This document shows positions 1 through 64,000 of a DNA stretch of 64,000 nucleotides, in pieces. The stretch's first letter is position 1. Every line of letters starts with the position of its first letter. The stretch lies in NCBI GenBank assembly GCA_013791905.1, contig VMSX01000016.1, forward strand, positions 1 through 64,000, given 5' to 3'. A program made the position numbers and the translations under genes. This DNA is from Rhodocyclaceae bacterium. GTDB lineage: Bacteria > Pseudomonadota > Gammaproteobacteria > Burkholderiales > Rhodocyclaceae. The notes under the pieces were generated by a model. That model was given only the letters and a program-made list of their open reading frames with translations. It had not been told where the DNA came from and made no database searches.

Positions 1-1
1 G

Positions 2-232
2 AGCTTGAAGGAACAGCAAGAGTCAGCTGTTGCTCAAGGTGCTGAAACTGAGCAGCGATTGGATGAGCTACGGGCGCACATAGATGAGGCGCAGTTGCGA
101 ACGGGTACAGAGTTGAAATCGGTGCAGGAGCAGTTGGGGAGGATTGTTAATAACCCATTCGTAAGAATGAGCCGATTAATGTATCGCTCGCTGCGCTCAG
201 CGTACCGTCTTGTTTTTAGGGGAAAGCGCTAA
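2..232 (+). CDS. C-terminal end of a coiled-coil protein, probably glycan-related (partial)
   Basis: The reading frame is open from the window edge to a TAA at 230-232, so this is the 3' end of a longer gene. The visible 76 residues are rich in E, Q, L and A in heptad-like spacing (a coiled coil), followed by a basic tail with a hydrophobic, Arg-rich end. Tails of this kind are seen on glycosyltransferases and methyltransferases of polysaccharide loci. The stop overlaps the next ATG by one base, so the two are probably co-translated. The function cannot be read from this fragment alone; the glycan link rests on its neighbours. Confidence 0.6.
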   Translation, partial: SLKEQQESAVAQGAETEQRLDELRAHIDEAQLRTGTELKSVQEQLGRIVNNPFVRMSRLMYRSLRSAYRLVFRGKR

Positions 233-1503
233 TGATGAGCGAGATCGTTCACAAGAATTCAGCACCTGAGAAACCGCGACTGTCTTTCATCCTGTTGGAT
301 TGGGGATGTCGTGAGCGTTTCACAACGCTTGACTGGCTAAACAAGCAGGACATTCCTAGGGACCAGTATGAATTGATTTGGGTCGAGCTCTATGACCGTG
401 TGATGGATGAGGTGATGGAGAAGTCGGACATTGTCATCACTTGCAATCAGCGTGGGACGTATCACAAGCACCTTGGCTATAACGTCGGGCTGCTACAGGC
501 GCGCGGCGACCTTATCTGCGTGTGTGACAGCGATGCCGTCTTCCCCGCCGACTTTGTGCGTTCGGTATTTCGATCATTCGGGATAGAGGGAGGAGGCCAG
601 TCTCAGCCGCTGGTTCTTATGCACTATGAATGGCGCACATCACTACTTTATCCTGACGATCTTTCTGATGCCGAAACCCTTAAAGATTCTGCGCGATGGC
701 AGTGGTGGCCGTTGATTGTCAATGAAGGTGCTTGTGTCACTGTTCGTAGAGCAGATGCTGTTCGCTTTGGTGGTTTTGACGAGCATCCAAGTTACCTGGG
801 CTACCTCTGTGGCCCTTATGACTTGGCATGGCGCCTCGTCAATGCGGGTTGGCCCGAGGTCTGGCACGACAGTTCAGTCGCTTTGTGGCACTTTGCTCAT
901 CCCGATCCGATTGGCACCAATGGCCAAAAGGCTTCCCTACGGCAATTGATGGAAAAAGCTCATCCGCACATGCAGGGCCATGCATTGACTGCTGTTGAAG
1001 CCTTCTCTACCGGGCGATTCCAGCCGTTGCAAGAGAACCCCAAAATATGGGCATTGCGCATGAGCGATCGTCGAATCGGATCAGAGTTGGAAACTCGTTA
1101 TTCCAATCTCACCGGTCAAATGGGATTTTCGCCATGGTTTGTTCGTAAGTTGTGGGTTTCCCTCTTTCGAGAAATTTTGGGCCAGTATTTTGATGATCGT
1201 CTTTGGAAACCCGTTCGTAGCTCGATACGGTCAATTCTTGGCGAGCGCCTATACTCGAAACTCCGAGCTACTTACCATGAGCATTTGGCGGTGTATCGAA
1301 TTGAACACTCGATGCTCGCGGAGCATCCTGTGTTGCTATGCGCATACAAAGGCCACAATCTTGTGAAGGTATTGGATAAGTTTTATGCAGCACGTCATGG
1401 TCTTAGCCTGGATTTGACTACAGAAGAGGGGCGTCGTCATCCTGAGCTATTGATTTCGACTAGCTATTATTCGCTTTTGAAATTGGTGCGAGAAGCATCC
1501 TAA
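232..1503 (+). CDS. GT-A-like glycosyltransferase (galactosyltransferase-like)
   Basis: This is a 423-residue protein with a family-2 glycosyltransferase look. The N-terminal strand carries FILLDWGCRERF, and a CVCDSDAVFP segment at about residues 95-104 supplies the DxD metal/nucleotide-sugar motif. A second acidic stretch (GPYDLAWRL, about residue 198) resembles the C-terminal acceptor region of galactosyltransferase-like GT-A enzymes. The C-terminal 150 residues are not recognisable. No signal peptide or membrane segment is visible, so a cytoplasmic or peripheral enzyme adding a sugar to a surface glycan is inferred. ATG codons at 232 and 235 are both possible starts; the first overlaps the upstream stop. 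Confidence 0.7.
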   Translation: MMSEIVHKNSAPEKPRLSFILLDWGCRERFTTLDWLNKQDIPRDQYELIWVELYDRVMDEVMEKSDIVITCNQRGTYHKHLGYNVGLLQARGDLICVCDSDAVFPADFVRSVFRSFGIEGGGQSQPLVLMHYEWRTSLLYPDDLSDAETLKDSARWQWWPLIVNEGACVTVRRADAVRFGGFDEHPSYLGYLCGPYDLAWRLVNAGWPEVWHDSSVALWHFAHPDPIGTNGQKASLRQLMEKAHPHMQGHALTAVEAFSTGRFQPLQENPKIWALRMSDRRIGSELETRYSNLTGQMGFSPWFVRKLWVSLFREILGQYFDDRLWKPVRSSIRSILGERLYSKLRATYHEHLAVYRIEHSMLAEHPVLLCAYKGHNLVKVLDKFYAARHGLSLDLTTEEGRRHPELLISTSYYSLLKLVREAS

Positions 1504-1540
1504 CAATGAGACTTTGAGAACGCATAACGCGTTATTAGCT

Positions 1541-1993
1541 ATGGAAAAACTTAAGTGCTACGACATTTTCCTCACTCATGCATGGCGTTTTCATGATGAC
1601 TGGACGAAGTTTTCAGGACTCCTTGATAAAGCCCCAGGCGTCACCTGGAGAAACTTCAGCTTGCCTTGGCATGATCCAGCAATGAATGCCAATACGGATG
1701 TTGGTGGGCGGTTCATCCGGGATTTTCTGGAAACTCAAATCATTCCAGTTCACGCCGTGGTTCTGTTGACCGGTGTCTATTCGATCATTAGCGCGCGTCG
1801 TTGGTTTGACTTGGAAGTAGAAATGGCCCGAAAGCACAACAAGCCTTTGATCGGCGTTCCTGTAATCGGAGAAACCTCGGTTCCCGATGAAGTTGCCAAC
1901 TTGTGTGATGCCAGTTGCGGTTGGGATGCGATGCAACTATTGACAACGATTGACCAAGTCAGAAACCTTCCCAAGTATTCGTGTGTAAGTTGA
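1541..1993 (+). CDS. TIR-like (MTH538/ThsB-type) domain protein
   Basis: A 150-residue protein that is essentially one domain. It has an N-terminal strand YDIFLTHAW, then NFSLPWHDP, a helix ending QIIPVHAVVLLTG, then WFDLEVEMARKHNKPLIGV, and a C-terminal GWDAMQLLTTID. This order matches the TIR-like family that includes Thoeris ThsB. The conserved acidic residue expected in the WxxxE-like position is present (WFDLEVEMA). I chose ATG 1541 because the longer TTG start at 1514 adds only residues without family similarity. No ThsA-like effector lies nearby; the neighbours are glycan genes. Its role here is unknown; a signalling, NAD-related or nucleotide-sugar role are all open. Confidence 0.7.
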   Translation: MEKLKCYDIFLTHAWRFHDDWTKFSGLLDKAPGVTWRNFSLPWHDPAMNANTDVGGRFIRDFLETQIIPVHAVVLLTGVYSIISARRWFDLEVEMARKHNKPLIGVPVIGETSVPDEVANLCDASCGWDAMQLLTTIDQVRNLPKYSCVS

Positions 1994-2045
1994 TGCGTAC
2001 TGCGATGTCCAGAGATACACATCTGCCCAATAAGAGAGAATTAGT

Positions 2046-5000
2046 ATGAGCGATACGTCCGTTGTTTTGACCCTAGACAAGAATCAATCGATCGCCAAGG
2101 TCGAGGGTACCAGGGTGGCGTTCAGCCCACATCAATGCTTTACTTTTGATAATGGCGCAGCAGATATTGAATGCCTGCGCTCTTTGGCGGCACATCTCAA
2201 GGACATGCCCGGACTGGTTTTTTGGGGTTCGGCACGGTTCATTGAATACTTTATTCGGCATGTTCCGGATATGGCCCATTCGTTGATCGGCACTGTGCAA
2301 TATGAAAATGTCGGCGACTATGTCGATGGACATGGCCTTGCATCAGTTGTCATAGATATGGAAGTGTTGCCGCCTGGAACTCAGACTGTTTTCCTCTGCG
2401 AGACCCTGGCGTTTCCTCGGATGCAAATCAAAAAGCGCTTGCCTTCATCTGTGAAGGTTTTGGAACCAACGGTCTTGGCTGAGATTGCCCCGGAAGTGGT
2501 TCCTGCCCGCGGATGGACACCGCTTCCACGCAATATATACCCCATCGACATACCTGAAATCAAGTTTCAAAGTGACCTCGACTTCGCGATTGTGGATGCG
2601 CCTTCGCGTAATCTTTCTTTGATGCCTAACGGACTGGCGTATTTGAATAACGCCCTAAAGAAGACAAGTGTTGCGTTCCAGATACTGGACCTCGACATCA
2701 TCTCCTATCACCGATTCCATGTTCACCGGCTGTACGACATGGGAGGCAGCATTGTTCTGCCTGGGGATCTGGTATTGCCTGAGGATCCTTGGCAAGCCGA
2801 ACACTACGACCTATGGACCGCAACCGGTGGTGGTGCTTCGGGTGAAACGGGTCGCAATGAGGTGCTTGAATTTTTCCGGCCTCTGATTGATGAAACCATT
2901 GAAGCGCTAGCCCAAGCCCGGCCAAAGGTTCTCGGTCTTTCAATTCAGGGCTGCAACGAGGCTGCGGCACGAGAAGTTGCGATTGGGGTCAAAGCGCGCA
3001 TGCCTGATATTGTAATTGTCGTGGGTGGCTTCAGTTGCTACAACGCCGATATTGGTCGCCGGGCGTTTCCAGAATGTGACTACATGTGTATTGGCGAGGC
3101 TGATCTTACCGTGGGCCCGCTGCTTGAGGCATTGGCCCAGGGCAAGCGTCCATTTAACCAGCCGGGGGTACTTTCCCGGTTTGATACACCTGAATTCAAG
3201 TACCTTCCTGCTCCGATGATCCATGATTTGGATCAGATTGAGTTTCCGAAGTATGAGTGGTGCGACCTGAAGGTTTATCGTAATTTCAATGACTATCAGC
3301 TGACACCGATCATCGCGAGTCGCGGCTGTCGCTGGTCACGTTGCACCTTCTGCGCCGAGCGTTTTTACTGGCGCATTCGTACGCCTGAAAACTTTGTCGA
3401 CGAACTCGAATGGCTGGTCAATCAAGGTTGCCACCTGTTTATGTTCAATGAGAGTGACCTTGGGGGTATGCCTGAGCGGGTTGTGGAAATTTGTGACGAA
3501 ATCATTCGAAGAGGGCTTCATCGCAAGGTAAAGCTTACCGGACAGTTGCGTGTCAACAAGAATCAAACCCGAATGTTCTTTGAACGACTTCGGGAAGCAA
3601 ATTTCGTTGCCCTTCGTTTTGGTATCGACGCGTTCTCTGAAAACACGCTGCGGTTGCAGAAAAAAGGCTACACGGTTGAAATGATCGAGCAGAATCTTCG
3701 CGACTGCTGGGAGGTCGGCATATTCACCGAAGTTAACTGGGTTATCGGCGTTCCAGGCGAGACCGATCAGGATGTTGCAGAAGGTATCGAACTGATTCTC
3801 AGGAACAGCAAATACATCGGAAGGCTCGCCAATATCAATCCGCTGATCTTGGTGAATGGAAGCGTTTATTGGATTGATCCAGAAGCGCACAACATCGTAT
3901 TTAAAGAACCCAAAGATCAAATCTACGCAAAGTACCCGCGTGCACTGCCGGCGGATCAGTGGCACAGCACGAATCCTTATATTGACGCGCAGGTTCGCAA
4001 GGCGCGCTTCGAGAGGATTGTGATTTCCTTGCATGATGCGGGCTTCCAAGTGGGAGCCTGGGCCAATCGAATTATCGAGGATGTAAAGCTCTCCCGAGAT
4101 AAGGCGCGCACTGGGGGTGGCGAGAACGACAGCGGCAGCTTTGGAGAGTTCACAATCGCAGGTGGAGAGATAGAACAGCACACGGAGGATTTGACTGAGG
4201 GGGAACTGGCCGTCGAAGTGGCTAGTCACCGCACGCCTCTGGAGGAAAAAACGCGTACAGGCAGGGTAATTCCGATTAAGACCTCCGAAGCCAACGATCA
4301 TGACAAGACAAAGCCCGCCGCGACTCCCCCGTTATACGGAGTCGCTGGAGAGGCGCCGCGCCTCGTTCGAGAGACCGAATCGCACAATGTGATTTTTTAC
4401 AACGGTTGGTATTTTGGTGTTCCCCACGCCTTGGCCGATGTTGATCTTGCTGCTCCCGAAACTTCAAAGCTGTCAGGAATACTCAGATTCTCCAGTGAAG
4501 AGAAAGTCATTGCAGCCATTGAGGAAAGCTCTCAATGGGCTAATTCACGAGGTCAGTATGACGACCAGAAGAAGCAACGTGCTGCCGGATCCTACATGCG
4601 AGCCGATAGTGTCGGCGAGATGACACTGAAGGCTGAGCTTCCGCCTAAACCTAGAATCCTTCGTTTCGGCGAAAGTTTTATTGCGGTCGATCAGGCAACC
4701 CTTGCTGATGCATTCACCTCACGCCGATTTGGTCACGGAACAGAAAGCAAGAGCGGGGCAACAACCGCCGGGAGCACCCGGTCTATCCCCGGCGGAACAA
4801 TGGTTCGTCGAATGGTAGGACGGCTTCCTCCATCGGTTGTGGAGCGAGTTCGAGGCCTTATTCGTCAGCAATCCTATAGCAGTGGCATGGCTACCGGACC
4901 GCTCGTCACCAAAAGCGATGGTCAACTCGCCGGCATGCTCGCACGGGCATTGGGTGACGCCTATATCAAACGACCGCTTGCTCGTCTGCGAAATGCAGTC

Positions 5001-5549
5001 ATGGGGCGCAATGCAAGCCAGGTATTGACGAACGGCGTCAAGGTTCAGGGTGAAGATTTTTCTATCGTCTCGGTTGTGACAAAAAACGCACAGCCAGAGT
5101 TGATGTGGACGATCGGATCCTTCAATATTGTTAAGTTCGATGGAATGTATTACGGTGTTCCGCACGGGGCTTCGGTCGATTGGGAATCTGGCGCCCTTGC
5201 AGCGATCCCCGGAATGCTGGTTGGCGCAAATGTTGCGGATGTGGTGAGTGCGATCGACAGCCGATCCAATGCAACGGCGCCGGAAAATGTTTCAGCAGGG
5301 CCAGGCATGCCAGTAGCCATTGAGCAAGTTATTTCCAAAGATCCAGTTTTGTTGGAGACGATGGAGTCTGAGGGTTACAACATTGTTTCCTATGAGGGAT
5401 GGGTGTACGGGATGCCGCATGATTTGGGTCCTATTGATCTGACCCAGGTGGATGTCATTGAAATGCCAGGTGTCATTCGGGATGTTTCGCGTGATGCAGT
5501 GGAGTCCGAAGTGATTTCTCGTAGTAAAGAAAAAAGGCAGGTTGCCTAA
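2046..5549 (+). CDS. B12-binding radical SAM protein with C-terminal NIVxYxGxxYG repeats
   Basis: An unusually long (1167 aa) class B radical SAM enzyme. Residues about 290-375 look like a cobalamin-binding Rossmann domain (VLGLSIQGCNEA, VVGGFSCYNAD). The cluster motif is C428-x4-C433-x2-C436 within SRGCRWSRCTFC, followed by a typical radical SAM barrel with NWVIGVPGETDQD near residue 565. The barrel ends near residue 680. After a variable linker come three copies of a roughly 50-residue module (about residues 778-826, 1023-1075 and 1108-1160). Class B enzymes usually methylate or rearrange unactivated carbons, and this one releases 5'-deoxyadenosine or SAH. Its location among glycosyltransferases suggests a sugar or lipid-linked substrate; the exact reaction is not predictable. 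Confidence 0.85.
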   Translation: MSDTSVVLTLDKNQSIAKVEGTRVAFSPHQCFTFDNGAADIECLRSLAAHLKDMPGLVFWGSARFIEYFIRHVPDMAHSLIGTVQYENVGDYVDGHGLASVVIDMEVLPPGTQTVFLCETLAFPRMQIKKRLPSSVKVLEPTVLAEIAPEVVPARGWTPLPRNIYPIDIPEIKFQSDLDFAIVDAPSRNLSLMPNGLAYLNNALKKTSVAFQILDLDIISYHRFHVHRLYDMGGSIVLPGDLVLPEDPWQAEHYDLWTATGGGASGETGRNEVLEFFRPLIDETIEALAQARPKVLGLSIQGCNEAAAREVAIGVKARMPDIVIVVGGFSCYNADIGRRAFPECDYMCIGEADLTVGPLLEALAQGKRPFNQPGVLSRFDTPEFKYLPAPMIHDLDQIEFPKYEWCDLKVYRNFNDYQLTPIIASRGCRWSRCTFCAERFYWRIRTPENFVDELEWLVNQGCHLFMFNESDLGGMPERVVEICDEIIRRGLHRKVKLTGQLRVNKNQTRMFFERLREANFVALRFGIDAFSENTLRLQKKGYTVEMIEQNLRDCWEVGIFTEVNWVIGVPGETDQDVAEGIELILRNSKYIGRLANINPLILVNGSVYWIDPEAHNIVFKEPKDQIYAKYPRALPADQWHSTNPYIDAQVRKARFERIVISLHDAGFQVGAWANRIIEDVKLSRDKARTGGGENDSGSFGEFTIAGGEIEQHTEDLTEGELAVEVASHRTPLEEKTRTGRVIPIKTSEANDHDKTKPAATPPLYGVAGEAPRLVRETESHNVIFYNGWYFGVPHALADVDLAAPETSKLSGILRFSSEEKVIAAIEESSQWANSRGQYDDQKKQRAAGSYMRADSVGEMTLKAELPPKPRILRFGESFIAVDQATLADAFTSRRFGHGTESKSGATTAGSTRSIPGGTMVRRMVGRLPPSVVERVRGLIRQQSYSSGMATGPLVTKSDGQLAGMLARALGDAYIKRPLARLRNAVMGRNASQVLTNGVKVQGEDFSIVSVVTKNAQPELMWTIGSFNIVKFDGMYYGVPHGASVDWESGALAAIPGMLVGANVADVVSAIDSRSNATAPENVSAGPGMPVAIEQVISKDPVLLETMESEGYNIVSYEGWVYGMPHDLGPIDLTQVDVIEMPGVIRDVSRDAVESEVISRSKEKRQVA
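4378..5535 (+). repeat. Three copies of a coding repeat module (NIVxYxGxxYGxPH)
   Basis: Inside the radical SAM gene the module begins near 4378 (NVIFYNGWYFGVPHAL), 5113 (NIVKFDGMYYGVPHGA) and 5370 (NIVSYEGWVYGMPHDL). Each copy continues with a D-W/L segment, a PGV/PGM or SGI turn, and a helix with spaced Ala/Val/Ile. A degenerate fourth trace (RILRFGESFIAVDQATLADAF) lies near 4650. The same module forms most of the lipoprotein encoded at 6473-6802. It is a protein-level repeat; the DNA copies are diverged. Confidence 0.8.
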
Positions 5550-6443
5550 GTGTGGTGGAAGCGCCGGGCTGTTGCTGCACCTCCGAGCCAAGCTCTGTCA
5601 ACCCACGGCATTTTGCAACATGCCGAGCCTGACTCGTGGCGAGATCACCGGTTTGGTCTGTCGAAGCCAAGATGGGATCGTCTAAAGGGGCGCGCCTTTT
5701 GGGTCACGGGGGCTGGTACAGGTTACGGTCGTGCAATCGCATTGGCGCTAGCTGCAGCGGGTGCCCAAGCGTTCATTACTGGGCGACGCATTGCAAAGCT
5801 GGAAGAAACAAAAGCCGAGGGGCGTGCGCTCGGCATTGATGTCGAACTCTGCCATCCGGTGGTTGCCGACATTACCTCCGAGGCTGAGCTTGCAGGTGCC
5901 ATTGAGTCGATAGCTCGACATACTGGGCAACTGTCTGGATTGATCAACAGTGCTGCGCTTCCACAACCTGACGCAGGCGGATATCCGCTGTCCGAACTAA
6001 GCAGTGAGCGTTGGACCGAGCTCATCCAAACCAACGTAACAGCGCAGTGGCTAACCGCTAAAGCTGCTTTGCCACTCCTAACTTCAGGCGACGAGACTCG
6101 TGTGCTATTTCTCACATCCGAGGCTGGATGGGCCGATACCCCAGGCTTCGGACCTTACAACATCAGCAAGTCGGCTGTGAATACGCTGGGAGTTTCGCTT
6201 GCCGCAGAATGCAAAGCAAGATTCCCAGAGAAAGATATTCAGATCAACGTTCTGGTCCCTGGAGAGGCTAGAACAGAAATGAATCAGGGATCAGAGATAA
6301 GCCCTTATTCTGTGGTCAGCATGGTCTTGGCGTTGCTATCTCACCCTGCTGGGGGGCCAACCGGACATTTCTTCCACCGGGATGGTCGGCACCTTACTTT
6401 CGGATATTCGCCTTCCTACATTGGGGATATTTTGGTTCGATGA
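5550..6443 (+). CDS. Short-chain dehydrogenase/reductase (SDR)
   Basis: A 297-residue classical SDR. An N-terminal extension of about 45 residues precedes the cofactor motif TGAGTGYG (residues 53-60). The catalytic Tyr and Lys are in YNISK at about residues 202-206, with a serine-containing LTSEAG strand upstream. The Arg-rich end of strand 2 (FITGRR) suggests NADP(H). The GTG start directly abuts the stop of the radical SAM gene, so the two are probably translated together. It may oxidise or reduce a hydroxyl or keto group on the radical SAM enzyme's product, but the substrate is unknown. Confidence 0.85.
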   Translation: MWWKRRAVAAPPSQALSTHGILQHAEPDSWRDHRFGLSKPRWDRLKGRAFWVTGAGTGYGRAIALALAAAGAQAFITGRRIAKLEETKAEGRALGIDVELCHPVVADITSEAELAGAIESIARHTGQLSGLINSAALPQPDAGGYPLSELSSERWTELIQTNVTAQWLTAKAALPLLTSGDETRVLFLTSEAGWADTPGFGPYNISKSAVNTLGVSLAAECKARFPEKDIQINVLVPGEARTEMNQGSEISPYSVVSMVLALLSHPAGGPTGHFFHRDGRHLTFGYSPSYIGDILVR

Positions 6444-6472
6444 AATTGTTTACATTTAACTAAGGAGCATAA

Positions 6473-6802
6473 ATGAAACCCATTATTCTCGCTGCAACAA
6501 TTACTGTCTTTCTTATTTCTGCATGTGATAGTCAGGAAAATAAACAATCCACCATTTCAACGGTCCCACAAATACAAAAGCCAGCTATTTCGTCGATCCC
6601 AGCTGAGGTCGGCTCAGCCAATAGTAGCCTGCCAGTTCAGGTTCAAGTTGTGGGTAATTACAACATAGTAAAATTCAAAGGTAAGTTTTATGCGTGCCCC
6701 CACGGGCAGGAAATTAACTGGGAAAAGGATGATGTCACCAAGTTTCCTGGTGTTTTTGTGGCTGATAGTCAAGACGCTGCAATAGCGATGATTAAACGCT
6801 AA
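6473..6802 (+). CDS. Small lipoprotein carrying the NIVxYxG repeat module
   Basis: A 109-residue protein with a lipoprotein signal peptide: a charged start, a hydrophobic core and an ISAC lipobox with Cys at residue 18. After a Ser/Gln/Pro-rich spacer it holds one copy of the module found three times in the radical SAM gene upstream (NIVKFKGKFYACPHG, then a PGVFV turn and a D-A-A-I helix). A ribosome binding site (aaggag) precedes the ATG. Base composition is lower in GC than its neighbours. It is probably anchored in the outer or inner membrane facing the periplasm. The shared module suggests it binds the same glycan or partner as the enzyme; this is inference. Confidence 0.75.
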   Translation: MKPIILAATITVFLISACDSQENKQSTISTVPQIQKPAISSIPAEVGSANSSLPVQVQVVGNYNIVKFKGKFYACPHGQEINWEKDDVTKFPGVFVADSQDAAIAMIKR

Positions 6803-6814
6803 TTTTCTGATCCG

Positions 6815-7693
6815 TTGATTTCTCTGTTATTGCCTACTCGGGGGCGTCCTGCTCTCGTGAATCGTCTTTTTGCAAGTATTGCTGAGACGACATCTCGCCT
6901 TGATCAAGTCGAGGTGGTTCTGTACGTCGATGAAGACGATATGAGCAGTCACGATCTGGACAGCACGGACTTCCGTGTCGTTCGGATTGTTGGCCCCGCA
7001 TTGTCCATGGGGGGATACAACAGCGCCTGTTTGCAGAGAGCGCGGGGCGACGTGCTCATCCTAGCCAATGACGATATGGTGATCCGCACTCCAGGCTGGG
7101 ATGATCGTATTCGTGCGATGAATGCCGAGTTCGAGGACCAGATTTGTCTCGGCTATGCAAACGATCTTTTCAAAAAGAGCCGGTTCTGCACTTTCCCGAT
7201 CATGTCACGCCGTACCTGCGAACTTCTTGCTGATCCCTACCCGGCCGCATACCGAAGAGCCTTCATCGACGTTCATCTCTTCGATATCTTCAAACGACTC
7301 CAGCATGCCGGATTTGATCGTATTCGCTATTACGACGACTTGGTATTTGAACATCTTCACTATCGAACCGGTAAGGCGCCCTACGATGAGACCTATGGCT
7401 ACGCCCGAAACCGACGGTTCGCTGATGACCCGACTTTCATCGCCTTGACCGCCATGCGGAGCGCAGCGGCGAACCGGTTGATCAGCGCGATTCGAAAAGA
7501 ACCGATTGTAGAAGGTCGCGATGTGAATTTTCAAGGCGATGTGCCCTCTGGCATTCCCAGTGCGGTTCGCTTGTTTACTTGCAGGTTTTTGCTGGATGGT
7601 GAATTGCCGTACCGGTGGCGAATCTTTCTCTGGTACTGGTTTATCGGCAGGTATCTCGCGGCCAACGGATTTCTGCGACCATTTGTTCGGTAG
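6815..7693 (+). CDS. Family 2 glycosyltransferase
   Basis: A 292-residue GT2-type enzyme. It begins with ISLLLPTRGRPALVNRL, the classic first strand and loop, has YVDEDD early, and carries a LANDDM acidic motif (about residues 82-88) where GT-A enzymes bind metal and nucleotide sugar. A histidine-rich FEHLHYRTGK stretch near residue 185 lies in the acceptor half. The C-terminus is aromatic and basic and could sit on the membrane. The start is a TTG 12 bases after the lipoprotein stop; no in-frame ATG fits the family N-terminus better. It likely adds one sugar to the surface glycan of this locus. Confidence 0.8.
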   Translation: MISLLLPTRGRPALVNRLFASIAETTSRLDQVEVVLYVDEDDMSSHDLDSTDFRVVRIVGPALSMGGYNSACLQRARGDVLILANDDMVIRTPGWDDRIRAMNAEFEDQICLGYANDLFKKSRFCTFPIMSRRTCELLADPYPAAYRRAFIDVHLFDIFKRLQHAGFDRIRYYDDLVFEHLHYRTGKAPYDETYGYARNRRFADDPTFIALTAMRSAAANRLISAIRKEPIVEGRDVNFQGDVPSGIPSAVRLFTCRFLLDGELPYRWRIFLWYWFIGRYLAANGFLRPFVR

Positions 7694-7720
7694 CCATCAC
7701 TGGGTGATACGAAAACGATT

Positions 7721-9694
7721 ATGAAGAGCATTTTAGATTCCAGGGAGATCGCTGCCTGCACAAGCGATATTGAGCAACGTGTTTATACATCCCGTCTTTT
7801 GGGACGAGACAAGACTCTGGTTCTTCACGGTGGTGGCAATACCTCGGTGAAGGCGTCCCAAAAGAATGCCTTTGGCGAGGATGAAGACATTCTTTTCGTC
7901 AAGGGGAGCGGCTGGGATCTTGAAAAGATTGAGGGGGGCGGATTCTCGCCCGTACGGCTGGATCACCTCAAGCGGTTGGCCAAATTGACGTCACTGCCCG
8001 ATCCAGCGATGGTCAATGAGTTGGTCACCCACATGACGCGGGCTTCTGCCCCAGTGCCATCGGTTGAAGCCATTCTTCATGCGATCCTGCCGTACAAGTA
8101 TGTCGATCATACTCATGCCGATGCGGTGGTGACAGTTACCAACTCGGTGAACGGCGAAGCTCGTATCCGTGAGATCTATGGCGACTCGGTGGTCGTCATT
8201 CCCTATGTGATGCCGGGTTTTGATCTGGCTCGGGTATGTGCGGTGGAATTCGGGCGACAGGTGGGGCCACAGACCATCGGCATGGTATTGCTGAACCACG
8301 GAATTTTCTCTTTTGGCGAGACAGCAAAGGAATCGTACGAGCGCATGATCGAACTGGTCGGGCGCTCCGAGGAGTATCTCAAGCGCAACAAGGCTTGGGA
8401 TATCGAGTGGAACACAGTTGGGACACCGGCTGAAAACGTCGGACTCGATCTGGCGCGCCTGCGCAAAGATATTTCAGTCGTTGCAGATTTTCCGGTGGTG
8501 ATGGTGCGGCACAAGGATGCGCATTCTCTTTCCTTCGTTGGCCGTGACGATGTTGCAACGATTGCGCAGCAGGGGCCCGCAACGCCGGATCATGTGATCC
8601 GCACCAAGCGGCTGCCGATGCTCGGGCGCGATGTCGCGGCCTACGCGGAGGCCTATCGTGCCTACTTCGCTGCGCACGAGCCCATGGCGAAGGAGCGCAA
8701 GACCATGCTGGACCCGGCCCCGCGATTGGTGCTTGATCCAGAACTAGGCATGTGCTCGGTCGGCCGGTCGGCGAAGGATGCTGCCATCGTGGCGGAGATC
8801 TACGCTCACACGATGGAAATTGTCTCCCGTGCGACGGCGCTTGGCGGTTATCGGGCGCTGCCGGCGCGCGACATTTTCGATGTCGAGTATTGGGATCTGG
8901 AGCAGGCCAAGCTGAAGAAGGGCGGTAAGCCTGCTGCGTTCGCCGGCGAGGTTGCGCTGGTGACCGGTGCTGCATCGGGCATCGGCAAGGCTTGCGTCGA
9001 CTCATTGTTGGCAAGAGGGGCTGCGGTGGTGGGTATCGATCTGAATCCCGCGATAACCTCACTTTACGATCGCCCGGATTTCCTTGGTCTTGAGTGCGAT
9101 GTCGCATCCGACGAGCAGTTGAAGTCTGCGCTGATGCGCACGGCGGAGGCCTTTGGCGGACTGGATATGCTGGTGCTGAACGCCGGAATATTTCCGGGTG
9201 GCTGCCGCATCGACGCACTGGGAACAGACGAGTGGCGCAAGGTCATGCAAGTCAATCTGGATGCCAATTTCGTGCTGATGCGTGAGGCGCATCCCTTCTT
9301 GAAGTTGGCGCCGCGTGGTGGCCGCGTGGTGATCATCGGCTCAAAGAACGTGCCTGCACCCGGGCCCGGTGCGGCAGCCTACTCGGCATCGAAGGCAGCC
9401 TTGAACCAGTTGGCGCGGGTAGCGGCGCTTGAGTGGGGTGGCGACAACATTCGCATCAATTCTCTGCATCCGAACGCGGTTTTTGATACCGGCATCTGGA
9501 CGGAAGAGGTGCTGGCCTCACGGGCGAAGCACTACGGCCTGACGGTCGATGCCTACAAGAAGAATAATGTGCTCAAGACGGAAGTGACCAGCCGTGACGT
9601 CGCCGAACTGGCGGCGGAGATGTGCGGGGCGCTGTTCGCCAAGACCACGGGGGCGCAAGTTCCCGTTGATGGTGGCAATGACCGGGTTATTTGA
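7721..9694 (+). CDS. Bifunctional class II aldolase / short-chain dehydrogenase
   Basis: A 657-residue fusion. Residues 1 to about 400 form a class II aldolase/adducin domain (HGGGNTSVK phosphate-binding segment, DHTHAD near residue 129 and LLNHGIF as metal-site histidines). Residues about 410-657 form an SDR domain with TGAASGIG near residue 414 and YSASK near 554. The family includes RhaEW-type rhamnulose-1-phosphate aldolase/lactaldehyde dehydrogenases, which cleave a ketose 1-phosphate to DHAP plus an aldehyde and then process the aldehyde. The next three genes make such a ketose 1-phosphate from methylthioadenosine or 5'-deoxyadenosine. I therefore infer that the substrate is 5-methylthio- or 5-deoxyribulose 1-phosphate; a rhamnulose-type substrate remains possible. 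Confidence 0.85.
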   Translation: MKSILDSREIAACTSDIEQRVYTSRLLGRDKTLVLHGGGNTSVKASQKNAFGEDEDILFVKGSGWDLEKIEGGGFSPVRLDHLKRLAKLTSLPDPAMVNELVTHMTRASAPVPSVEAILHAILPYKYVDHTHADAVVTVTNSVNGEARIREIYGDSVVVIPYVMPGFDLARVCAVEFGRQVGPQTIGMVLLNHGIFSFGETAKESYERMIELVGRSEEYLKRNKAWDIEWNTVGTPAENVGLDLARLRKDISVVADFPVVMVRHKDAHSLSFVGRDDVATIAQQGPATPDHVIRTKRLPMLGRDVAAYAEAYRAYFAAHEPMAKERKTMLDPAPRLVLDPELGMCSVGRSAKDAAIVAEIYAHTMEIVSRATALGGYRALPARDIFDVEYWDLEQAKLKKGGKPAAFAGEVALVTGAASGIGKACVDSLLARGAAVVGIDLNPAITSLYDRPDFLGLECDVASDEQLKSALMRTAEAFGGLDMLVLNAGIFPGGCRIDALGTDEWRKVMQVNLDANFVLMREAHPFLKLAPRGGRVVIIGSKNVPAPGPGAAAYSASKAALNQLARVAALEWGGDNIRINSLHPNAVFDTGIWTEEVLASRAKHYGLTVDAYKKNNVLKTEVTSRDVAELAAEMCGALFAKTTGAQVPVDGGNDRVI

Positions 9695-9725
9695 TCCAGG
9701 CCAGGCTTGGGTATTCTGAATATTT

Positions 9726-9732
9726 GGGGAGG
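9726..9732 (+). promoter_or_regulatory. Ribosome binding site that fixes the mtnP start
   Basis: GGGGAGG lies 8 bases before ATG 9741. A GTG at 9732 is in frame but overlaps this site, so ATG 9741 is the better start. Confidence 0.7.
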
Positions 9733-9740
9733 TGTTCATC

Positions 9741-10631
9741 ATGGGGAGTAACAACCGGCCGGCAGTTCTCGGCATTATCGGTGGCAGCGGCGTCTATGAC
9801 ATCGAAGGCCTGACCAACAAGCGCTGGGAGCGTGTGAACTCCCCCTTTGGTGAGGCCTCGGATGAACTGCTGTTCGGCGAACTGAACGGGCAGCAGATGG
9901 TGTTTTTGCCCCGTCATGGTCGTGGTCACAAGATTCCGCCTTCCGAGATCAACTTCCGCGCCAATATCGATGCCCTCAAGCGTGCCGGGGCGACCGACGT
10001 GATCTCGGTCAGCGCGGTGGGGTCGTTGCGGGAAAACCTGCGACCGGGGATGTTCGTGATCGTCGATCAGTTCATCGACCGCACCTTTGCTCGTGTCAAA
10101 AGCTTTTTTGGTACTGGTTGTGTGGCTCATGTGTCGATGGCGCATCCGGTATGCAACCGGCTGGGCGACCATCTCGAAGCGGCAGCCCGGGAAGCCGGCA
10201 TTGAGGTGGCACGCGGCGGTACCTATCTGGTGATGGAAGGGCCGCAGTTTTCCAGCCTGGCTGAATCGGAGCTTTACCGCAGCTGGAATTGCGATGTGAT
10301 CGGCATGACCAACATGCCTGAAGCCAAACTCGCGCGCGAGGCCGAGATTTGCTATGCCACGGTGGCGATGGTGACCGATTACGATTGCTGGCATCCAAAC
10401 CACGACGACGTCACAGTCGATGCCATCATCAAGGTGCTGCTGGCCAATGCGGACAACGCCCGTAGCCTGGTCAAGAAGGTGGCGCCGCGTCTGCATGGCG
10501 ATGGTAAGGCTGTCACTTGCAGCTGCCGGTCTGCGCTCGAACATGCCCTGATTACCGCGCCGGAAGCTCGCGACCCCGAGATGATCAAGCGTCTCGACGC
10601 CGTTGCCGGTCGCCTATTGAATTCCCGCTAA
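9741..10631 (+). CDS. mtnP: S-methyl-5'-thioadenosine phosphorylase
   Basis: A 296-residue purine nucleoside phosphorylase of the PNP/MTAP family. The phosphate loop is GGSGVYD near the N-terminus. LPRHGRGHKIPPSEINFRAN, SVSAVGSL and MEGPQFSS are family signatures, and TDYDCW near residue 215 is the segment that contacts adenine in MTAP. The enzyme splits methylthioadenosine, and often 5'-deoxyadenosine, with phosphate into adenine and a 5-modified ribose 1-phosphate. The adenine would be taken by Apt, the next gene, and the sugar phosphate by MtnA. A hypoxanthine-type (methylthioinosine) substrate is less likely, given the DYD motif and the adjacent apt. Confidence 0.88.
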   Translation: MGSNNRPAVLGIIGGSGVYDIEGLTNKRWERVNSPFGEASDELLFGELNGQQMVFLPRHGRGHKIPPSEINFRANIDALKRAGATDVISVSAVGSLRENLRPGMFVIVDQFIDRTFARVKSFFGTGCVAHVSMAHPVCNRLGDHLEAAAREAGIEVARGGTYLVMEGPQFSSLAESELYRSWNCDVIGMTNMPEAKLAREAEICYATVAMVTDYDCWHPNHDDVTVDAIIKVLLANADNARSLVKKVAPRLHGDGKAVTCSCRSALEHALITAPEARDPEMIKRLDAVAGRLLNSR

Positions 10632-10652
10632 CCTATCCGGAGTATAAGAATC

Positions 10653-11180
10653 ATGCCCATCAAGTCGCGCATCCGTACAGTGCCGCACTACCCCAAGCAG
10701 GGGATCATGTTTCGTGACATCACCACGCTGCTGAAAGACCCTGTCGGTTTCCGCATCACCATCCATGAACTGGCCAACCGTTACACCGGGATGAAGATCG
10801 ACAAGATCGCCGGCATCGAATCGCGCGGCTTTATCCTCGGTGCGCCGCTGGCCTACCTGCTGGGCGTCGGTTTCGTGCCGATCCGCAAGAAAGGCAAGCT
10901 GCCGGCTGAGACCATTGGGCACGACTACGAGCTCGAATATGGCACTGACCGCATCGAGATGCACACGGATGCCGTAAGCAAGGGTGATAAGGTGTTGCTG
11001 GTCGATGATCTGATCGCTACGGGTGGTACTGCTGAAGCGGCGGTCAAACTGATCGAGAAGATGGGGGGCGAGATCGTCGAGTGCTGCTTCGCCATCGACC
11101 TGCCGGACATCGGCGGGCGGGCACGCCTCGAAAAGCTCGGCCAGAAGGTCTTTGCCCTTTGTGAATTTGAAGGCGACTGA
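10653..11180 (+). CDS. apt: Adenine phosphoribosyltransferase
   Basis: A 175-residue protein of normal Apt length. The PRPP-binding motif [17 protein letters not shown] lies near residues 112-128, and the family segments [16 protein letters not shown] and [14 protein letters not shown] are intact. It makes AMP from adenine and PRPP in the cytoplasm. Placed between mtnP and mtnA, it removes the adenine released by MtnP and so pulls the reaction forward. The gap to mtnA is 2 bases, which indicates an operon. Confidence 0.95.
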
Positions 11181-11182
11181 CG

Positions 11183-12235
11183 ATGTCGGTACAGAATCAA
11201 TCCGTGGAAACTCTCCGCTGGCGGGACGGCAAACTGGAGATGATCGACCAGCGCGTGCTGCCGGCCACCTTCACCTACCTTCCCTACACTTCGGCGGCCG
11301 AGACCGCCGAAGGTATCCGTTCCATGGTGGTGCGTGGTGCGCCAGCCATCGGCTGTGCGGCCGCCTATGGCGTGGCGCTCGAAGCCCTGTGCCTGCGTAC
11401 CGCTTCACCCGAAGACTTTGCGGCAGGAATGAACAAGGCTTTCGACGTGCTGGCGGCTAGCCGACCGACGGCGGTCAATCTGTTCTGGGCCTTGAAGCGC
11501 ATGCGCACAGTCTGGGATGCCGTCAAGGAACAACCCGTTGGCGCGATTGCAGAGCGACTGCTGGCCGAGGCGCACGAAGTGACGGCCGAAGATATCCGCA
11601 TCAACCGCGCGATGGGGGCGTTCGGCGCCGAACTGTTGCCAGATGGCGCGCGCGTGCTGACTCACTGCAACGCCGGGGCGTTGGCGACCGCCGGGCACGG
11701 CACGGCGCTGGGCGTGCTCCGTTCTGCCGTCGAGGCCGGCAAGAAGATTTCCGTGATTGCCGATGAAACGCGACCCTTTCTGCAAGGTGCGCGCCTGACC
11801 GCCTGGGAGATGGTGCAGGAGAATATTCCCGTGACGTTGATCACCGACAACATGGCTGGCTTCATGATGAGCAAGGGCGAGGTCGATGCCGTGGTGGTGG
11901 GTACCGACCGCGTGGCAGCCAACGGTGATGTCGCCAACAAGATTGGAACGTATATGGTCGCGGTGCTGGCCAAGCGTCACAACATTCCTTTTTATGTTGC
12001 CTGCCCGCTGTCGACGATTGACCTGAGTATTCCAGATGGCAGCGCAATCCCGATCGAGGAGCGTGCTGCGGAGGAAGTGACCGGCTTCCGCGACTGTCAG
12101 TGGGCGGCGCAAGGGGTCAAGGTGCGTAACCCGGCCTTCGATGTCACGCCAGCCGAATTGGTGAGCGGGTTGATCACTGAAAAAGGCGTGGTGCATCAGC
12201 CGAATCGTGACAAGGTTGAGGCGCTATTCTCCTGA
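11183..12235 (+). CDS. mtnA: S-methyl-5-thioribose-1-phosphate isomerase
   Basis: A 350-residue protein of the eIF2B-like MtnA family. Family signatures are [16 protein letters not shown] near residue 50, [18 protein letters not shown] near 160, [20 protein letters not shown] near 237 and ACPLSTIDL near 275. It isomerises 5-methylthioribose 1-phosphate (and, in some bacteria, 5-deoxyribose 1-phosphate) to the ribulose 1-phosphate. None of the later classical methionine-salvage genes (mtnB, mtnC, mtnD) is present here; a class II aldolase stands upstream instead. Its stop shares one base with the next start. Confidence 0.93.
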
Positions 12236-12801
12236 TGGAGTATCCGCCTTCTCGATTTCGACCGGCACTCTTTCTCGACCGGGACGGGGTAATCAATGTC
12301 GAGAAGAACTATGTTCATCGCATCGAAGATTTCGAGTTTCTCGATGGGATTTTCGACCTCTGCCGTGCGGCTGCCGAAAGAAATATGCCCATCGTGGTTG
12401 TCACCAACCAGGCAGGGATTGGCCGTGGCTACTATTCCGAAGCGCAATTTCAAACGCTGACAGACTGGATGAGGGCTCGATTTGAGGAAGAGAGAGCGCC
12501 CATCAGCGCCGTGTACTTCTGCCCCTATCACCCTGAGCAGGGGGTCGGAGAGTATCGGAAGGAGTCATTCGACCGAAAACCGAACCCCGGGATGTTCTTG
12601 CGCGCCCGCGATGATCTGGGGTTGGATCTGGCCCGTTCGATCCTGATCGGGGATAAGGCTTCGGATATCGCTGCGGCGAAGGCGGCGGGAGTCGGGCTAA
12701 CCGTGTTGTTGGGAGCGGATGTTGAAAACGTCACGCCGGACAGGGTGGTGGCTTCGCTGCATGAGGCTTGCGATTTCCTGTTCTCGAGGGAGTTGGTATG
12801 A
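12235..12801 (+). CDS. gmhB: GmhB-like HAD phosphatase (heptose bisphosphatase family)
   Basis: A 188-residue HAD-superfamily phosphatase. The nucleophile motif FLDRDGVIN lies near residue 13, [15 protein letters not shown] follows as in D,D-heptose 1,7-bisphosphate 7-phosphatase, and [13 protein letters not shown] is motif IV. The CPYHPEQG loop has the Cys and His of the GmhB zinc site, but the following segment ([11 protein letters not shown]) lacks the two further cysteines found in E. coli GmhB, so the zinc site looks incomplete. Likely roles are LPS heptose synthesis or another sugar bisphosphate in this locus. The start overlaps the mtnA stop; the end overlaps the next gene by ATGA. Confidence 0.82.
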
Positions 12802-13910
12802 CCGAACACGTTGATGCCGTGGTTGTCGGTGCAGGCGTCGTCGGCCTTGCGTGTGCCCGCGCCTTGGCACGGGCCGGCAAGGAAACCATCATTCTTGAAC
12901 GACACGGGGCTTTCGGTACCGAGACCAGTGCTCGCAACAGCGAAGTGATTCATGCCGGCATCTATTATCCCGCTGGTTCGTTCAAGGCGAGCCTTTGCGT
13001 TGCAGGCCGGAAGCAACTGTATGACTATTGCGAGCAGTATGGCGTAGCCCACAGTCGCTGCGGCAAACTCATCGTCGCCACTTCAGCGGAGCAGGACGCG
13101 AAACTGGTGGACATACAGCAGCGCGCGGTTGCGAACGGTGTGACCGACCTCTGCTTCTTGACTGCGGCGGAAGCCATGACGCTGGAGCCGGAACTGCACT
13201 GCACTTCAGCGCTCCTGTCGCCTTCAACGGGTATTGTCGATAGTCATGGGCTGATGCTTGCACTTCTCGGTGATGCCGAACGACACGGGGCTGTGTTGGC
13301 CGTGCAGAGTCCTTTGGTTTCTGCAGCAGTTCGTGATGATGGGATTGAGATTGTGGCCGGCGGGGAATCTTCAACCACGTTGCTGGCAGATATCGTGATC
13401 AATTCAGCAGGGCTTTCGGCACCGGCAGTGGCAGGTCTGATCGATGGACTTCCTCAGGCATTGGTACCGCGTCCATATCTTGCCAAGGGCAACTACTTCT
13501 CTTTGGCGGGGAGGTCTCCTTTTTCCCATCTGATTTACCCCGTTCCTGAGGCAGGGGGGCTCGGTGTTCATTTGACGCTCGACCTGGGGGGGCAAGCACG
13601 CTTTGGCCCGGATGTGGAATGGATCGATGAAATCGATTACCACGTCGCCCCTGAGCGGTGCCAGCGCTTTTATGGCGCTATCCGCAAGTATTGGCCACGA
13701 CTGAGCGATGATGCATTGCAGCCAGCCTATTCCGGCATCAGACCGAAGATCGCCGGCCCCAATGAGATCGATGCTGATTTCCTGATTCAAGGGCCTGCCG
13801 CTCATGGCATCCCGGGTCTTGTCAACCTTTTTGGTATCGAGTCACCTGGCCTGACGTCATGCCTGTCAATCGCTGAAGCAGTGTGCAAATCGTTGGACCC
13901 TGAATTGTGA
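12798..13910 (+). CDS. FAD-dependent oxidoreductase (L-2-hydroxyglutarate oxidase-like)
   Basis: A 370-residue DAO-family flavoprotein. The dinucleotide motif is [16 protein letters not shown] at the N-terminus. [13 protein letters not shown] near residue 46 and the C-terminal YSGIRPKI...[16 protein letters not shown] stretches are typical of the L-2-hydroxyglutarate dehydrogenase/LhgO subgroup. It oxidises a 2-hydroxy acid or amine with FAD. I chose ATG 12798, which overlaps the previous TGA by 4 bases, over the longer start at 12768, which adds residues ahead of the flavin strand. The metabolic link to the operon is not clear. Confidence 0.85.
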
Positions 13911-14857
13911 TCCTTGTAACTGGAGCCAACGGATTTATCGGTCGCGCGCTCATGGCGGAACTTGCTGCGCAGAAATCGAGTGTTCGTGGGGCTGTGCGTC
14001 ATTCCGGCGCATTCCTTCCGGATTGCGAGTGCGTGGTTGTCGGTGAAGTGAATGGGAACACCGATTGGCATGATGCATTAGCCGACGCTACGGCGGTTGT
14101 GCATCTGGCCGCCCGCGCACACATTACGCACGAGACGGCTGAAGACTCCCTTGCTGCGTTTCGTGCTGTCAACACCGAAGGCACGTTGAACCTGGCGCGG
14201 CAGGCAGCTCAGGCCGGAATTCGTCGCTTCGTTTTCGTGAGTACGACTAAGGTCAATGGCGAGGGCCGTGAGTCCGCCTATACCGAAACTGATGAGTCAG
14301 CGCCTGAGGACGCATATGCCATTTCAAAGTGGGAAGCGGAGCAGGGACTTCGGAAAATCGCAGCTCAGACTGGAATGGAGATTGTTGTCCTCAGGGCACC
14401 ATTGGTCTATGGGCCTGGCGTAGGCGCAAATTTTCTTCGACTGCTGACCGCAATCGATGCCGGGTGGCCTTTGCCGTTGGGTGGGATCGTCAATTGCCGT
14501 AGCTTGATCTATCTCGGCAATCTGGTGGATGCGATCATTGTGTCGCTCAGCCACCCCAATGCAGCAAACACGCTATTTCTTCTTTCCGACTTCGAAGATG
14601 TCTCAACGACAGAACTCATTCGCCGCTTGGCAGCAGCATTGGACGTGAAGCCAAGATTGTTTGCTCTGCCTCGTACCCTAATAAGGCAGGCCGCTATCGT
14701 ACTCAATAAGCGTAGAGCTGTTGATCGACTTTGGGGTTCGCTATTTATCAATAGCAGCAACATTCAACGCGAGTTGGATTGGTTGCCACCGTTCTCCATG
14801 GATATTGGGTTGGCTGAAACTGCGAAGTGGTATCGTCGTGTCCGTGGAGATGCCTGA
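13907..14857 (+). CDS. NAD-dependent epimerase/dehydratase (UDP-sugar 4-epimerase type)
   Basis: A 316-residue extended [11 protein letters not shown] is at residues 5-12, VVHLAARAH at about 64-72, FVSTTKVNG carries the catalytic Thr/Ser strand, and [11 protein letters not shown] holds the Tyr and Lys of YxxxK near residue 138. [14 protein letters not shown] is the usual UDP-sugar region. In many proteobacteria such an enzyme precedes a WbpL-type transferase and provides or converts its UDP-HexNAc substrate; that is the likely role. GTG at 13907 overlaps the upstream stop by four bases. Confidence 0.85.
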
Positions 14858-15886
14858 TTGAGTGGCCTAATTGTCCTTCTCGTTTCAGCGGCCGCCCTGG
14901 CACTGATAGGTGCCTACGTTGTTTTTCGGTACGCAGGGCAGTTAGGTTTATTGAAGGACCGAAATCACCGCTCAAGCCATGTGCAGCCGACACCAAACGG
15001 CGGTGGGCTGGGAATCGTAATCGCTTCTACGGTGGCGGGCGTTTGGTTGGCATGGGGGCAATCACAGGCACTCGCGGCCCCGATAGTATTTGCCGTTCCG
15101 CTGGCACTGGTCGGGTTGTTGGATGACATCCGGCATTTGTCGGCCCGTGTTCGCCTGGGGGTGCAGGTGGCCGTTTGCACGGGATTGTTGATTGCCCTTG
15201 GAACAGTTCCTGAAATCGTCGTCGGCAATGTCGTATTAGGCGGTCTGGTTTTGTCCGGAGTGGTTCTCCTGACCGGCGTGTGGTGGATCAACTTGTTCAA
15301 CTTCATGGACGGCATCGATGGCATTGCCGGAGCGCAAGCCGTATTCATGTTGTTGGCCGGGGCCGCCTTGACTGCATGGGGAAATCCCGATGCGATGGCC
15401 AGTCCCCTCTGGGTGTTGATGCTTTGCATCGTCGCGGCCACGGTTGGATTCTTGCTAATGAACTGGCCGCCCGCCAAAATCTTCATGGGCGATACGGGTA
15501 GCACCTGGCTGGGCTTCATGATCTTTGCGCTGGCACTGCTCACCGTACAATCCGGGTGGTTGAGCTATGCGGTATGGTTGGCGTTGGGCGCCGTATTTGT
15601 GACCGATGCGACCGTTACGCTGCTGACACGCATGGCGCTCGGGGAGCGCTGGTATGAGGCGCATTGCCATCATGCCTACCAGCGTTTGGCCCGGCGCTGG
15701 CAGGGCGAACGAAACGCAGGCCATCGCTCTGTCACCTTGTTGGTCGCTATGGTCAACCTGCTATGGTTGGCACCCATGGCCTGGGCCTGCATGCAGTGGC
15801 CACAGTGGATACCCGGCTTGGTTATCCTGGCGTATGCACCGCTGGTGATGGGTACATTGGCTTTGGGGGCGGGAAAACCGGAATGA
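14858..15886 (+). CDS. Polyprenyl-phosphate HexNAc-1-phosphate transferase (WecA/WbpL family)
   Basis: A 342-residue polytopic membrane protein with about ten hydrophobic segments. Family 4 glycosyltransferase motifs are in order: SSHVQPTPNGGGLG near residue 38, LLDDIRHLSARVRL near 87, NLFNFMDGIDGIAG near 145 and MGDTGSTWLGF near 209. It moves HexNAc-1-phosphate from UDP-sugar to undecaprenyl phosphate and so starts lipid-linked glycan assembly at the inner membrane. The TTG start follows the epimerase stop directly. It marks the locus as O-antigen or exopolysaccharide type. Confidence 0.92.
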   Translation: MSGLIVLLVSAAALALIGAYVVFRYAGQLGLLKDRNHRSSHVQPTPNGGGLGIVIASTVAGVWLAWGQSQALAAPIVFAVPLALVGLLDDIRHLSARVRLGVQVAVCTGLLIALGTVPEIVVGNVVLGGLVLSGVVLLTGVWWINLFNFMDGIDGIAGAQAVFMLLAGAALTAWGNPDAMASPLWVLMLCIVAATVGFLLMNWPPAKIFMGDTGSTWLGFMIFALALLTVQSGWLSYAVWLALGAVFVTDATVTLLTRMALGERWYEAHCHHAYQRLARRWQGERNAGHRSVTLLVAMVNLLWLAPMAWACMQWPQWIPGLVILAYAPLVMGTLALGAGKPE

Positions 15887-16485
15887 TGGAGCAATCGATG
15901 AAACAAGTGGTTTGGCACGGTGGTCATGTATCGGCAGAAGACAGGCAGCGATTGCTCAGCCAGTCAGCGCTGACAATTTGGTTAACCGGGCTGAGTGCTT
16001 CCGGCAAATCCACGCTTGCTTTCGCGCTTGAGCGCCATCTGATCAACGCTGGCCGAGCGTGTTACGTGCTTGACGGAGACAATGTCCGGCACGGGCTCAA
16101 CGGCAATCTCGGCTTTTCGCACGAGGACCGCACGGAGAACATTAGGCGGATAGCGGAAGTGGCCCATCTGATGAATGACGCCGGCCTGATTGTCATCACC
16201 GCATTCATCTCGCCGTATCGAGAAGATCGCGCCATGGCCAAGCGCATTATCGGCTCAGAGCGATTTCGTGAGGTGTATGTGAGCACGCCGATTCAGGTCT
16301 GCGAACAACGGGATCCGAAAGGCCTCTATGGTATGGCGAAGGCAGGCAAGCTGGCTCACTTTACCGGAGTTTCAGATCCCTACGAGCCACCGGAGGCGCC
16401 GGATATGGTTATCGACACCTCGCTGGTCTCGGTCGAGGAAGAGGTGGAACGAATTGCCGTGTTGGCGCAAACGATTGGCGCGTAA
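15883..16485 (+). CDS. cysC: Adenylyl-sulfate (APS) kinase
   Basis: A 200-residue CysC-type kinase. The P-loop is GLSASGKST near residue 31, DGDNVRHGLNGNLGFS binds APS, and ITAFISPYREDR is the family FISP signature; DPKGLYGMAKAG is also conserved. It makes PAPS, the sulfate donor for sulfotransferases and for assimilation. ATG 15883 overlaps the upstream TGA by 4 bases, so it belongs to the glycan operon, where PAPS would suit sulfation of a sugar or lipid. No sulfotransferase is visible in the window. Confidence 0.93.
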   Translation: MMEQSMKQVVWHGGHVSAEDRQRLLSQSALTIWLTGLSASGKSTLAFALERHLINAGRACYVLDGDNVRHGLNGNLGFSHEDRTENIRRIAEVAHLMNDAGLIVITAFISPYREDRAMAKRIIGSERFREVYVSTPIQVCEQRDPKGLYGMAKAGKLAHFTGVSDPYEPPEAPDMVIDTSLVSVEEEVERIAVLAQTIGA

Positions 16486-16717
16486 TATTGACGAGTCAAT
16501 AAGTTCGGATGTGCAAGCCCGAGGGGCTGAGAACACCGGAGTTGTCAGACCGGATTTTCGAAAAACAGCGAACTGGACTTGCACTCGGTACATTCCCGGT
16601 AAAACTTCCGCCCTTCCTTCCGGATGCGCTCCTTGTGACCATCGACGCCACAGCCGAGCTTGATCGGCGTGTTTCCCTCGCAAGCTGCGCATTTGAAGTA
16701 ATAGCCGAACTTCCCGT

Positions 16718-16735
16718 ACTGCACGGAGATTTTGT
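16718..16735. repeat. Target site duplication, left copy
   Basis: ACTGCACGGAGATTTTGT, identical to 18119-18136. It lies inside the interrupted NERD gene. Confidence 0.92.
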
Positions 16736-16771
16736 GTCGCGGGTTTTTAGACCTGTCCGGTTCTGTAGCAC
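16736..16771. repeat. IS left terminal inverted repeat
   Basis: The inner 18 bases (16754-16771) pair perfectly with 18084-18101. The outer 18 bases pair imperfectly with 18102-18118. Confidence 0.85.
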
Positions 16772-16865
16772 ATGAATTGTCCGCTTTTCCTGTTGCGGGC
16801 GGGAGCTGGCTGCGGGCATAGCCCGGAGCCGGTTTCCGCCCGCAACGACGCGCCTGGCGGACGGA

Positions 16866-18041
16866 TCAGGCGGCCTGTTGCAAGTCCTCGGTGATGGGTA
16901 TTCCCTCCGGCGTGAAGTAAGCCAGTCCGCGCGGCCCGTGAAACAGCGCGAGAGCCCCGTTGGCGTAGCGATTCACCCGCACCCGCGTCTTGACGTAGTT
17001 GCAGCGATGCCGATCCGCCGGAATCTGCAGGATCAGGTTCTCGAAACGCACACAGTTATCGGCACCGACGATACGCTCAACCTGCTCGCACAGGATGTCG
17101 TCCAGGCTGCCGCCGATCCACGGCACAAAGGCCGATCCGTCCGCCATCGCCGGCTGGGCAAACTCGGCGTTGTGGGCCGGCATATAGACCTCCCGAAGGT
17201 AGCGGTTGGCCTGGACCATGCTGGTGATGCCGGCCAGTGCCAACTCCTGTGGCAACCGCCCCTGATGCGTGCCAAAGGCCCGCTCCGAACGCCCCCGCGC
17301 CTCGGGCGAGTAGGCAGCGATCATGTCGATACCCAGTTGCTTCATGGCCCGCCCGAACTGGGTGGGGTTCTCGCGATCTACTTTGCCGCCCGCTTCGGGT
17401 GTGTGCCAGTAATGGCTGCCACGGTCGCTGTAGAAGGAGCTGAACAGCCCCCGGGCGACGATCACGTCCCGCACCCCTTGAAGGCTGCTTGCCGTGCCTT
17501 CCTCGCTCACGAAGAACATGGAGTAGTGCTCGCTGGTGGCGTCGTCCAGGGTGACGATCAGGTCCCAGCGTTGTCCGGCAACCCATTCGTGGTCGCTGCC
17601 GTCCTGATGGATCATCATGCCCGGCAGGGCGCTACGCTCCCGCCGTTTCCGGTGGGCACCCCGCTTCTCGGCCTTGGGCACCAGTTCGGCTTCTTGCAGA
17701 CGCTTCTTGACCCAGGTGTAGCTGCGTACGCCGCCGACCCGCCGGTACCAGCTATGGAAGTGCTTGACGTTCCAGCCAATGTGCTGGCTTCGGTACTGCT
17801 GGGTCAGCGCCATCACTTCATCGACCGGCGCCCGCCGGTTCGAGATTTGCTCCAGCCGCCGGTCGATCAGACCTTCCAAGCCTTCTGCCTCGTACCTCGC
17901 CAGGTACCGCCGAAAGTTGCGCTCGCACATCCCCAGTATCCGCGCAGCTTCGCCCTGCGTCAGCCGCCCCGCGTTCCAGCCTTCATACGCTTCTTCGAAT
18001 CTCATCTTCCGGATCTCCTGTAGCAGTTCCGTCGGCTTCAT
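16866..18041 (-). CDS. IS1202/ISNCY-family transposase
   Basis: A 391-residue DDE transposase. The N-terminus is a helix-turn-helix domain (RLTQGEAARILGMCERNFRR). The integrase core has D in QDGSDHEW, D in FYSDRGSHYW and E in RGRSERAFGTHQG, so the catalytic triad looks intact. The C-terminal beta-rich part ends in the usual Arg-rich/aromatic region. I chose ATG 18041 because a strong GGGGG-type ribosome site lies 6 bases upstream; the longer GTG start at 18062 is inside a hairpin. Frame and length appear complete, so the element may still be active. Confidence 0.92.
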   Translation of the reverse strand: MKPTELLQEIRKMRFEEAYEGWNAGRLTQGEAARILGMCERNFRRYLARYEAEGLEGLIDRRLEQISNRRAPVDEVMALTQQYRSQHIGWNVKHFHSWYRRVGGVRSYTWVKKRLQEAELVPKAEKRGAHRKRRERSALPGMMIHQDGSDHEWVAGQRWDLIVTLDDATSEHYSMFFVSEEGTASSLQGVRDVIVARGLFSSFYSDRGSHYWHTPEAGGKVDRENPTQFGRAMKQLGIDMIAAYSPEARGRSERAFGTHQGRLPQELALAGITSMVQANRYLREVYMPAHNAEFAQPAMADGSAFVPWIGGSLDDILCEQVERIVGADNCVRFENLILQIPADRHRCNYVKTRVRVNRYANGALALFHGPRGLAYFTPEGIPITEDLQQAA

Positions 18042-18044
18042 CTC

Positions 18045-18062
18045 GTGCCCCCTTCGGGGCAC
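18045..18062 (-). promoter_or_regulatory. Hairpin covering the transposase ribosome binding site
   Basis: GTGCCCC-GAAG-GGGGCAC is a perfect 7-bp stem with a 4-base loop just before ATG 18041. The GAAGGGGG ribosome site is in its loop and 3' arm, so the structure should reduce translation. Confidence 0.6.
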
Positions 18063-18083
18063 TATGACAACCGGACAGATGGC

Positions 18084-18118
18084 GTGCTACAGAACCGGAC
18101 AACTCATTAACTCGCAAC
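18084..18118. repeat. IS right terminal inverted repeat
   Basis: Complement of the left end. It also supplies the TAG that ends the truncated NERD frame (18087-18089). Confidence 0.85.
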
Positions 18119-18136
18119 ACTGCACGGAGATTTTGT
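18119..18136. repeat. Target site duplication, right copy
   Basis: Identical 18-bp copy of 16718-16735, next to the right inverted end of the IS. Confidence 0.92.
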
Positions 18137-19077
18137 TGCTACCGCATTGGCGGCATGCCAGACTCGTCGGCTTTTCACTAACCGGGGCGACGATCTCCGC
18201 ACTGGCAGTAGAGGGAGTGGGAGCAGGGGTTGCGGGTGGGGACGGGGGAGAATCGCTGAATCCGAATTTGGCGGCGTAGTTGACCGCAATGGGACGATGC
18301 AGCGAGCACAGTTGCCTCCCAATAGCTTCGATGGTTTCCGTGGATACAAACTTGCCCATGCTACCCAGCGTATCCAGGAGGCTTTCATTGTCCCATTGCT
18401 TTTCAATGGTCTTGAGCAATACATCGGCCTTGATGATCCGGCTGCCATCGAATTTCTTTGACCGGTCGATTCGAGCGCTGGCCGAGGCGAGGACATAAGA
18501 CTCGAAGCTTGGGGTCAGGCGGAGGCCTAACCGCGTGGGCATGTCGATGACGCCGAACGCATCTTTCAAGACTTCGATATGGCGCTCGTTTTGCGCCAGT
18601 GGCGACGGCATGCCTTCATAGGCTTTCTTGTAGTCGTTCCAGCGCAGGAATTCGCCCTCGTCGGTGATTTTCATTCCGGAGTTGAAGTGCTTGGTTTCCA
18701 GCACGAACACCGTCAGGGTGCGGTGGATCAACAGATGATCGATCTGGGCGACACGGCCATTGATCTCGAGCCGCAGATCATGGATGACTGCGGTCATCTT
18801 CGACGACTTGAAGTCGAAGTCGATCAAATAGGCAGATTCCTCCTCGCCCTTGATACCGGCCCGCAATATTTTGAGTTCCTTGTCGACGGATTGCTTTTGA
18901 GCTTCCGTGGCATCGGGCCGTTTTCGGAGGGTTTCGAGAGTAGCAACGGCAGGCTGCTTGCTGTCAGCGTGTTTGATGATCATTCGGGACAGTCTGGGAC
19001 AGAGGGTGACGGGGAAACCGTCATCATATCGAAAGCTCGTGCTGCGCTCTACGTGAAATCAACTTTCGTTGATCTTC

Positions 19078-19104
19078 GAAATGCGCCCGTAAAGGTCACA
19101 TTTC
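19078..19104. promoter_or_regulatory. Palindromic operator candidate, copy A
   Basis: GAAATGCG-N11-CACATTTC; the second arm has one mismatch to the first. It lies 31 bases before the first gene of the 19-33 kb transfer operon. Copies B (37079) and C (41821) have the same spacing and the same CCC at the start of the spacer. Confidence 0.7.
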
Positions 19105-19134
19105 GGCGACGCAAGGTGACATTCGGTCCCTACC

Positions 19135-19563
19135 ATGCGGGCCATGAATCGCTTGCCCGTTGCCATCCTGTTTGCGTCACTGTCTGTTACCGGACATGCC
19201 AGTTGCTTTGAGCAGGCCGGGGCAAGATACGGTGTCTCCCCGGTATTACTAAGCGCCATTTCACAGGTTGAGTCCAACGGGAACCCGCTTGCGAGGAATG
19301 TGAATCGCGACGGCAGCGAAGATATCGGGCACATGCAGATCAACAGTCGCTGGCTGCGCGTGCTGGCGTCTCATGGCATTGACCGTCGGGCGCTGATCGA
19401 TCCATGTCTCAACACGCATGTTGGTGCCTGGATTCTGGCGCAAAGCATCCGTGCGCATGGCTATGGCTGGGAAGCCATCGGTGCCTACAACGCCAAGAGC
19501 CCGAGCAAGCGCGTGGTCTATGCCCATCGTGTGGCAGCGGCCTTGAAGGCAAGGCGATCCTGA
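19135..19563 (+). CDS. Lytic transglycosylase of the conjugation system (LtgX/TrbN-like)
   Basis: A 142-residue secreted protein with a short signal peptide ending near GHAS. The SLT fold is clear: CFEQAGARYGVSPVLLSAISQVESNGNP contains the catalytic Glu, then DIGHMQINSRW and the AYNAKSP end. It cuts peptidoglycan to open a passage for the secretion channel. It is first in the 19-33 kb operon, as in other F-type and gonococcal-island systems. ATG 19135 and ATG 19144 are both possible; the stop overlaps the next ATG by one base. Confidence 0.9.
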   Translation: MRAMNRLPVAILFASLSVTGHASCFEQAGARYGVSPVLLSAISQVESNGNPLARNVNRDGSEDIGHMQINSRWLRVLASHGIDRRALIDPCLNTHVGAWILAQSIRAHGYGWEAIGAYNAKSPSKRVVYAHRVAAALKARRS

Positions 19564-20189
19564 TGCGCGCACTCGTTTCGATGGGAATGGTGATGGTGAT
19601 GTCCGGATGCGCCAATGTGCCTGAACTGGCCAATCACGATCCGGTTCGCCATGCCATCGGCTGGATCAATCGACAGTTTCTGGCGTGTCCTGAAACCGAA
19701 TGTCCTTCCCCCACTCGCAAGACCCTGGCGGTCGTGGATCTTCCATCTCGTCCGCAGAAAACACTGGATTCAGTCAAAGAAGTTGATGCAGTCCCCAAGG
19801 TCATACCGACCAAAGAATCGGTCGAGAAGCGCACCGTTCATTTTCAGTTTGGCAAGGCTTTGCCCACGCCGCAGGGCCTCAAAACCATTCTCGACCTGCC
19901 TCCCAATGCGAAGGCTGCGACCAGGATCGAACTCGATGGCCGGACCGACGACATCGGACCGAAAGCAGTCAACGACCGTCTGGCAAGACAACGTGCCGAG
20001 CATGTTCGTGACTGGCTGCTCAGGGAAGGAGTGAAGGCGCCCATCGTGCTGTCAGCCGAGGGAGGGTGCTGTTTTGCGGACAGCGACAAGACCGAGAGCG
20101 CACGTCAGCGCAATCGGCGCGTCGAGGTTCGTCTGGTGCATCGCGTCTTGGGACGGGATGCGGTTGGCAACAAGCAGGGAGCGCAATGA
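19563..20189 (+). CDS. OmpA-like peptidoglycan-associated lipoprotein
   Basis: A 208-residue protein. The signal peptide ends in a lipobox MSGC with Cys at residue 16. After a linker, the C-terminal OmpA/MotB domain reads VHFQFGKA, ELDGRTDDIGPKAVNDRLARQRAEHVRDWL and ESARQRNRRVEVRLV, with the Asp/Arg pair that binds diaminopimelate. It should anchor an outer-membrane complex to peptidoglycan. Between the transglycosylase and pilin genes it probably stabilises the transfer channel in the cell wall. Confidence 0.85.
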   Translation: MRALVSMGMVMVMSGCANVPELANHDPVRHAIGWINRQFLACPETECPSPTRKTLAVVDLPSRPQKTLDSVKEVDAVPKVIPTKESVEKRTVHFQFGKALPTPQGLKTILDLPPNAKAATRIELDGRTDDIGPKAVNDRLARQRAEHVRDWLLREGVKAPIVLSAEGGCCFADSDKTESARQRNRRVEVRLVHRVLGRDAVGNKQGAQ

Positions 20190-20190
20190 A

Positions 20191-20394
20191 GTGAAGTTAC
20201 CCCATACCCGCGGATTCATCCGCGACATCGCCATCGCCGGCGGCTTTATCGCCATCGGCATTCTGGCCCCGGGATCTCCGATCGAAAACGGCTTTGAAGC
20301 CCACCTTGGCGGGATTTCCGTCGGCCTGGGCCTGGGCTGGTTGATCAAGTGTTTTATTGACCTACAAGGGAGCAGTCATGCAAAACAGTCGTGA
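20191..20394 (+). CDS. Small predicted membrane protein
   Basis: A 67-residue ORF with a GTG start one base after the OmpA-like gene. It has two hydrophobic stretches (IAGGFIAIGILAPG and ISVGLGLGWLIKCF) joined by a short loop, which would make a hairpin in the inner membrane. It overlaps the start of traA by 17 bases, a sign of coupled translation. I do not recognise a family. Its fixed place before the pilin gene suggests a role in pilin insertion or assembly, but that is a guess. Confidence 0.6.
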   Translation: MKLPHTRGFIRDIAIAGGFIAIGILAPGSPIENGFEAHLGGISVGLGLGWLIKCFIDLQGSSHAKQS

Positions 20395-20671
20395 ATGGTT
20401 GCGGGCGGTATTCGCGCTCGTTCTTCTGGGTGCCGCCACCGGCGCGCTGGCCGGTACGACCGGTACCGAGTTCCAGAGTCTCTACACCTGGCTGACCGGC
20501 CTGGTGCAGGGCTATTTCGGCAAGGCGGCGGCCGTTGCCGCCATTGGTCTGGGAGCGCTGTTTTCCCTGGCACGGCTGAACCCGATCGCCATCCTTTCCG
20601 GAATCGGCTTTGCCGTCTTCCTCCAGTACGCGCCGACCATCGCGTCGGGCATCCTGACAGCAACGATCTGA
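20378..20671 (+). CDS. traA: Conjugative pilin TraA (VirB2/TrbC-like)
   Basis: A 97-residue pre-pilin. A signal sequence ends near GALAGTTG, followed by two hydrophobic segments (AAAVAAIGLGALFSL and ILSGIGFAVFLQYAP), the usual pilin hairpin. The mature form would be about 70 residues. It has a good ribosome site (AAGGGA) before ATG 20378. The neighbour order traA-L-E-K-B is the F-type order. A separate S26 peptidase (37144) of the kind that cyclises pilins is encoded in this island. Confidence 0.88.
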   Translation: MQNSREWLRAVFALVLLGAATGALAGTTGTEFQSLYTWLTGLVQGYFGKAAAVAAIGLGALFSLARLNPIAILSGIGFAVFLQYAPTIASGILTATI

Positions 20672-20678
20672 GCAAGCG

Positions 20679-20969
20679 ATGGAAGAGATCGGTTACATCC
20701 CAAAATCACTGGAAGCGCAGGAGCGCTTCCTTTGGTGGGATTTCGATCAGGCCATTCTCTTCCTGCTCGTGATGGGCATGGGCGTGGTATCGGGCGCGAT
20801 GATGGCCGGGATGATTTTTGGCGGTCTGGTGGCCTGGCAGTATGGGCGTCTCAAAACTGGCAAGCATCCCAAATTCGCGCTGCACGCGTTGTACTGGTGG
20901 CTGCCGAGCTGGATCGTGATCCGGGCACGGACCACGCCACCCTCCCATTGCCACTTCTTCCTGGGCTGA
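20679..20969 (+). CDS. traL: F-type transfer protein TraL
   Basis: A 96-residue inner-membrane protein. The soluble N-terminus (IPKSLEAQERFLWWDFDQA) is typical of TraL/VirB3-like proteins. A long hydrophobic hairpin follows (FLLVMGMGVVSGAMMAGMIF) with a basic end HALYWWLPSW. TraL helps pilin assembly at the inner membrane. It follows traA by 7 bases and precedes traE by 3. Confidence 0.88.
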   Translation: MEEIGYIPKSLEAQERFLWWDFDQAILFLLVMGMGVVSGAMMAGMIFGGLVAWQYGRLKTGKHPKFALHALYWWLPSWIVIRARTTPPSHCHFFLG

Positions 20970-20972
20970 GCC

Positions 20973-21599
20973 ATGAAATTCAGTCGATTCACTGCCGATC
21001 GGGATAACCAGCGCAACGAAATCTACTTCATGCGGATTGCGGTTGGCGGTCTCGTTCTCGCCTTGCTGGCCAATGCAGGGGCCGCGCTCACCGTTGCCGG
21101 TTCGGAACGGACCATTCTGGTTCCCCCTGACATCCACACGTCCTTCTGGGTGAGCGGGCAGAAGGTCTCTACCGAATACTTGCAGGAGATGGCCTATTGG
21201 TATGCGGGACTGGCGCTGAACATCACGCCTCACGTCGCCGACTACCAAAAGAACCAGTTTCTCAAGTATGCCGCGCCCAGCGAGTACGGCCGCTTGCAGG
21301 CCGAATTCGGGGCACGTGCCGATTTCATTCGCAAGAACAACGCCTCGACCCAGTTTTCCACACAGGCCATGACGGTCGACGAGAACGCCATGAAAGTGGC
21401 GCTCTCCGGCGTGCTGCAAACCTGGGTCAGCGACAAGAAGGCTGCCGAAAAGCAGACCGCCTATGTCGTCGGCTTTCGCTATCTCAACGGGAGACTCCAT
21501 GTATCCGAGTTCAAGGAAACCAGCGATCAGGATCCATTCGGTGCTGCCAGCAGCGCTGCAATGCCTGTGGCGACTGGTGGCGCTGCTATTCCTCGGTAG
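20973..21599 (+). CDS. traE: F-type transfer protein TraE
   Basis: A 208-residue protein with a single N-terminal membrane anchor (IAVGGLVLALLANAGAALTV) and a periplasmic VirB8-like domain. Family traits are ERTILVPPDI, WVSGQKVSTEYLQEMAYWYAGLALNITP and a C-terminal YLNGRLHVSEFKE. It is a core scaffold of the inner-membrane part of the channel. Its end overlaps the signal peptide region of traK by about 100 bases in another frame, larger than usual. Confidence 0.9.
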   Translation: MKFSRFTADRDNQRNEIYFMRIAVGGLVLALLANAGAALTVAGSERTILVPPDIHTSFWVSGQKVSTEYLQEMAYWYAGLALNITPHVADYQKNQFLKYAAPSEYGRLQAEFGARADFIRKNNASTQFSTQAMTVDENAMKVALSGVLQTWVSDKKAAEKQTAYVVGFRYLNGRLHVSEFKETSDQDPFGAASSAAMPVATGGAAIPR

Positions 21600-22254
21600 C
21601 GCAAGCACTGTCATCGCTGGTCAGTATCTGGAAGGCAGTCCGGACGATGGGCTGACCGCCACGATTTCGCGTGGCGAACCCAGCCTGATCCGCATCGAGG
21701 GTCGCAAGATTCGCCGGATTCAGGGTGTCGAGGGCGAATTCCAGGTCAATCCCGACAAGGAAACCGGCGTGGCCTACCTGAAGCCGGTCACCGACAAGCC
21801 GATGATCAGCCTGTTTGTCGCCGACGATGCCGGTCGGCATTGGAAGCTCAACCTGAAGATTGAGGATGTTCCGGCCGAAACGGTGGTCATCCGTGACCGC
21901 AGCCGCTTGCGTCAGGAGGCCGTGGCCAATGGGGTCGATGAGCCGCGCAATACAGCGATTCGGCGTGTCCTGCTTGCGCTCTCGCGTGATGCCGAACCGG
22001 AAGACATGGTGGTGCGTGATCGTCTGGAGATCGTGCCGCTGTGGAATGAAGCCCGGTTCGTGTTGGTGCGCACGCTGGAGGGTTCCTTGGTCGGAGAGAA
22101 GTACCAATTGACCAACGTTTCAAAAACACGGATGGTCATCGACGAACGCGAACTCTATCGCCGCGGCGTGTTGGCGGTCATGATCGAAGCGCTGGAGCTG
22201 GAACCCGGTGAGGCGACCCAGGTGTTTGTGGTGCTGGAGGGGCGTGATGGCTGA
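21499..22254 (+). CDS. traK: Secretin-like core protein TraK
   Basis: A 251-residue periplasmic protein. The signal peptide (LWRLVALLFLGSASTVIAG) is followed by a beta-rich domain with ISRGEPSLIRIEGRKIRRI and VNPDKETGVAYLKP, as in TraK/VirB9. The outer-membrane core ring is built from TraK, TraB and TraV. I chose ATG 21499 because GGGAG lies 6 bases upstream; this makes the long overlap with traE. Its end overlaps traB by 8 bases. Confidence 0.88.
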   Translation: MYPSSRKPAIRIHSVLPAALQCLWRLVALLFLGSASTVIAGQYLEGSPDDGLTATISRGEPSLIRIEGRKIRRIQGVEGEFQVNPDKETGVAYLKPVTDKPMISLFVADDAGRHWKLNLKIEDVPAETVVIRDRSRLRQEAVANGVDEPRNTAIRRVLLALSRDAEPEDMVVRDRLEIVPLWNEARFVLVRTLEGSLVGEKYQLTNVSKTRMVIDERELYRRGVLAVMIEALELEPGEATQVFVVLEGRDG

Positions 22255-23536
22255 GCCAGCGACCTCGCGCGTGTCGGGCGCCATCGCCCGGCTGTCGCCC
22301 AAGCATCGCCAGTACCTGATTCTCGGTCTGGGCGTGTCCAGCTTCATGTTGCTGGTGTTTGGCGGCGTAGCCATCTGGGACAAGCCGGTACAACTACCGC
22401 AAGGCGCCGTTCAATCCCGGCCGCAACCGATGCCGATCAACGCGCCCGGTGCTCAGGCCGATCCCCGTGACATCTGGATGAGCAAGAGTGCCGAGCAGAT
22501 GCGGCAGATGGAGGACATGATCCAGGGATTGCGGCAACAGGTAGATACGCTGGACAAGAAGCCGGCGACGACGATACCGCCAGCGCTGTCTCTACCTTTG
22601 CCGCCAGCACCGATGCCACCTCTGGCCGCACCGGGCGCCATGCCGTCAGTGATCTTGCCACCTCCACCCGGACATCCGCCGGCCGCCGGCCTGCCGAATC
22701 GGAAGCCTGGGGAGTTGGACGTTGCCATGGACACTGCAAATCCTCCACGGCCACCCGGCATCGCCTCGTTCGAGGTCAGCGATGCTCGCTTGGCCGTACC
22801 GAGTCAAGGCGCCAAGTCCGACCCGAAAAAGGAGGTACGCAGTTATGTCCCCTCGGGATCGTTCTTCCGTGCGGCCTTGCTCGGTGGCCTTGATGCGCCG
22901 ACCGGCGGTCAAGCGCAAAGCAATCCCCATCCGGTGCTCATGCGGGTGCAGGACAACGCCTTCCTCCCCAATCGCTACCGTTTCCAGATCAAGGAATGTC
23001 ACGCGCTGGGGGCCAGTCACGGCGATATCAGTTCAGAACGAGCCTATATCCGGCTTGAATCGCTCTCGTGTGTCCGGCATGACGGTCGGGCGATCGATGT
23101 GCCGGTCAAAGGCTATGTGGTTGGCGAGGATGGCAAGGCCGGCATGCGCGGGCGTCTGGTCAGCAAGCAGGGACAGGTCCTGGCCAATGCGCTGGTGTCA
23201 GGCATCGGTGCCGGTATCGGTCAGGCGGTCCAGCAGAGTGCGACGACTTATTCAACGAGTCCCCTCGGCACCATCGGAACCGTCGATACCGGCAAGCAAT
23301 TGCAGGCTGGTATCGGTACCGGTGTGGGCAAGGCGCTTGATCGCCTGTCCCAGTACTACATCACGCTGGCCGAGAAGATGTTTCCGATCATCGAGGTCGA
23401 TGCCGGACGCACCGTGGATGTGGTGTTCACCAAAGGCTTCTCGCTGGAGACCGAAGGTACCAGCGGAACGCCCGATACCTACACCGACATCTGGCGCCGG
23501 GGGCGCGAGGTCCAGAAGAAGCCCCTGGAACCCTGA
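22247..23536 (+). CDS. traB: Channel core protein TraB
   Basis: A 429-residue VirB10-like protein. One N-terminal membrane segment (YLILGLGVSSFMLLVFGGVAIW) is followed by a coiled coil (EQMRQMEDMIQGLRQQVD), a long Pro-rich spacer (about residues 105-180) that spans the periplasm, and the C-terminal TrbI/VirB10 domain (PVLMRVQDNAFLPNRYRF, GYVVGEDGKAGMRGRLVSK, VDVVFTKGF). It links inner and outer membranes and senses ATPase state in related systems. ATG 22247 is the best start; it overlaps traK. Confidence 0.92.
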   Translation: MAEPATSRVSGAIARLSPKHRQYLILGLGVSSFMLLVFGGVAIWDKPVQLPQGAVQSRPQPMPINAPGAQADPRDIWMSKSAEQMRQMEDMIQGLRQQVDTLDKKPATTIPPALSLPLPPAPMPPLAAPGAMPSVILPPPPGHPPAAGLPNRKPGELDVAMDTANPPRPPGIASFEVSDARLAVPSQGAKSDPKKEVRSYVPSGSFFRAALLGGLDAPTGGQAQSNPHPVLMRVQDNAFLPNRYRFQIKECHALGASHGDISSERAYIRLESLSCVRHDGRAIDVPVKGYVVGEDGKAGMRGRLVSKQGQVLANALVSGIGAGIGQAVQQSATTYSTSPLGTIGTVDTGKQLQAGIGTGVGKALDRLSQYYITLAEKMFPIIEVDAGRTVDVVFTKGFSLETEGTSGTPDTYTDIWRRGREVQKKPLEP

Positions 23537-23595
23537 TCCAACATCGCCCGACACAACCCAACACTATTTCTACCGAATTCAGACAGGAGTCTTCG

Positions 23596-24330
23596 ATGTT
23601 CGCTACTTACCGTCCCATGGCCACCGCTGCACTGCTGGCTACCCTCTGCCTTGCAACGTCCGTCACCCGCGCGGCGGATGAAGCGGCCGATGCCCTGGCA
23701 AGCAAGCTGAAAGACCTGTATCCGGCCACCAAGATCGAACGCGTGCAGCGTTCCGAACTACCGGGCCTTTTCGAGGTCGTGATGGGAAGGAATGCCGCTT
23801 ATACCGACAGTACCGGGCGTTACTTCATCTTCGGCCACCTGTTCGACATGAAGGAGCAACGTGATCTGACGGCGGAACGTGTCGAGAAGGCAGCGCGGAT
23901 CGCATTCGATACCCTGCCGCTGGCCGATGCAATCAAAACGGTACGCGGCAAGGGCGAGCGGGTGATTGCGGTGTTCTCTGATCCGGATTGCCCATTCTGC
24001 CGGCGGCTGGAATCCGAGCTGGACAAGCTCGACAACGTGACGCTCTACACCTTCCTCTATCCACTGGAAGGCCTGCACCCGGAAGCGAAGGGTAAGGCGG
24101 TCGCGGTCTGGTGCGCCAAGGATCGCTCTGGCGCCTGGAGCGAATTGATGCGCTCTGGCAAAGTACCCACCAAAGTCTCCTGCGACAACCCGATCGAACG
24201 CACTATCCAGTTGGGCCAGCGGCTGTCCATCCAGGGAACGCCTACCATGATTTCGAGTGACGGCCGCTTGCTGCCCGGCGCCGCGCCGCGTGAGCGTATC
24301 GAGCAATGGCTGGCGGAGGCGGCACGATGA
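23596..24330 (+). CDS. dsbC: DsbC-type thiol:disulfide isomerase of the transfer system
   Basis: A 244-residue periplasmic protein with a clear signal peptide ending at TRAAD. An N-terminal dimerisation domain precedes a thioredoxin fold with CPFC at residues 132-135, in FSDPDCPFCRRLESEL, and the cis-Pro region QGTPTMIS. DsbC-type enzymes refold misoxidised proteins. The transfer proteins of this island (TraU, TraN, TraH and the Cys-rich gene at 44206) have many cysteines, so this gene fits its place. It overlaps traV by ATGA. Confidence 0.9.
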   Translation: MFATYRPMATAALLATLCLATSVTRAADEAADALASKLKDLYPATKIERVQRSELPGLFEVVMGRNAAYTDSTGRYFIFGHLFDMKEQRDLTAERVEKAARIAFDTLPLADAIKTVRGKGERVIAVFSDPDCPFCRRLESELDKLDNVTLYTFLYPLEGLHPEAKGKAVAVWCAKDRSGAWSELMRSGKVPTKVSCDNPIERTIQLGQRLSIQGTPTMISSDGRLLPGAAPRERIEQWLAEAAR

Positions 24331-24908
24331 AGGCCACGCTGTTCCGCTTGCTGCCCCTCGCATTGGCGCTCACGGGTTGTTCCAGCCTGATGACCGGTCT
24401 GGACGGGCAGGGGGGCTTCTCCTGCAAAGCGCCCGATGGCATTTCCTGCGCATCGCTTTCCGGTGTCTATGCGAATGCCGTCCAGAACAACCTCCCCGGA
24501 CAACGTCCGCAGACCACCGCCAGCAAGTCTCTCGACGGCGGGCAAGTATCGGCACGGCTGACGAAGAACAGCCTGCAAGCCGGCGACCCGCTGCGCAGCG
24601 CACAAAAAGTTCGTCGTGTCTGGCTGGCACCCTGGGAAGACGAGGATGAAATCCTCCATGACCAGTCCTATTTCTACATGGTGGTCGATACCGGCCGCTG
24701 GCAGATCGAGCATTCCCGCCGTCAGGCGACGGAACGCTATCGACCGGTCATGGCGCCAAAGGCCTTTGCCCCACAGGCACCCGAAGCCGGGGAACGCCAG
24801 TCGTTGCAGATGGACCGGGTATCTCCGGTACTGCCGTCACAGTCCGCATCGCCTTTGCTCACGCCACAGTCACGTCCGGCGGGTGGCACGGCTGGAGTGC
24901 TGGAGTAA
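24327..24908 (+). CDS. traV: Channel lipoprotein TraV
   Basis: A 193-residue lipoprotein with lipobox ALTGC (Cys at residue 18). Family marks are FSCKAPDGISCASLSGVYANA near the N-terminus, with paired cysteines, and the RVWLAPWEDEDEILHDQSYFYMVVD stretch. It forms the outer-membrane cap with TraK and TraB. ATG 24327 overlaps the upstream stop; the last base of the stop is the first base of traC. The C-terminal 50 residues are low-complexity Pro/Ser. Confidence 0.88.
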   Translation: MKATLFRLLPLALALTGCSSLMTGLDGQGGFSCKAPDGISCASLSGVYANAVQNNLPGQRPQTTASKSLDGGQVSARLTKNSLQAGDPLRSAQKVRRVWLAPWEDEDEILHDQSYFYMVVDTGRWQIEHSRRQATERYRPVMAPKAFAPQAPEAGERQSLQMDRVSPVLPSQSASPLLTPQSRPAGGTAGVLE

Positions 24909-27484
24909 TGGGGTTCGCCGAAATACTCCGGGAGGCATTCCTGCCAGAACGGAATGCCGAGGCGGATCGCTTGCCGCGGCAACTGTTGCGGGAAATCGCC
25001 CAGATGCCTCGTCTGACCGGCATCCTGCCATATCTGGCCTGGCAGGAGGATGCCCGCCTGTTTGCGCTGGATCAGGGTGGCTTCGGCGAACGGGAAGAAC
25101 ACGCCATCGGCTTTTGCATCGAGACCCTGCCGCAAACCGGCGCCAACGACGAAATGGAAAAGGTGCTGGCCAGTCTCTTCGTGTCGTGTCCGCCCGGTAC
25201 CGGAATCCAGGTGTCGCTCTACGGCAGTCCGCATATCCTGCCGACGCTACGCGAGCAGGCCAATCTGCTGCCGGCCTCCTCACAGGACGAGGAAGATGGA
25301 TCGATCCAGCGCCGTCACGACAATATCTATCGCCATCTCGCCCGTCGACGGATCGATCACTATCTGAAGGGCACCAGCGGATCGATCTTCGGCCATCAGA
25401 CGTATCTGCTACGGGATTTCCGGTCGATCATTTCGGTGGTACTGCCCCTCGATCCTGAGTTACCGGCCGATGTCGATGAAGCCTTACGCATCAGGGAAAG
25501 TATCCATGCGACGCTCAAATCGGCGCATCTGCCGGGTCGTGACTGGGGGCCGGATCAGCTGATCAATTTTGTGGCCGATTTCTTCGACCACTCACGATTG
25601 TTCGGCGGTGGCAAGGCCGAATCTCTGACCTGGAACGCCGAGTTGCCATTGCGCAGCCAGCTATCCAACCTCGAGATCGCGTCGCGCGTCGGTGACGGCG
25701 ACATCCGGTTTCGCAAGGCCGGTGGCGAGGAGTCGGTGCTGCAACTGTTTTCCGTACGCCAGTATCCGCGCTACTTTCGTCTCTCGGGCATGAACTACCT
25801 GATCGGCGATCCGTATCAACTGGCCCTGTCGATGCCGTGCCCCTTCCTCATCACCATGGGCGCCGTGGCGCTCGACTACGAATCCGCCCGAACGCGGGCC
25901 CAGATGAAAGCGGCCCGGGCTACCCAGAGCGCCGGTTCCTACCTCGCGCATTTCCAGCCGGATCTACAGGAGCGCAAGCGTGACTGGGACATGGTGCTGA
26001 AAGCGTTTGACAGTGGCCGCACCGTCGTCGGCATGTACCACCAGGTCTGCCTCCTGTCGCGGGTGGAGGATGCTTCGCGTAGCGAGCATTCGGTCCGTGC
26101 CGTATGGCGAGCGCGTGGCTTCGATCTGACCAAGGACTTCTATCTCCAGCATCAGGCCTTGGCAGCGACCTTGCCGATGACCCTGACACCGTCTCTCCAG
26201 GGAGATTTGAAACAGTTCGGACGCATCAGTACCAAGACCGCCGACAACGCGGTGATGACTTCGCCGCTGATCGCTGAATGGAAGGGGACGAAAACGCCGG
26301 TGATGACCCTGTTTGGTCGGCGTGGGCAAATTATCGGCTTCGACCTGTTCGACAACACGGGGGGTAATTTCAACTTTGCGGTTGCGGCGCTCTCCGGTTC
26401 AGGCAAGTCGGTGTTCGTCAACGAAATGACCTACCGATACCTGGGTGCTGGAGCCAAGGTCTGGATCATCGACGTCGGCCGTTCCTACAAGAACCTATGC
26501 GAGCTGATTGATGGCGAGTTCATCGAATTCTCTGATGAGCGGCAGAACACCATCTGTCTCAATCCCTTCTCCATGATCATCGACATCAATGCCGACATGG
26601 AAATGGTGTTGCCCTTGCTGGCGCAAATGGCGAGTCCGCGCGAGTCGCTCGACAACTACAGCTATACCGCCCTGGGGTCGGCCATCAAACGTGTCTGGGA
26701 TGCCAAGGGCAGGGCGGCCACCATCACGGATATCTACGAACTGCTGCAAACCGGACGTCTGTCGAATGAAGGCGAGTATGAACGGGATCTCAGCCGGCTG
26801 GCGACGGCCTTGGAGCCCTATACCCGCCACGGTGTCTATGCCAGCTACTTCGAAGGCGAGGCGAACATCCAGTTCGACAAGGATTTCGTCGTTCTGGAGC
26901 TGGAAGAACTCAAGTCGAAGAAGGACCTTCAATCCGTCGTCATGCAGCTCATCATGTACCGGATCACCCAGGAGATGTACCGGGATCGTTCGCGGCGCAA
27001 GCTGGTGATCATCGACGAGAGCTGGGATCTGATGGGAACGGGTGCCAGCGGCGGATTCATCGAGGCCGGCTATCGGCGGGCACGGAAATACGGCGGTTCG
27101 TTCGGCACGATCACCCAGTCGGTCGACGATTACTACAAGAACGAGGCGACCAAGGCGGCCATCAACAATGCCGACTGGCTGTTTCTGCTGCGCCAGAAAC
27201 CGGAAAACATCGAGCGTCTCGGCAAGGAAGGCAAGCTGTCCCTCGACGAGTGGCTCAAGCGGCAACTCGGGTCGGTGAGTACCGAGCATGGCTACTACTC
27301 GGAAATCTATATTCATTCGCCGATGGGTTCCGGCCTGGGACGCCTGATCCTCGATCCCTTCTCGATGCTGACCTACTCGACACGCGCCGAGGACTATGAG
27401 GCCATCAAGCGGCTTCGCGAGCAAGGCGTCAGTGTGGCCGATGCCATCGAGCAACTGGTCGCCCAGCGGGAGTCACGCACATGA
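24908..27484 (+). CDS. traC: Conjugation ATPase TraC (VirB4-like)
   Basis: An 858-residue ATPase of normal family length. Walker A is in LSGSGKSVFVNEM near residues 495-507, Walker B in RKLVIIDESWDLM near residue 700, and the C-terminal Gln/Arg finger regions (ITQSVDDYYKN, LLRQKPENI) follow. The N-terminal half is the TraC/VirB4 domain. It powers pilus assembly and substrate movement at the cytoplasmic face of the inner membrane. It overlaps trbI by ATGA. Confidence 0.95.
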   Translation: MGFAEILREAFLPERNAEADRLPRQLLREIAQMPRLTGILPYLAWQEDARLFALDQGGFGEREEHAIGFCIETLPQTGANDEMEKVLASLFVSCPPGTGIQVSLYGSPHILPTLREQANLLPASSQDEEDGSIQRRHDNIYRHLARRRIDHYLKGTSGSIFGHQTYLLRDFRSIISVVLPLDPELPADVDEALRIRESIHATLKSAHLPGRDWGPDQLINFVADFFDHSRLFGGGKAESLTWNAELPLRSQLSNLEIASRVGDGDIRFRKAGGEESVLQLFSVRQYPRYFRLSGMNYLIGDPYQLALSMPCPFLITMGAVALDYESARTRAQMKAARATQSAGSYLAHFQPDLQERKRDWDMVLKAFDSGRTVVGMYHQVCLLSRVEDASRSEHSVRAVWRARGFDLTKDFYLQHQALAATLPMTLTPSLQGDLKQFGRISTKTADNAVMTSPLIAEWKGTKTPVMTLFGRRGQIIGFDLFDNTGGNFNFAVAALSGSGKSVFVNEMTYRYLGAGAKVWIIDVGRSYKNLCELIDGEFIEFSDERQNTICLNPFSMIIDINADMEMVLPLLAQMASPRESLDNYSYTALGSAIKRVWDAKGRAATITDIYELLQTGRLSNEGEYERDLSRLATALEPYTRHGVYASYFEGEANIQFDKDFVVLELEELKSKKDLQSVVMQLIMYRITQEMYRDRSRRKLVIIDESWDLMGTGASGGFIEAGYRRARKYGGSFGTITQSVDDYYKNEATKAAINNADWLFLLRQKPENIERLGKEGKLSLDEWLKRQLGSVSTEHGYYSEIYIHSPMGSGLGRLILDPFSMLTYSTRAEDYEAIKRLREQGVSVADAIEQLVAQRESRT

Positions 27485-27879
27485 CCACCTGGAAAGCGCA
27501 CGTGGCCGCCGGCGTCCTGACACTTGCCGCGGGAAGCATTGCACTGGCTTTGTGGTGGGGCGTTGAACGGGAGCGATCCCCGCGACTGGGGCGGGTCGAT
27601 ATTGGTCAGATTGTGGCCAAACAGCAGAAATCCTTGGTGGAACGCGTGAAACCCGGTATCGATGCACAGGAACAGGGCCGGATTTTTGAGGAGGCCAAGG
27701 CCTTCGGGAATCGCCTGGATGCAGCGCTCGAACAGGCCAGTCGCGAGTGTGGATGCGCCCTGATGAATTCGGCGGCGTTGCTGAAGGCTGCCCATGCCGC
27801 TATTCCCGATCTCACCGAAAGGGTCGAAGCGCTGGCGAGCAGCCCGGCCCCGGCTTCCCCGGCATCCTCGGGGCGATGA
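27481..27879 (+). CDS. trbI: F-type protein TrbI
   Basis: A 132-residue protein with an N-terminal membrane helix (VLTLAAGSIALALWW), a VDIGQIVAKQQKS segment typical of F TrbI, and a helical periplasmic tail with a CGCAL motif. F TrbI affects pilus outgrowth and retraction. It lies directly after traC, as in F and in the gonococcal island. The Ala/Pro-rich C-terminus is not conserved. Confidence 0.82.
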   Translation: MTTWKAHVAAGVLTLAAGSIALALWWGVERERSPRLGRVDIGQIVAKQQKSLVERVKPGIDAQEQGRIFEEAKAFGNRLDAALEQASRECGCALMNSAALLKAAHAAIPDLTERVEALASSPAPASPASSGR

Positions 27880-27885
27880 CGTTTC

Positions 27886-28668
27886 ATGCGACATATCGCG
27901 GCCATGGCGCTGATGACAACTTTACCGGCCTGGGGGCAAACCGGACTCGACTACCCGTCGTCGTGGCAATGTGGCGAGGCGCGCTTCCACTGGTATTGCG
28001 ACCTCAGTGTCGATGAACCGCTGGAGCCTCCTCCCGCGAAACCGAGCAAGGAAAATCCTGAAGGCGAACAGGCGGTCGAGGATATGAAAAAGCTTCGCGA
28101 GTCGGTGGAGCAGAAGAGGGCACTGGCGATTCTCAAGCCCACCCAGGAGAACCTCAAGTCCTACATCGTTGCCCAGGAAGCATTGATGGACCGTGCGTCG
28201 GTGTTTTCCGATGTGTGGCGGAGGGTCATCTGGGCCAATCCCGATCTCAACTACCAGCTGCGCAATCCTTCCAACAACGCCGCTATCCAGGTCAGGGACA
28301 GCGACCGGGCACGCAAGGAAACGCAGACCTTGTCTGCCATTGCCAAGGAATGGGGACTGTTCTTCATCTTTCGATCGGACTGTCCGTATTGCCATCGCCT
28401 GGCGCCGACACTCAAGTACCTGTCGGAGCAGTTTGGCCTGACCGTGTTCCCCGTTTCCCTTGATGGCGGCGGTTTGCCAGAGTTTCCTCAGCCGGCCAGG
28501 GACAACGGCATGTCGGCAGCGCTGGGCGTGAGCGTCGTCCCCATGGTGGTACTCGGCAACGTCAAAGATCGTCGCCTTATCCCGGTGGGTTCGGGTGTGC
28601 TGTCCGCGCAGGACATCGTCGAACGGATTTACGTTCTGACGCAAACCAAGCCGGGTGAGTTGTATTGA
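27886..28668 (+). CDS. traF: F-type pilus assembly protein TraF (thioredoxin-like)
   Basis: A 260-residue periplasmic protein. A short signal peptide ends near PAWGQ, an N-terminal part has WQCGEARFHWYCD, and a thioredoxin fold has CPYC at residues 166-169 (FIFRSDCPYCHRLAP). Unlike F plasmid TraF, which lacks the CxxC, this one keeps it, as in several ICE-type systems. It probably makes disulfides in other Tra proteins. It is distinct from the S26 peptidase also called TraF at 37144. Confidence 0.9.
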   Translation: MRHIAAMALMTTLPAWGQTGLDYPSSWQCGEARFHWYCDLSVDEPLEPPPAKPSKENPEGEQAVEDMKKLRESVEQKRALAILKPTQENLKSYIVAQEALMDRASVFSDVWRRVIWANPDLNYQLRNPSNNAAIQVRDSDRARKETQTLSAIAKEWGLFFIFRSDCPYCHRLAPTLKYLSEQFGLTVFPVSLDGGGLPEFPQPARDNGMSAALGVSVVPMVVLGNVKDRRLIPVGSGVLSAQDIVERIYVLTQTKPGELY

Positions 28669-28679
28669 AGGAGAGTTGC

Positions 28680-30101
28680 ATGGGTAAGCAAGGTTGGAGC
28701 GTAGGGATGGCGGTTTGCTGCGTCGGGCTGCTGGCCACCCCCGCGCAAGCAACAGTCAATCAGTCGATGCAGGACTGGTTCAACGACATCGGGGCGTATG
28801 GCAACGTGACCGGTCCGAATGCCTACCGCGGGCAGACTATGAATCTCTATACCGGCGGCAGCCTGTATATGCGCACCCCGGTTCGCAACTACCAGCTCGC
28901 CAGCATTGCGCCACCCTCATTTACAGCCGGTTGCGGCGGTATCGATCTTTTTGCCGGATCGTTTTCCTTCATCAACAAGGAGCAGTTCGTTGCACTGTTG
29001 CGCAATATCGGCAACAACGCCATCGGTGCGGCCTTCAACATGGCCCTGTGCTCGATGTCGCCGGACCTATGCGACCTGTTGAAGTACCTGCAGGACCAGG
29101 CGACGAAGATGAACAATCTCAACATCAACTCCTGCCAGGCCGCCGAAGGCATCGTCAGTGCGGTAGGCAGCATGGTGACCGACCGCGTTCAGGAAAAGGA
29201 GGGCAAGACGGCAGGGGCCAGCCTCAACATGTTCGGTGACGTCTTCGAGTCCTGGGACGAGTGGAAGAAAAGCCGGACGACGGCCAAGAACATCCGCACG
29301 GCTGCCAAGGCGACCTCGCAGGGTGCCCGCGAAATATTCGATCCGGGCAATGTCGTCTGGCGGGCCCTGGGAAGGGTCTCAGGCGTCACCGACGAGACGC
29401 GCGAGCTGTTGATGAGTCTGACCGGCACCGTTATCGTCACGCCGCCAGGCGAGAACGCTGACGAGAAGGCCAAATGGACTTACCTGCCGGGAGGCAAGTT
29501 GACCTTTCGGCAGTTCGTGGGCGATGGCTCATCCACGACCGTGAGCCTGCCCGGCCTCAAGTGCGGATCGGATCTGGCGGAGTGCCTCTCACCGGCGTTT
29601 TCCGAAACGGCATTTACGGTTGCGCCTTTCTCCCGTCAGGTGCGTACCCGGATAGCCTCCATGCGCGACAAGATCATCAATCGTGATGCTGGTGGGCAAA
29701 CCTCGATGGACACGGCCCTGATCGGCAACTCATCCCTGCCGGTGTGGAAGATGCTGTCGGTGGCGAGTGCCATCCCCGGTGGCGATCGGATCACGGAAGA
29801 CTATGCCCAACTGGTCGCGGTCGATGTGGCCTACGCCTACTTCACCAACCTGGCCAAGACGCTGCGCAATGCCTTGCAGAACGAGTCCGGCAAGGGCGGA
29901 CCGGATGCCGTGATGGCTTCGGAGCGCATTCTCACGCGCCTGGCGGAGATCGAGCAGGAAGCGCGCGACATGCTGCGTGCCGAGTATCAGAAGGGGATGC
30001 AGGTCGCCGAATTAAGCCGGTCACTGCAGTTGCTCCACCAGAGCATCAATGCGGGAATGCCGACCAACATTTTCCAATCCATGGCCGTGTTCAACCGCTG
30101 A
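28680..30101 (+). CDS. traH: F-type pilus assembly protein TraH
   Basis: A 473-residue secreted protein. The signal peptide ends at AQA; YRGQTMNLYTGGSLYMR, APPSFTAGCGGIDLFAGSFSFIN and MALCSMSPDLCDLL are TraH signatures. The C-terminal part is helical. It acts with TraF, TraW, TraU and TrbB in pilus assembly at the outer membrane. ATG 28680 has an AAGGAG site 8 bases upstream; the TTG at 28665 lies before that site and is unlikely. Confidence 0.93.
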   Translation: MGKQGWSVGMAVCCVGLLATPAQATVNQSMQDWFNDIGAYGNVTGPNAYRGQTMNLYTGGSLYMRTPVRNYQLASIAPPSFTAGCGGIDLFAGSFSFINKEQFVALLRNIGNNAIGAAFNMALCSMSPDLCDLLKYLQDQATKMNNLNINSCQAAEGIVSAVGSMVTDRVQEKEGKTAGASLNMFGDVFESWDEWKKSRTTAKNIRTAAKATSQGAREIFDPGNVVWRALGRVSGVTDETRELLMSLTGTVIVTPPGENADEKAKWTYLPGGKLTFRQFVGDGSSTTVSLPGLKCGSDLAECLSPAFSETAFTVAPFSRQVRTRIASMRDKIINRDAGGQTSMDTALIGNSSLPVWKMLSVASAIPGGDRITEDYAQLVAVDVAYAYFTNLAKTLRNALQNESGKGGPDAVMASERILTRLAEIEQEARDMLRAEYQKGMQVAELSRSLQLLHQSINAGMPTNIFQSMAVFNR

Positions 30102-30104
30102 GCC

Positions 30105-32930
30105 ATGTACGAGGTCTATGCCTATTGGAACGTCGCCGAATTGGAGGCGATGTTCAATGCCATCGCTGCCTTGATGGGCAGTGGCGACTACCGGGGACTA
30201 CTGCAAACTATCGCCGTCGTCGGCATGATCGTTGTGGTGATCGCGACCCTGACCGGTCGTGAGCGATTGGATGGCATGTGGAAGTGGCTTTTCTTCCTGG
30301 CCATCTTCCAGTCGATGCTGCTGATTCCCAAGGTGACGGTCACCATCGTGGATCGCACCGGTAATGAACCACCCCGGGCGGTGGCCAATGTGCCGATCGG
30401 TCTGGGCGCCTTCGCGCACACGATGAGCAAGGTCGGCGACTGGCTGACCGGCGCCTTCGAGACCGTATTCGCCTTGCCGGATGATGTGAAGTTTCGCAAG
30501 AACGGCACCTTGTTTGGGCACCGAGTGTTGGCTGAGCGACAGGCGATCAAGAGCGGTAACCCGGTCATCACTGGCAACCTGCTTGAGTTCTACCGCGAGT
30601 GCGTGGCGCCGGACGTGGGTACGGGATACATCCGCATGAAGGAGGACATCCTCGAGGTCAATAACATCTGGAGCAGCCTGAACGGCAAGACCAATCCAGC
30701 CCGGCTGGTTACCCTGCGGGATACCGCTGATCCCAGCCTGATGAGCACGGTGGGATGCAATGTCGGCTATCAGACCCTGACTACCCAGATCAACGCTGAG
30801 GCGACACGGCAAATGACTCTCCTCGGTACGCGTCTCTATCCGCGCATGACCACGGCCGATGCCGGTCTGGCGGTTGCCGGTTCGTTGGCAACGTCCACGA
30901 ATTACCTGTTGGGGATATCGTCATCGGCTCAGGACACAGTCAAGCAGGCGATCGTCGCTAATTTCATGATCGATGCCCAGTACATGTTGCCGGCCCAGCT
31001 GGGCGATGCCGCCAGCGCGCAGACCAATTTGGCAATGGCGCAGTCGCTTCGCTCCACCAGCGATTCCTACAAGCTGATGGCGCGCATCGCGGAGTCAACC
31101 ATGCCCAAGGTGCGCAACGCCATTGAAATGATCCAGTACGCGATCTTTCCGGTATTCCTGCTGTTCGTCGTCCTGAGTGGCCACCAGGCAACCGGCGTGA
31201 TTAAGTCCTATGCGGCGAGCCTGTTCTGGATACAACTCTGGGCGCCCCTGTATGCGGTGATGAACTTCATCATCACCATGTATTCCCGTGCCCAATACAC
31301 CAACGGCAGCGCCGGGGCAGGGATGTCGATCGAGCAGATTGGCTTTCTCAACACGGCCATCGTGAGCGATCAGGCCATTGCCGGCATGCTGGTGATCTCC
31401 ATCCCTGCCATCGCCGCCGCCATCGTTAAAGGAGGGGAGGTGGGGCTACAGGCCGTCGCCGGACTGGTTGGACCGCCCCGCGATCCGGAAAAGATCGCCA
31501 GCGGCTTGGCCATGGGCAACATGCAGATGGGCAATGCGTCGCTCAACAACGCCAGCCACGACACCATGCGCGGTCTGTCCGTGGACATGAATCCAAGCCT
31601 GCGGCAGGGCATGACACAGTTCCAGGCCAAAGGCGGCTTTGACTACAACCATTTCTCCGGGGGCGGTTTTGTCGTCAAACAGGCCAAGAGCGATGTGCGG
31701 GCCGACATGGCGCTCAACGATTCCCTGGGTGCGGCTGCCAAGGAAAATTACGAGCATTCGCTGCAGTCAACACAACAGCGCTCTTCGGAATACGCTGAAA
31801 GTGCTCTGGCGGCGCTCAAGCAGGAAGCCGGATTTGAGCGATCCCACGCGAAGTCCTCCAGTGACACTACAGGTTATCGGCACGGCATGGGTTCCAGTCG
31901 CGGCCAGGAAGCCAACGAATCGTTGCGGCAAGTGGATCAGTGGGCCAGGAAGCTTGGCGTCAGCGAGAAGGTGGCGATGGAGATGATGGTCGGCGCCTCC
32001 ATGGGGATGAACACTCCCAAGCTGCTTGAGATCGCCGGCCTGCGGGGTGGCGTCGAGATGTCGGCCAAGTTGCGTAATTCGGCCGATTCGATGCGGGCCC
32101 TGGAAGAAATGGCCCAGTTTGCCCGTGAATCGAGCTTCGGCAAGAAGGTCGGGACGGTGATCGACAATGGCTGGGAGCGGGGCTACCGGACGGGCGATGA
32201 AGGCAGAACGGCAGGATCGGAAGGTCAGCGCGCCTCGCTGGACCGTGCGCGTCAGTCACGCGATGCACTGAGCGCTTCCCTCCAGGAAACCGAAGGGCAT
32301 CGCCAGATGTGGGAGCTTTCCCACTCAGGCCAGCTGGGATCGAATCTCCAGTTGCAGGATCATTTCATCAAGGATTTTCTGCTGCCGAAGCTCGAATACA
32401 ACTACGAGCGGTTCCAGGGGATCATGGGGGATCCGCATCGTCTGCGTCCCTATATCGAGGAATACACGGCACAGAACTACGACCGGATGCTGGGGCAGAT
32501 GGCGGGGCAAGTACAGGGCGAGGATGCGGTTCGCGCCAGTCATGCCACGGGTCGCGCCGGCTTACCCGGGCAATCAAGCGTTGAAGCCGACGGGGCCGAC
32601 TTTATCGGCCAGATGAAAGGCGCTGGCGGATCCGCTGGCGTATCGCCGCGCTCCGGTCCGAGCGACCAGGCCATGCACACGGCGATGAAGGAGTTTTCCA
32701 GAAACAGCCATGAGGTGCGTGATCGGCAGGAGACCGCCACTCAAGTGCATCAGGACAATTCCACGCCATCGAACTTCAGGAAACTTCAACCGTCCTCCAT
32801 GGTAGGGAAAGGGGCAGAGCTCGTCGAAAACGTTGGCGAGGCTGCAGGGAACGTTGTGGATGGCTTGAAGGGCGATGCGCCAGGTCAATATGTGATGGAT
32901 ACCCTGGCAGGGAAGAAGCGGAATCAGTGA
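30105..32930 (+). CDS. traG: Mating-pair stabilisation protein TraG
   Basis: A 941-residue inner-membrane protein. The N-terminal third carries several membrane helices (LLQTIAVVGMIVVVIATLTG, MWKWLFFLAIFQSMLLIP, YAIFPVFLLFVVLSG and others) and matches the TraG_N domain; it is VirB6-like. The C-terminal 430 residues are soluble, Gln/Ser/Ala-rich and helical, as in TraG proteins that act in mating-pair formation and entry exclusion. It is the last gene of the cluster-1 transfer operon. Confidence 0.92.
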   Translation: MYEVYAYWNVAELEAMFNAIAALMGSGDYRGLLQTIAVVGMIVVVIATLTGRERLDGMWKWLFFLAIFQSMLLIPKVTVTIVDRTGNEPPRAVANVPIGLGAFAHTMSKVGDWLTGAFETVFALPDDVKFRKNGTLFGHRVLAERQAIKSGNPVITGNLLEFYRECVAPDVGTGYIRMKEDILEVNNIWSSLNGKTNPARLVTLRDTADPSLMSTVGCNVGYQTLTTQINAEATRQMTLLGTRLYPRMTTADAGLAVAGSLATSTNYLLGISSSAQDTVKQAIVANFMIDAQYMLPAQLGDAASAQTNLAMAQSLRSTSDSYKLMARIAESTMPKVRNAIEMIQYAIFPVFLLFVVLSGHQATGVIKSYAASLFWIQLWAPLYAVMNFIITMYSRAQYTNGSAGAGMSIEQIGFLNTAIVSDQAIAGMLVISIPAIAAAIVKGGEVGLQAVAGLVGPPRDPEKIASGLAMGNMQMGNASLNNASHDTMRGLSVDMNPSLRQGMTQFQAKGGFDYNHFSGGGFVVKQAKSDVRADMALNDSLGAAAKENYEHSLQSTQQRSSEYAESALAALKQEAGFERSHAKSSSDTTGYRHGMGSSRGQEANESLRQVDQWARKLGVSEKVAMEMMVGASMGMNTPKLLEIAGLRGGVEMSAKLRNSADSMRALEEMAQFARESSFGKKVGTVIDNGWERGYRTGDEGRTAGSEGQRASLDRARQSRDALSASLQETEGHRQMWELSHSGQLGSNLQLQDHFIKDFLLPKLEYNYERFQGIMGDPHRLRPYIEEYTAQNYDRMLGQMAGQVQGEDAVRASHATGRAGLPGQSSVEADGADFIGQMKGAGGSAGVSPRSGPSDQAMHTAMKEFSRNSHEVRDRQETATQVHQDNSTPSNFRKLQPSSMVGKGAELVENVGEAAGNVVDGLKGDAPGQYVMDTLAGKKRNQ

Positions 32931-33044
32931 CTCGCTTGGCTTAAACGATTAGTTTTTCAGACGACAACTCGATCAATAGAAGAGTCTAAAAGTAGTCCTA
33001 ATGGTTTCTTTTATCTCAGCAGAAGCCTAAATATAGACTATTAG

Positions 33045-33072
33045 TTGACTTAAATCTATAGTGTTCTAGAAT
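33045..33072 (+). promoter_or_regulatory. Sigma-70-like promoter of the first hipBA pair
   Basis: TTGACT (33045-33050), a 16-base spacer and TAGAAT (33067-33072) lie in an AT-rich stretch that is unlike the GC-rich neighbours. The putative HipB operator follows within 5 bases. Confidence 0.6.
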
Positions 33073-33074
33073 TA

Positions 33075-33123
33075 GGCCATAGTGGTTCTGATAACTATTT
33101 AATGGGCTATGGTTAGGCTATGG
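33075..33123. promoter_or_regulatory. Putative HipB operator repeats
   Basis: GGCTATGG occurs at 33105-33112 and again at 33116-33123, the second copy including the hipB ATG. An inverted GGCCATAG lies at 33075-33082. The layout suits autoregulation by the encoded HTH protein. Confidence 0.45.
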
Positions 33124-33452
33124 ATATCTATCGAATGACCAATAATGAAGTGGCGCATGCGCTTGCCTCAGCGGTGAAGGCCTGGCGGGTATCTCCCAAT
33201 GGAGCCGGCTTGACCCAGGCGGACCTCGCGCATAAAAGTGGCATCGGCCTGACGCCGTTGAAACGGTTTGAAAAAACCGGAGCGATCACGCTGCGAAATC
33301 TCATTGCAATCCTGCGGGCCATGGACCTCCTCGATGGTCTGACCGGGTTGGTGCCTGATGCCGATAGCCCGAGCCCCCTGGATGTGTTGGCCGAAGCGCA
33401 AAGAAAAGCCAAGCACGCCCGCAAGCGTGCGCCGCGCTCAATCAAGGAATAA
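33120..33452 (+). CDS. hipB: HipB-like HTH antitoxin (first pair)
   Basis: A 110-residue protein with a lambda-repressor-like HTH (LTQADLAHKSGIGLTPLKRFEKTGAITLRNLIAIL, about residues 29-63) and a basic C-terminal tail (AQRKAKHARKRAPRS). It ends 2 bases before a hipA gene. HipB proteins bind the partner kinase and repress their own promoter. The HTH is more divergent than in the second pair at 48342. The start at 33120 lies within the proposed operator repeat. Confidence 0.82.
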   Translation: MDIYRMTNNEVAHALASAVKAWRVSPNGAGLTQADLAHKSGIGLTPLKRFEKTGAITLRNLIAILRAMDLLDGLTGLVPDADSPSPLDVLAEAQRKAKHARKRAPRSIKE

Positions 33453-33454
33453 CG

Positions 33455-34783
33455 ATGGATGAGATCAAGGCCGTACAGGTCAATATCTGGGGGCAATTTG
33501 TCGGGGCGGTGGCGCCGCTCAAGAACAAGCCGGGGTTCTACGAATTCAGCTATTCCCCCGAGTTTGAAAAAGGGCGCCTCGAACTCTCGCCCATCCTCAT
33601 GAAACTGAAGTCGAAGCGCCGTTTCAGCTTTCCTGCCTTGTCGCAGGAGACGTTTTACGGCCTCCCCGGACTGTTGGCCGATGCATTGCCGGACAAGTTT
33701 GGCAACGCGCTCATCGATGAATACCTGTCGCGCCGTGGGGTGTTGCCCAAGGATGTCACCACGTTGCAGCGGCTGCTGTATGTCGGACGGCGAAGCATGG
33801 GCGCACTGGAGTTCGAGCCGGCCGAGACCCGGGTCAGGGGAGACGCAGCCAGCTTGCCGCTGGATATGGCGCATCTGGTTGAAGATGCGCGTCGTGCGCT
33901 GAAAGGCGAGTTCTCCAAGATCGCCCAGGACATGATCGACATCGGTAGCTCGGCTGGTGGCGCGCGGGCGAAGGCAGTGATCGGCTGGAATCCGCAGACC
34001 AATCAGGTTGTCTCGGGCCAGTTCGACGTGCCGGAAGGATTTGAGCACTGGCTTCTGAAATTCGATGTCGGCGCGGATGGCGAACTGGGCACGACGGCGG
34101 GTTTCGGTCGAATCGAGTATGCCCACTATCTGATGGCCGAGGCTGCGGGTATCGACATGAGCCCCTGTCGCTTGCTGGAGGAGGACGGACGTGCGCATTT
34201 CATGACCAAACGATTCGACCGGATCGGCAACGAGAAACTGCACACCCAATCCCTTTGTGCGCTCATGCACCTCGACTTCAACTTGCCCTATGTGCATGGC
34301 TATGATCAGTACCTGCGCATCGTGCTGAGCCTGAAGCTGGGTGCTGATGCCATCGAGCAGGCTTGGGCAAGGTGTGCGTTTAACGTTGCCGCAGTCAATT
34401 GCGACGATCACACCAAGAACCTTGCATTCCTGATGGACGAGTCGGGCCAATGGAAGCTTGCGCCTGCCTACGACAACTGCTTCTCGCACAATCCCGCTGA
34501 AGGCAAATGGACGCGGATGCACCAGATGCAGGTCAATGGAAAGACCTGGGACATCACCGCAGAGGATTTGCTGAGCCTTGCAAAAGCCTACGACATCCGC
34601 CGCCCCAAGGAAAAGCTCCAGCAGATCATCGACGCCGTTCGGCGTTGGCCTGAATTCGCAACGATTGCCGGGGTCCCGGAAGATGAGATCCGCAGAATCG
34701 GCCAGTTTCATCCGGCATGGATAAGGGCGACCTCGAGTCGGGTTGCAGGTAATGGGACTGCGGATCAGAGTGCCCAAGCATGA
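33455..34783 (+). CDS. hipA: HipA-like serine/threonine kinase toxin (first pair)
   Basis: A 442-residue HipA-family kinase. The N-terminal HipA_N domain (VNIWGQFVGAVAPLKNKPGFYEFSYSPEF) is followed by the kinase core: SAGGARAKAVIGW is the P-loop-like motif, NCDDHTKNLAF near residues 315-324 is the catalytic loop, and LAPAYD holds the metal Asp. All key residues look intact. Family members phosphorylate tRNA synthetases such as GltX and halt growth. The preceding hipB is its likely antidote. It is cargo between two transfer gene clusters. Confidence 0.9.
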   Translation: MDEIKAVQVNIWGQFVGAVAPLKNKPGFYEFSYSPEFEKGRLELSPILMKLKSKRRFSFPALSQETFYGLPGLLADALPDKFGNALIDEYLSRRGVLPKDVTTLQRLLYVGRRSMGALEFEPAETRVRGDAASLPLDMAHLVEDARRALKGEFSKIAQDMIDIGSSAGGARAKAVIGWNPQTNQVVSGQFDVPEGFEHWLLKFDVGADGELGTTAGFGRIEYAHYLMAEAAGIDMSPCRLLEEDGRAHFMTKRFDRIGNEKLHTQSLCALMHLDFNLPYVHGYDQYLRIVLSLKLGADAIEQAWARCAFNVAAVNCDDHTKNLAFLMDESGQWKLAPAYDNCFSHNPAEGKWTRMHQMQVNGKTWDITAEDLLSLAKAYDIRRPKEKLQQIIDAVRRWPEFATIAGVPEDEIRRIGQFHPAWIRATSSRVAGNGTADQSAQA

Positions 34784-34838
34784 CCGGCTGGGGGATTGAT
34801 GAAAGGATTGCCATCGGTCCAGGCATTGCGTAAACCGT

Positions 34839-35459
34839 TCAAGAATGCTCTGAATGTGGCTCCGATCTCAGTTGTCGAAATAAGCGGCGAGTCTTGGCCG
34901 ATCCGTAGTCGGCAAGCATTTTCTCGAGACGACCAGCGTCAAAGTTATTGAGTTTGCGGCGCACATTGGACAACACGGCTTCCGGATCTTCGGCCAGGTC
35001 ACTAAGGTTGTTCAGCATATCGACCAGCAGGTATTCGCGATTGACCTGCTTGCGCGAAGGGAAGCGCGGTTTGTCGCGAAAGTCGAATTCGAATCCGGCC
35101 AGGACGAACTTGCCGTGGCGTTTGTGGTTATAGACGACGGTCTTGTTGTAAAGCTGAGTGGTGCCGAGCTCCAACGCGTTGTAGCAGCTCGGATTGAAAA
35201 TCAGGAAATGATGGTCATCGAGAAACTTTTCGACGAGCGCTTCTTCGCTTGGCGGTGCATCGCCAAACGGAGTCCTTCGGGGAACGTAGTAAAGCCCTCT
35301 CGCAGCCTTGTGAATGATGCCGGCCTTCACTGCCAGCCACAATTCACGGTCAACGCTGGGTAACGTGTCTGCCAAATCTTTGCGTCGAAAAACCTTGCCG
35401 GCCAGCTGCTTCCAGCGCCGGTCGAGTGGGGCATCTACTGTGTTTTTCCGGTGCAGCAT
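34839..35459 (-). CDS. AbiEi-type antitoxin-like regulator, without a nearby AbiEii
   Basis: A 206-residue protein resembling AbiEi/type IV antitoxin regulators. The N-terminal winged-helix part (VFRRKDLADTLPSVDRELWLAVKAGIIHKAARGLYYVP) is typical; the C-terminal part (FEFDFRDKPRFPS, VNREYLLVDMLNNL) matches the larger AbiEi antitoxin fold. The usual AbiEii nucleotidyltransferase toxin should follow downstream (below 34839 on this strand), but only 55 bases separate it from the hipA stop. It is therefore an orphan or a stand-alone regulator. Confidence 0.72.
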   Translation of the reverse strand: MLHRKNTVDAPLDRRWKQLAGKVFRRKDLADTLPSVDRELWLAVKAGIIHKAARGLYYVPRRTPFGDAPPSEEALVEKFLDDHHFLIFNPSCYNALELGTTQLYNKTVVYNHKRHGKFVLAGFEFDFRDKPRFPSRKQVNREYLLVDMLNNLSDLAEDPEAVLSNVRRKLNNFDAGRLEKMLADYGSAKTRRLFRQLRSEPHSEHS

Positions 35460-35512
35460 GTTTCAAAATCTCACTGACGTTTCATGCGAACATGCCAGAG
35501 CCTTCTGGTCAA

Positions 35513-35542
35513 GAGAAATGCTATTCAGAGAAATGCTATTCA
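35513..35542. repeat. Tandem 15-bp direct repeat upstream of the AbiEi-like gene
   Basis: GAGAAATGCTATTCA occurs twice without a gap (35513-35527 and 35528-35542), 54 bases upstream of the AbiEi-like start. It could be an autoregulatory site or a recent duplication. Confidence 0.6.
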
Positions 35543-35633
35543 GATTGCAATCCAACTCTCGCCGCCGCAGGGATTTTCCGTGGCAGCGATGTTCTTGATC
35601 GACCATATCGAATGTAATCGGAGGCGAAGTGGA

Positions 35634-36152
35634 TCACCACATCGGCAAGTACAGCTTCAGGGGTTGCTCTTTGCAAACCATAAAGCCGTATTCAGCGTAA
35701 AACTTGGCGGCGGCGGTATTCTTGGCATCAACGAAAATCCCGGCGCTGCCCACCGACAAAGCCGCGTTGCGAGAACGGGTCACTGCATCAGCCAGCAACA
35801 ATCGCCCGAGCCCCTGTCCTTGCAAGTCAGACCGAATGGCCAGCCTTCCCAAGCGGGTCACAGGAATCTGGCGCGGATAACGCTTGGCCAGTTCAGGCGC
35901 CAGATCGTCGGCCAATACGAAGGCTGATGCCAAGGCAAAAAAGCCGAGAATACTGGCCTCCCCAATATCGCCATAACCGACTGAAAGGTAGCCCTCCACC
36001 TCTCCAGCGTTCGATGGAACCGCAACGAAAGTCCGTGAGATCCCCTTTGCTTGATGTTGCAACGCGGTCTGTCGAAGCCACAGATTCAGGGCCTCGACGC
36101 CGCAATCAAACCCGTTTCGGTCGTGGTTGCCAGCTAAAGCTTGTACCTTCAT
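35634..36152 (-). CDS. tacT: GNAT acetyltransferase toxin (TacT-like)
   Basis: A 172-residue GNAT enzyme. FDCGVEALNLWLRQTALQHQAKG is the N-terminal signature of TacT-type toxins, LQGQGLGRLLL near residue 117 binds acetyl-CoA, and AAKFYAEYGF holds the catalytic-region Tyr. TacT toxins acetylate aminoacyl-tRNA and stop translation. The antitoxin gene lies just upstream on the same strand and overlaps it by 47 bases. I chose ATG 36152 because the family fold starts about 12 residues later. Confidence 0.87.
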   Translation of the reverse strand: MKVQALAGNHDRNGFDCGVEALNLWLRQTALQHQAKGISRTFVAVPSNAGEVEGYLSVGYGDIGEASILGFFALASAFVLADDLAPELAKRYPRQIPVTRLGRLAIRSDLQGQGLGRLLLADAVTRSRNAALSVGSAGIFVDAKNTAAAKFYAEYGFMVCKEQPLKLYLPMW

Positions 36153-36432
36153 CGTCCCGTTTGGCATCCTGGTAGTGTTGCAAAGCCGCCTTCAACTTGG
36201 CATTCGGTGGCGGCGGATTTTCCAATGCCTGAATGAACATCTCGGCATCACGGGCGGACAGACGTATCACCCGCTCCTGTTCAATGATGCGCTCGGCTTC
36301 GCGCAAAGCCGTTTGGACCATGAATTGATTGACGGTAGCACCGACCATCGCGGCAGCCAGTTCAAGTGTTTCTTGCACCTGTACCGGAACCCGGGCGGAA
36401 ACCCTTCCCCGTTCGACAGCTGTAGCAGTCAT
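36106..36432 (-). CDS. tacA: DUF1778/RHH antitoxin (TacA-like)
   Basis: A 108-residue protein. The N-terminal ribbon-helix-helix (RVSARVPVQVQETLELAAAMVGATVNQFMVQTALREAERII) binds DNA as a dimer; the C-terminal segment (FIQALENPPPP, KAALQHYQDA) is the toxin-binding part typical of DUF1778 antitoxins. AGGAG lies 8 bases before the ATG. A perfect palindrome 39 bases upstream is its likely operator. It neutralises the acetyltransferase toxin encoded next to it. Confidence 0.88.
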   Translation of the reverse strand: MTATAVERGRVSARVPVQVQETLELAAAMVGATVNQFMVQTALREAERIIEQERVIRLSARDAEMFIQALENPPPPNAKLKAALQHYQDAKRDDEGTSFSWQPRPKRV

Positions 36433-36470
36433 TGGCGTGCTCCTTTACTGATAGCCGACCTTTGTTTCGT

Positions 36471-36487
36471 GGTGCCATTATGGCACC
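36471..36487. promoter_or_regulatory. Palindrome upstream of tacAT
   Basis: GGTGCCA-TTA-TGGCACC is a perfect inverted repeat with 7-base arms and a 3-base centre, 39 bases before the tacA ATG. It is the size expected of an RHH operator. Confidence 0.65.
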
Positions 36488-36547
36488 ATTGATATCTCGC
36501 CGCAAGTATGTGTCGACCACGGTACATTGACAGTCCATTTTTGCGAT

Positions 36548-36985
36548 TTACGTCATTACGACTGCGGTGCCGGAATAGGTCACTCGGGAAACCCGCCATT
36601 GCGAGCCGGCTTGATCGTAGTGCGAATTGGTTTTGCGCAAGCCAACAATGGCATTTGCCCCCAGCGACAAGGCTTGCCTTCCCAGTGCCAACAAGGCTTC
36701 CCGTTCAGCAAGCTGGTAGTCCGCGTCGGACGCTGCCTCGATGCCCGACATCGACTCAACGAAACCAATCGTCTTGACGATGGAACGTTCGGGTACCGAA
36801 TCCGTGGAAGCGAGAAACAACTGCTCCCTGATCGACGTCAGCGCAGTATCGAGCTGTTTGAGGCGGTTGGTATCGCGATGACGGTTCTGCCGTCCCCATT
36901 TGATCAGGATTGAGGCAGCCAGCAGCATGGCTGCCACGGGAAGCCAAGTCATCAGGTTGGAGGTTTGTACTGCGGCGGTGCTCAT
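36548..36985 (-). CDS. Membrane-anchored YbjQ-like protein
   Basis: A 145-residue protein with one N-terminal membrane helix (LMTWLPVAAMLLAASILIKW), a short coiled coil and a C-terminal domain (LALGRQALSLGANAIVGLRK...RVSRVTYSGTAVVM) that resembles the YbjQ/UPF0145 (DUF74) fold. A GGAG site precedes ATG 36985 by 8 bases. Further in-frame starts upstream would run through copy-B operator sequence and are rejected. Function is unknown for the family. Its promoter side faces that of the traF-traI operon, so the operator at 37079 could control both. Confidence 0.65.
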   Translation of the reverse strand: MSTAAVQTSNLMTWLPVAAMLLAASILIKWGRQNRHRDTNRLKQLDTALTSIREQLFLASTDSVPERSIVKTIGFVESMSGIEAASDADYQLAEREALLALGRQALSLGANAIVGLRKTNSHYDQAGSQWRVSRVTYSGTAVVMT

Positions 36986-37078
36986 CGGTTTTTCTCCACG
37001 GTTTCGCATCAGCTTCGCACAGACGGCCAAAACTGCAAGCTGACCAATCCTGGCAAGGATTCCCGGAAACGGGCAATT

Positions 37079-37105
37079 GAAATGCGCCCGGAACGTCCGC
37101 ATTTC
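37079..37105. promoter_or_regulatory. Palindromic operator candidate, copy B
   Basis: GAAATGCG-N11-CGCATTTC with perfect arms, 38 bases before the S26 peptidase ATG (37144). It is also 94 bases upstream of the divergent YbjQ-like gene. Same motif as 19078 and 41821. Confidence 0.75.
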
Positions 37106-37143
37106 GAAATTCTGAAGTGACCCGGACGCCATACAGTCCGTGG

Positions 37144-37626
37144 ATGAAGACATGTCTCGAATACTGGCGCCTGTGGCGTCTCCCGGTTGTTTTGTGGGCA
37201 ATGGTCGGCTACCTCGCCGTTACCAAGTCATACCTGCTGACGATCAACTTGACCGACAGTCTTCCCGGGACGATTTTTCTGATCGATAAACGGGCGTTTC
37301 CGAGTGAGGGTGAATTGCTGGCCTTCCGCTGGGCAAGTGACTGGCCTTATCCAAAGGGCAGTATCTTCGTGAAACGGCTTTCTGGCCTGCCTGGCGCTAT
37401 CGTCTCCGCTCAAGGCAGTCGGTATTTTGTCAATGGCAGGGAGATCGGCATTGCCAAGCCGCAATCGAAAACGGGCGTGGTGCTCAAGCCCGGCCCGATC
37501 GGGGCCATTCCCCCTGGCCACTATTTCGTTTCGGCGGATCATCCCGATAGCCTCGACTCGCGCTATGCCCTGACTGGCTGGGTGGCCGACGATCAAATCC
37601 TCGGGAAAGCCTCGCGAGTTTTCTGA
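37144..37626 (+). CDS. S26-family conjugative signal peptidase (RP4 TraF type)
   Basis: A 160-residue membrane peptidase. One N-terminal helix (LPVVLWAMVGYLAVTKSYLL) precedes the catalytic Ser39 in TDSLPGTIF and Lys77 in FVKRLSGLPG; HYFVSADHPDSLDSRYAL is the C-terminal S26 motif. RP4 TraF of this group cuts and cyclises the pilin TrbC. Here it could process the TraA encoded at 20378, which would make a circular pilin; that is inference. The start could also be GTG 37117. It probably forms an operon with traI, 25 bases downstream. Confidence 0.88.
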   Translation: MKTCLEYWRLWRLPVVLWAMVGYLAVTKSYLLTINLTDSLPGTIFLIDKRAFPSEGELLAFRWASDWPYPKGSIFVKRLSGLPGAIVSAQGSRYFVNGREIGIAKPQSKTGVVLKPGPIGAIPPGHYFVSADHPDSLDSRYALTGWVADDQILGKASRVF

Positions 37627-37651
37627 TCAGTACACAGGGGCAGCGAGATAC

Positions 37652-39715
37652 ATGTTCAAGTTCTTGAGGCGGGCAGGAGGTAAAGCGCAGGTGGAGGATG
37701 ATATTCCCGCGCCGCTACCGTTGCTGAATACTCCGGTCGATGAAGATATACCGCGCTATCCACCATTCATGAAGGGACTGCCAGCGACGGCGCCGGATCG
37801 CTTGCTGGAGACGCAGTGGGATTTGATCGGTCAGATCCAGGAATCCGGGTTGGCATCAAATGACATCTTCGAACAGTACTATCTTGCACCACTGCGAAGC
37901 CTCGCTTCCTATGTGCACCTGTTGCCGGCCAGCGAAAGCCACCATCACAGGGGGGCGGGTGGCTTGTTCAGGCATGCCGTCGAAGTGGCTCTTTGGTCCC
38001 TGCAACTGGGCGATCGAGTGTTACTGCCAGGCGACCAGGCCCCAAGACGCCGTCGCGAGATCGAGCCGCGCTGGCATGTGGCGGTCTTCCTGTCGGCACT
38101 GTGTCACGACATCGGCAAGCCGATAACGGACCTGAAAGTTACCAGCCAGGATGGCGAAAAATCCTGGAACCCGTTTGCCGAGGATCTGTATTCCTGGGCG
38201 AGTGCCAATGCCATCGACCACTACTTCCTGCACTGGCGGCCCAATCGAGGTCGCGACCATACCTCGGTGTCGATACTCCTGGCCGAAAGGATCATCGGTC
38301 GCAACACCATGGGGTGGATCTATGGCGGTGATCCAGAGTTGGTGCTGTGGATGACGGAGTCGATCGCTTGTCAGCCGAGCCAGATCAACATGATTCACAA
38401 CCTGGTGGTCCGTTCCGATCAGGTCAGCGTCGCCCGCGATATGGAAACCCTGGGTAGCGTTTTCGCGGGGTACGATATCGGCGTTCCGGTCGAACGCATG
38501 CTCCTCGACATCATGCGGCGTCTCGTGCGCGAAAGCACGTGGACGGTCAATGTGCCGGGGTCGCGACTCTGGTTCATGGAAGGCCACCTCTATCTGGTCT
38601 GGCCGATCGCTGGCGAAGAAATGGCTGCTGTCATCAATCGGGAGAAACTACCCGGACTGCCCAGGACGCCCAACAGCATCCTGGACATGCTGACAGAGCG
38701 GAAGCTGGCAGAGATCAAGGGGGATGGCAGCGGGGAAGGGCGATATTGGCAGATCGCCCCGGCACCCTTGACCGAGAAAATCCCGCACATTCGGCTGACA
38801 GCCATCCGTATATCAAAACCATCCACAGTCCTGGATCAGTTACCGGTGCCCATTGCAGGTCGATTGGTCGACGATCAAGCCTCCGCTTTCCAAAATCAGG
38901 ATCAGAATCCCAGCAAAGCATTGAACGTGGTGCCAATTCAGGTTCCTACCAATCCGGTTGCACCGGTGACTAAAGCGGTATCGACCCCGAACGCAAGTCC
39001 ATCGGTGGATACGTGGTCGAGTTTTCCGGAAGATGAACTTGGGGTGGTGCTGAGGGCGATAGCCGAGGATTTCCGGGCGGGACGGCGTGACAGGAAGAAG
39101 CTGACTTATCTTGATGAGACGGGTGTCCTGTGCCTGAAATGGCCGGACATCATCAAGGATCGAGGCATGGAGAGCCGGGCCATTCTGGATGCTCTCGGTA
39201 GTCGTGAATGGTTGGTCGTCGATCCCATGCAGCCATTCAGGCGGGTGACGGAAGTGCGTGTCGGTATCGGCGCCCCCTGGAAGGTCATTCGCGTCCCCCC
39301 TGTCCTGCGCGAGTTGCTTGGGATTTCATCAGAGCCAAGCAAGAAATTGCCAGCTGGTCAAAAAGCGGCAGCAGAAACAAAGGCGATAGTGCCTGAAGAA
39401 GGCAGTCCGAAGCTCGCGATCATGCAAAACGCGGAGCCGGACGATGCGAACGCGAAAAGGCTGATCGAAAAGAAGATGAAACTGCTGGACGAAGTCATTT
39501 CAGTCCTGATCGAGTCTGTTCGTGGCAAATCTGTTGATGCGATCGAGGAGGAGGGAGGATTGCTGATCGCCGTCAGCGATGTCGAGGCGATACTGAAGAA
39601 TCGAGTGAAAGTTTCTCGTGCTCAGATACTCGGATTACAACGGCTGAATCCTCAGCGCTTCAATACCGTTGAGCGGAATAGGATCGTTTATTTTCGGCTG
39701 TCCAATACCCTGTAG
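37652..39715 (+). CDS. traI: MobH-type conjugative relaxase TraI
   Basis: A 687-residue relaxase of the TraI_2/MobH family. LLPASESHHHRGAGGLFRHAVEVA contains the three-histidine signature, and SALCHDIGKP (H152, D153) gives the HD-type metal site, in place of the Tyr-based motif of other relaxases. The C-terminal half has two winged-helix-like parts (LAEIKGDGSGEGRYW near 350 and SREWLVVDPMQPFRRVTEVRVG near 520) after a Pro/Ser linker. It should nick oriT and lead the strand to the secretion channel. MobH relaxases occur in the gonococcal island, R391/SXT and related elements. Confidence 0.9.
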   Translation: MFKFLRRAGGKAQVEDDIPAPLPLLNTPVDEDIPRYPPFMKGLPATAPDRLLETQWDLIGQIQESGLASNDIFEQYYLAPLRSLASYVHLLPASESHHHRGAGGLFRHAVEVALWSLQLGDRVLLPGDQAPRRRREIEPRWHVAVFLSALCHDIGKPITDLKVTSQDGEKSWNPFAEDLYSWASANAIDHYFLHWRPNRGRDHTSVSILLAERIIGRNTMGWIYGGDPELVLWMTESIACQPSQINMIHNLVVRSDQVSVARDMETLGSVFAGYDIGVPVERMLLDIMRRLVRESTWTVNVPGSRLWFMEGHLYLVWPIAGEEMAAVINREKLPGLPRTPNSILDMLTERKLAEIKGDGSGEGRYWQIAPAPLTEKIPHIRLTAIRISKPSTVLDQLPVPIAGRLVDDQASAFQNQDQNPSKALNVVPIQVPTNPVAPVTKAVSTPNASPSVDTWSSFPEDELGVVLRAIAEDFRAGRRDRKKLTYLDETGVLCLKWPDIIKDRGMESRAILDALGSREWLVVDPMQPFRRVTEVRVGIGAPWKVIRVPPVLRELLGISSEPSKKLPAGQKAAAETKAIVPEEGSPKLAIMQNAEPDDANAKRLIEKKMKLLDEVISVLIESVRGKSVDAIEEEGGLLIAVSDVEAILKNRVKVSRAQILGLQRLNPQRFNTVERNRIVYFRLSNTL

Positions 39716-39797
39716 TTCGCCCCCTATAATTCCCGCCGTCGTCACGACAAACTCTTTCCAGATCCCCGGCAATGGGCAAGTGATGAGACTGGACTGT

Positions 39798-39816
39798 GAT
39801 GGACAAAAGGTCCATC
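39798..39816. other. Short inverted repeat after traI
   Basis: GATGGAC-AAAAG-GTCCATC, 7-bp stem and 5-base loop, in the 207-base gap before the next gene. No T-run follows on either strand, so it is more likely a protein site or chance than a terminator. Confidence 0.35.
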
Positions 39817-39922
39817 GATCTTCCTGTTCGGGATGTAGGATTACACACGGTACCACCAACAATTTTGCCCGGCCAGCGACTGCGACTTGATCTCGACAAT
39901 TACCGGGCGGCGCTGCGACATC

Positions 39923-40489
39923 ATGAACTACACCGACATCCTCTCATCTCTTAACCAGGCCTCTGCCTTCGATCTCTTTCGCCTGCGTGCCGCCATCGAC
40001 CGAGTCCTGGATCAGCCAGGTTGGATGGTCGCCGTGCAGGCACGATTGAGAGTTGGCATGGCCATCGAGTATTTCGACCCTCAGGCCAATCGTACCTTCA
40101 AGGGGCAACTGCTGGAAATGCGCCGCAAGCAGGCCGTCGTGCTCGATCTGGAAACCCAGAAGCGCTGGCTGATCTCGTACGCGGCGATCAACCTGGACGG
40201 TGCCGATGTCGAGATTCGCGAACAGCCGAAACAAGGTTTGAGCCGGCAATCGGTTGCCGTCGGTGACGTCGTCGGGTTTGTTGATCGCGACCACCACCAA
40301 CGCAGCGGGAAGATCCTGCGCCTCAACGACAAGACCGTCACGCTCCAGGTAGGCCATCAACAATGGCGTGTCGCCTACGCATTGTTGCACCGGGTTGTGG
40401 AATCCAGCGCCACCGACGGCAACCTTCCGGAGCTTGGCGTTTTCGAGGGCGATGCCGAAATAGTGATCGAACAGGATGACCGTGGGTAA
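39923..40489 (+). CDS. Unrecognised protein with two SH3-like repeats
   Basis: A 188-residue protein I do not recognise. The first 40 residues are helical (DILSSLNQASAFDLFRLRAAIDRVL). Two similar beta-rich segments follow: GMAIEYFDPQANRTFKGQLL...RWLISYAAIN (about residues 45-90) and GDVVGFVDRDHHQRSGKILRL...WRVAYALLHRV (about 108-155). They look like duplicated small beta barrels of the KOW/SH3 kind. ATG 39923 is used; an in-frame upstream start at 39887 is possible. Its end overlaps the next gene by 14 bases, so the two are a translational pair. Confidence 0.65.
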   Translation: MNYTDILSSLNQASAFDLFRLRAAIDRVLDQPGWMVAVQARLRVGMAIEYFDPQANRTFKGQLLEMRRKQAVVLDLETQKRWLISYAAINLDGADVEIREQPKQGLSRQSVAVGDVVGFVDRDHHQRSGKILRLNDKTVTLQVGHQQWRVAYALLHRVVESSATDGNLPELGVFEGDAEIVIEQDDRG

Positions 40490-41702
40490 AGCTGCGGTTC
40501 CTAAACACACCTGGGCGTTTGCCCCTCGGTTCCGTGCCGGCGCCTTCGGTTGGCGTTCCGAGCCCGCGATCATTCGCATCAAGGAAGTTGTGTCGGAAAT
40601 CAAGGCCGTCGCCAAGAAGGATCCGATCCTTGGCGCGGAAGGCGCGATCCTGTTCCTCCAGAAGCTTTCCGCGGCCCTTCAGAATATCGATGGTTCATCC
40701 GGGGCCATCGGCACCGCGGCCAACAGGGCCATCGAGGTGCTCGTTCCGATCATTGCCAGGGCGCCTGCCGATTCGGCCCTACGCCGCAAGTGGTTGGAAA
40801 AGCTCTACCAGGCCCACGCCGACGACCAGATTCCGTACATCGAATCCCTTGCAGATTATTGGGGCGAGCTGTGCGCCAGTCCGGAGATTGCCGCCGAATG
40901 GGCGGATCGTTTGGCGGGAACCGTCGAAACGGTTTTCCGTCGCAGCAAGGAAGAATTCGGCTATTTCCATGGGACGCCCATGGCCCTCTCGGCCCTGCTG
41001 GCCTCCGGGCAACACGAACGCCTGCTCGCCCTGATCGATCTTTACCCGCGCAAGTTCTGGTCTTACCGCAAATGGGGTGTCCAGGCCCTGGTTGCTCTGG
41101 GGCGAAAGGCCGAGGCCATCCCATACGCCGAAGAATGTCGGGGCTTGAACGAACCGTCGTGGCTGATCGCGCAGGCCTGTGAAGAGATTCTTCTTTCCTC
41201 TGGCATGGCCAACGAGGCATACGAGCGTTACGCCTTTGAAGCGAATCAGGCCGGTACCTATCTCGCGACGTTCCGCGCCATCTGCAAGAAATATCCGGAG
41301 CGGACCCCGGAATCAATCCTTGCCGATCTTGTGGATCGTACCCCTGGAGAGGAAGGCAAGTGGTTCGCCGCCGCCAAGGACGCGAAGCTGTACGAGGTGG
41401 CGCTCGATCTGGCGAGGAAGTCTACGGTCGATCACCGCACCCTGATGCGCGCGGTGGAGGATTTCGCAGAAAGCCAATCAGGGTTTGCTCTCAATTGCGG
41501 CCTGATCGCATTGCACTGGGTCTGCGCCGGCCGAGCTTACGAGGCGACCATGGGCGAGGTTCGGGCGATCTACGACGGAATTGTGAAGGCGAGCGAGATC
41601 GCGGGGTGTAGGGACGCGGCGCTGGATGCGATTAGGAAAACGCTGGCGGTGTTTCCCGAGGAAAGACTGGTCAGGGGCGCGCTGTCGAACGTGCTGGGTT
41701 GA
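40476..41702 (+). CDS. Unrecognised large alpha-helical protein
   Basis: A 408-residue protein without a signal peptide or membrane segment. Almost the whole length is predicted helical by inspection, with spaced Ala/Leu patterns (AALQNIDGSSGAIGTAANRAIEVLV, ALVALGRKAEAIPYAEECRG, CEEILLSSGMANEAYERYAFEA), as in TPR/HEAT-like solenoids. It overlaps the preceding SH3-like gene by 14 bases. The pair stands between traI and the traW cluster. A role in transfer, regulation or defence cannot be decided from sequence. Confidence 0.7.
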   Translation: MTVGKAAVPKHTWAFAPRFRAGAFGWRSEPAIIRIKEVVSEIKAVAKKDPILGAEGAILFLQKLSAALQNIDGSSGAIGTAANRAIEVLVPIIARAPADSALRRKWLEKLYQAHADDQIPYIESLADYWGELCASPEIAAEWADRLAGTVETVFRRSKEEFGYFHGTPMALSALLASGQHERLLALIDLYPRKFWSYRKWGVQALVALGRKAEAIPYAEECRGLNEPSWLIAQACEEILLSSGMANEAYERYAFEANQAGTYLATFRAICKKYPERTPESILADLVDRTPGEEGKWFAAAKDAKLYEVALDLARKSTVDHRTLMRAVEDFAESQSGFALNCGLIALHWVCAGRAYEATMGEVRAIYDGIVKASEIAGCRDAALDAIRKTLAVFPEERLVRGALSNVLG

Positions 41703-41820
41703 TCAAGCATTGTTCGCTTTTCCAAGAAACTGGCATTCAGCGCGTGAGGGTCCCGAACTGATCCAGGCCATCGAGCTTCCCGAATAAGTTCGACTTAGAT
41801 TGATGCCCCAGTGGAGCATC

Positions 41821-41847
41821 GAAATGCGCCCAAAAAGTCCGCATTTC
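41821..41847. promoter_or_regulatory. Palindromic operator candidate, copy C
   Basis: GAAATGCG-N11-CGCATTTC with perfect arms, 40 bases before the traW ATG. Same motif as at 19078 and 37079. Confidence 0.75.
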
Positions 41848-41887
41848 AAAATCCTCAGAGCAGTCTGCAGCACCAGAATCGCCCCCC

Positions 41888-42511
41888 ATGCGGATTCCTG
41901 GTTTGTCACTGTTGTTGTCGATTGCGGCCTCTTCGCTCCCGGTGTTGGCGGCGGATATTGGGACTGTGGGGCCGACCTATGAGATTGCCGAACCGGATCT
42001 GATCGAGGTCATCAAGTCCAGACTGGAGCGGATGGCCCGAACCGGCGAGCTTGCACGCAAACAGTCGGAATATCGGGATCGGGTCGTTCAAGGGATCGAG
42101 TCTCCCAAATCCATCACGCGTATCCGGTCGACGCAATCGCCGAGAACTTTTCATGTAAATCCGGCGATGGTTCTTGCTCGCGATATTCGGGATAACACAG
42201 GGCAGCTATTGTTCGCCAAGGGGACGCAAGTTAACCCTCTGGAAGTTGTTTCACTCTCAAAACGACTGGTGTTTTTCGATGGCGGGGATGCACGGCAGGT
42301 CGCGTTCGCGAAGCAAGCGATGGGCAGTGGCGGGGCCGGTACCAAGCCGATTCTGGTGGGCGGCCAACCCCTCAAATTGATGCGAAGCTGGAAGCGTCCT
42401 GTCTACTTCGATCAAGGCGGCACGCTGGTGAAGAGGCTCGGGATTCAGCAGGTCCCGGCCATTGTGAGCCAGGACGGCAAGCGGTTGCGAATCGATGAAG
42501 TCCGTCCCTAA
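41888..42511 (+). CDS. traW: F-type pilus assembly protein TraW
   Basis: A 207-residue periplasmic protein. The signal peptide ends at VLAAD; IGTVGPTYEIAEPDLIEVIKSRL, RTFHVNPAMVLARDI and FDQGGTLVKRLGIQQVPAIVSQDG match TraW. TraW works with TrbC and TraU in pilus assembly. In F and the gonococcal island it follows trbI; here it starts a separate operon about 14 kb away, under its own palindrome. Its end overlaps traU by 17 bases. Confidence 0.9.
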   Translation: MRIPGLSLLLSIAASSLPVLAADIGTVGPTYEIAEPDLIEVIKSRLERMARTGELARKQSEYRDRVVQGIESPKSITRIRSTQSPRTFHVNPAMVLARDIRDNTGQLLFAKGTQVNPLEVVSLSKRLVFFDGGDARQVAFAKQAMGSGGAGTKPILVGGQPLKLMRSWKRPVYFDQGGTLVKRLGIQQVPAIVSQDGKRLRIDEVRP

Positions 42512-43508
42512 CGCCCTGCTGACTGCCGTGATGGTTTGGTTACTGCTGATGCCTGCCGGGGCAGGGGCCACGGCGACCTGCACGGGAAGATTCGCCAATC
42601 CCATAACCGACATCTGCTGGAGCTGCATGATGCCCTTGCGCTTTGGCGGCATGGATTTGCTGTCGCTTGATCAGGAGGACACCCCGAATCCCGGTGGGTC
42701 GGCCGTCTGCATGTGTCCATCCCAGCTTCGGGTCGGATTCAAGGTGAGCTTCTGGGAGCCGGTCCGACGCGTGGATGTGGTGAGGCGACCGTTCTGCATG
42801 ACCAGCCTTGGCGGGATCGAACTCAATCCCGGTTTCGATGCGCCGCGAGGTTCCCGCTTCAGCCAGGACAGCACCTCCACGTCGTCCTTTTATCAGGTCC
42901 ATTGGTACGTCGATCCAGTCATTTTCTGGCTTGAGGCGATCTTCGACAACGCCTGTCTGGAGCAAAGCTCGTTCGATGTGGCGTATCTCACCGAGCTTGA
43001 TCCGATGTGGAACGACGACGAGCTGACTTTCATTTTCAATCCCGACGTGGCGCTCTTCGGCACGCTGCCGGCACGAGCGGCGTGCGCGGCCGATTGCGTC
43101 GCCGCGACGGTGGGGTTTCCGTCAAACACCTTGTTCTGGTGTGCCGGTTGCCAGGGAAGCCTGTATCCACTGAATGGCAATGTGCAGGCGCATATCGGTG
43201 GCGTGCAGGCCTCAAGCCTCGAAATGACGCGGCTGATCGCCAAGATGCACCGCGAGGGTTTGATGTGGGCCGCCTCGGGTGAGGATGGCCTGTGCGGTTA
43301 CTACCCACAGCCCATCATGGACAAGACCAATTACAAGTACCAGATGCTGTATCCGATTCCTCAGACCGAGAAGATTGCCGGGAAGTGCTGCCAGCCACTG
43401 GGGCGCTCGACGATCCTCTGGGGTGCCGGCAAGGAGTATCCCTTCGAGGGCGAGGATTTCGCCTACATGGTGTTCCGCAAGCGGAACTGCTGCCAGGGTG
43501 CATTTTGA
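42495..43508 (+). CDS. traU: F-type protein TraU
   Basis: A 337-residue Cys-rich secreted protein (about 17 cysteines). The signal peptide ends at GAGATATC. TDICWSCMMPLRFGG, VCMCPSQLRVGFKVSFWEP and PTRGSRFSQD-type stretches, and the C-terminal RKRNCCQG are typical TraU. It is needed for DNA transfer and pilus assembly. Its disulfides probably depend on the DsbC-type protein of the first transfer operon. Two bases separate it from trbC. Confidence 0.93.
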   Translation: MKSVPNALLTAVMVWLLLMPAGAGATATCTGRFANPITDICWSCMMPLRFGGMDLLSLDQEDTPNPGGSAVCMCPSQLRVGFKVSFWEPVRRVDVVRRPFCMTSLGGIELNPGFDAPRGSRFSQDSTSTSSFYQVHWYVDPVIFWLEAIFDNACLEQSSFDVAYLTELDPMWNDDELTFIFNPDVALFGTLPARAACAADCVAATVGFPSNTLFWCAGCQGSLYPLNGNVQAHIGGVQASSLEMTRLIAKMHREGLMWAASGEDGLCGYYPQPIMDKTNYKYQMLYPIPQTEKIAGKCCQPLGRSTILWGAGKEYPFEGEDFAYMVFRKRNCCQGAF

Positions 43509-43510
43509 AT

Positions 43511-44209
43511 ATGGTGACCGTGAAACATTGGATGGTGTCTGCCGCGCTCTCGTGTTGCGCCTGCGTCGCATGGGCACAAGCGGCATTGCCGAGCGATTTT
43601 GATATCCGACAGGCGCAGCAACGGATGCGTGATGCCATTGGGTCTGACGGCAGCCAGCCGGGCAACCTGCCGTCGTTGCCTGTCCCGCGGATCGAACGTT
43701 TGCCGATGCCCCAGGCCAGACAATCTGACATTGGCCAGATCGCCGAATCCTTCCGTTCCTTGCCAATTTCAAAGCCGGCGTCATCCGATCGCGGGCCGGA
43801 ACTGATGGTGTTCGTTTCCTTCTCGATACCCAGGCCTTCACTGGAACGTATCGTCGCCGAGTCCGAGCGAACCGGGGCGGTGCTGGTCTTGCGCGGACTG
43901 AAGGGCAATTCGCTGACACGGATGGGGGAAGAGGTTGCCCAGCTTATCGGTAAGCGTCATGTGACCGCCATCATCCATCCACCAGCCTTCACACAATTCA
44001 AGGTAACGCAGGTGCCGGCACTGGTCTTGGCGGATGCGTCGCAGGCAACGCGGATCGGCACAGATGGTTGTGCATCGCCGTCCAGTTTCGTGAAAGTCGA
44101 TGGTGATGTCAGCCAGGGCTATGCGCTCGATCTCATCGAGCGTCAGGCCCCCGCATGGTCGGAAGTCGCCAGGCGCTTTGCATCAAAGCTGGAGGAGCGT
44201 CGTCCGTGA
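43511..44209 (+). CDS. trbC: F-type pilus assembly protein TrbC
   Basis: A 232-residue periplasmic protein with a signal peptide ending at AWAQA. The C-terminal domain has ELMVFVSFSIPRPSLERIVAESERTGAVLVLRGL and FTQFKVTQVPALVL, the thioredoxin-like TrbC_Ftype fold without a CxxC. It partners TraW. ATG 43511 is the first in-frame ATG before the signal peptide; the frame runs open far upstream through traU but that part is antisense to family similarity. Confidence 0.9.
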   Translation: MVTVKHWMVSAALSCCACVAWAQAALPSDFDIRQAQQRMRDAIGSDGSQPGNLPSLPVPRIERLPMPQARQSDIGQIAESFRSLPISKPASSDRGPELMVFVSFSIPRPSLERIVAESERTGAVLVLRGLKGNSLTRMGEEVAQLIGKRHVTAIIHPPAFTQFKVTQVPALVLADASQATRIGTDGCASPSSFVKVDGDVSQGYALDLIERQAPAWSEVARRFASKLEERRP

Positions 44210-45405
44210 GCATGCGCAACCTGATCTTGCTGGTGTGTGTCCTGATCGCCGGGACGGCCGTTGCGCAAGGCTACGATGCCTCAACCGCTTTCAGTGACGG
44301 ACGCTCATTGGGGTCTGGAGCCATCGGTGGAGCACACCAGGGGATCGGCACGACAAACGCGACGGCCGTTGTTCCCGGCTACGGACAAGCCACCAGCCAA
44401 GCCGGCCTGTTTCAGGGGGGTATGGGGCAGATCTCGGGGCCAGGTGTGACCAAAGTCATGGACTGTTCCAGCCAGACACCGGATACGGACGCATTTCGGC
44501 GACAGGAGTGTGATGCGGTCAATTTTGTTGCGCGCAACCCGAGCGTGCGCCCGGCATTCTCGATTGATCGCGCCACCGATCCCCTGATCACCCGGAACAA
44601 CGCCATTGCCGCCAATCCGGCCATTCAACTCACCGGCGTCAATATCGGCGCGGCGACCGAGCAGTGCCGTGTCGTTACCCAAACAACCCCGGCGGTGTTC
44701 TCGACCGAGATATGTACCGAATATCGCCCCGTCACCAGCAACTATTGTTCGACCGCGCGCCAGATCAGTGTCGATCAGCATCACCTGTATCAATGCGTCG
44801 AGCAGATGCAGACCCTGAGCAACGCCAGTTGCTATATCGGTCAGCAGATCGCGGTGAGTACGAGCTACAACTACCAGTGCAATCAGACCGTTCAGGGCTA
44901 CGAGACATTGAGTTGTCGCCGCGGTGTCTCGGCGACCGTCGGATTTGGTCAATGCACGCCAGGAGCCTGGCTGGGCAGAACTGCGTTCATGGATTGCAGT
45001 TGGTGCGTCGATCCCTACATGGCCATGAACATTTTTTGCGGCAGTGATGGACGATCCTATGTTGTCGAACCCTATCGGTCTTATGACGGGGTCAATCGTT
45101 ACGACTACAACTGGATCGGCTATCCCTGGGACGGCAGCTATGGCCGCTTCCACGTGGCGGTGGCGCCAGGGCAGTCCGTGACCGACTACTACGTCAGCAA
45201 TCTCGGGTTTGGCTGCAACCTGTACGTTTACTTCAGCGTCAGTTGCAGTACCACGACCTGCACCCCTTCGATGCGGAACGTCAGTTCTGGCTGCAACTCA
45301 TCCGGGGGAACCGGGACGGGGGCGCCCTTGCAATTACCGATGTCCAAGACGGTCAGCAGCTGGACATCCAATGAATGCGCCACCCTGCAACAGCGAGCAC
45401 GCTGA
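44206..45405 (+). CDS. Cys-rich secreted transfer protein (TraN-like N-terminal piece)
   Basis: A 399-residue secreted protein with signal peptide ending at AVAQG and about 24 cysteines. QCRVVTQTTPAVFSTEICTEYRPVTSNYC and NYQCNQTVQGYETLSCRRG resemble the repeated Cys motifs of TraN-type mating-pair stabilisers. The C-terminal part is aromatic and Gly-rich (SYDGVNRYDYNWIGYPWDGSYG), as in surface beta proteins. GTG 44206 overlaps the trbC stop and has GGAGGAG 8 bases ahead; ATG 44212 is an alternative. It may be the front half of a split TraN or a separate adhesin. Confidence 0.7.
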   Translation: MSMRNLILLVCVLIAGTAVAQGYDASTAFSDGRSLGSGAIGGAHQGIGTTNATAVVPGYGQATSQAGLFQGGMGQISGPGVTKVMDCSSQTPDTDAFRRQECDAVNFVARNPSVRPAFSIDRATDPLITRNNAIAANPAIQLTGVNIGAATEQCRVVTQTTPAVFSTEICTEYRPVTSNYCSTARQISVDQHHLYQCVEQMQTLSNASCYIGQQIAVSTSYNYQCNQTVQGYETLSCRRGVSATVGFGQCTPGAWLGRTAFMDCSWCVDPYMAMNIFCGSDGRSYVVEPYRSYDGVNRYDYNWIGYPWDGSYGRFHVAVAPGQSVTDYYVSNLGFGCNLYVYFSVSCSTTTCTPSMRNVSSGCNSSGGTGTGAPLQLPMSKTVSSWTSNECATLQQRAR

Positions 45406-47486
45406 TGAGATTGCTGCTTCTGCTCATCGCCGTTCTCTTTGGTCTGAGCCCTGTCGCGTGGGCGGGCGATTGTCGCCTGGAGAGTTCGACCTGTGTCGAT
45501 ACCTCGGCGAGCAAGACAATTTCAGGCGTGGTCGTCACGCTGGCGGATGTCGGGGGCTGCTGGGAGTTTCAGGACAACTACACCTGCATCAAGCCCAACT
45601 CCATCGACTACTGCTCGGCATTGACGGCGGCAGGGTGCGGTCAGACGAGTTCGGTGTGCAGCGATACCGCGTTCAACGGCACGTGCAATACCTACACCAA
45701 GACTTTTCGCTGTGGCACCAGTCAGGGAACCCCCACCAATACGGTGAGGCTCGACAACACCTACACCCTGGTAACGGATACGGCCAATACGAGCCAATGT
45801 ACGTCCTATGCGCAGAATTCCCGATGCCGACTGTCGGCGCATACCTGCGTTGATTCCACGCCCTGCAAGCTCGATTCGAGTGGGGCGACCGTGTGTCTGG
45901 CAGGTGTCACGCCACCGGTGGGGGGATTGAATTCAACGGCCACCTGCTGGCGGTATCAGGATGATTACTCCTGTATTGCCGACAACCACATCGACTACTG
46001 CGCGGCCATCAAGGCGACACAAGGGTGCACTCAAGTCAGCGCTACCTGCGACAGCACGGCCTTCGATGGCTCCTGCAACCAATATACCCGGCGCTATCAA
46101 TGCACCAACGTCACCGCATCGACCTCGACACCGACCGTCGTCGAACTCAACACGTCCTATACGATCACGTCCAACACGCTGGATACCAGTCAATGCACGT
46201 CGTATGCCGACAGCGCAAATTGTGTCCATGCCGCAACCACATGTACCGATAGCACTCCCTGCAAGACGATCAATGGCCTGCAGGTTTGCCTGACGACGGT
46301 GTCTCCATTGCCGAGCGGGGCGCAAAGCGCGGGTGATTCCTGTTGGTCGCGTACCGAGGACTACACCTGTGCCGGTGCAACGTTGACGAACGATTGCCAA
46401 CCGTTGATCGATCGGGGCTGCACGCCGGTATCCTCGCAATGCATCGATCCCTTGCCTACGGGGGGCTGCGACATGAGCGAGCGAACGTACTCATGCCAGA
46501 CCTCGCCCGCAACACAGACCCAGCAAACGGTGTGTGACCAGCGGTCATTCTGCCAGGGAGGAACCAACTGCTTTGATACCAGCAATCCGGCGGATCAGGA
46601 CTTCGGACGTGCCATGGCGTCGATGGAAGCTGCTCGGGAGGCTGGGGTCTATGGGGAGGATCTGCGGCTGTTCAAAGGGGTGGGAGAGCGATGCCGCAAG
46701 AAGCTCTTCGGCTTGGTCGATTGCTGCAAGAAGGGCGGTGGCGGTGCGGCGCGTTCCAATCACAATCTGATGGCCACCGCCACGCAGGGCGTGATGATTG
46801 GCGGCCAACTCGCCATTAATGCAGGCAGCAAGTACATGTTCGACTTCATGTACCCAGAGTTCACCAGCTATGTCGAAGCCGGTGCGCAGGCCATGATTTC
46901 CTCGGAGGTGCTGTTCACTCCGACGAACTTCCAACCGTCCTTTACGTTTTACGGACTGACCCTCTCGACCGGTACGGTCAGTAGCGGCTTGTTGGGGGGA
47001 CCGATCTATTCGCTGGGATCGCTCGGCAGCTTCAATTTTTACTTCGATCCGTATTCACTGGCGGCAGCCGTAGCGCTCCAACTCCTGTCCGAATTACTGT
47101 CCTGCGAACAATCCGAACAAATGCTGGGGATGCACCGGGATGCCAACCTGTGTGTCTTTGTGGGCTCTTACTGCTCATCGCGAATCCCCATCATCAAGAC
47201 CTGCATCGAACAGACTCAGTCTTACTGCTGCTTCAACTCCCGTTTGGCCAAGATCATCAATGAGCAGGGCAGGGGACAGGTAGGCAAGACCTGGGGCAGT
47301 GGCGAGAACCCGGACTGTTCCGGCTTTACCACCGCCGAATTCGAGCAACTGGATTTCTCCCGGATTGACATGAGCGAGTTCATCCAGGAAGTGGCATCCA
47401 GCGTCCGAATGCCGGATGTGTCGTCCTTCGGACAGAACGTCCAGACCTCCGTTCAACAGCGTGTGAATAGCTACTACAGCCGATGA
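45405..47486 (+). CDS. traN: Mating-pair stabilisation protein TraN
   Basis: A 693-residue secreted protein with signal peptide ending at AWAGD and over 50 cysteines. The N-terminal 380 residues are tandem Cys-rich repeats. The C-terminal TraN domain has LFKGVGERCRKKLFGLVDCCKKGG, FVGSYCSSRIPIIKTCIEQTQSYCCFNSRLAKIINEQGRGQ and ends in a helical tail. TraN sits in the outer membrane and contacts recipient cells. ATG 45405 shares a base with the previous stop. It is the last classical tra gene of the second transfer cluster. Confidence 0.92.
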   Translation: MRLLLLLIAVLFGLSPVAWAGDCRLESSTCVDTSASKTISGVVVTLADVGGCWEFQDNYTCIKPNSIDYCSALTAAGCGQTSSVCSDTAFNGTCNTYTKTFRCGTSQGTPTNTVRLDNTYTLVTDTANTSQCTSYAQNSRCRLSAHTCVDSTPCKLDSSGATVCLAGVTPPVGGLNSTATCWRYQDDYSCIADNHIDYCAAIKATQGCTQVSATCDSTAFDGSCNQYTRRYQCTNVTASTSTPTVVELNTSYTITSNTLDTSQCTSYADSANCVHAATTCTDSTPCKTINGLQVCLTTVSPLPSGAQSAGDSCWSRTEDYTCAGATLTNDCQPLIDRGCTPVSSQCIDPLPTGGCDMSERTYSCQTSPATQTQQTVCDQRSFCQGGTNCFDTSNPADQDFGRAMASMEAAREAGVYGEDLRLFKGVGERCRKKLFGLVDCCKKGGGGAARSNHNLMATATQGVMIGGQLAINAGSKYMFDFMYPEFTSYVEAGAQAMISSEVLFTPTNFQPSFTFYGLTLSTGTVSSGLLGGPIYSLGSLGSFNFYFDPYSLAAAVALQLLSELLSCEQSEQMLGMHRDANLCVFVGSYCSSRIPIIKTCIEQTQSYCCFNSRLAKIINEQGRGQVGKTWGSGENPDCSGFTTAEFEQLDFSRIDMSEFIQEVASSVRMPDVSSFGQNVQTSVQQRVNSYYSR
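45471..46540 (+). repeat. Tandem Cys-rich repeats within traN
   Basis: Units begin at 45471 (CRLESSTCVD), 45825 (CRLSAHTCVDSTPC) and 46221 (CVHAATTCTDSTPC), about 118-132 codons each; the third is partial. Shared marks are CWxxxDxYxC, IDYC and QCTSYA. Confidence 0.8.
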
Positions 47487-47869
47487 TGCGATCTGCGATG
47501 GCCCTTTGTTTCTTTGCGCTCCTGTCGAGCGCCGATGTTCTGGCGGCTGATTTGAAGCAGCACCTGCTGATGGCGATCGATACGCCCAACGGGATGGCTG
47601 AAGGGAGGCTGGATGGCAACATGGCCGAGTTTTTCAAGGCTCAGACCCGTTCGTCTGCGCCGGTCATGGTCAAAGTCAGAACCTTGAAGCGCTTTCCAAC
47701 AGCGGGATGTGCCCGACTGGAGGCAACCCTGATCCAGGACGGGGTGCCAACCCAGCAAGGAAGCGCCTTCCCGTTTGCCATTCGCTACGAAATCAACCTG
47801 TGTAGGGATGGGCGTCCGCCGACGGAAGGTATCGACCTGGATGCCGCCTCGCGCGTTCTTCCACGGTAG
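47483..47869 (+). CDS. Small secreted protein of the transfer cluster
   Basis: A 128-residue protein with signal peptide (MALCFFALLSSADVLAAD) and a mixed alpha/beta mature part with two cysteines (AGCARLEATLI and YEINLCRDG) that could form one disulfide. It overlaps the traN stop by ATGA, so it belongs to the same operon. I do not recognise a family. It may be a periplasmic helper of TraN or the pilus tip. Confidence 0.7.
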   Translation: MMRSAMALCFFALLSSADVLAADLKQHLLMAIDTPNGMAEGRLDGNMAEFFKAQTRSSAPVMVKVRTLKRFPTAGCARLEATLIQDGVPTQQGSAFPFAIRYEINLCRDGRPPTEGIDLDAASRVLPR

Positions 47870-47925
47870 CCACCAGCGTTGTAGCAAGAAAATTTATCGA
47901 CAACCCCAAGTAGGAAAAGCAATAC

Positions 47926-48219
47926 ATGAACAAATTAGAGCTGATCGAAGCATTGGCAACCAAGTCCAACCTGACGAGATTTAGTGCGTGCCGTGCAATT
48001 GATATTCTGGTCAATGAAGTGGTGACGGCGGTGACCCAAGGCAAGAAAGTGACGATCGCAGGCTTTGGAACCTTCAAGCCGGCTGCCCGTGCCGCACGTG
48101 TTGGCAAGAACCCGAAGACTGGAGCCCCCATCAAAATCCAGGCGACGACGGTCCCAAAGTTCACCCCCGGTGTCGCTTTCAGGGACATGGTTGCCAAGGA
48201 GGGCAAGAGCGCGAGGTAG
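47926..48219 (+). CDS. HU/IHF-family DNA-binding protein
   Basis: A 97-residue HU-like protein. MNKLELIEALATKSNLTRFSACRAID and the signature GFGTFKPAARAARVGKNPKTGAPI are intact; the DNA-binding arm is at residues about 53-75. It bends DNA and could help oriT, replication or recombination of the element. A GC-poor 56-base gap separates it from the upstream gene, so it may have its own promoter. Confidence 0.93.
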   Translation: MNKLELIEALATKSNLTRFSACRAIDILVNEVVTAVTQGKKVTIAGFGTFKPAARAARVGKNPKTGAPIKIQATTVPKFTPGVAFRDMVAKEGKSAR

Positions 48220-48262
48220 CTTCCAGCGTTGCAGATTGCCTGCGACGGGCAGAATAAATAAT

Positions 48263-48324
48263 AAACGCTCGTTGATTTTCTCTTGCGCTGATTCTTCAGG
48301 CAAGGCAAAATTCAACGGTCGTTT
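48263..48324. promoter_or_regulatory. Inverted repeat upstream of the second hipBA
   Basis: AAACGCTCGTTGA (48263-48275) and TCAACGGTCGTTT (48312-48324) are inverted copies with 11 of 13 bases matching, 17 bases before the hipB ATG. It is a possible pair of HipB half-sites. Confidence 0.5.
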
Positions 48325-48341
48325 ATCTTTTGGAGGGCGCC

Positions 48342-48590
48342 ATGACCCGTGAAGTCAGTATTTCCTCGATCCGGGAACTGGGAGATACCCTCCGCCGGGT
48401 TCGGAAAGAATCGGGACTGACGCAACGGGATGCCGCAGCCCTGTGCAACGTCAGTCTACCGTTTCTCAATGGGCTTGAGCAGGGTAAAGCGACGGCACAG
48501 ATCGGCAAGGTTCTGACCGTTTGCCAGCGTTTCGGCATCGATGTTCGCTTGCGATTGCCGATGGCGCCCGATAGCGGGGGTGACGCATGA
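48342..48590 (+). CDS. hipB: HipB-like HTH antitoxin (second pair)
   Basis: An 82-residue protein that is one Xre-type HTH (LGDTLRRVRKESGLTQRDAAALCNVSLPFLNGLEQGKATAQIGKVLTVCQRFGI), as in HipB. GGAGGG lies 7 bases before ATG 48342, which is preferred to the TTG at 48330. Its stop overlaps the hipA start by 4 bases. It should bind the partner kinase and repress the pair. Confidence 0.9.
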   Translation: MTREVSISSIRELGDTLRRVRKESGLTQRDAAALCNVSLPFLNGLEQGKATAQIGKVLTVCQRFGIDVRLRLPMAPDSGGDA

Positions 48591-49951
48591 GTCAGTTGCG
48601 CGTGCTGTCGGATGGCGTATGGATCGGTACGCTCGATGTCACTGAAGGCCGGTGGTCATTTGCCTATGCTCCAGAATGGACGCTACATCCTCTCGCCCCC
48701 GGATTCCCATTAACGGTCCGTGACTACCAGGATGCGGGCGAACATCGCCCCGTGGAGTGGTTCTTCGAGAACCTGTTGCCGGAGGGCCGATTGCGGGAAC
48801 TCATTGCCTTTCGCGATCGGATCGATCCCCGTGACAGTTGGGCGTTCCTCGTGCGGCACGGCCAGGACACGGCCGGCGCCTTGTCTCTCGTTCTGGTTAA
48901 TCCCGACGGCGATGTTCCCGGCGAAGTGCTGGTGCCACTCTCACAGGAAGACCTGCAGGCGAAGATCGAGGAATCGCGCAAGCGCAATTTGCCCTTGATG
49001 GTGTCTTGGGACGACATCCGCATGTCACTGGCCGGTGCCCAAGAGAAGCTTGGCTTGCGGATTGATCCCGATGGCGTAATGTTTCTTCCCGAAGGAACCG
49101 CGGCTTCCACGCACATCGTGAAGCCCGAGAATGCCAGCGCGGATTTCCCTTTTTGTCCGGCCAACGAATTCTTCTGTATGCGCCTGGCGGACGAACTCAA
49201 GGTGCCCGTACCGCAGGTGTCGTTACGGCACCTGCCCGAACCGCTATACATCATCGAGCGCTTCGATCGCAATCGGCCGAAACCAAAAAAAGGAGAGGGC
49301 GCTTCTCCCATCAAGCGGTTGCACCAGATCGATTTATGTCAGGCGCTCGGGGTATCGCCGTCACGGAAATACGAAAGCGAAGGCGGGCTGGGTCTCCATC
49401 ACCTGTTCGAGGTGCTGCTGGGGCCATTCATTGATCGGCCTGCCGTTGCCGTCAATGCCGTCATTCAGTGGGTGGCCTTCAATTACCTGATCGGCAACCT
49501 CGACGCGCACGCGAAGAACATCGCCTTCCTGCTGCGTGGGCAGAAAGCCGAGGTAGCCCCCTTCTACGACATGCTGTGTGTCGAGGCCTACTTGCCGCGC
49601 GCCACAATGTCGATGAGTATTGCCGGCGAGAACAAACCCGGATGGGTCGAAGGCATCCACTGGGATGCACTGGCTTACGAAGCGAGAGTCGCACCGCGTT
49701 TGGTACGCGGCGTCTTGTCGCGCATGAATGCCGCCTTGCCTGATGCCATTTCCAAGGTCATCGGTGATGAGCGTTTGCAATCTGTCGAGCGTGATTTCAT
49801 CCGGACGAAGATTCTTCCGGTGATTACCGAGCGCCAGGAGTTTCTGGTCGATGCATTGGCATCACTCCATGTGCCCCTTGCCGATCTGATCAATTCGCGT
49901 GAGCTTTCCGCTGTGGTTGTCGACCGACTGAAATCACTACCAACGACCTGA
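48587..49951 (+). CDS. hipA: HipA-like kinase toxin (second pair)
   Basis: A 454-residue HipA-family kinase, closer to E. coli HipA in layout than the one at 33455. MSLAGAQEKLGLR near residue 147 is the P-loop-like motif, STHIVKPENASADFPFCPANEFFCMRLA follows, GNLDAHAKNIAF near residues 303-314 is the catalytic loop and VAPFYDML holds the metal Asp. All look intact. With the preceding hipB it forms a second growth-control module in the same island. Confidence 0.93.
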   Translation: MSQLRVLSDGVWIGTLDVTEGRWSFAYAPEWTLHPLAPGFPLTVRDYQDAGEHRPVEWFFENLLPEGRLRELIAFRDRIDPRDSWAFLVRHGQDTAGALSLVLVNPDGDVPGEVLVPLSQEDLQAKIEESRKRNLPLMVSWDDIRMSLAGAQEKLGLRIDPDGVMFLPEGTAASTHIVKPENASADFPFCPANEFFCMRLADELKVPVPQVSLRHLPEPLYIIERFDRNRPKPKKGEGASPIKRLHQIDLCQALGVSPSRKYESEGGLGLHHLFEVLLGPFIDRPAVAVNAVIQWVAFNYLIGNLDAHAKNIAFLLRGQKAEVAPFYDMLCVEAYLPRATMSMSIAGENKPGWVEGIHWDALAYEARVAPRLVRGVLSRMNAALPDAISKVIGDERLQSVERDFIRTKILPVITERQEFLVDALASLHVPLADLINSRELSAVVVDRLKSLPTT

Positions 49952-50046
49952 CCTCAATATCCGCCAGGATGGCAGAAGGATATTTTGGGAGTCGATCTGA
50001 TAGATTGGCGTTTGGCTCAACCGGCCATTGAACGAGGACCCGTCAC

Positions 50047-50490
50047 GTGTCGAATATCGTAACTGCACTCAAAGATGAAGTTTCGCGCATCGCCCGCAAG
50101 GAAGCTCGCAATGAAACAGCTCAACTGAAGAAAGCGGTGGCCCGTTATCGATCTGATATTGCCGATCTGAAACGGAGGCTTGCCGCCACGGAGCAATCCT
50201 TGACCAAAATTCGGAAGTCAGGTGGCGCACCTCATCCAAGTACTCCGGCATCCACGCCAGAGGGCAACGCCGGCATTCGGTTCAGTGCAAAAGGCTTTCG
50301 TACCCTGCGCGAACGACTGGACTTGTCGGGGCCGGAAACAGCCAAGCTGTTACGTGTCTCGGTTCAGACGATTTACAACTGGGAGGCTGGATCGTCAAAA
50401 CCTCGCGAACCGCAACTCTCCGCGATTGCCGTTCTCCGTAAGGCAGGTAAGCGTGAGGTCGCGGCCAGGCTTGCTGAATTGACCGCATGA
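50047..50490 (+). CDS. Coiled-coil plus XRE-type HTH regulator
   Basis: A 147-residue protein with an N-terminal coiled coil (about residues 10-58, IARKEARNETAQLKKAVARYRSDIADLKRRLAATEQ-like heptads) and a C-terminal HTH (FRTLRERLDLSGPETAKLLRVSVQTIYNWEAG, about residues 81-115). The start is GTG 50047. It is alone between hipA and a toxin-antitoxin pair. It could be the regulator that reads one of the palindromes in the island, but nothing in the sequence proves this. Confidence 0.8.
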   Translation: MSNIVTALKDEVSRIARKEARNETAQLKKAVARYRSDIADLKRRLAATEQSLTKIRKSGGAPHPSTPASTPEGNAGIRFSAKGFRTLRERLDLSGPETAKLLRVSVQTIYNWEAGSSKPREPQLSAIAVLRKAGKREVAARLAELTA

Positions 50491-50573
50491 ACTTGAAACT
50501 AACGATGGCAAGGTGTGGCACTCCTGCGTGTTTGTCGCAGGTTGTCGATGAGTTGGTCAGATCTTTTGAAACG

Positions 50574-50588
50574 CGCCCTGCAAGGGCG
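50574..50588 (+). terminator. Possible weak terminator after the XRE regulator
   Basis: CGCCCT-GCA-AGGGCG is a perfect 6-bp stem with a 3-base loop followed by TATTT. The T-run is short, so this is only a candidate. Confidence 0.35.
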
Positions 50589-50675
50589 TATTTCGGCTGG
50601 CAGATTATTGGGGTTGTGATTTACTCGACGCTCATTGGGTGAGCATCCCCTGCGGAGAAAAGCATGGCACACCAT

Positions 50676-50693
50676 GTAGCACATAAGTGCTAC
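50676..50693. promoter_or_regulatory. Palindrome upstream of the RHH/RelE pair
   Basis: GTAGCAC-ATAA-GTGCTAC is a perfect 7-base-arm inverted repeat 32 bases before the antitoxin ATG, the size of an RHH operator. Confidence 0.65.
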
Positions 50694-50725
50694 TATGGTG
50701 CCAATTTCTATCCGGAATGCCTGCC

Positions 50726-51010
50726 ATGACGACCACGACCATTCGCCTGCCCGAAGACCTGAAGGCCCGGGTGGCTGCCGCGGCGAAACGCTCCGGAACG
50801 ACTGCCCATGGATTCATTCTGGAAGCCATCTCAGAAAAGACTCAGCAGGCGGAACTCAGGGCGGATTTTGATGCCGTTGCCGAACAGCGTTACGCCAACA
50901 TCGTGTCCTCTGGCAAAACCATTCCCTGGAACGAGATGCGCAAGTATCTTGAAGCGCGTGTCGCTGAAAAACCTGCCAAGCGTCCCACAGCCAGGAAGCT
51001 GGCACGCTGA
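50726..51010 (+). CDS. RHH antitoxin (CopG/RelB-like)
   Basis: A 94-residue protein. The ribbon-helix-helix (TTTIRLPEDLKARVAAAAKRSGTTAHGFILEAI) is at the N-terminus, and the C-terminal part (TIPWNEMRKYLEARVAEK) is the usual toxin-binding tail. ATG 50726 is used; ATG 50717 is also in frame but leaves no room for a ribosome site. It ends one base before the RelE-like toxin frame, with a GTG start at 51012. Confidence 0.85.
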   Translation: MTTTTIRLPEDLKARVAAAAKRSGTTAHGFILEAISEKTQQAELRADFDAVAEQRYANIVSSGKTIPWNEMRKYLEARVAEKPAKRPTARKLAR

Positions 51011-51011
51011 C

Positions 51012-51308
51012 GTGGCTAGAATCGAACTTGCGCCCGAGGTCACCGAGGACTTTGATCGCATCCTTGATCACTTGGCGACACATCAGGTCGAGAATCCCAG
51101 TCAGCGTTTTGGCGAAATCATTACCGCCCTGGATGTTCTGGAGCAGAACCCTCTCATCGGTCGTCCGGCGGAGAATGGCAAACGGGAGCTTGTTATTGGC
51201 CGTCGTTCAAGAGGCTATCTCGCACTCTATCGGTATTTGCCGGAAATGGATATCGTCTTCGTGCTAGCGATCCGCAGCCAGCGTGAAGCGGGGTACAGCG
51301 AAAGATAG
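51012..51308 (+). CDS. RelE/ParE-family toxin
   Basis: A 98-residue protein with the RelE/ParE fold: ELAPEVTEDFDRILDHLATHQ, ALDVLEQNPLIGRP, RELVIGRRSRGYLALYRYLPEMDIVFVLAIRSQREAGY. The C-terminal Arg/aromatic cluster is that of ParE/RelE toxins. It starts with GTG 51012, one base after the antitoxin stop. RelE types cut mRNA at the ribosome, ParE types poison gyrase; the sequence alone does not decide. Confidence 0.87.
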   Translation: MARIELAPEVTEDFDRILDHLATHQVENPSQRFGEIITALDVLEQNPLIGRPAENGKRELVIGRRSRGYLALYRYLPEMDIVFVLAIRSQREAGYSER

Positions 51309-51505
51309 GAGGGGGCTAATGAATAGTTCAAAGCCAGACTCCACAATGTGTTCTTTTCGATTTAACGGTGCCGGTAGGTAACGAGTTTGCACTGATACCG
51401 TCACAAAATCAGGTCGCGTTCTGCTACATTCGTGACATGGATAATTCGTCGATTTTCCGAACGTCGGCGAACGTCCGCGAAAGGTTGTTTTTCCACAATC
51501 GCCCG

Positions 51506-51602
51506 GAAACCCGCATGAATACTAAGCGTCCTTTTTTTGACGGTATCAGTGACGGTATCAGCGGGGGTGAAACGAGCGGAACCCAGTATTCATGCGGGGT
51601 TC
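51506..51602. repeat. Long inverted repeat with internal tandem repeat
   Basis: CCCGCATGAATACT (51510-51523) and its exact complement (51585-51598), extended to 18 bases per arm with one mismatch. Between them GACGGTATCAG occurs twice (51539 and 51551). Confidence 0.75.
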
Positions 51603-51746
51603 ACTGGCTCGTTGATAATTGAGTGGGAGTAATCCGCTACCGCTCTGGCAAGCGTTGATCCGGTATCGGTTGGAGTCATTGCCTGTGCTGCCGGCGAGTT
51701 TCCACGCCGGCATGCTTGACACCATCGGTTTTTGCAGGAGAATCAT

Positions 51747-51765
51747 TCCTCCGACATAAGGAGGA
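51747..51765 (+). promoter_or_regulatory. Hairpin over the ribosome site of the gene at 51772
   Basis: TCCTCC-GACATAA-GGAGGA pairs the strong ribosome site with an upstream anti-sequence. A further GGAG at 51737-51740 could pair with the same CTCC instead and free the site. Confidence 0.5.
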
Positions 51766-51771
51766 CGCGAC

Positions 51772-53064
51772 ATGAAACGCTTGGTACGCAGGGTTCTCGT
51801 AGCGATGGCGGTGGTTTCCCCTTTCCCTGTCGCCATCCCCACGGCGTTTGCGGCACAGGAGGTGGCACCACCCGAGGCACAGGCCTGGATCGATATTGCA
51901 ACCTTCTCGGGCATGGGCGGCATGGGCGGCATGGGTGCCATGGGCGGCAATCCGATGAGTGCTCTCGGCGCCATGTTTGGCGGCAAGTCCGGCTCCCCTG
52001 GAACTACTACCAGCACAGGTAATACCTTCGGCAATACCCGGACCATGGGCACCGGGCGCTGGGTGGATGTGACCGTGCGGACGCGGGCGAACCCAGGTCT
52101 GGAAGAGGCGCAGCAAGCCGTTCCCACGGGATTCATCAGCCCGGCCCTGGAGTTGAAAACACCGAAAAATGCGCCGCCGCCCCCCTTGCGCGATGACGAG
52201 GAGCTGCGCGAAGAGACGGAAAAGCCCAAGGGACGCTTGCTGCTGTATTGGGGTTGCGGCCCGACGATTCGTCAGGGACAGCCGCGAGTTCTCGATGCGG
52301 CGACCGCCAGCATCGATGACTATGCAAAGTTCTTCGTCGCCCGCCGGGCTACGCAGCGTGGCGCGCACAGTGCCGTTGGGCGCCCGGTCTGGCCGAATCC
52401 GGTGGATAGCCGCATGGTGCCGCCCCAGGCATCGCTGGTGGGCGAACATGCGTTTACCGGCAAGGGCATTCCCGACGGTTTCCGTTTCAAGATACCGCTG
52501 GCGCAGGACCTCATGCCGCCGTTGGTGTTGGAACAGACCGACCGGAGCGGTGCCACCGATCTAGGCTGGAACGCCATAGCTACCGCACGCGCCTACTTCG
52601 TTGCGGCAATGGGCAGCAATGCCAAGGAAGACATGGTGATGTGGACCTCCAGCGAACTGGCGGATACCGGTTTTGGCTTGATCGATTATCAGACCAATGC
52701 GGCTGTCGATCGCTGGCTCAAGGAAAAGGTGCTGCTGACGCCGCAGACCACGAAATGCACCGTTCCGAAGGGGGTCTTTGGCGAGAATGGCGCCATGCTG
52801 CGCCTGATTGCCTATGGCGACGAATTGAATCTGGCGCATCCGCCGCGCCCCAAGGACCCGAAGGCGAAGTGGGAGCCGGTGTGGGCGGTCAAGTTGCGCG
52901 TCAAGGCGGTTACCAATGGCTTCCTTGGGATGGCGGAAACTGGGATGCCTTCGGAGCGGGGCGAAGTGCGGCGGGACGAAAACAAGCCGCAGGCCGAGGG
53001 CACACCGGGCATGCCGAGTATTCCGCAGCCGATGGAACTGCTGAAGGGGCTGTTCGGACGCTAG
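51772..53064 (+). CDS. Secreted protein of unknown function
   Basis: A 430-residue protein with a signal peptide (VLVAMAVVSPFPVAIPTAFAAQE). A Gly/Met-rich segment (SGMGGMGGMGAMGG, about residues 44-57) is followed by a beta-rich body (RWVDVTVRTRANPGL, KGRLLLYWGCG, FRFKIPLAQDLMPP). I do not recognise a family. It is probably periplasmic or surface-exposed. The ribosome site is very strong and lies in a hairpin. It appears to be the first chromosomal gene after the island. Confidence 0.8.
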   Translation: MKRLVRRVLVAMAVVSPFPVAIPTAFAAQEVAPPEAQAWIDIATFSGMGGMGGMGAMGGNPMSALGAMFGGKSGSPGTTTSTGNTFGNTRTMGTGRWVDVTVRTRANPGLEEAQQAVPTGFISPALELKTPKNAPPPPLRDDEELREETEKPKGRLLLYWGCGPTIRQGQPRVLDAATASIDDYAKFFVARRATQRGAHSAVGRPVWPNPVDSRMVPPQASLVGEHAFTGKGIPDGFRFKIPLAQDLMPPLVLEQTDRSGATDLGWNAIATARAYFVAAMGSNAKEDMVMWTSSELADTGFGLIDYQTNAAVDRWLKEKVLLTPQTTKCTVPKGVFGENGAMLRLIAYGDELNLAHPPRPKDPKAKWEPVWAVKLRVKAVTNGFLGMAETGMPSERGEVRRDENKPQAEGTPGMPSIPQPMELLKGLFGR

Positions 53065-53095
53065 ACCTCTTTCCAATATACATAAGCGTGCAAAA

Positions 53096-53142
53096 GTCGG
53101 CGCTGGCGGGATGAAATGCCCCGCATGGGGTACGGCGCCGAC
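53096..53142. other. Stable stem-loop between two genes
   Basis: Outer arms GTCGGCGC (53096-53103) and GCGCCGAC (53135-53142) are perfect; an inner pair GCGGG/CCCGC (53106-53110 and 53120-53124) nests inside. No T-run follows, so it may be an RNA structure or a protein site rather than a terminator. Confidence 0.5.
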
Positions 53143-53195
53143 GACGAGTTGATCGACTCTGGCGGAACTCCCGTAGCTTCCAATAGGGCTCCACC

Positions 53196-54029
53196 ATGAA
53201 TGCCAGTCACTTGAAGCCGATCCAACGCAAATTTGCCCAGATCATCTTACTGGCGGGAGGCGTGTTCGGACTGCTTGCCGGTTTGCCAGTCGTCTGCGCA
53301 GCAGAGTCGAAGGTCATTGTTTCAGCGCGCTATGCTGATCCGGTGCAGCGCTACGGTCATTTTGCTCCTGGCCCGCCGCATGAATATGGCCGCATCGAGG
53401 CCAACACCGCTGCAGGCGCACGGCTGACCTATGCGCTGCCGGAATTCGAGGTGTTCGAGGATGTCGCGCCGCGTCTGGTGCGACTCTCCGCTGAAGAACC
53501 CGTCAGGCTACTGGCCGTGGTCAGTCACCGTAACTACGGCTCGGCACTAGCTCTGCTCGGCATCGAGAAAGGTCGCTTGACGGTTGTCGCGCGCTCAAGG
53601 CCGATTGGTACTCCTATGCGTTGGCTGAATCCGGTGGCCGTTGTCGATCTCGACAGTGACGGCCGCGCCGAGATTGCGGCGGTCATCACCCCGCACATTG
53701 GCGGCAAGCTGAAAATCTACCGGCGCTCTGCTGACAAACTTGAGGAGGTCGCTGCGCTGGCCGGGTTCTCCAATCATGTTTATGGCTCGCCAGAACTTGG
53801 CCTGGCCATGAGTTTGACCGACGGGGGGCGCACCCGCTTGCTGGTGCCGGATGCCACTCGCACGATCCTGCGCATCATCGAGTTCGCCGCCGGCAGCTTG
53901 CGCGAAACCGGACGCTGTGCGCTGACGGCGCCGCTCAGCGGGCCGCTCGTGGCGCTCGCCAATGGGGAGGTCGAGGCCACACAGCCAGGCGGCAAGCAGC
54001 GCGTGCGGCTGACGGACTGCCAGCCCTGA
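53196..54029 (+). CDS. Secreted FG-GAP/VCBS-type beta-propeller protein
   Basis: A 277-residue protein with a signal peptide (AQIILLAGGVFGLLAGLPVVCAAES). VVDLDSDGRAEIAAVITP near residue 149 is an FG-GAP calcium-binding loop, and the surrounding repeats (LLAVVSHRNYGSALALLGIEKGRLTVV, LKIYRRSADKLEEVAAL, LLVPDATRTILRIIEF) form blades of a propeller. It should act in the periplasm or on the surface. Partner unknown. It is convergent with the methionine synthase gene. Confidence 0.78.
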   Translation: MNASHLKPIQRKFAQIILLAGGVFGLLAGLPVVCAAESKVIVSARYADPVQRYGHFAPGPPHEYGRIEANTAAGARLTYALPEFEVFEDVAPRLVRLSAEEPVRLLAVVSHRNYGSALALLGIEKGRLTVVARSRPIGTPMRWLNPVAVVDLDSDGRAEIAAVITPHIGGKLKIYRRSADKLEEVAALAGFSNHVYGSPELGLAMSLTDGGRTRLLVPDATRTILRIIEFAAGSLRETGRCALTAPLSGPLVALANGEVEATQPGGKQRVRLTDCQP

Positions 54030-54044
54030 TCAAACAAGGTAGCG

Positions 54045-55076
54045 TCAGGACCAGCCCAGTTCGGCACGCACGATGGCCGCGCCTGCCGCGAGGGCGTGCA
54101 ATTTGCCACGGGCAACAGCACGCGACAGCGGCACCATGCCGCAGTTGGTGCAGCCGATCAGATGGTGCGGCTTCACCCACTGCAAGGCCTTGCGCAGCGT
54201 TGCCGCAACTTCCTCGGGCGTCTCGATCTGATTGTTGGCGACGTCGATGGCGCCGACCATGACGTCCTTGCCTTCCAGCAGGCCGATAAGTTCCATCGGT
54301 ACGTGCGAGTTATGGCATTCGAGGCTGACCTGATTGATGCGGCTGGCCGCGAGCAGGGGAAAGGTTTGCTCGTACTGGCGCCACTCCGCGCCGAGGCCTT
54401 CCTTCCACTTGTTGTTGGCCTCGATGCCGTAACCGTAGCAAATATGTACCGCGGTCTTGCAGGGCAGATCGGCGGCAGCACGTTCCAGCGTCTTCACGCC
54501 CCAGTCGCGCACCTCGTCGAAGAAGACATTGAAGGCGGGTTCATCGAACTGAACGATGTCGACACCCGCCTCGGCGAGTTCCCTGGCTTCCTGGTTGAGG
54601 ATCTCCGCAAAGGCCCACGCCAGTTTTTCCCGGCTCTTGAAATGATCGTCGTATAGGGTGTCGATCATGGTCATCGGGCCGGGCAGCGTGAATTTGATCG
54701 GGCCGTTCGTGAGCAGGCGCAGCCGTCGAGCATCCGCGACGAAGACCGAGCGCTTGCGGGAGACGGGCCCGACGACCGTCGGTACATCGGCATCGTAGCG
54801 GTCGCGAATGCGCACGGTCTTGCGCTTGAGGAAATCGACGCCGTCCAGATGTTCGATGAAGGTCGTCACGAAGTGCTGCCGGGTTTGCTCGCCATCACCG
54901 ATGATGGAAATGCCGGCGCGTAACTGGTCATCGACGGCGAGCCGCATCGCATCCACTTTGGCCTGCTCCAGCGCCTCGCCAGAAAGCTGCCAGGGGGCCC
55001 ACAGTTTTTCGGGCTGGGCCAGCCAGGCCGGCTTTGGCAGGCTGCCCGCGATGGCAGTGGCAATCGGTTGGGTCAT
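54045..55076 (-). CDS. Short MetE-like methionine synthase (core type, MesD-like)
   Basis: A 343-residue protein with only the C-terminal catalytic half of MetE. Zinc-ligand regions are HICYGYG, SLECHNSH and IGCTNCGMVPLSR; FDEPAFNVFF and SIIGDGEQTRQ are also family marks. Short core enzymes methylate homocysteine but use methyl donors other than the usual MetE folate. Length and sequence feel suggest the MesD group, which needs an oxygenase partner (MesX/DUF1852); none is in the window. Its start overlaps the stop of the GGDEF-EAL gene by ATGA, so it is co-transcribed with signalling genes. Confidence 0.82.
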   Translation of the reverse strand: MTQPIATAIAGSLPKPAWLAQPEKLWAPWQLSGEALEQAKVDAMRLAVDDQLRAGISIIGDGEQTRQHFVTTFIEHLDGVDFLKRKTVRIRDRYDADVPTVVGPVSRKRSVFVADARRLRLLTNGPIKFTLPGPMTMIDTLYDDHFKSREKLAWAFAEILNQEARELAEAGVDIVQFDEPAFNVFFDEVRDWGVKTLERAAADLPCKTAVHICYGYGIEANNKWKEGLGAEWRQYEQTFPLLAASRINQVSLECHNSHVPMELIGLLEGKDVMVGAIDVANNQIETPEEVAATLRKALQWVKPHHLIGCTNCGMVPLSRAVARGKLHALAAGAAIVRAELGWS

Positions 55077-58000
55077 GTTGATTTCTCCTTGGTGTTTCCC
55101 GTGTTTGGGTGTGCTGGTTTGTCGGGTGTTTTACCGTTCCCGTTCAGTAGGCGAGTGAATTCATCCGCAGGCAATGGTCGGCTGAATAGATAGCCCTGAT
55201 ACGTATTGCATCCATGCTTGGCCAGAAAATCCCGCTGGGCTTCGGTTTCCACGCCCTCCGCCATGACACTCAGGCGCAGGCCGTGCGCCATGCCGATGAT
55301 GGCCGTGGCAATCTCGTTGTCATCGCTGTCATTCGGGATGTCGCGGACAAAGCCCTGGTCGATCTTGAGCTCATCGATGGGGAAGCGCTTCAGATAGGCC
55401 AGGGACGAGTATCCGGTGCCGAAATCGTCGATCGACAGGCGCAAGCCCAGATCTTTCAGGCGCTGCAACAGCGCCACCGCTTCCTCGCCACGGCCCATGA
55501 TCATGCTTTCGGTGAGCTCCAGCTTTAGCGCGGCGGCGGGCAGACCGGTTTCCGCCAGGATGGCCGCGACCCGGGCGACGATATCGGGCTGTTGCAACTG
55601 GCGTGCGGACAAATTGACCGCTATCGACAGATGCGACATGCCGGCATCAATCCAGGCCTTCGCCTGGGTACAGGCTTGGCGCAATACCCATTCACCCAAC
55701 GGCACGATGAGGCCGGTCTCTTCCGCGAGGGGGATGAAGCGGCTCGGTGCGATCAAACCCTGTTGCGGGTTGTTCCAACGCACCAGGGCCTCGCAGCCAA
55801 CCAGTCCGCCAGTTTGGATGTCGATTTGTGGCTGATAGTGAAGCAGGAATTCCCTCTGGGTCAGGGCTACCCGCAGGCGGGCTTCAAGATCCAGCCTTTC
55901 ATTGGCTATCTGGGTCAACGCCGGCGTGTAAAAGGCGAAGGTATTGCGGCCCGCTTCCTTGGCCTGATACACGGCCACATCGGCGTGCTGGATGAGTTTG
56001 GTGCAGGAAGTGCCATCTTCCGGGAACAGGCTGATGCCGATACTGGCGCCGACATAGACCTCGTGACCGCTGGGCAGACGGAAAGACTGATCCAGCGATT
56101 CGATCAGTTCCCTGGCAATGCTCGCCGCATCTTCCGGGCGCTGCAGGTTCTCCAGGATCAGCAGAAATTCGTCGCCACCCAGGCGGCCCAGGGTGTCCTC
56201 GCTCCGCAGTTGCTCCAGCAGGCGCTGGGCCAGGGCTTCCAGCAGTTCATCTCCCGCCGGGTGGCCCAGACTGTCGTTGATGTTCTTGAAGCGGTCCAGG
56301 TCGATATACAGCACCGCAAGGCGCTGCTGGTGTCGCTCGGCGGCAAGCAGGGCGTGCGTCAGGCCGGATTGCAGCAGCAGCCGGTTGGGCAGCTTGGTCA
56401 GCGGATCAAAATGGGCCAGGTGCTCCAAGCGGGCCTCCGAATTTTTGATCTGGCTGAGATCGGTCATCACGCCCACATAGTTACTGGGCTGGCCATTGCT
56501 GTCGTACACGGTGCTGATGGTGAGCAACTGCGGAAAGAGTTCGCCGTTCTTGCACCGGTCCCACAGCTCGCCCTTCCAGACGCCGGTTTCTTTGATGCTG
56601 TTCCACATGGCCTGGTAAAAGGACTGATCCTGGCGTCCCGAACTCAGCAGGCTGGGGTTGCGCCCCAGTACCTCGGCCTCGCTGTAGCCGGTGATGGTCG
56701 TGAAGGCACTGTTGACGGAGACGATGTTCCATTGCAGATCGGTGACCATCACCCCCTCGCCGGCGCTCTCCAACACCGCCGCGGCCTGGCGCAGGATGGC
56801 ATCGGCGCGGCTGCGCTCCACGGCCAAGCCGGCGATGCGGGCGAATTCGCCGATCAGGTCAAGTTCCTCCTGGGTCGGGGTGCGAGGCTGGCGGTAATGG
56901 ATATTGAAGATGCCCAGCACCGCGCCAGACTTGTCCTTGAACGGGATCGACCAGCAGGCACGCAGGTCGGCGCGTTCCGCCAGGTCGACGAAAGATATGC
57001 AATACGGATGGCTGCGAATATCCTCGACGATGACGGGTTCCCCGGTAGCCGCTGCGGTGCCGCAGGCACCCAGCCCGAACTCCGGCGTCAGGCCCTCCAA
57101 GGCGTCGTTGAAAAAAGCGGGCAAGCCAGGCGCGGCAGCGGTACGCAGGCTGCCGTCGCGGCTATCGCACACCTGGATGGAAACCAGCATGTCGGGGTGG
57201 ATGCCCTCCAGTCGGTTGGCGATTTCCTCAAGAATCGCGGACAGTGGACGATCGCTCGCCAGACCGTCCAGCATGGCGATGCGGGTTTCACGCAATTGCT
57301 CGGCTAGCTTGACCTCGGAAATGTCGCGCCAGGCGCCGAGCACTTCGCCGCGATCCGTCAGACGCAGTTCGTCGCGAATCCACCGGGTTTTACCTTGACC
57401 ATCGAGGAAACGATAGTTGTGGGCGATCTGACCGGTCAGGCTCAGTTCGCCAGCACGCGCCAATGCTGCGTTCCGGTCGTCGGGGTGCAGGTGGCTCGAC
57501 CACCACTCCGGTTGCAGCGCCTGCTCCTCCGAGTAGTCCAGCAGACGCTGGATGTTGCTGCTGACCCAGACAGGCGTGGCGAAGCCTTGATCCAGCCGCA
57601 GCACGTAAAAAATTACCGGGCTGGCGTCCAGCACATGAGCAAGTCGTGCTGATGTCGCTTGCAGACGGCTGCGCTCCCGCGCCAGTTCAACCTGGCGCAG
57701 CGCCTTTTCCAGAGTGGCCGGTAGTTCATGCAGATAGCCGGCGTGCTTGGCGATGTAGTCGTCCACCCCCAGATGGATGGCCTTCGCGGCTATTTCTTCG
57801 CTGCCCTGCCCTGAGACGATGACAACGGGGATGTCCAGGCCGCGTTCGGCGCGCAGTGTCTTGACTACCTCAAGGGCATCCAGTCCGGGCAAACGGTAGT
57901 CCAGCAATAACGCGTCGAAGTCAGCCGGCGCCGTCGCCGTCTCGGGCAGAAGCCGCAGTACCTGTGTGGCGCTCGGCACCACGGTCAACTGGATGTGGGG

Positions 58001-58477
58001 CGCAAAGCGGGCCAGATGGCGCCGGGTCAGGTCGATATCGGCGGTGTTGTGTTCGGCATACAGCACGCGCAGCGTGTGGGAGCGACGAATCCGGCTTTCC
58101 TGGAAGCGTTTGCAGGCGTCGCGCAGGGTGGCGGCGAGCCGTTCCAGAGATGTTGCGTCCTTGGTCAGGTAGTCATCGGCGCCGGCCTGGAGTGCGGCAA
58201 CCGCCGCATGCTGGTCGCCCGAGCCGGTGAGCATGACCACCGCCATGGGTAGGGACTGTTGGCGAATCCAGTTCAGTAGTTCGAACCCCGATCCGTCCGG
58301 CAACCGCAGGTCCACCAAAGCCGCATTGAAACTGGCGGATTCCTGCAGACAGGTGCGAGCCTCGGCCAGTGTGGCCGCATGAGTCAACTCGATGTCGGGC
58401 GCCTGGCGCTTCAGATGGCGCCGGGTCAGGTCGGCATCGGCCGGGTTGTCTTCTACATGCAGGATGCGCAAGCTCAT
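55073..58477 (-). CDS. REC-REC-PAS-GAF-PAS-GGDEF-EAL protein
   Basis: An 1134-residue c-di-GMP enzyme. Order: receiver 1 (phospho-Asp in AALVDLRLPDGSG), receiver 2 (ALLLDYRLPGLD), PAS (VIFYVLRLDQG), GAF (LIGEFARIAGLAVERSR end), PAS (EGVMVTDLQWNIVSVNSAF), GGDEF with RLGGDEF intact, and EAL with CEALVRW, LELTESM and DDFGTGYSSLAYLKRFPIDELKID-type active-site segments present. Both synthesis and breakdown of c-di-GMP are possible. It is the output of the sensor chain upstream. ATG 58477 gives a start just before receiver 1; the upstream extension to 58540 overlaps the next gene. Confidence 0.93.
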   Translation of the reverse strand: MSLRILHVEDNPADADLTRRHLKRQAPDIELTHAATLAEARTCLQESASFNAALVDLRLPDGSGFELLNWIRQQSLPMAVVMLTGSGDQHAAVAALQAGADDYLTKDATSLERLAATLRDACKRFQESRIRRSHTLRVLYAEHNTADIDLTRRHLARFAPHIQLTVVPSATQVLRLLPETATAPADFDALLLDYRLPGLDALEVVKTLRAERGLDIPVVIVSGQGSEEIAAKAIHLGVDDYIAKHAGYLHELPATLEKALRQVELARERSRLQATSARLAHVLDASPVIFYVLRLDQGFATPVWVSSNIQRLLDYSEEQALQPEWWSSHLHPDDRNAALARAGELSLTGQIAHNYRFLDGQGKTRWIRDELRLTDRGEVLGAWRDISEVKLAEQLRETRIAMLDGLASDRPLSAILEEIANRLEGIHPDMLVSIQVCDSRDGSLRTAAAPGLPAFFNDALEGLTPEFGLGACGTAAATGEPVIVEDIRSHPYCISFVDLAERADLRACWSIPFKDKSGAVLGIFNIHYRQPRTPTQEELDLIGEFARIAGLAVERSRADAILRQAAAVLESAGEGVMVTDLQWNIVSVNSAFTTITGYSEAEVLGRNPSLLSSGRQDQSFYQAMWNSIKETGVWKGELWDRCKNGELFPQLLTISTVYDSNGQPSNYVGVMTDLSQIKNSEARLEHLAHFDPLTKLPNRLLLQSGLTHALLAAERHQQRLAVLYIDLDRFKNINDSLGHPAGDELLEALAQRLLEQLRSEDTLGRLGGDEFLLILENLQRPEDAASIARELIESLDQSFRLPSGHEVYVGASIGISLFPEDGTSCTKLIQHADVAVYQAKEAGRNTFAFYTPALTQIANERLDLEARLRVALTQREFLLHYQPQIDIQTGGLVGCEALVRWNNPQQGLIAPSRFIPLAEETGLIVPLGEWVLRQACTQAKAWIDAGMSHLSIAVNLSARQLQQPDIVARVAAILAETGLPAAALKLELTESMIMGRGEEAVALLQRLKDLGLRLSIDDFGTGYSSLAYLKRFPIDELKIDQGFVRDIPNDSDDNEIATAIIGMAHGLRLSVMAEGVETEAQRDFLAKHGCNTYQGYLFSRPLPADEFTRLLNGNGKTPDKPAHPNTGNTKEKST

Positions 58478-58484
58478 ATTTTGC

Positions 58485-58916
58485 CTATTGCGGCGGATGA
58501 TTGATGAGACACCAGTACAGATCGATCTGGGTCGCCACATCCATGAACTTTTCGAAATTGACGGGTTTGACGATGTAGGAATTGGCGCGCAGGCGATAGG
58601 CCTCTTTCACATCCCGGTCTTCGTCGGATGAGGTCAGCACCACCACCGGCAGGGCGCGGCTCACCGGGTGTTCGCGCAGTTGGCGCAGCACCTCGAGACC
58701 ATCCACCCGCGGCAGTTTCAGGTCCAGCAAAATCACCAGCGGCATGGTCTCACCCGCCTCCCAGCGCGGAATCCAGTCCAGCGCTTCCTGACCGTCGCGG
58801 GCGATCTGAATGGGCGTTGACAGATTGCGCTGCTTGAAGGCGCGCAGGGTCAGGTCAAGGTCCACCGGGTTGTCTTCCACCAGCAGGATGGGACGCATTG
58901 TCGATTCGTGGATCAT
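58485..58916 (-). CDS. Single-domain response regulator (Rcp1-like)
   Basis: A 143-residue receiver. The acid pocket is VEDN, the phospho-Asp is in VILLDLKLPRVDG near residue 65, then VVVLTSSDEDRDVKEAY and NSYIVKPVNFEKF with the conserved Lys. It has no output domain. Such regulators act as phosphate carriers or partners of phytochrome-like kinases. It overlaps the histidine kinase gene by ATGA and precedes the GGDEF-EAL gene, so it may relay phosphate between them. Confidence 0.92.
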   Translation of the reverse strand: MIHESTMRPILLVEDNPVDLDLTLRAFKQRNLSTPIQIARDGQEALDWIPRWEAGETMPLVILLDLKLPRVDGLEVLRQLREHPVSRALPVVVLTSSDEDRDVKEAYRLRANSYIVKPVNFEKFMDVATQIDLYWCLINHPPQ

Positions 58917-60718
58917 CGCGGTAGTTCCAGATAGAAAGTAGCGCCCTGCCCAGGCGAACTGGTGGCCCAGATCCGCCCGCCCATGCGCTGCATTGCTTTG
59001 TGAACGATAGCCAGGCCGACGCCGGTGCCGGGATAGTCTTCACTGCGCTGCAGGCGCTGGAAGATGTCGAAAATGCGATCGTGAAACTGCATGTCAAAGC
59101 CGATGCCGTTGTCAGTGACTTCGAGGATAACGGATTTCTCAGCGGCGGTTCCACGAATCGACAGGGTTGGCGGCCGGCTGTCACGTGTGAACTTGATGGC
59201 GTTGTCGACCAGATTGCGCATTACGATGGCCATGCCTTCCGCGTCGGCCCGGACGGAAAGCCCGAGCAAGCTCACGGCGACGGTCATGCCCATCGCCTCG
59301 ATATCCGCCTTTCGCTCATCGAGGATGGTGGCTACCAGGCGTTCCAGATCCACGCCCTGATTCTGCAGGCTGCGCCGTTCCATGCGAGAGTAGGTGAGCA
59401 GGTCTTCGATAAGTTTGCTCATCTTGTCCACGCTTTGGCGCACATTGTTCAGGAACAGACGCCCCTCCTCGTTCAGTTGGTCGTGGTGCTGATCGAGCAG
59501 CAAGCGGCTGTAGCCGTCGATGCCGCGCAGGGGTGCCTTCAGATCGTGCGACACGGAGTAGGTGAAGGTCTCCAGTTCCTTGTTGGCGGTGGCCAGTTCG
59601 GCAGTGCGCTGGCGCACCCGCTCCTCCAGTTCGACGTTGAGCTGGCGTACCTCGTCTTCCATGCGCTTGCGCTCGGTGATGTCATTGATGGCGGAGAAAA
59701 TGGCCGGCTCGTTGTCGAAATCGACGACCGACGCTGAAACCAGGGCCCAGAAGGGACGCCCATCCGCAGTCAACATGCGCACCTCAAGATCATCGACGCG
59801 CCCCTCTTTTTGTAGCAGCGCGGCGAAGCGATCACGCTGTTCTGGATCCTGATAAAACCGGTCCGCGGGTTGGCCGATACCTTGTTCGCGGTTTATCCCG
59901 TATTGGGTTTCCGCCCGCCGGTTGCCGTACAGCAGCGTGCCATTCCGCAAGCTGGAAAGCACGGCGGGGAAGGGCGCCATTTCGAGCAGCGACCGATAGC
60001 GACTCTCGCTTAGCCGCAGGGCTGCTTCAGTCAGTTTTTGATCTTCCAGCAGGCTCAGCAGGGCGCGGCGCGATTGCTCCGCCAGCGCCAGTTGTTGGTC
60101 GTTTTTCCGTTCGATGCGGGTCAGTTCCGCCGTGCGCTCGGCGATCCGCCGTTCCAGTGTTTTCTGTTCCTCTTCCAACTGGGCGATGAGCCTGATGCGT
60201 TCGTCGCGCAGTTCAGCCGCCTCCTTGTTGCGCCGCCGCAGTTCCAGTTGTGTCATCACATGCCGGCTCAACACGCGCAGCGCACGCTGGTGATCGGGGG
60301 ACATGCTGCGGGGTTCCCGGTCTATGACGCACAGGGTGCCGAGGGCATGGCCCTCCGGCGTGACCAGTGGCGCGCCGGCATAGAAGCGGATGTGCGGTTC
60401 CGCGGTGACCAGCGGGTTATCGCTGAAGCGTGCGTCAAGGGCTGCATCCTCAACGATAAGCAGGTCGGGGTGATGGATGGCGTGCGCGCAGAAGGCGATA
60501 TCGCGTGCCGTTTCGGCGGCATCGAGTCCCACTTTGGACTTGAACCACTGCCGATCTTTGTCGATCAGCGAGATCAACGCGATCGGGGCCTCACAGATGC
60601 GGGCGGCCAGCTCGGTGAGATCGTCGAATGGCTCCTCGGCCGGGGTGTCGAGCACGTCATAGAGGCGCAGCGCCGCCAGTCTTTCCGTCTCGTCCGAGGG
60701 CAGTTTTGCGGCAATCAT
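58913..60718 (-). CDS. GAF-PAS histidine kinase
   Basis: A 601-residue cytoplasmic kinase. An N-terminal GAF domain (about residues 20-165, SLIDKDRQWFKSKVGL, FYAGAPLVTPEGHALGTLCVID), a long coiled coil, a PAS domain (about 240-355), then HisKA with SVSHDLKAPLRGIDGYSRLL (H-box) and HATPase with RNLVDNAIKFT, DNGIGFD and GTGVGLAIVHKAM. The layout is that of phytochrome-like kinases. It has no membrane segment, so sensing may come from the upstream periplasmic-sensor gene, which it overlaps by ATGA. Confidence 0.93.
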   Translation of the reverse strand: MIAAKLPSDETERLAALRLYDVLDTPAEEPFDDLTELAARICEAPIALISLIDKDRQWFKSKVGLDAAETARDIAFCAHAIHHPDLLIVEDAALDARFSDNPLVTAEPHIRFYAGAPLVTPEGHALGTLCVIDREPRSMSPDHQRALRVLSRHVMTQLELRRRNKEAAELRDERIRLIAQLEEEQKTLERRIAERTAELTRIERKNDQQLALAEQSRRALLSLLEDQKLTEAALRLSESRYRSLLEMAPFPAVLSSLRNGTLLYGNRRAETQYGINREQGIGQPADRFYQDPEQRDRFAALLQKEGRVDDLEVRMLTADGRPFWALVSASVVDFDNEPAIFSAINDITERKRMEDEVRQLNVELEERVRQRTAELATANKELETFTYSVSHDLKAPLRGIDGYSRLLLDQHHDQLNEEGRLFLNNVRQSVDKMSKLIEDLLTYSRMERRSLQNQGVDLERLVATILDERKADIEAMGMTVAVSLLGLSVRADAEGMAIVMRNLVDNAIKFTRDSRPPTLSIRGTAAEKSVILEVTDNGIGFDMQFHDRIFDIFQRLQRSEDYPGTGVGLAIVHKAMQRMGGRIWATSSPGQGATFYLELPR

Positions 60719-63504
60719 GACGGATCGGCCTGACTCGGGTAGCGGATGGGCTGGTCCTGGTCGGACAGCAGCTGGTTGACTTCGGCCTTGAGCCCCTGAA
60801 CGCGCTCCTCGCGGCCGAGCATCACCGCCTGCCAGCGGGTCAACTCCTCCAATTGATCAAGCAGGCGCAGCTCCATTTTCTTGCGCTTGGTGATGTCGGT
60901 AATGACGGCGATGCGCGCAGCATGGCCCTCATACAGCATGTCGTGGGAGCGCGCTTCGATGGTGATCGGGCTGCCGTCCTTCTTCAAATGGTGCCATTCG
61001 CCCACATAGCTTAGCCCGGCCAGCTTGGCTGCCATGTCGATGAGGGATTGCCGTTCCGCATCCGGATACAAGTCCGGGAGCGTCATGGCGAGGGCTTCAT
61101 CTTGGCTGTAGCCATAGTGGTGAATGAAGGCCTCGTTGACTGCCAGCAAGCGCAGGCTGCCTTTTTCGTAAACAAGCAGAGGTGCCGGACTCTGCTCGAA
61201 CAATTGGCGATAACGGATTTCGCTGGCTGCCAGTGCATTTCGGTCGTGGTGCTCGCGGGTGATGTCGCGCACTACCGCAATCATCTGGGTGCTGTCCGGC
61301 AAACGGGTCAGCCGGGCCTCGAAATGGCTCTGGCCTTCGGCCATGGCCAGATCGTATTCGTAGGTGGCCAGACCGCCCTGTCTGCCGATTTCATCAATCT
61401 TGCTCTGGAATATTTCGCTGTGCTCGGCGGGCAACACATCCTGCATGCGCTTGCCGAGAAAGGCCTCCGGCGGGACATACAGCTTTCCGCCATGTTGGGC
61501 GCGATAATCGCGGATGGTACCGTCGGATTCCATCAGGAAGAAGATGTCGGGCAATGCCTCGAACACCGAATCCAACACGATCTCGCCCTGCCGTGCTTTG
61601 GTTTCGGCCTCCTTGCGTGCCGTGATGTCCTCGGAAAAAATGACGATACCACCCACCGCTTGGTTGGCTGCATACCAAGGGCGCACCTCCCAGTTCAACC
61701 ATTGGATGCTGCCATCCTCCCGCGTAAACTGATCTTCATCGGCCCGTACAACCTCGCCGGCTAGTCCGCAGCGGTGTATTTCTTTCCAACTGTCCGGAAT
61801 TTCCGGAAAAACTTCATAGTGCGATCGGCCGAGTATTTCCTTCTCTTCCAGTCGATAGTCCGTCAGCCAACGGTGGCTGACCACCAGGTAGCGCATCTGG
61901 CGGTCGAACATGGCCAAGGCCGCCGGCGCATGTTCGATAAACAGCCGCAGTCGTGTTTCATTTTCCTGCAACTCTGCTTCCGCCCGCTTGCGCTCGGTGA
62001 TTTCCAGTGCGGTGCCGTAGTGACGGCGCGGTTTGCCCTGTGCGTCGAAGTCGGTCGCGCAGTTAATCTCAAGCCAGCAGGAACTGCCGTCTGGCCGCAA
62101 CAAATGAGAGATCAGTGGCGGCAAGTGTTCGCTTGGGGGCAGTGTCGCCAGTCGGGATAGGTAGTCCGCGTGGGCGTCCCGCTCATCCGGATGGATCCAG
62201 CCGTGCAGGGTGGGCCAATCCATTTCCTGCGGGGAACGGCCGGCAATGCGGAACAGCTCGTTCGACCACTTGAAGCGACCGCTGGCAATATCCAGCGACC
62301 AATCGCCCATGTGAGCAATGGCCTGGGCCTGCTCCAATTCAGCGCTGCGGCGGGCCAACTCAAGCTTAAGCTGGCGGTTCCACAACAGCAGGACCAGATA
62401 GCTCAGAACCGAAAGGGCAAACAGGCCAAGCAGCCAGGGGAACAGGCGGGTAGTCAAGGTGGGCTGACTTAGACGCTGGATTTCGCTGGCTTGTATCGGT
62501 AACCAGTTTTGCATGATGTCTGCCCGCAGTTTTGCGGGCATGACGTCCAGCGCCTTGTCGAGGATGCCGGCCAGTTGCGGCCAGTCCTTGCGCACGCCAA
62601 AGCGCTGGCCGTTCTCCGCCATGTCGAAGGCAGCATTGACCTTGATGTTGGTGATGCCGTGCTGACTGGCAAGAAAAGTGCTCACGCCCAGGGCGCCTAC
62701 GTAGGCATCCGCCATGCCCGAAGCGACTGCGCGCAGGCCGTCGAGTGGGGTGGCGACACGGGAAGATCTTATGGTCGGATGCTGATCCATGACCTGCTTG
62801 CTGGAGGAATAGCCCTCCACCAGCGTCAGGCGTAGCTTCGACAATTCGTCCAGCGAGCGCAACTGTAGTGCGTCATCGCGGGTGATGACGATCAATGGGG
62901 TGGGCAGATAGATTGCGGTGAATGCCAGAAAGGCTTCCCGCTCCGGCAGGCGCACCACTGTGGCTACGGTATCGATGCGCTTCTCCTGCACCGCTGCCAT
63001 GAGCTGGGGCCAACTCAGGTTGCTGACGATTTCGAAGCGCAAGCCCAGCGTGAGTTCGAAATAGCTGAGGAACTCGCGCACCACGCCCTGCAATTCTCCT
63101 TTTTCATCAAGGAATGAATAGGGGCCATAGTTCGGATCGATGCCGAGACGAACCACTCGATGCGCGGCCAGCCAGTCGGTTTCCTCTTGGGTCAGGGAGA
63201 GTGCGGTCTGATTTGCGCTTTGCGGGGTCTGTGCATGGCCGGGGAGGCTCAGAACCAGCAGGCCGAGCAGGACAATCAGCCAATCGCGCACTAGCTTGCC
63301 GATACGGCGGGTTCGGGCGGCTGGCGAAAATCGCGCGGAATCCGCCGTGCCATCCCCGAAAATAAATGCGCTGATGCGGGGCCACATGCTTATGGGTGTC
63401 GCATCCTGAGCCGTACTGGACAACACGCTATCCTCCCCTGCCGACATGCAGCGATATTGCTTGAATACCAGTCGCATGATGCGCGCTTGGCATTGCTTGA
63501 TCAA
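60715..63504 (-). CDS. Periplasmic-sensing PAS protein without kinase domain
   Basis: A 929-residue membrane protein. After an N-terminal helix (VRDWLIVLLGLLVLSLPGHAQ), a bacterial SBP-3 domain (about residues 105-340: RLGIDPNYGPYSFLD, VEGYSSSKQVMDQHP) would bind a small molecule, as in BvgS/EvgS. A membrane helix (LFPWLLGLFALSVLSYLVLLLW) leads to four PAS domains and a coiled-coil end (RWQAVMLGREERVQGLK), where a kinase normally follows. No HisKA/HATPase is present; the kinase is the next gene. TTG 63504 has AGGAG upstream; later starts are possible. Confidence 0.88.
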   Translation of the reverse strand: MIKQCQARIMRLVFKQYRCMSAGEDSVLSSTAQDATPISMWPRISAFIFGDGTADSARFSPAARTRRIGKLVRDWLIVLLGLLVLSLPGHAQTPQSANQTALSLTQEETDWLAAHRVVRLGIDPNYGPYSFLDEKGELQGVVREFLSYFELTLGLRFEIVSNLSWPQLMAAVQEKRIDTVATVVRLPEREAFLAFTAIYLPTPLIVITRDDALQLRSLDELSKLRLTLVEGYSSSKQVMDQHPTIRSSRVATPLDGLRAVASGMADAYVGALGVSTFLASQHGITNIKVNAAFDMAENGQRFGVRKDWPQLAGILDKALDVMPAKLRADIMQNWLPIQASEIQRLSQPTLTTRLFPWLLGLFALSVLSYLVLLLWNRQLKLELARRSAELEQAQAIAHMGDWSLDIASGRFKWSNELFRIAGRSPQEMDWPTLHGWIHPDERDAHADYLSRLATLPPSEHLPPLISHLLRPDGSSCWLEINCATDFDAQGKPRRHYGTALEITERKRAEAELQENETRLRLFIEHAPAALAMFDRQMRYLVVSHRWLTDYRLEEKEILGRSHYEVFPEIPDSWKEIHRCGLAGEVVRADEDQFTREDGSIQWLNWEVRPWYAANQAVGGIVIFSEDITARKEAETKARQGEIVLDSVFEALPDIFFLMESDGTIRDYRAQHGGKLYVPPEAFLGKRMQDVLPAEHSEIFQSKIDEIGRQGGLATYEYDLAMAEGQSHFEARLTRLPDSTQMIAVVRDITREHHDRNALAASEIRYRQLFEQSPAPLLVYEKGSLRLLAVNEAFIHHYGYSQDEALAMTLPDLYPDAERQSLIDMAAKLAGLSYVGEWHHLKKDGSPITIEARSHDMLYEGHAARIAVITDITKRKKMELRLLDQLEELTRWQAVMLGREERVQGLKAEVNQLLSDQDQPIRYPSQADPS

Positions 63505-63574
63505 GTAACTCCTGGTGAGTTCCGCTGAGTGTTGTTATAAAAATATTCCGGCAGGTAGTAACTTGCTTGGTTGT

Positions 63575-64000
63575 TCAGCTTTTAGTGCTCCGTTGCAGAG
63601 TTTGCGCGCCAAGCAGGTGCTCCAGGAATGACTCGGCGACCGCCGACAAATGCTTGCCTTTCGGGTAAGCCACATACCATTGGCGCATCAATGGGAAACC
63701 CTTGACATCCAGTGGCTGTAACACGCCACTGCCCTCCAGGGCAATCGCATGCGAGGACAGCACGGAAACACCCAAGCCACCGGCGATCGCCTGCTTGATC
63801 GCCTCGTTGCTGCCCAGTTCCATGCGTACCTTGAGCTTGAAGCCGTGCTCGGCAAAGTGGCGCTCGGTCGCCAGTCGCGTCCCGGAGCCTTTTTCGCGCA
63901 GGACGAAGGGCTCCTCGGCGACCCGTGACAAAGGTATCGAGCGGCTGGCGGCGAGGGGGTGGTCGTGACGTGCCAGCACGATGAGGGGATTGTCGGCGAT
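63575..64000 (-). CDS. LysR-family regulator, C-terminal part (CbbR-like)
   Basis: The frame runs off the window edge; 141 residues are visible. They match the substrate-binding domain of LysR regulators: ARHDHPLAASRSIPLSRVAEEPFVLREKGSGTRLATERHFAEHG and SNEAIKQAIAGGLGVSVLSSHAI. This subgroup resembles CbbR, the activator of carbon-fixation genes, but the HTH is outside the window and the target genes are not visible. It would lie upstream of, or be transcribed toward, the sensor operon. Confidence 0.85.
   Translation of the reverse strand: MADNPLIVLARHDHPLAASRSIPLSRVAEEPFVLREKGSGTRLATERHFAEHGFKLKVRMELGSNEAIKQAIAGGLGVSVLSSHAIALEGSGVLQPLDVKGFPLMRQWYVAYPKGKHLSAVAESFLEHLLGAQTLQRSTKS

Follow-up and report, generated by a model that had tools for sequence, protein, structure and literature searches.

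The 27-bp palindrome that precedes the conjugative transfer operons of this Rhodocyclaceae genome is very likely the box of an FlhDC-family master activator (SetCD/AcaCD type), encoded by the same integrative and conjugative element (ICE), which would drive the transfer operons once a repressor is lost. The DNA contains the boxes, conserved among relatives and held at a fixed spacing from a −10 hexamer, together with adjacent FlhD-like and FlhC-like genes and a divergent repressor gene. A preliminary description had read three copies of the palindrome as the operator of one regulator that joins a physically split transfer system. The site of a single regulator uniting the transfer clusters is supported by the results below; the geometry fits an activator box rather than a repressor operator, the system is very probably not split, and the copies are not confined to three in the window.

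Box copies and their conservation

The window, that is, the whole 64-kb stretch of DNA analysed, holds two perfect-arm copies of GAAATGCG-N11-CGCATTTC and a third with one arm mismatch (Table 1). Their positions, arm matches, identical N11 spacing and CCC at the start of each spacer were verified as first described, and the gap to the first gene, initially given as 30–40 bases, is refined to 38–40 nt on the predicted starts 19144, 37144 and 41888. A fourth copy, previously reported as absent, is present with two mismatches (GAAACGCGCCCTGCAAGGGCGTATTTC, box 4); it shows no clear −10 at +27. The palindrome itself is real, but its dyad goes past the 8-bp arms, the full form being GAAATGCGCCC-N5-GGGCGCATTTC, with an exact instance on another contig (C19:49896). 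Base pairing beyond the 27 bp was considered and rejected. The columns −7, −6, −1, +1, +6 and +7 are mirror-biased, yet within any one site the two bases complement each other no more often than column composition would give (16 of 32 sites at position 1, with 16.6 expected; 16 at position 6, with 17.6 expected), and extended dyad pairing is therefore not claimed.

At up to three mismatches the window contains 4 matches against 0.67 expected; since 4 is reached in 2 of 100 shuffles, the window alone is just moderately convincing. Across the 3.64-Mb genome, 10 sites are found at up to two mismatches (4 on the window contig, 5 on C19 and 1 at C25:287856), and a reversed control pattern gives 0 genome-wide at that threshold. 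Nine of the ten lie within 110 of 3644 kb (binomial p = 2e-13, by a test picked after the result was known), so that the genome search proposed in the preliminary description finds the copies in the element and not scattered at unrelated genes. The exception, C25:287856, was examined as a regulon site and taken as chance: its core deviates, it lies inside three long open frames, and it is off the element.

The box also precedes the traD, repA, mobI and ssb operons on C19; one box, placed beside the −35 position, thus heads several operons for transfer and recombination. Conservation was the second test proposed, and in related elements the box is found before the traW, S26-traI and transglycosylase operons in every case (Table 1), as it is before ssb (5/5), all at no more than 4 of 22 mismatches. 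The mobI operon has it in 7/7; in the source genome the copy is 0.6 kb upstream of mobI, on the far side of the gene in between. At the same threshold it is found for repA in 5/7 and for the traD operon in 4/7, the remainder showing 5–7 mismatches. The site at C19:37278 is not listed for G069, G083, G148, G151 or G129.

Among 395 genomes of the family, an FlhC at least 55% identical occurs in 9 (next best 46%), at least four sites occur in 9, and both occur in 8 (Fisher p 6e-15). Genome G330 has the FlhC (56%) yet one site, and G297 has four sites, two of different make, without the FlhC. An island in G381 carries an AlpA gene with a box in the same layout, without a matching activator.

A probable single element beside guaA

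The window contig and C19 very probably form one 110-kb ICE beside guaA. Their ends share 122 bp in the orientation that a junction requires, and the transfer system is therefore very probably in one piece. The contigs are complementary in gene content, glycan-type genes stand at both contig ends, and in G069 the ICE is single and contiguous with the same gene order. A split system as the simplest reading was rejected on all of these grounds, with the reservation that a contig-end repeat could mislead. The ICE encodes a 559-aa ParB_N protein and carries a RepA_C gene despite its integrated state. It differs from an autonomous IncA/IncC plasmid in having an integrase beside guaA and repeats at both ends, and from SXT/R391 elements, which integrate in prfC (PMC4542580; cited papers are used throughout for their accessible parts), in that the integrase and the 18-bp repeat adjoin guaA. 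Nothing that joins guaA, an integrative and conjugative element and FlhC was found in a literature search with most subscription papers outside its range.

Table 1 Features of the window
Feature	Position	Strand	Remarks
Contig end	1..122		Matches the start of C19, as reverse complement, over 122 bp without a mismatch
Box 1	19078..19104	+	One arm mismatch; precedes transglycosylase-to-traG operon; 7/7 related elements with the gene
Predicted −10 TACCAT	19131..19136	+	Box 1 promoter
Lytic transglycosylase (SLT)	19144..19563	+	Predicted leaderless start 19144; in-frame ATG at 19135 overlaps −10
OmpA-like, TraA-like pilin, TraL, TraE, TraK, TraB (TrbI), DsbC, TraV, TraC, TraF, TraH, TraG	19404..32930	+	TraA-like pilin: TrbC match under cut-off; DsbC, TraV, TraG named by inspection and annotated gene order of pSTJ2, not by scan
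Box 2	37079..37105	+	Perfect arms; precedes S26 peptidase-TraI; 7/7 related elements
Predicted −10 TACAGT	37132..37137	+	Box 2 promoter
S26 signal peptidase	37144..37626	+	Predicted leaderless start 37144
TraI relaxase	37652..39715	+	PF07514 TraI_2; best plasmid relatives annotated MobH family
Box 3	41821..41847	+	Perfect arms; precedes traW-traU-...-traN; 8/8 related elements
Predicted −10 CAGAAT	41874..41879	+	Box 3 promoter
TraW	41888..42511	+	Predicted leaderless start 41888; TraW_N match just under cut-off; 48% identity to annotated TraW of pSTJ2
TraU, 416-aa gene, TraN, 128-aa gene	42495..47869	+	TraU and TraN scanned; order conserved
Box 4	50568..50594	+	Weaker copy with two mismatches in the arms; same sequence in G069 and G126
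18-bp repeat GGCGAACGTCCGCGAAAG	51466..51483	+	Also at guaA-integrase junction (C19:58928); probable attachment site, ICE right end

Promoter geometry

A set of 32 distinct promoters remains when 13 near-duplicates and 11 sites lacking a labelled gene are dropped from the 56 listed. In this set TAnnnT at +27 reaches 2.44 of 3, against 1.09 for the runner-up among 59 offsets, and no TTGACA-like column run occurs at the −35 place. The source genome alone gives a −10 score of 20 of 27 against a null mean of 5.8 (0 of 20,000 draws), for an offset chosen by eye. The box is separated from the −10 by a constant 26 bp and adjoins the would-be −35 position; the traD −10 of the source genome is one base nearer.

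This geometry bears on what binds the box, which is most likely an activator site and not a repressor operator. That a repressor, for example the S24 protein, silences the transfer operons directly from the box appears improbable, even if many operators look like this, as perfect dyads a short way before promoters, and an S24-peptidase HTH protein is present in the ICE. The constant spacing, with the box ending 26 bp before the −10 and next to the −35 place, argues against such an operator, as does the polarity of the spacer, where A exceeds T toward the gene in 28/32 (T exceeds A in 3, with 1 tie), in the manner of AcaCD boxes. Moreover, the listed sites include none in the gap that separates the repressor gene from the FlhD-like gene, the place at which a repressor of the SetR type should bind.

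In each of the three window operons the first start codon stands 6–8 nt past the −10, and Shine-Dalgarno pairing is weak or absent, so that these operons are predicted to be made as leaderless mRNAs. This three-operon layout seems new: no pertinent literature on leaderless transcripts of conjugative transfer operons was found, with most subscription papers outside the search, and the match for leaderless mRNA together with AcaCD concerns setR (PMC4542580).

Regulator genes and proposed mechanism

On C19, an FlhC-like gene (PF05280, 33.9 bits, cut-off 27) overlaps an FlhD-like gene (PF05247, 20.5 bits, below the cut-off of 27, E 6e-4), and the pair is divergent from a gene for an S24-peptidase HTH protein (CI/LexA-type repressor). 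The element thus holds an FlhC homologue and an adjacent FlhD homologue, the latter below the Pfam cut-off. Four Cys residues are invariant in 9/9 aligned FlhC-type proteins, and profile matches to solved structures were obtained for FlhC (E 5e-9) and FlhD (E 0.002). The nine best PDB matches of the FlhD-like model are all FlhD or FlhDC entries, at poor Foldseek E values (0.3–1.7); the FlhC-like protein is poorly modelled by AlphaFold (pLDDT 58). Since the S24 gene is followed by another HTH gene, one with an IrrE-like domain, the identity of the repressor is a guess. By association, we regard the FlhDC-like pair as the probable reader of the box.

The host possesses a true flhDC on contig C4, and the arms of the box are like the inner half of the E. 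coli box AAATAGCG-N10-12-CGCTATTT (PMC9962212). Reading of the boxes by this flagellar regulator in place of the ICE pair is nevertheless quite implausible, given that 9/10 sites are in the element and 0 on C4 (flhDC being the flagellar locus that was placed), and that box number tracks the ICE FlhC over the 395 genomes. Still less credible is a role as RNA, as a leader hairpin or attenuator, for which the best copy, C19:49896, would give an 11-bp stem and a 5-nt loop: the conserved −10 lies downstream of the box, which would therefore not be transcribed from it, and Rfam at gathering thresholds returned nothing in the 64-kb window. The same genome contains a second transfer region, with an FlhDC-like pair and a box of its own, GAAAAGCA-N11-TGCTTTTC, an arrangement that appears new. 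Both this pairing and the single sites before operons, at constant promoter geometry, oppose the least plausible reading, that the sites form a centromere for partition or silencing, bound for example by the ParB-like protein that the ICE encodes.

In the activator mechanism that we favour, loss of the CI/LexA-like repressor would lead to production of the divergent FlhD-like/FlhC-like pair, which would bind the 27-bp box and recruit RNA polymerase to promoters whose −10 hexamer begins 27 bp past the box and which have no recognisable −35. The transglycosylase-to-traG, S26-traI and traW-to-traN operons of the window would be switched on, along with the traD, repA, mobI and ssb operons on C19, the last probably with exo/recT. 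We infer the binding, activation and repression, and the release of repression by DNA damage, from sequence.

Comparison with known systems

The AcaCD regulon of IncA/IncC plasmids and SGI1 likewise has an FlhDC-family activator and promoters without a −35; the core GCCC-N5(A-rich)-GGGC is common to both boxes, and the promoter geometry here, with the box a fixed distance upstream of the −10, is the class II arrangement mapped at AcaCD promoters (PMC4207636). Similarity of the box matrix to that of AcaCD was matched in 1 of 5000 column shuffles. From core to −10 the distance is 34 here and 35 in the IncA plasmid pRA1, whereas from core to start codon it is 46–48 nt here and at least 61 nt in pRA1 (13 of 17 predicted boxes, those that have an annotated start no more than 600 nt away); mapped SGI1 leaders measure 22–135 nt (PMC5058578). 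The two regulons have mobI, traD, tra and recombination genes in common. Unlike the AcaCD box, that of the ICE has GAAATGC arms and near symmetry, and the ICE is an integrated element with an S24-type repressor gene.

The latter features recall the SetCD regulon of SXT/R391 ICEs, which likewise combines an FlhDC-family pair, an S24 repressor (SetR), integration and class II promoters (PMC4344509, PMC4542580), and the repressor-divergent pair on C19 is arranged as in the SXT SetCD module. The SetCD motif is reported as strongly unlike the AcaCD and FlhDC motifs (PMC4344509); the ICE box has the AcaCD core, a contrast with SetCD drawn from published description and not from motif letters. At flagellar class II promoters of E. 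coli, the FlhDC box has two inverted half-sites that contain AAAT and GCG, about a spacer of ~11 nt, as here (PMC9962212). Each arm of the ICE box is one base shorter, the outer AAYGSS is absent, and columns −7 and −6 are mostly G, so that the flagellar form AAYGSSNNAAATAGCG-N10-12-CGCTATTTNNSSCRTT is matched by the inner arms and not by the outer. The phn island of Delftia acidovorans Cs1-4, a betaproteobacterial ICE reported to carry LexA-like and FlhC proteins to which that paper assigns no clear function (PMC9960961), is alike by description.

Discussion

The switch described here is of a known kind, with an unusual promoter layout. Tentatively, and with rather less than even confidence, we propose a joint reading in which the promoter class of the FlhDC-family activator would lock box, −10 and start codon together, giving leaderless mRNAs of the three T4SS/relaxase operons as against long leaders and strong Shine-Dalgarno sites at ssb, repA and mobI. 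Co-resident elements would be separated by the arm letters (GAAATGCG against GAAAAGCA), and the AlpA island of G381, with no matching activator of its own, would listen in on such an ICE.

The literature consulted on SetCD and AcaCD concerns Gammaproteobacteria, and the same type of switch is now seen in ICEs of the betaproteobacterial family Rhodocyclaceae. A box with an AcaCD core and FlhDC-like arms offers a natural series for following shifts of DNA specificity in the FlhDC family, one that includes a genome with two pairs and two boxes. With the box, ICEs of this type and the regulons they carry can also be picked out simply from draft genomes, and the G381 island is a candidate for one that uses an ICE's activator. 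Leaderless transfer operons, if true, would couple transfer to translation conditions.

A probable single element carries the palindrome and its operons

A motif search recovered the three palindromic sites of the preliminary description, together with a fourth copy in the window (box 4, two arm mismatches) that it had not seen. Across the 30 contigs of the Rhodocyclaceae genome G000 (3.64 Mb), ten sites had at most 2 mismatches in the 16 arm bases, whereas a reversed control pattern gave 0 at the same threshold. The sites cluster at the transfer element: the window contig, C26, has four of them, contig C19 has five, and C25 has the remaining one. The C19 copies have the full form GAAATGCGCCC-N5-GGGCGCATTTC, matched exactly in one case. 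An extra, half-degenerate box (4/22 mismatches) lies just beyond the integrase gene, and similar copies accompany the integrase in two other family genomes, G151 and G129.

The window encodes F-type mating-pair genes (Pfam matches to TraL, TraE, TraK, TraC, TraF, TraH, TraU, TraN and TrbI/TraB), an S26 peptidase and a TraI_2 relaxase. C19 encodes DUF4400, a TraD-like coupling protein, RepA_C, MobI, RadC, primase, ParB_N, RecT, a PDDEXK-like protein, SSB and a tyrosine integrase adjoining guaA. The system had been described as physically split. Against this, C26 and C19 start with 122 bp that are reverse complements of each other, an 18-bp repeat is common to the guaA-integrase junction and the window, and the single-contig genome G069 holds such an integrative and conjugative element (ICE) in one piece, with identical gene order and the same repeat. 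The transfer system is therefore very probably one ICE, of which the window shows one contig; reading C19 backwards into C26 gives about 110.3 kb. Adjacency to guaA was observed in G000, G069 and G151; the stretches fetched for the other elements, including that of G129, do not contain guaA.

Between the DUF4400 and transglycosylase genes are glycan-type and methionine-salvage-like genes (a weak glycosyltransferase match, radical SAM/B12, phosphorylase and APS kinase, several named by inspection only), which look like ICE cargo. HipBA-like pairs (by inspection), a GNAT protein and a ParE-type toxin lie between or beside the transfer operons. Box 4 faces the attachment repeat, and a transcript from it could reach int in the excised circle.

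Coordinates of boxes, repeats and associated regions
Feature	Location	Remark
Box 4	window 50568	
Box 4 to attachment repeat	window 50568-51483	
18-bp repeat	window 51466-51483	
18-bp repeat	G069, 1900448 and 2010551	
Exact full box	C19:49896	
Half-degenerate box	C19:57137 (L007)	by integrase
Box	C19:37278	no counterpart listed in other elements
Cargo-like genes	window 1-16500; C19:10700-21400	
HipBA-like, GNAT, ParE-type genes	window 33120-36167; 48330-51308	
ssb promoter	L006:19896	
Paired transfer regions	G129:C1:1820001-2055000 (L063-L074)	
Island boxes	G381:C1 (L076), 12883 and 17333	
Second transfer set	C22:70001-182089 (L107-L112)	

Conservation of the box and its candidate regulator

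At least one site (at most 3/22 mismatches) was present in 40 of 395 family genomes, and the control pattern in 1/395. Four or more sites occurred in nine genomes and an FlhC at least 55% identical in nine, with eight having both; the next FlhC identity beneath those nine genomes is 46%. The motif is kept before the same genes, one of the checks named in the preliminary description: among the fetched elements, in which TraI identity to the window TraI falls to 50%, it precedes TraW (8/8), S26 (7/7), transglycosylase (7/7) and ssb (5/5). The mobI operon has a box within 520 nt in 6/7 elements, and in G000 the box lies ahead of the gene preceding mobI. For repA and the traD operon the count is 7/7 each when weak copies with 5-7/22 mismatches are included, of which repA has two and traD three, and 5/7 and 4/7 without them. 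In G129 two related transfer regions neighbour each other, and their boxes differ somewhat.

On C19, overlapping FlhD-like and FlhC-like genes diverge from an S24-peptidase HTH gene. The FlhC-like protein scores above the Pfam cut-off; the FlhD-like similarity is significant, yet below it. Their profiles match solved FlhC and FlhD structures, and four Cys are kept in all nine aligned FlhC-type proteins. G000 has two further FlhC genes, a flagellar one with FlhD on contig C4 and another on contig C22.

Promoter geometry

With sites aligned in gene direction, a -10-like hexamer occupies +27 to +32 downstream of the box. The 56 listed sites include 45 with a labelled downstream gene; removing 13 near-duplicates left 32, among which orthologous promoters are not independent. 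In this set TAnnnT scores a mean of 2.44 of 3 at +27; the second-ranked of 59 offsets reaches 1.09. The nine labelled G000 sites alone score 20/27 against a null mean of 5.8 (0 of 20,000 draws), for an offset seen beforehand. Two sites depart from this pattern: box 4 has no clear -10 at +27, and the G000 traD hexamer lies one base nearer to its box.

The account of SGI1 in PMC5058578 places the -10 of AcaCD promoters 22-24 bp after the AcaCD site, with no obvious -35. On the IncA plasmid pRA1, where a matrix built on eight published sites gave 15 hits, the -10 score peaks 35 nt from the core (mean 1.8 of 3, with 1.47 at the second-ranked offset); in this ICE the distance is 34. The ICE box also shares its core with AcaCD: GCCC-N5-GGGC around an A-rich spacer. 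Given the -10 at +27 and this AcaCD-like spacing and core, our preferred reading of the box is a class II activator site. The proposed operator of a single regulator stands as one regulator's site, which by its geometry would serve an activator rather than a repressor, and at more operons.

Predicted leaderless transcripts

The start ATG lies at +39 for S26 (7/7), +40 for transglycosylase (7/7) and +41 for TraW (8/8), only 6-8 nt past the -10; an in-frame stop at +27 excludes an earlier start in 4/7 S26 genes. For these 22 starts the predicted upstream anti-Shine-Dalgarno pairing lies between -0.1 and -3.1 kcal/mol (background median -3.1), compared with -6.4 to -11.7 kcal/mol for ssb (5), mobI (5) and repA (1), whose leaders run about 70 nt or longer past the predicted start. 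This contrast is weakened by the leading gene of the traD operon, likewise far from its box (only -3.2, 2/2), and by several weak internal genes (TraG -0.4 to -7.0, TraN -3.0 to -3.9). A weak Shine-Dalgarno site alone is no proof; the fixed spacing argues more strongly for the predicted leaderless mRNAs. On pRA1, by comparison, a start is annotated no more than 600 nt from 13/17 predicted boxes, in each case at least 61 nt past the core, against 46-48 in this ICE. PMC4542580 describes a leaderless setR mRNA in SXT; literature searches on leaderless transcripts in conjugative transfer and AcaCD contexts found none for transfer operons.

At the ssb promoter, the 24 nt past the -10 differ by at most one base in five elements while the box flanks differ; the leader there would be about 140 nt.

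Related systems and overall reading

Contig C22 of G000 carries a second F-type transfer set, differing from that of the ICE, with its own FlhD-like/FlhC-like pair immediately ahead of S26-TraI. Its FlhD-like protein, found through similarity to that of C19 (38%), had no match to the Pfam FlhD model. The set has its own 27-bp box, GAAAAGCA-N11-TGCTTTTC; at most 2 mismatches, 4/5 G000 matches fall on C22, and a reversed control gives 2. One box stands immediately before transglycosylase (ATG at +40) and another, weaker one immediately before traW. The other two lie upstream of a weak MobI match, at about 0.5 kb, and of TraD, at about 1.8 kb. TA is present at +27 in 3/4. The Sulfuricystis plasmid pSTJ2 (FlhC 44% identical) has GAAACAGCGCATCTCCGTGCGCTTTTC before S26, TACCAT at +27 and ATG at +39. 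With other box sequences at the same spacing, the layout persists though the letters change.

In genome G381, a tyrosine integrase accompanies an AlpA-family gene with its ATG at +40 after the box GAAATGCGGCCAAAATGGGCGCATTTC; a second box lies 4.4 kb away. This genome has a relaxase 30% identical, and a search at a threshold of E 1e-10 found no FlhC in it. The island is similar to SGI1, where AcaCD triggers excision and has a predicted site at xis, and it is possibly a mobilizable island using an absent helper, which we offer only as a lead.

What is demonstrated is sequence, from which we infer binding, activation, SOS release and leaderless translation. The original finding stands, and so does its interpretation once corrected: an activator instead of a repressor, more operons and one ICE. 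The system is a new variant within the SetCD/AcaCD kind.
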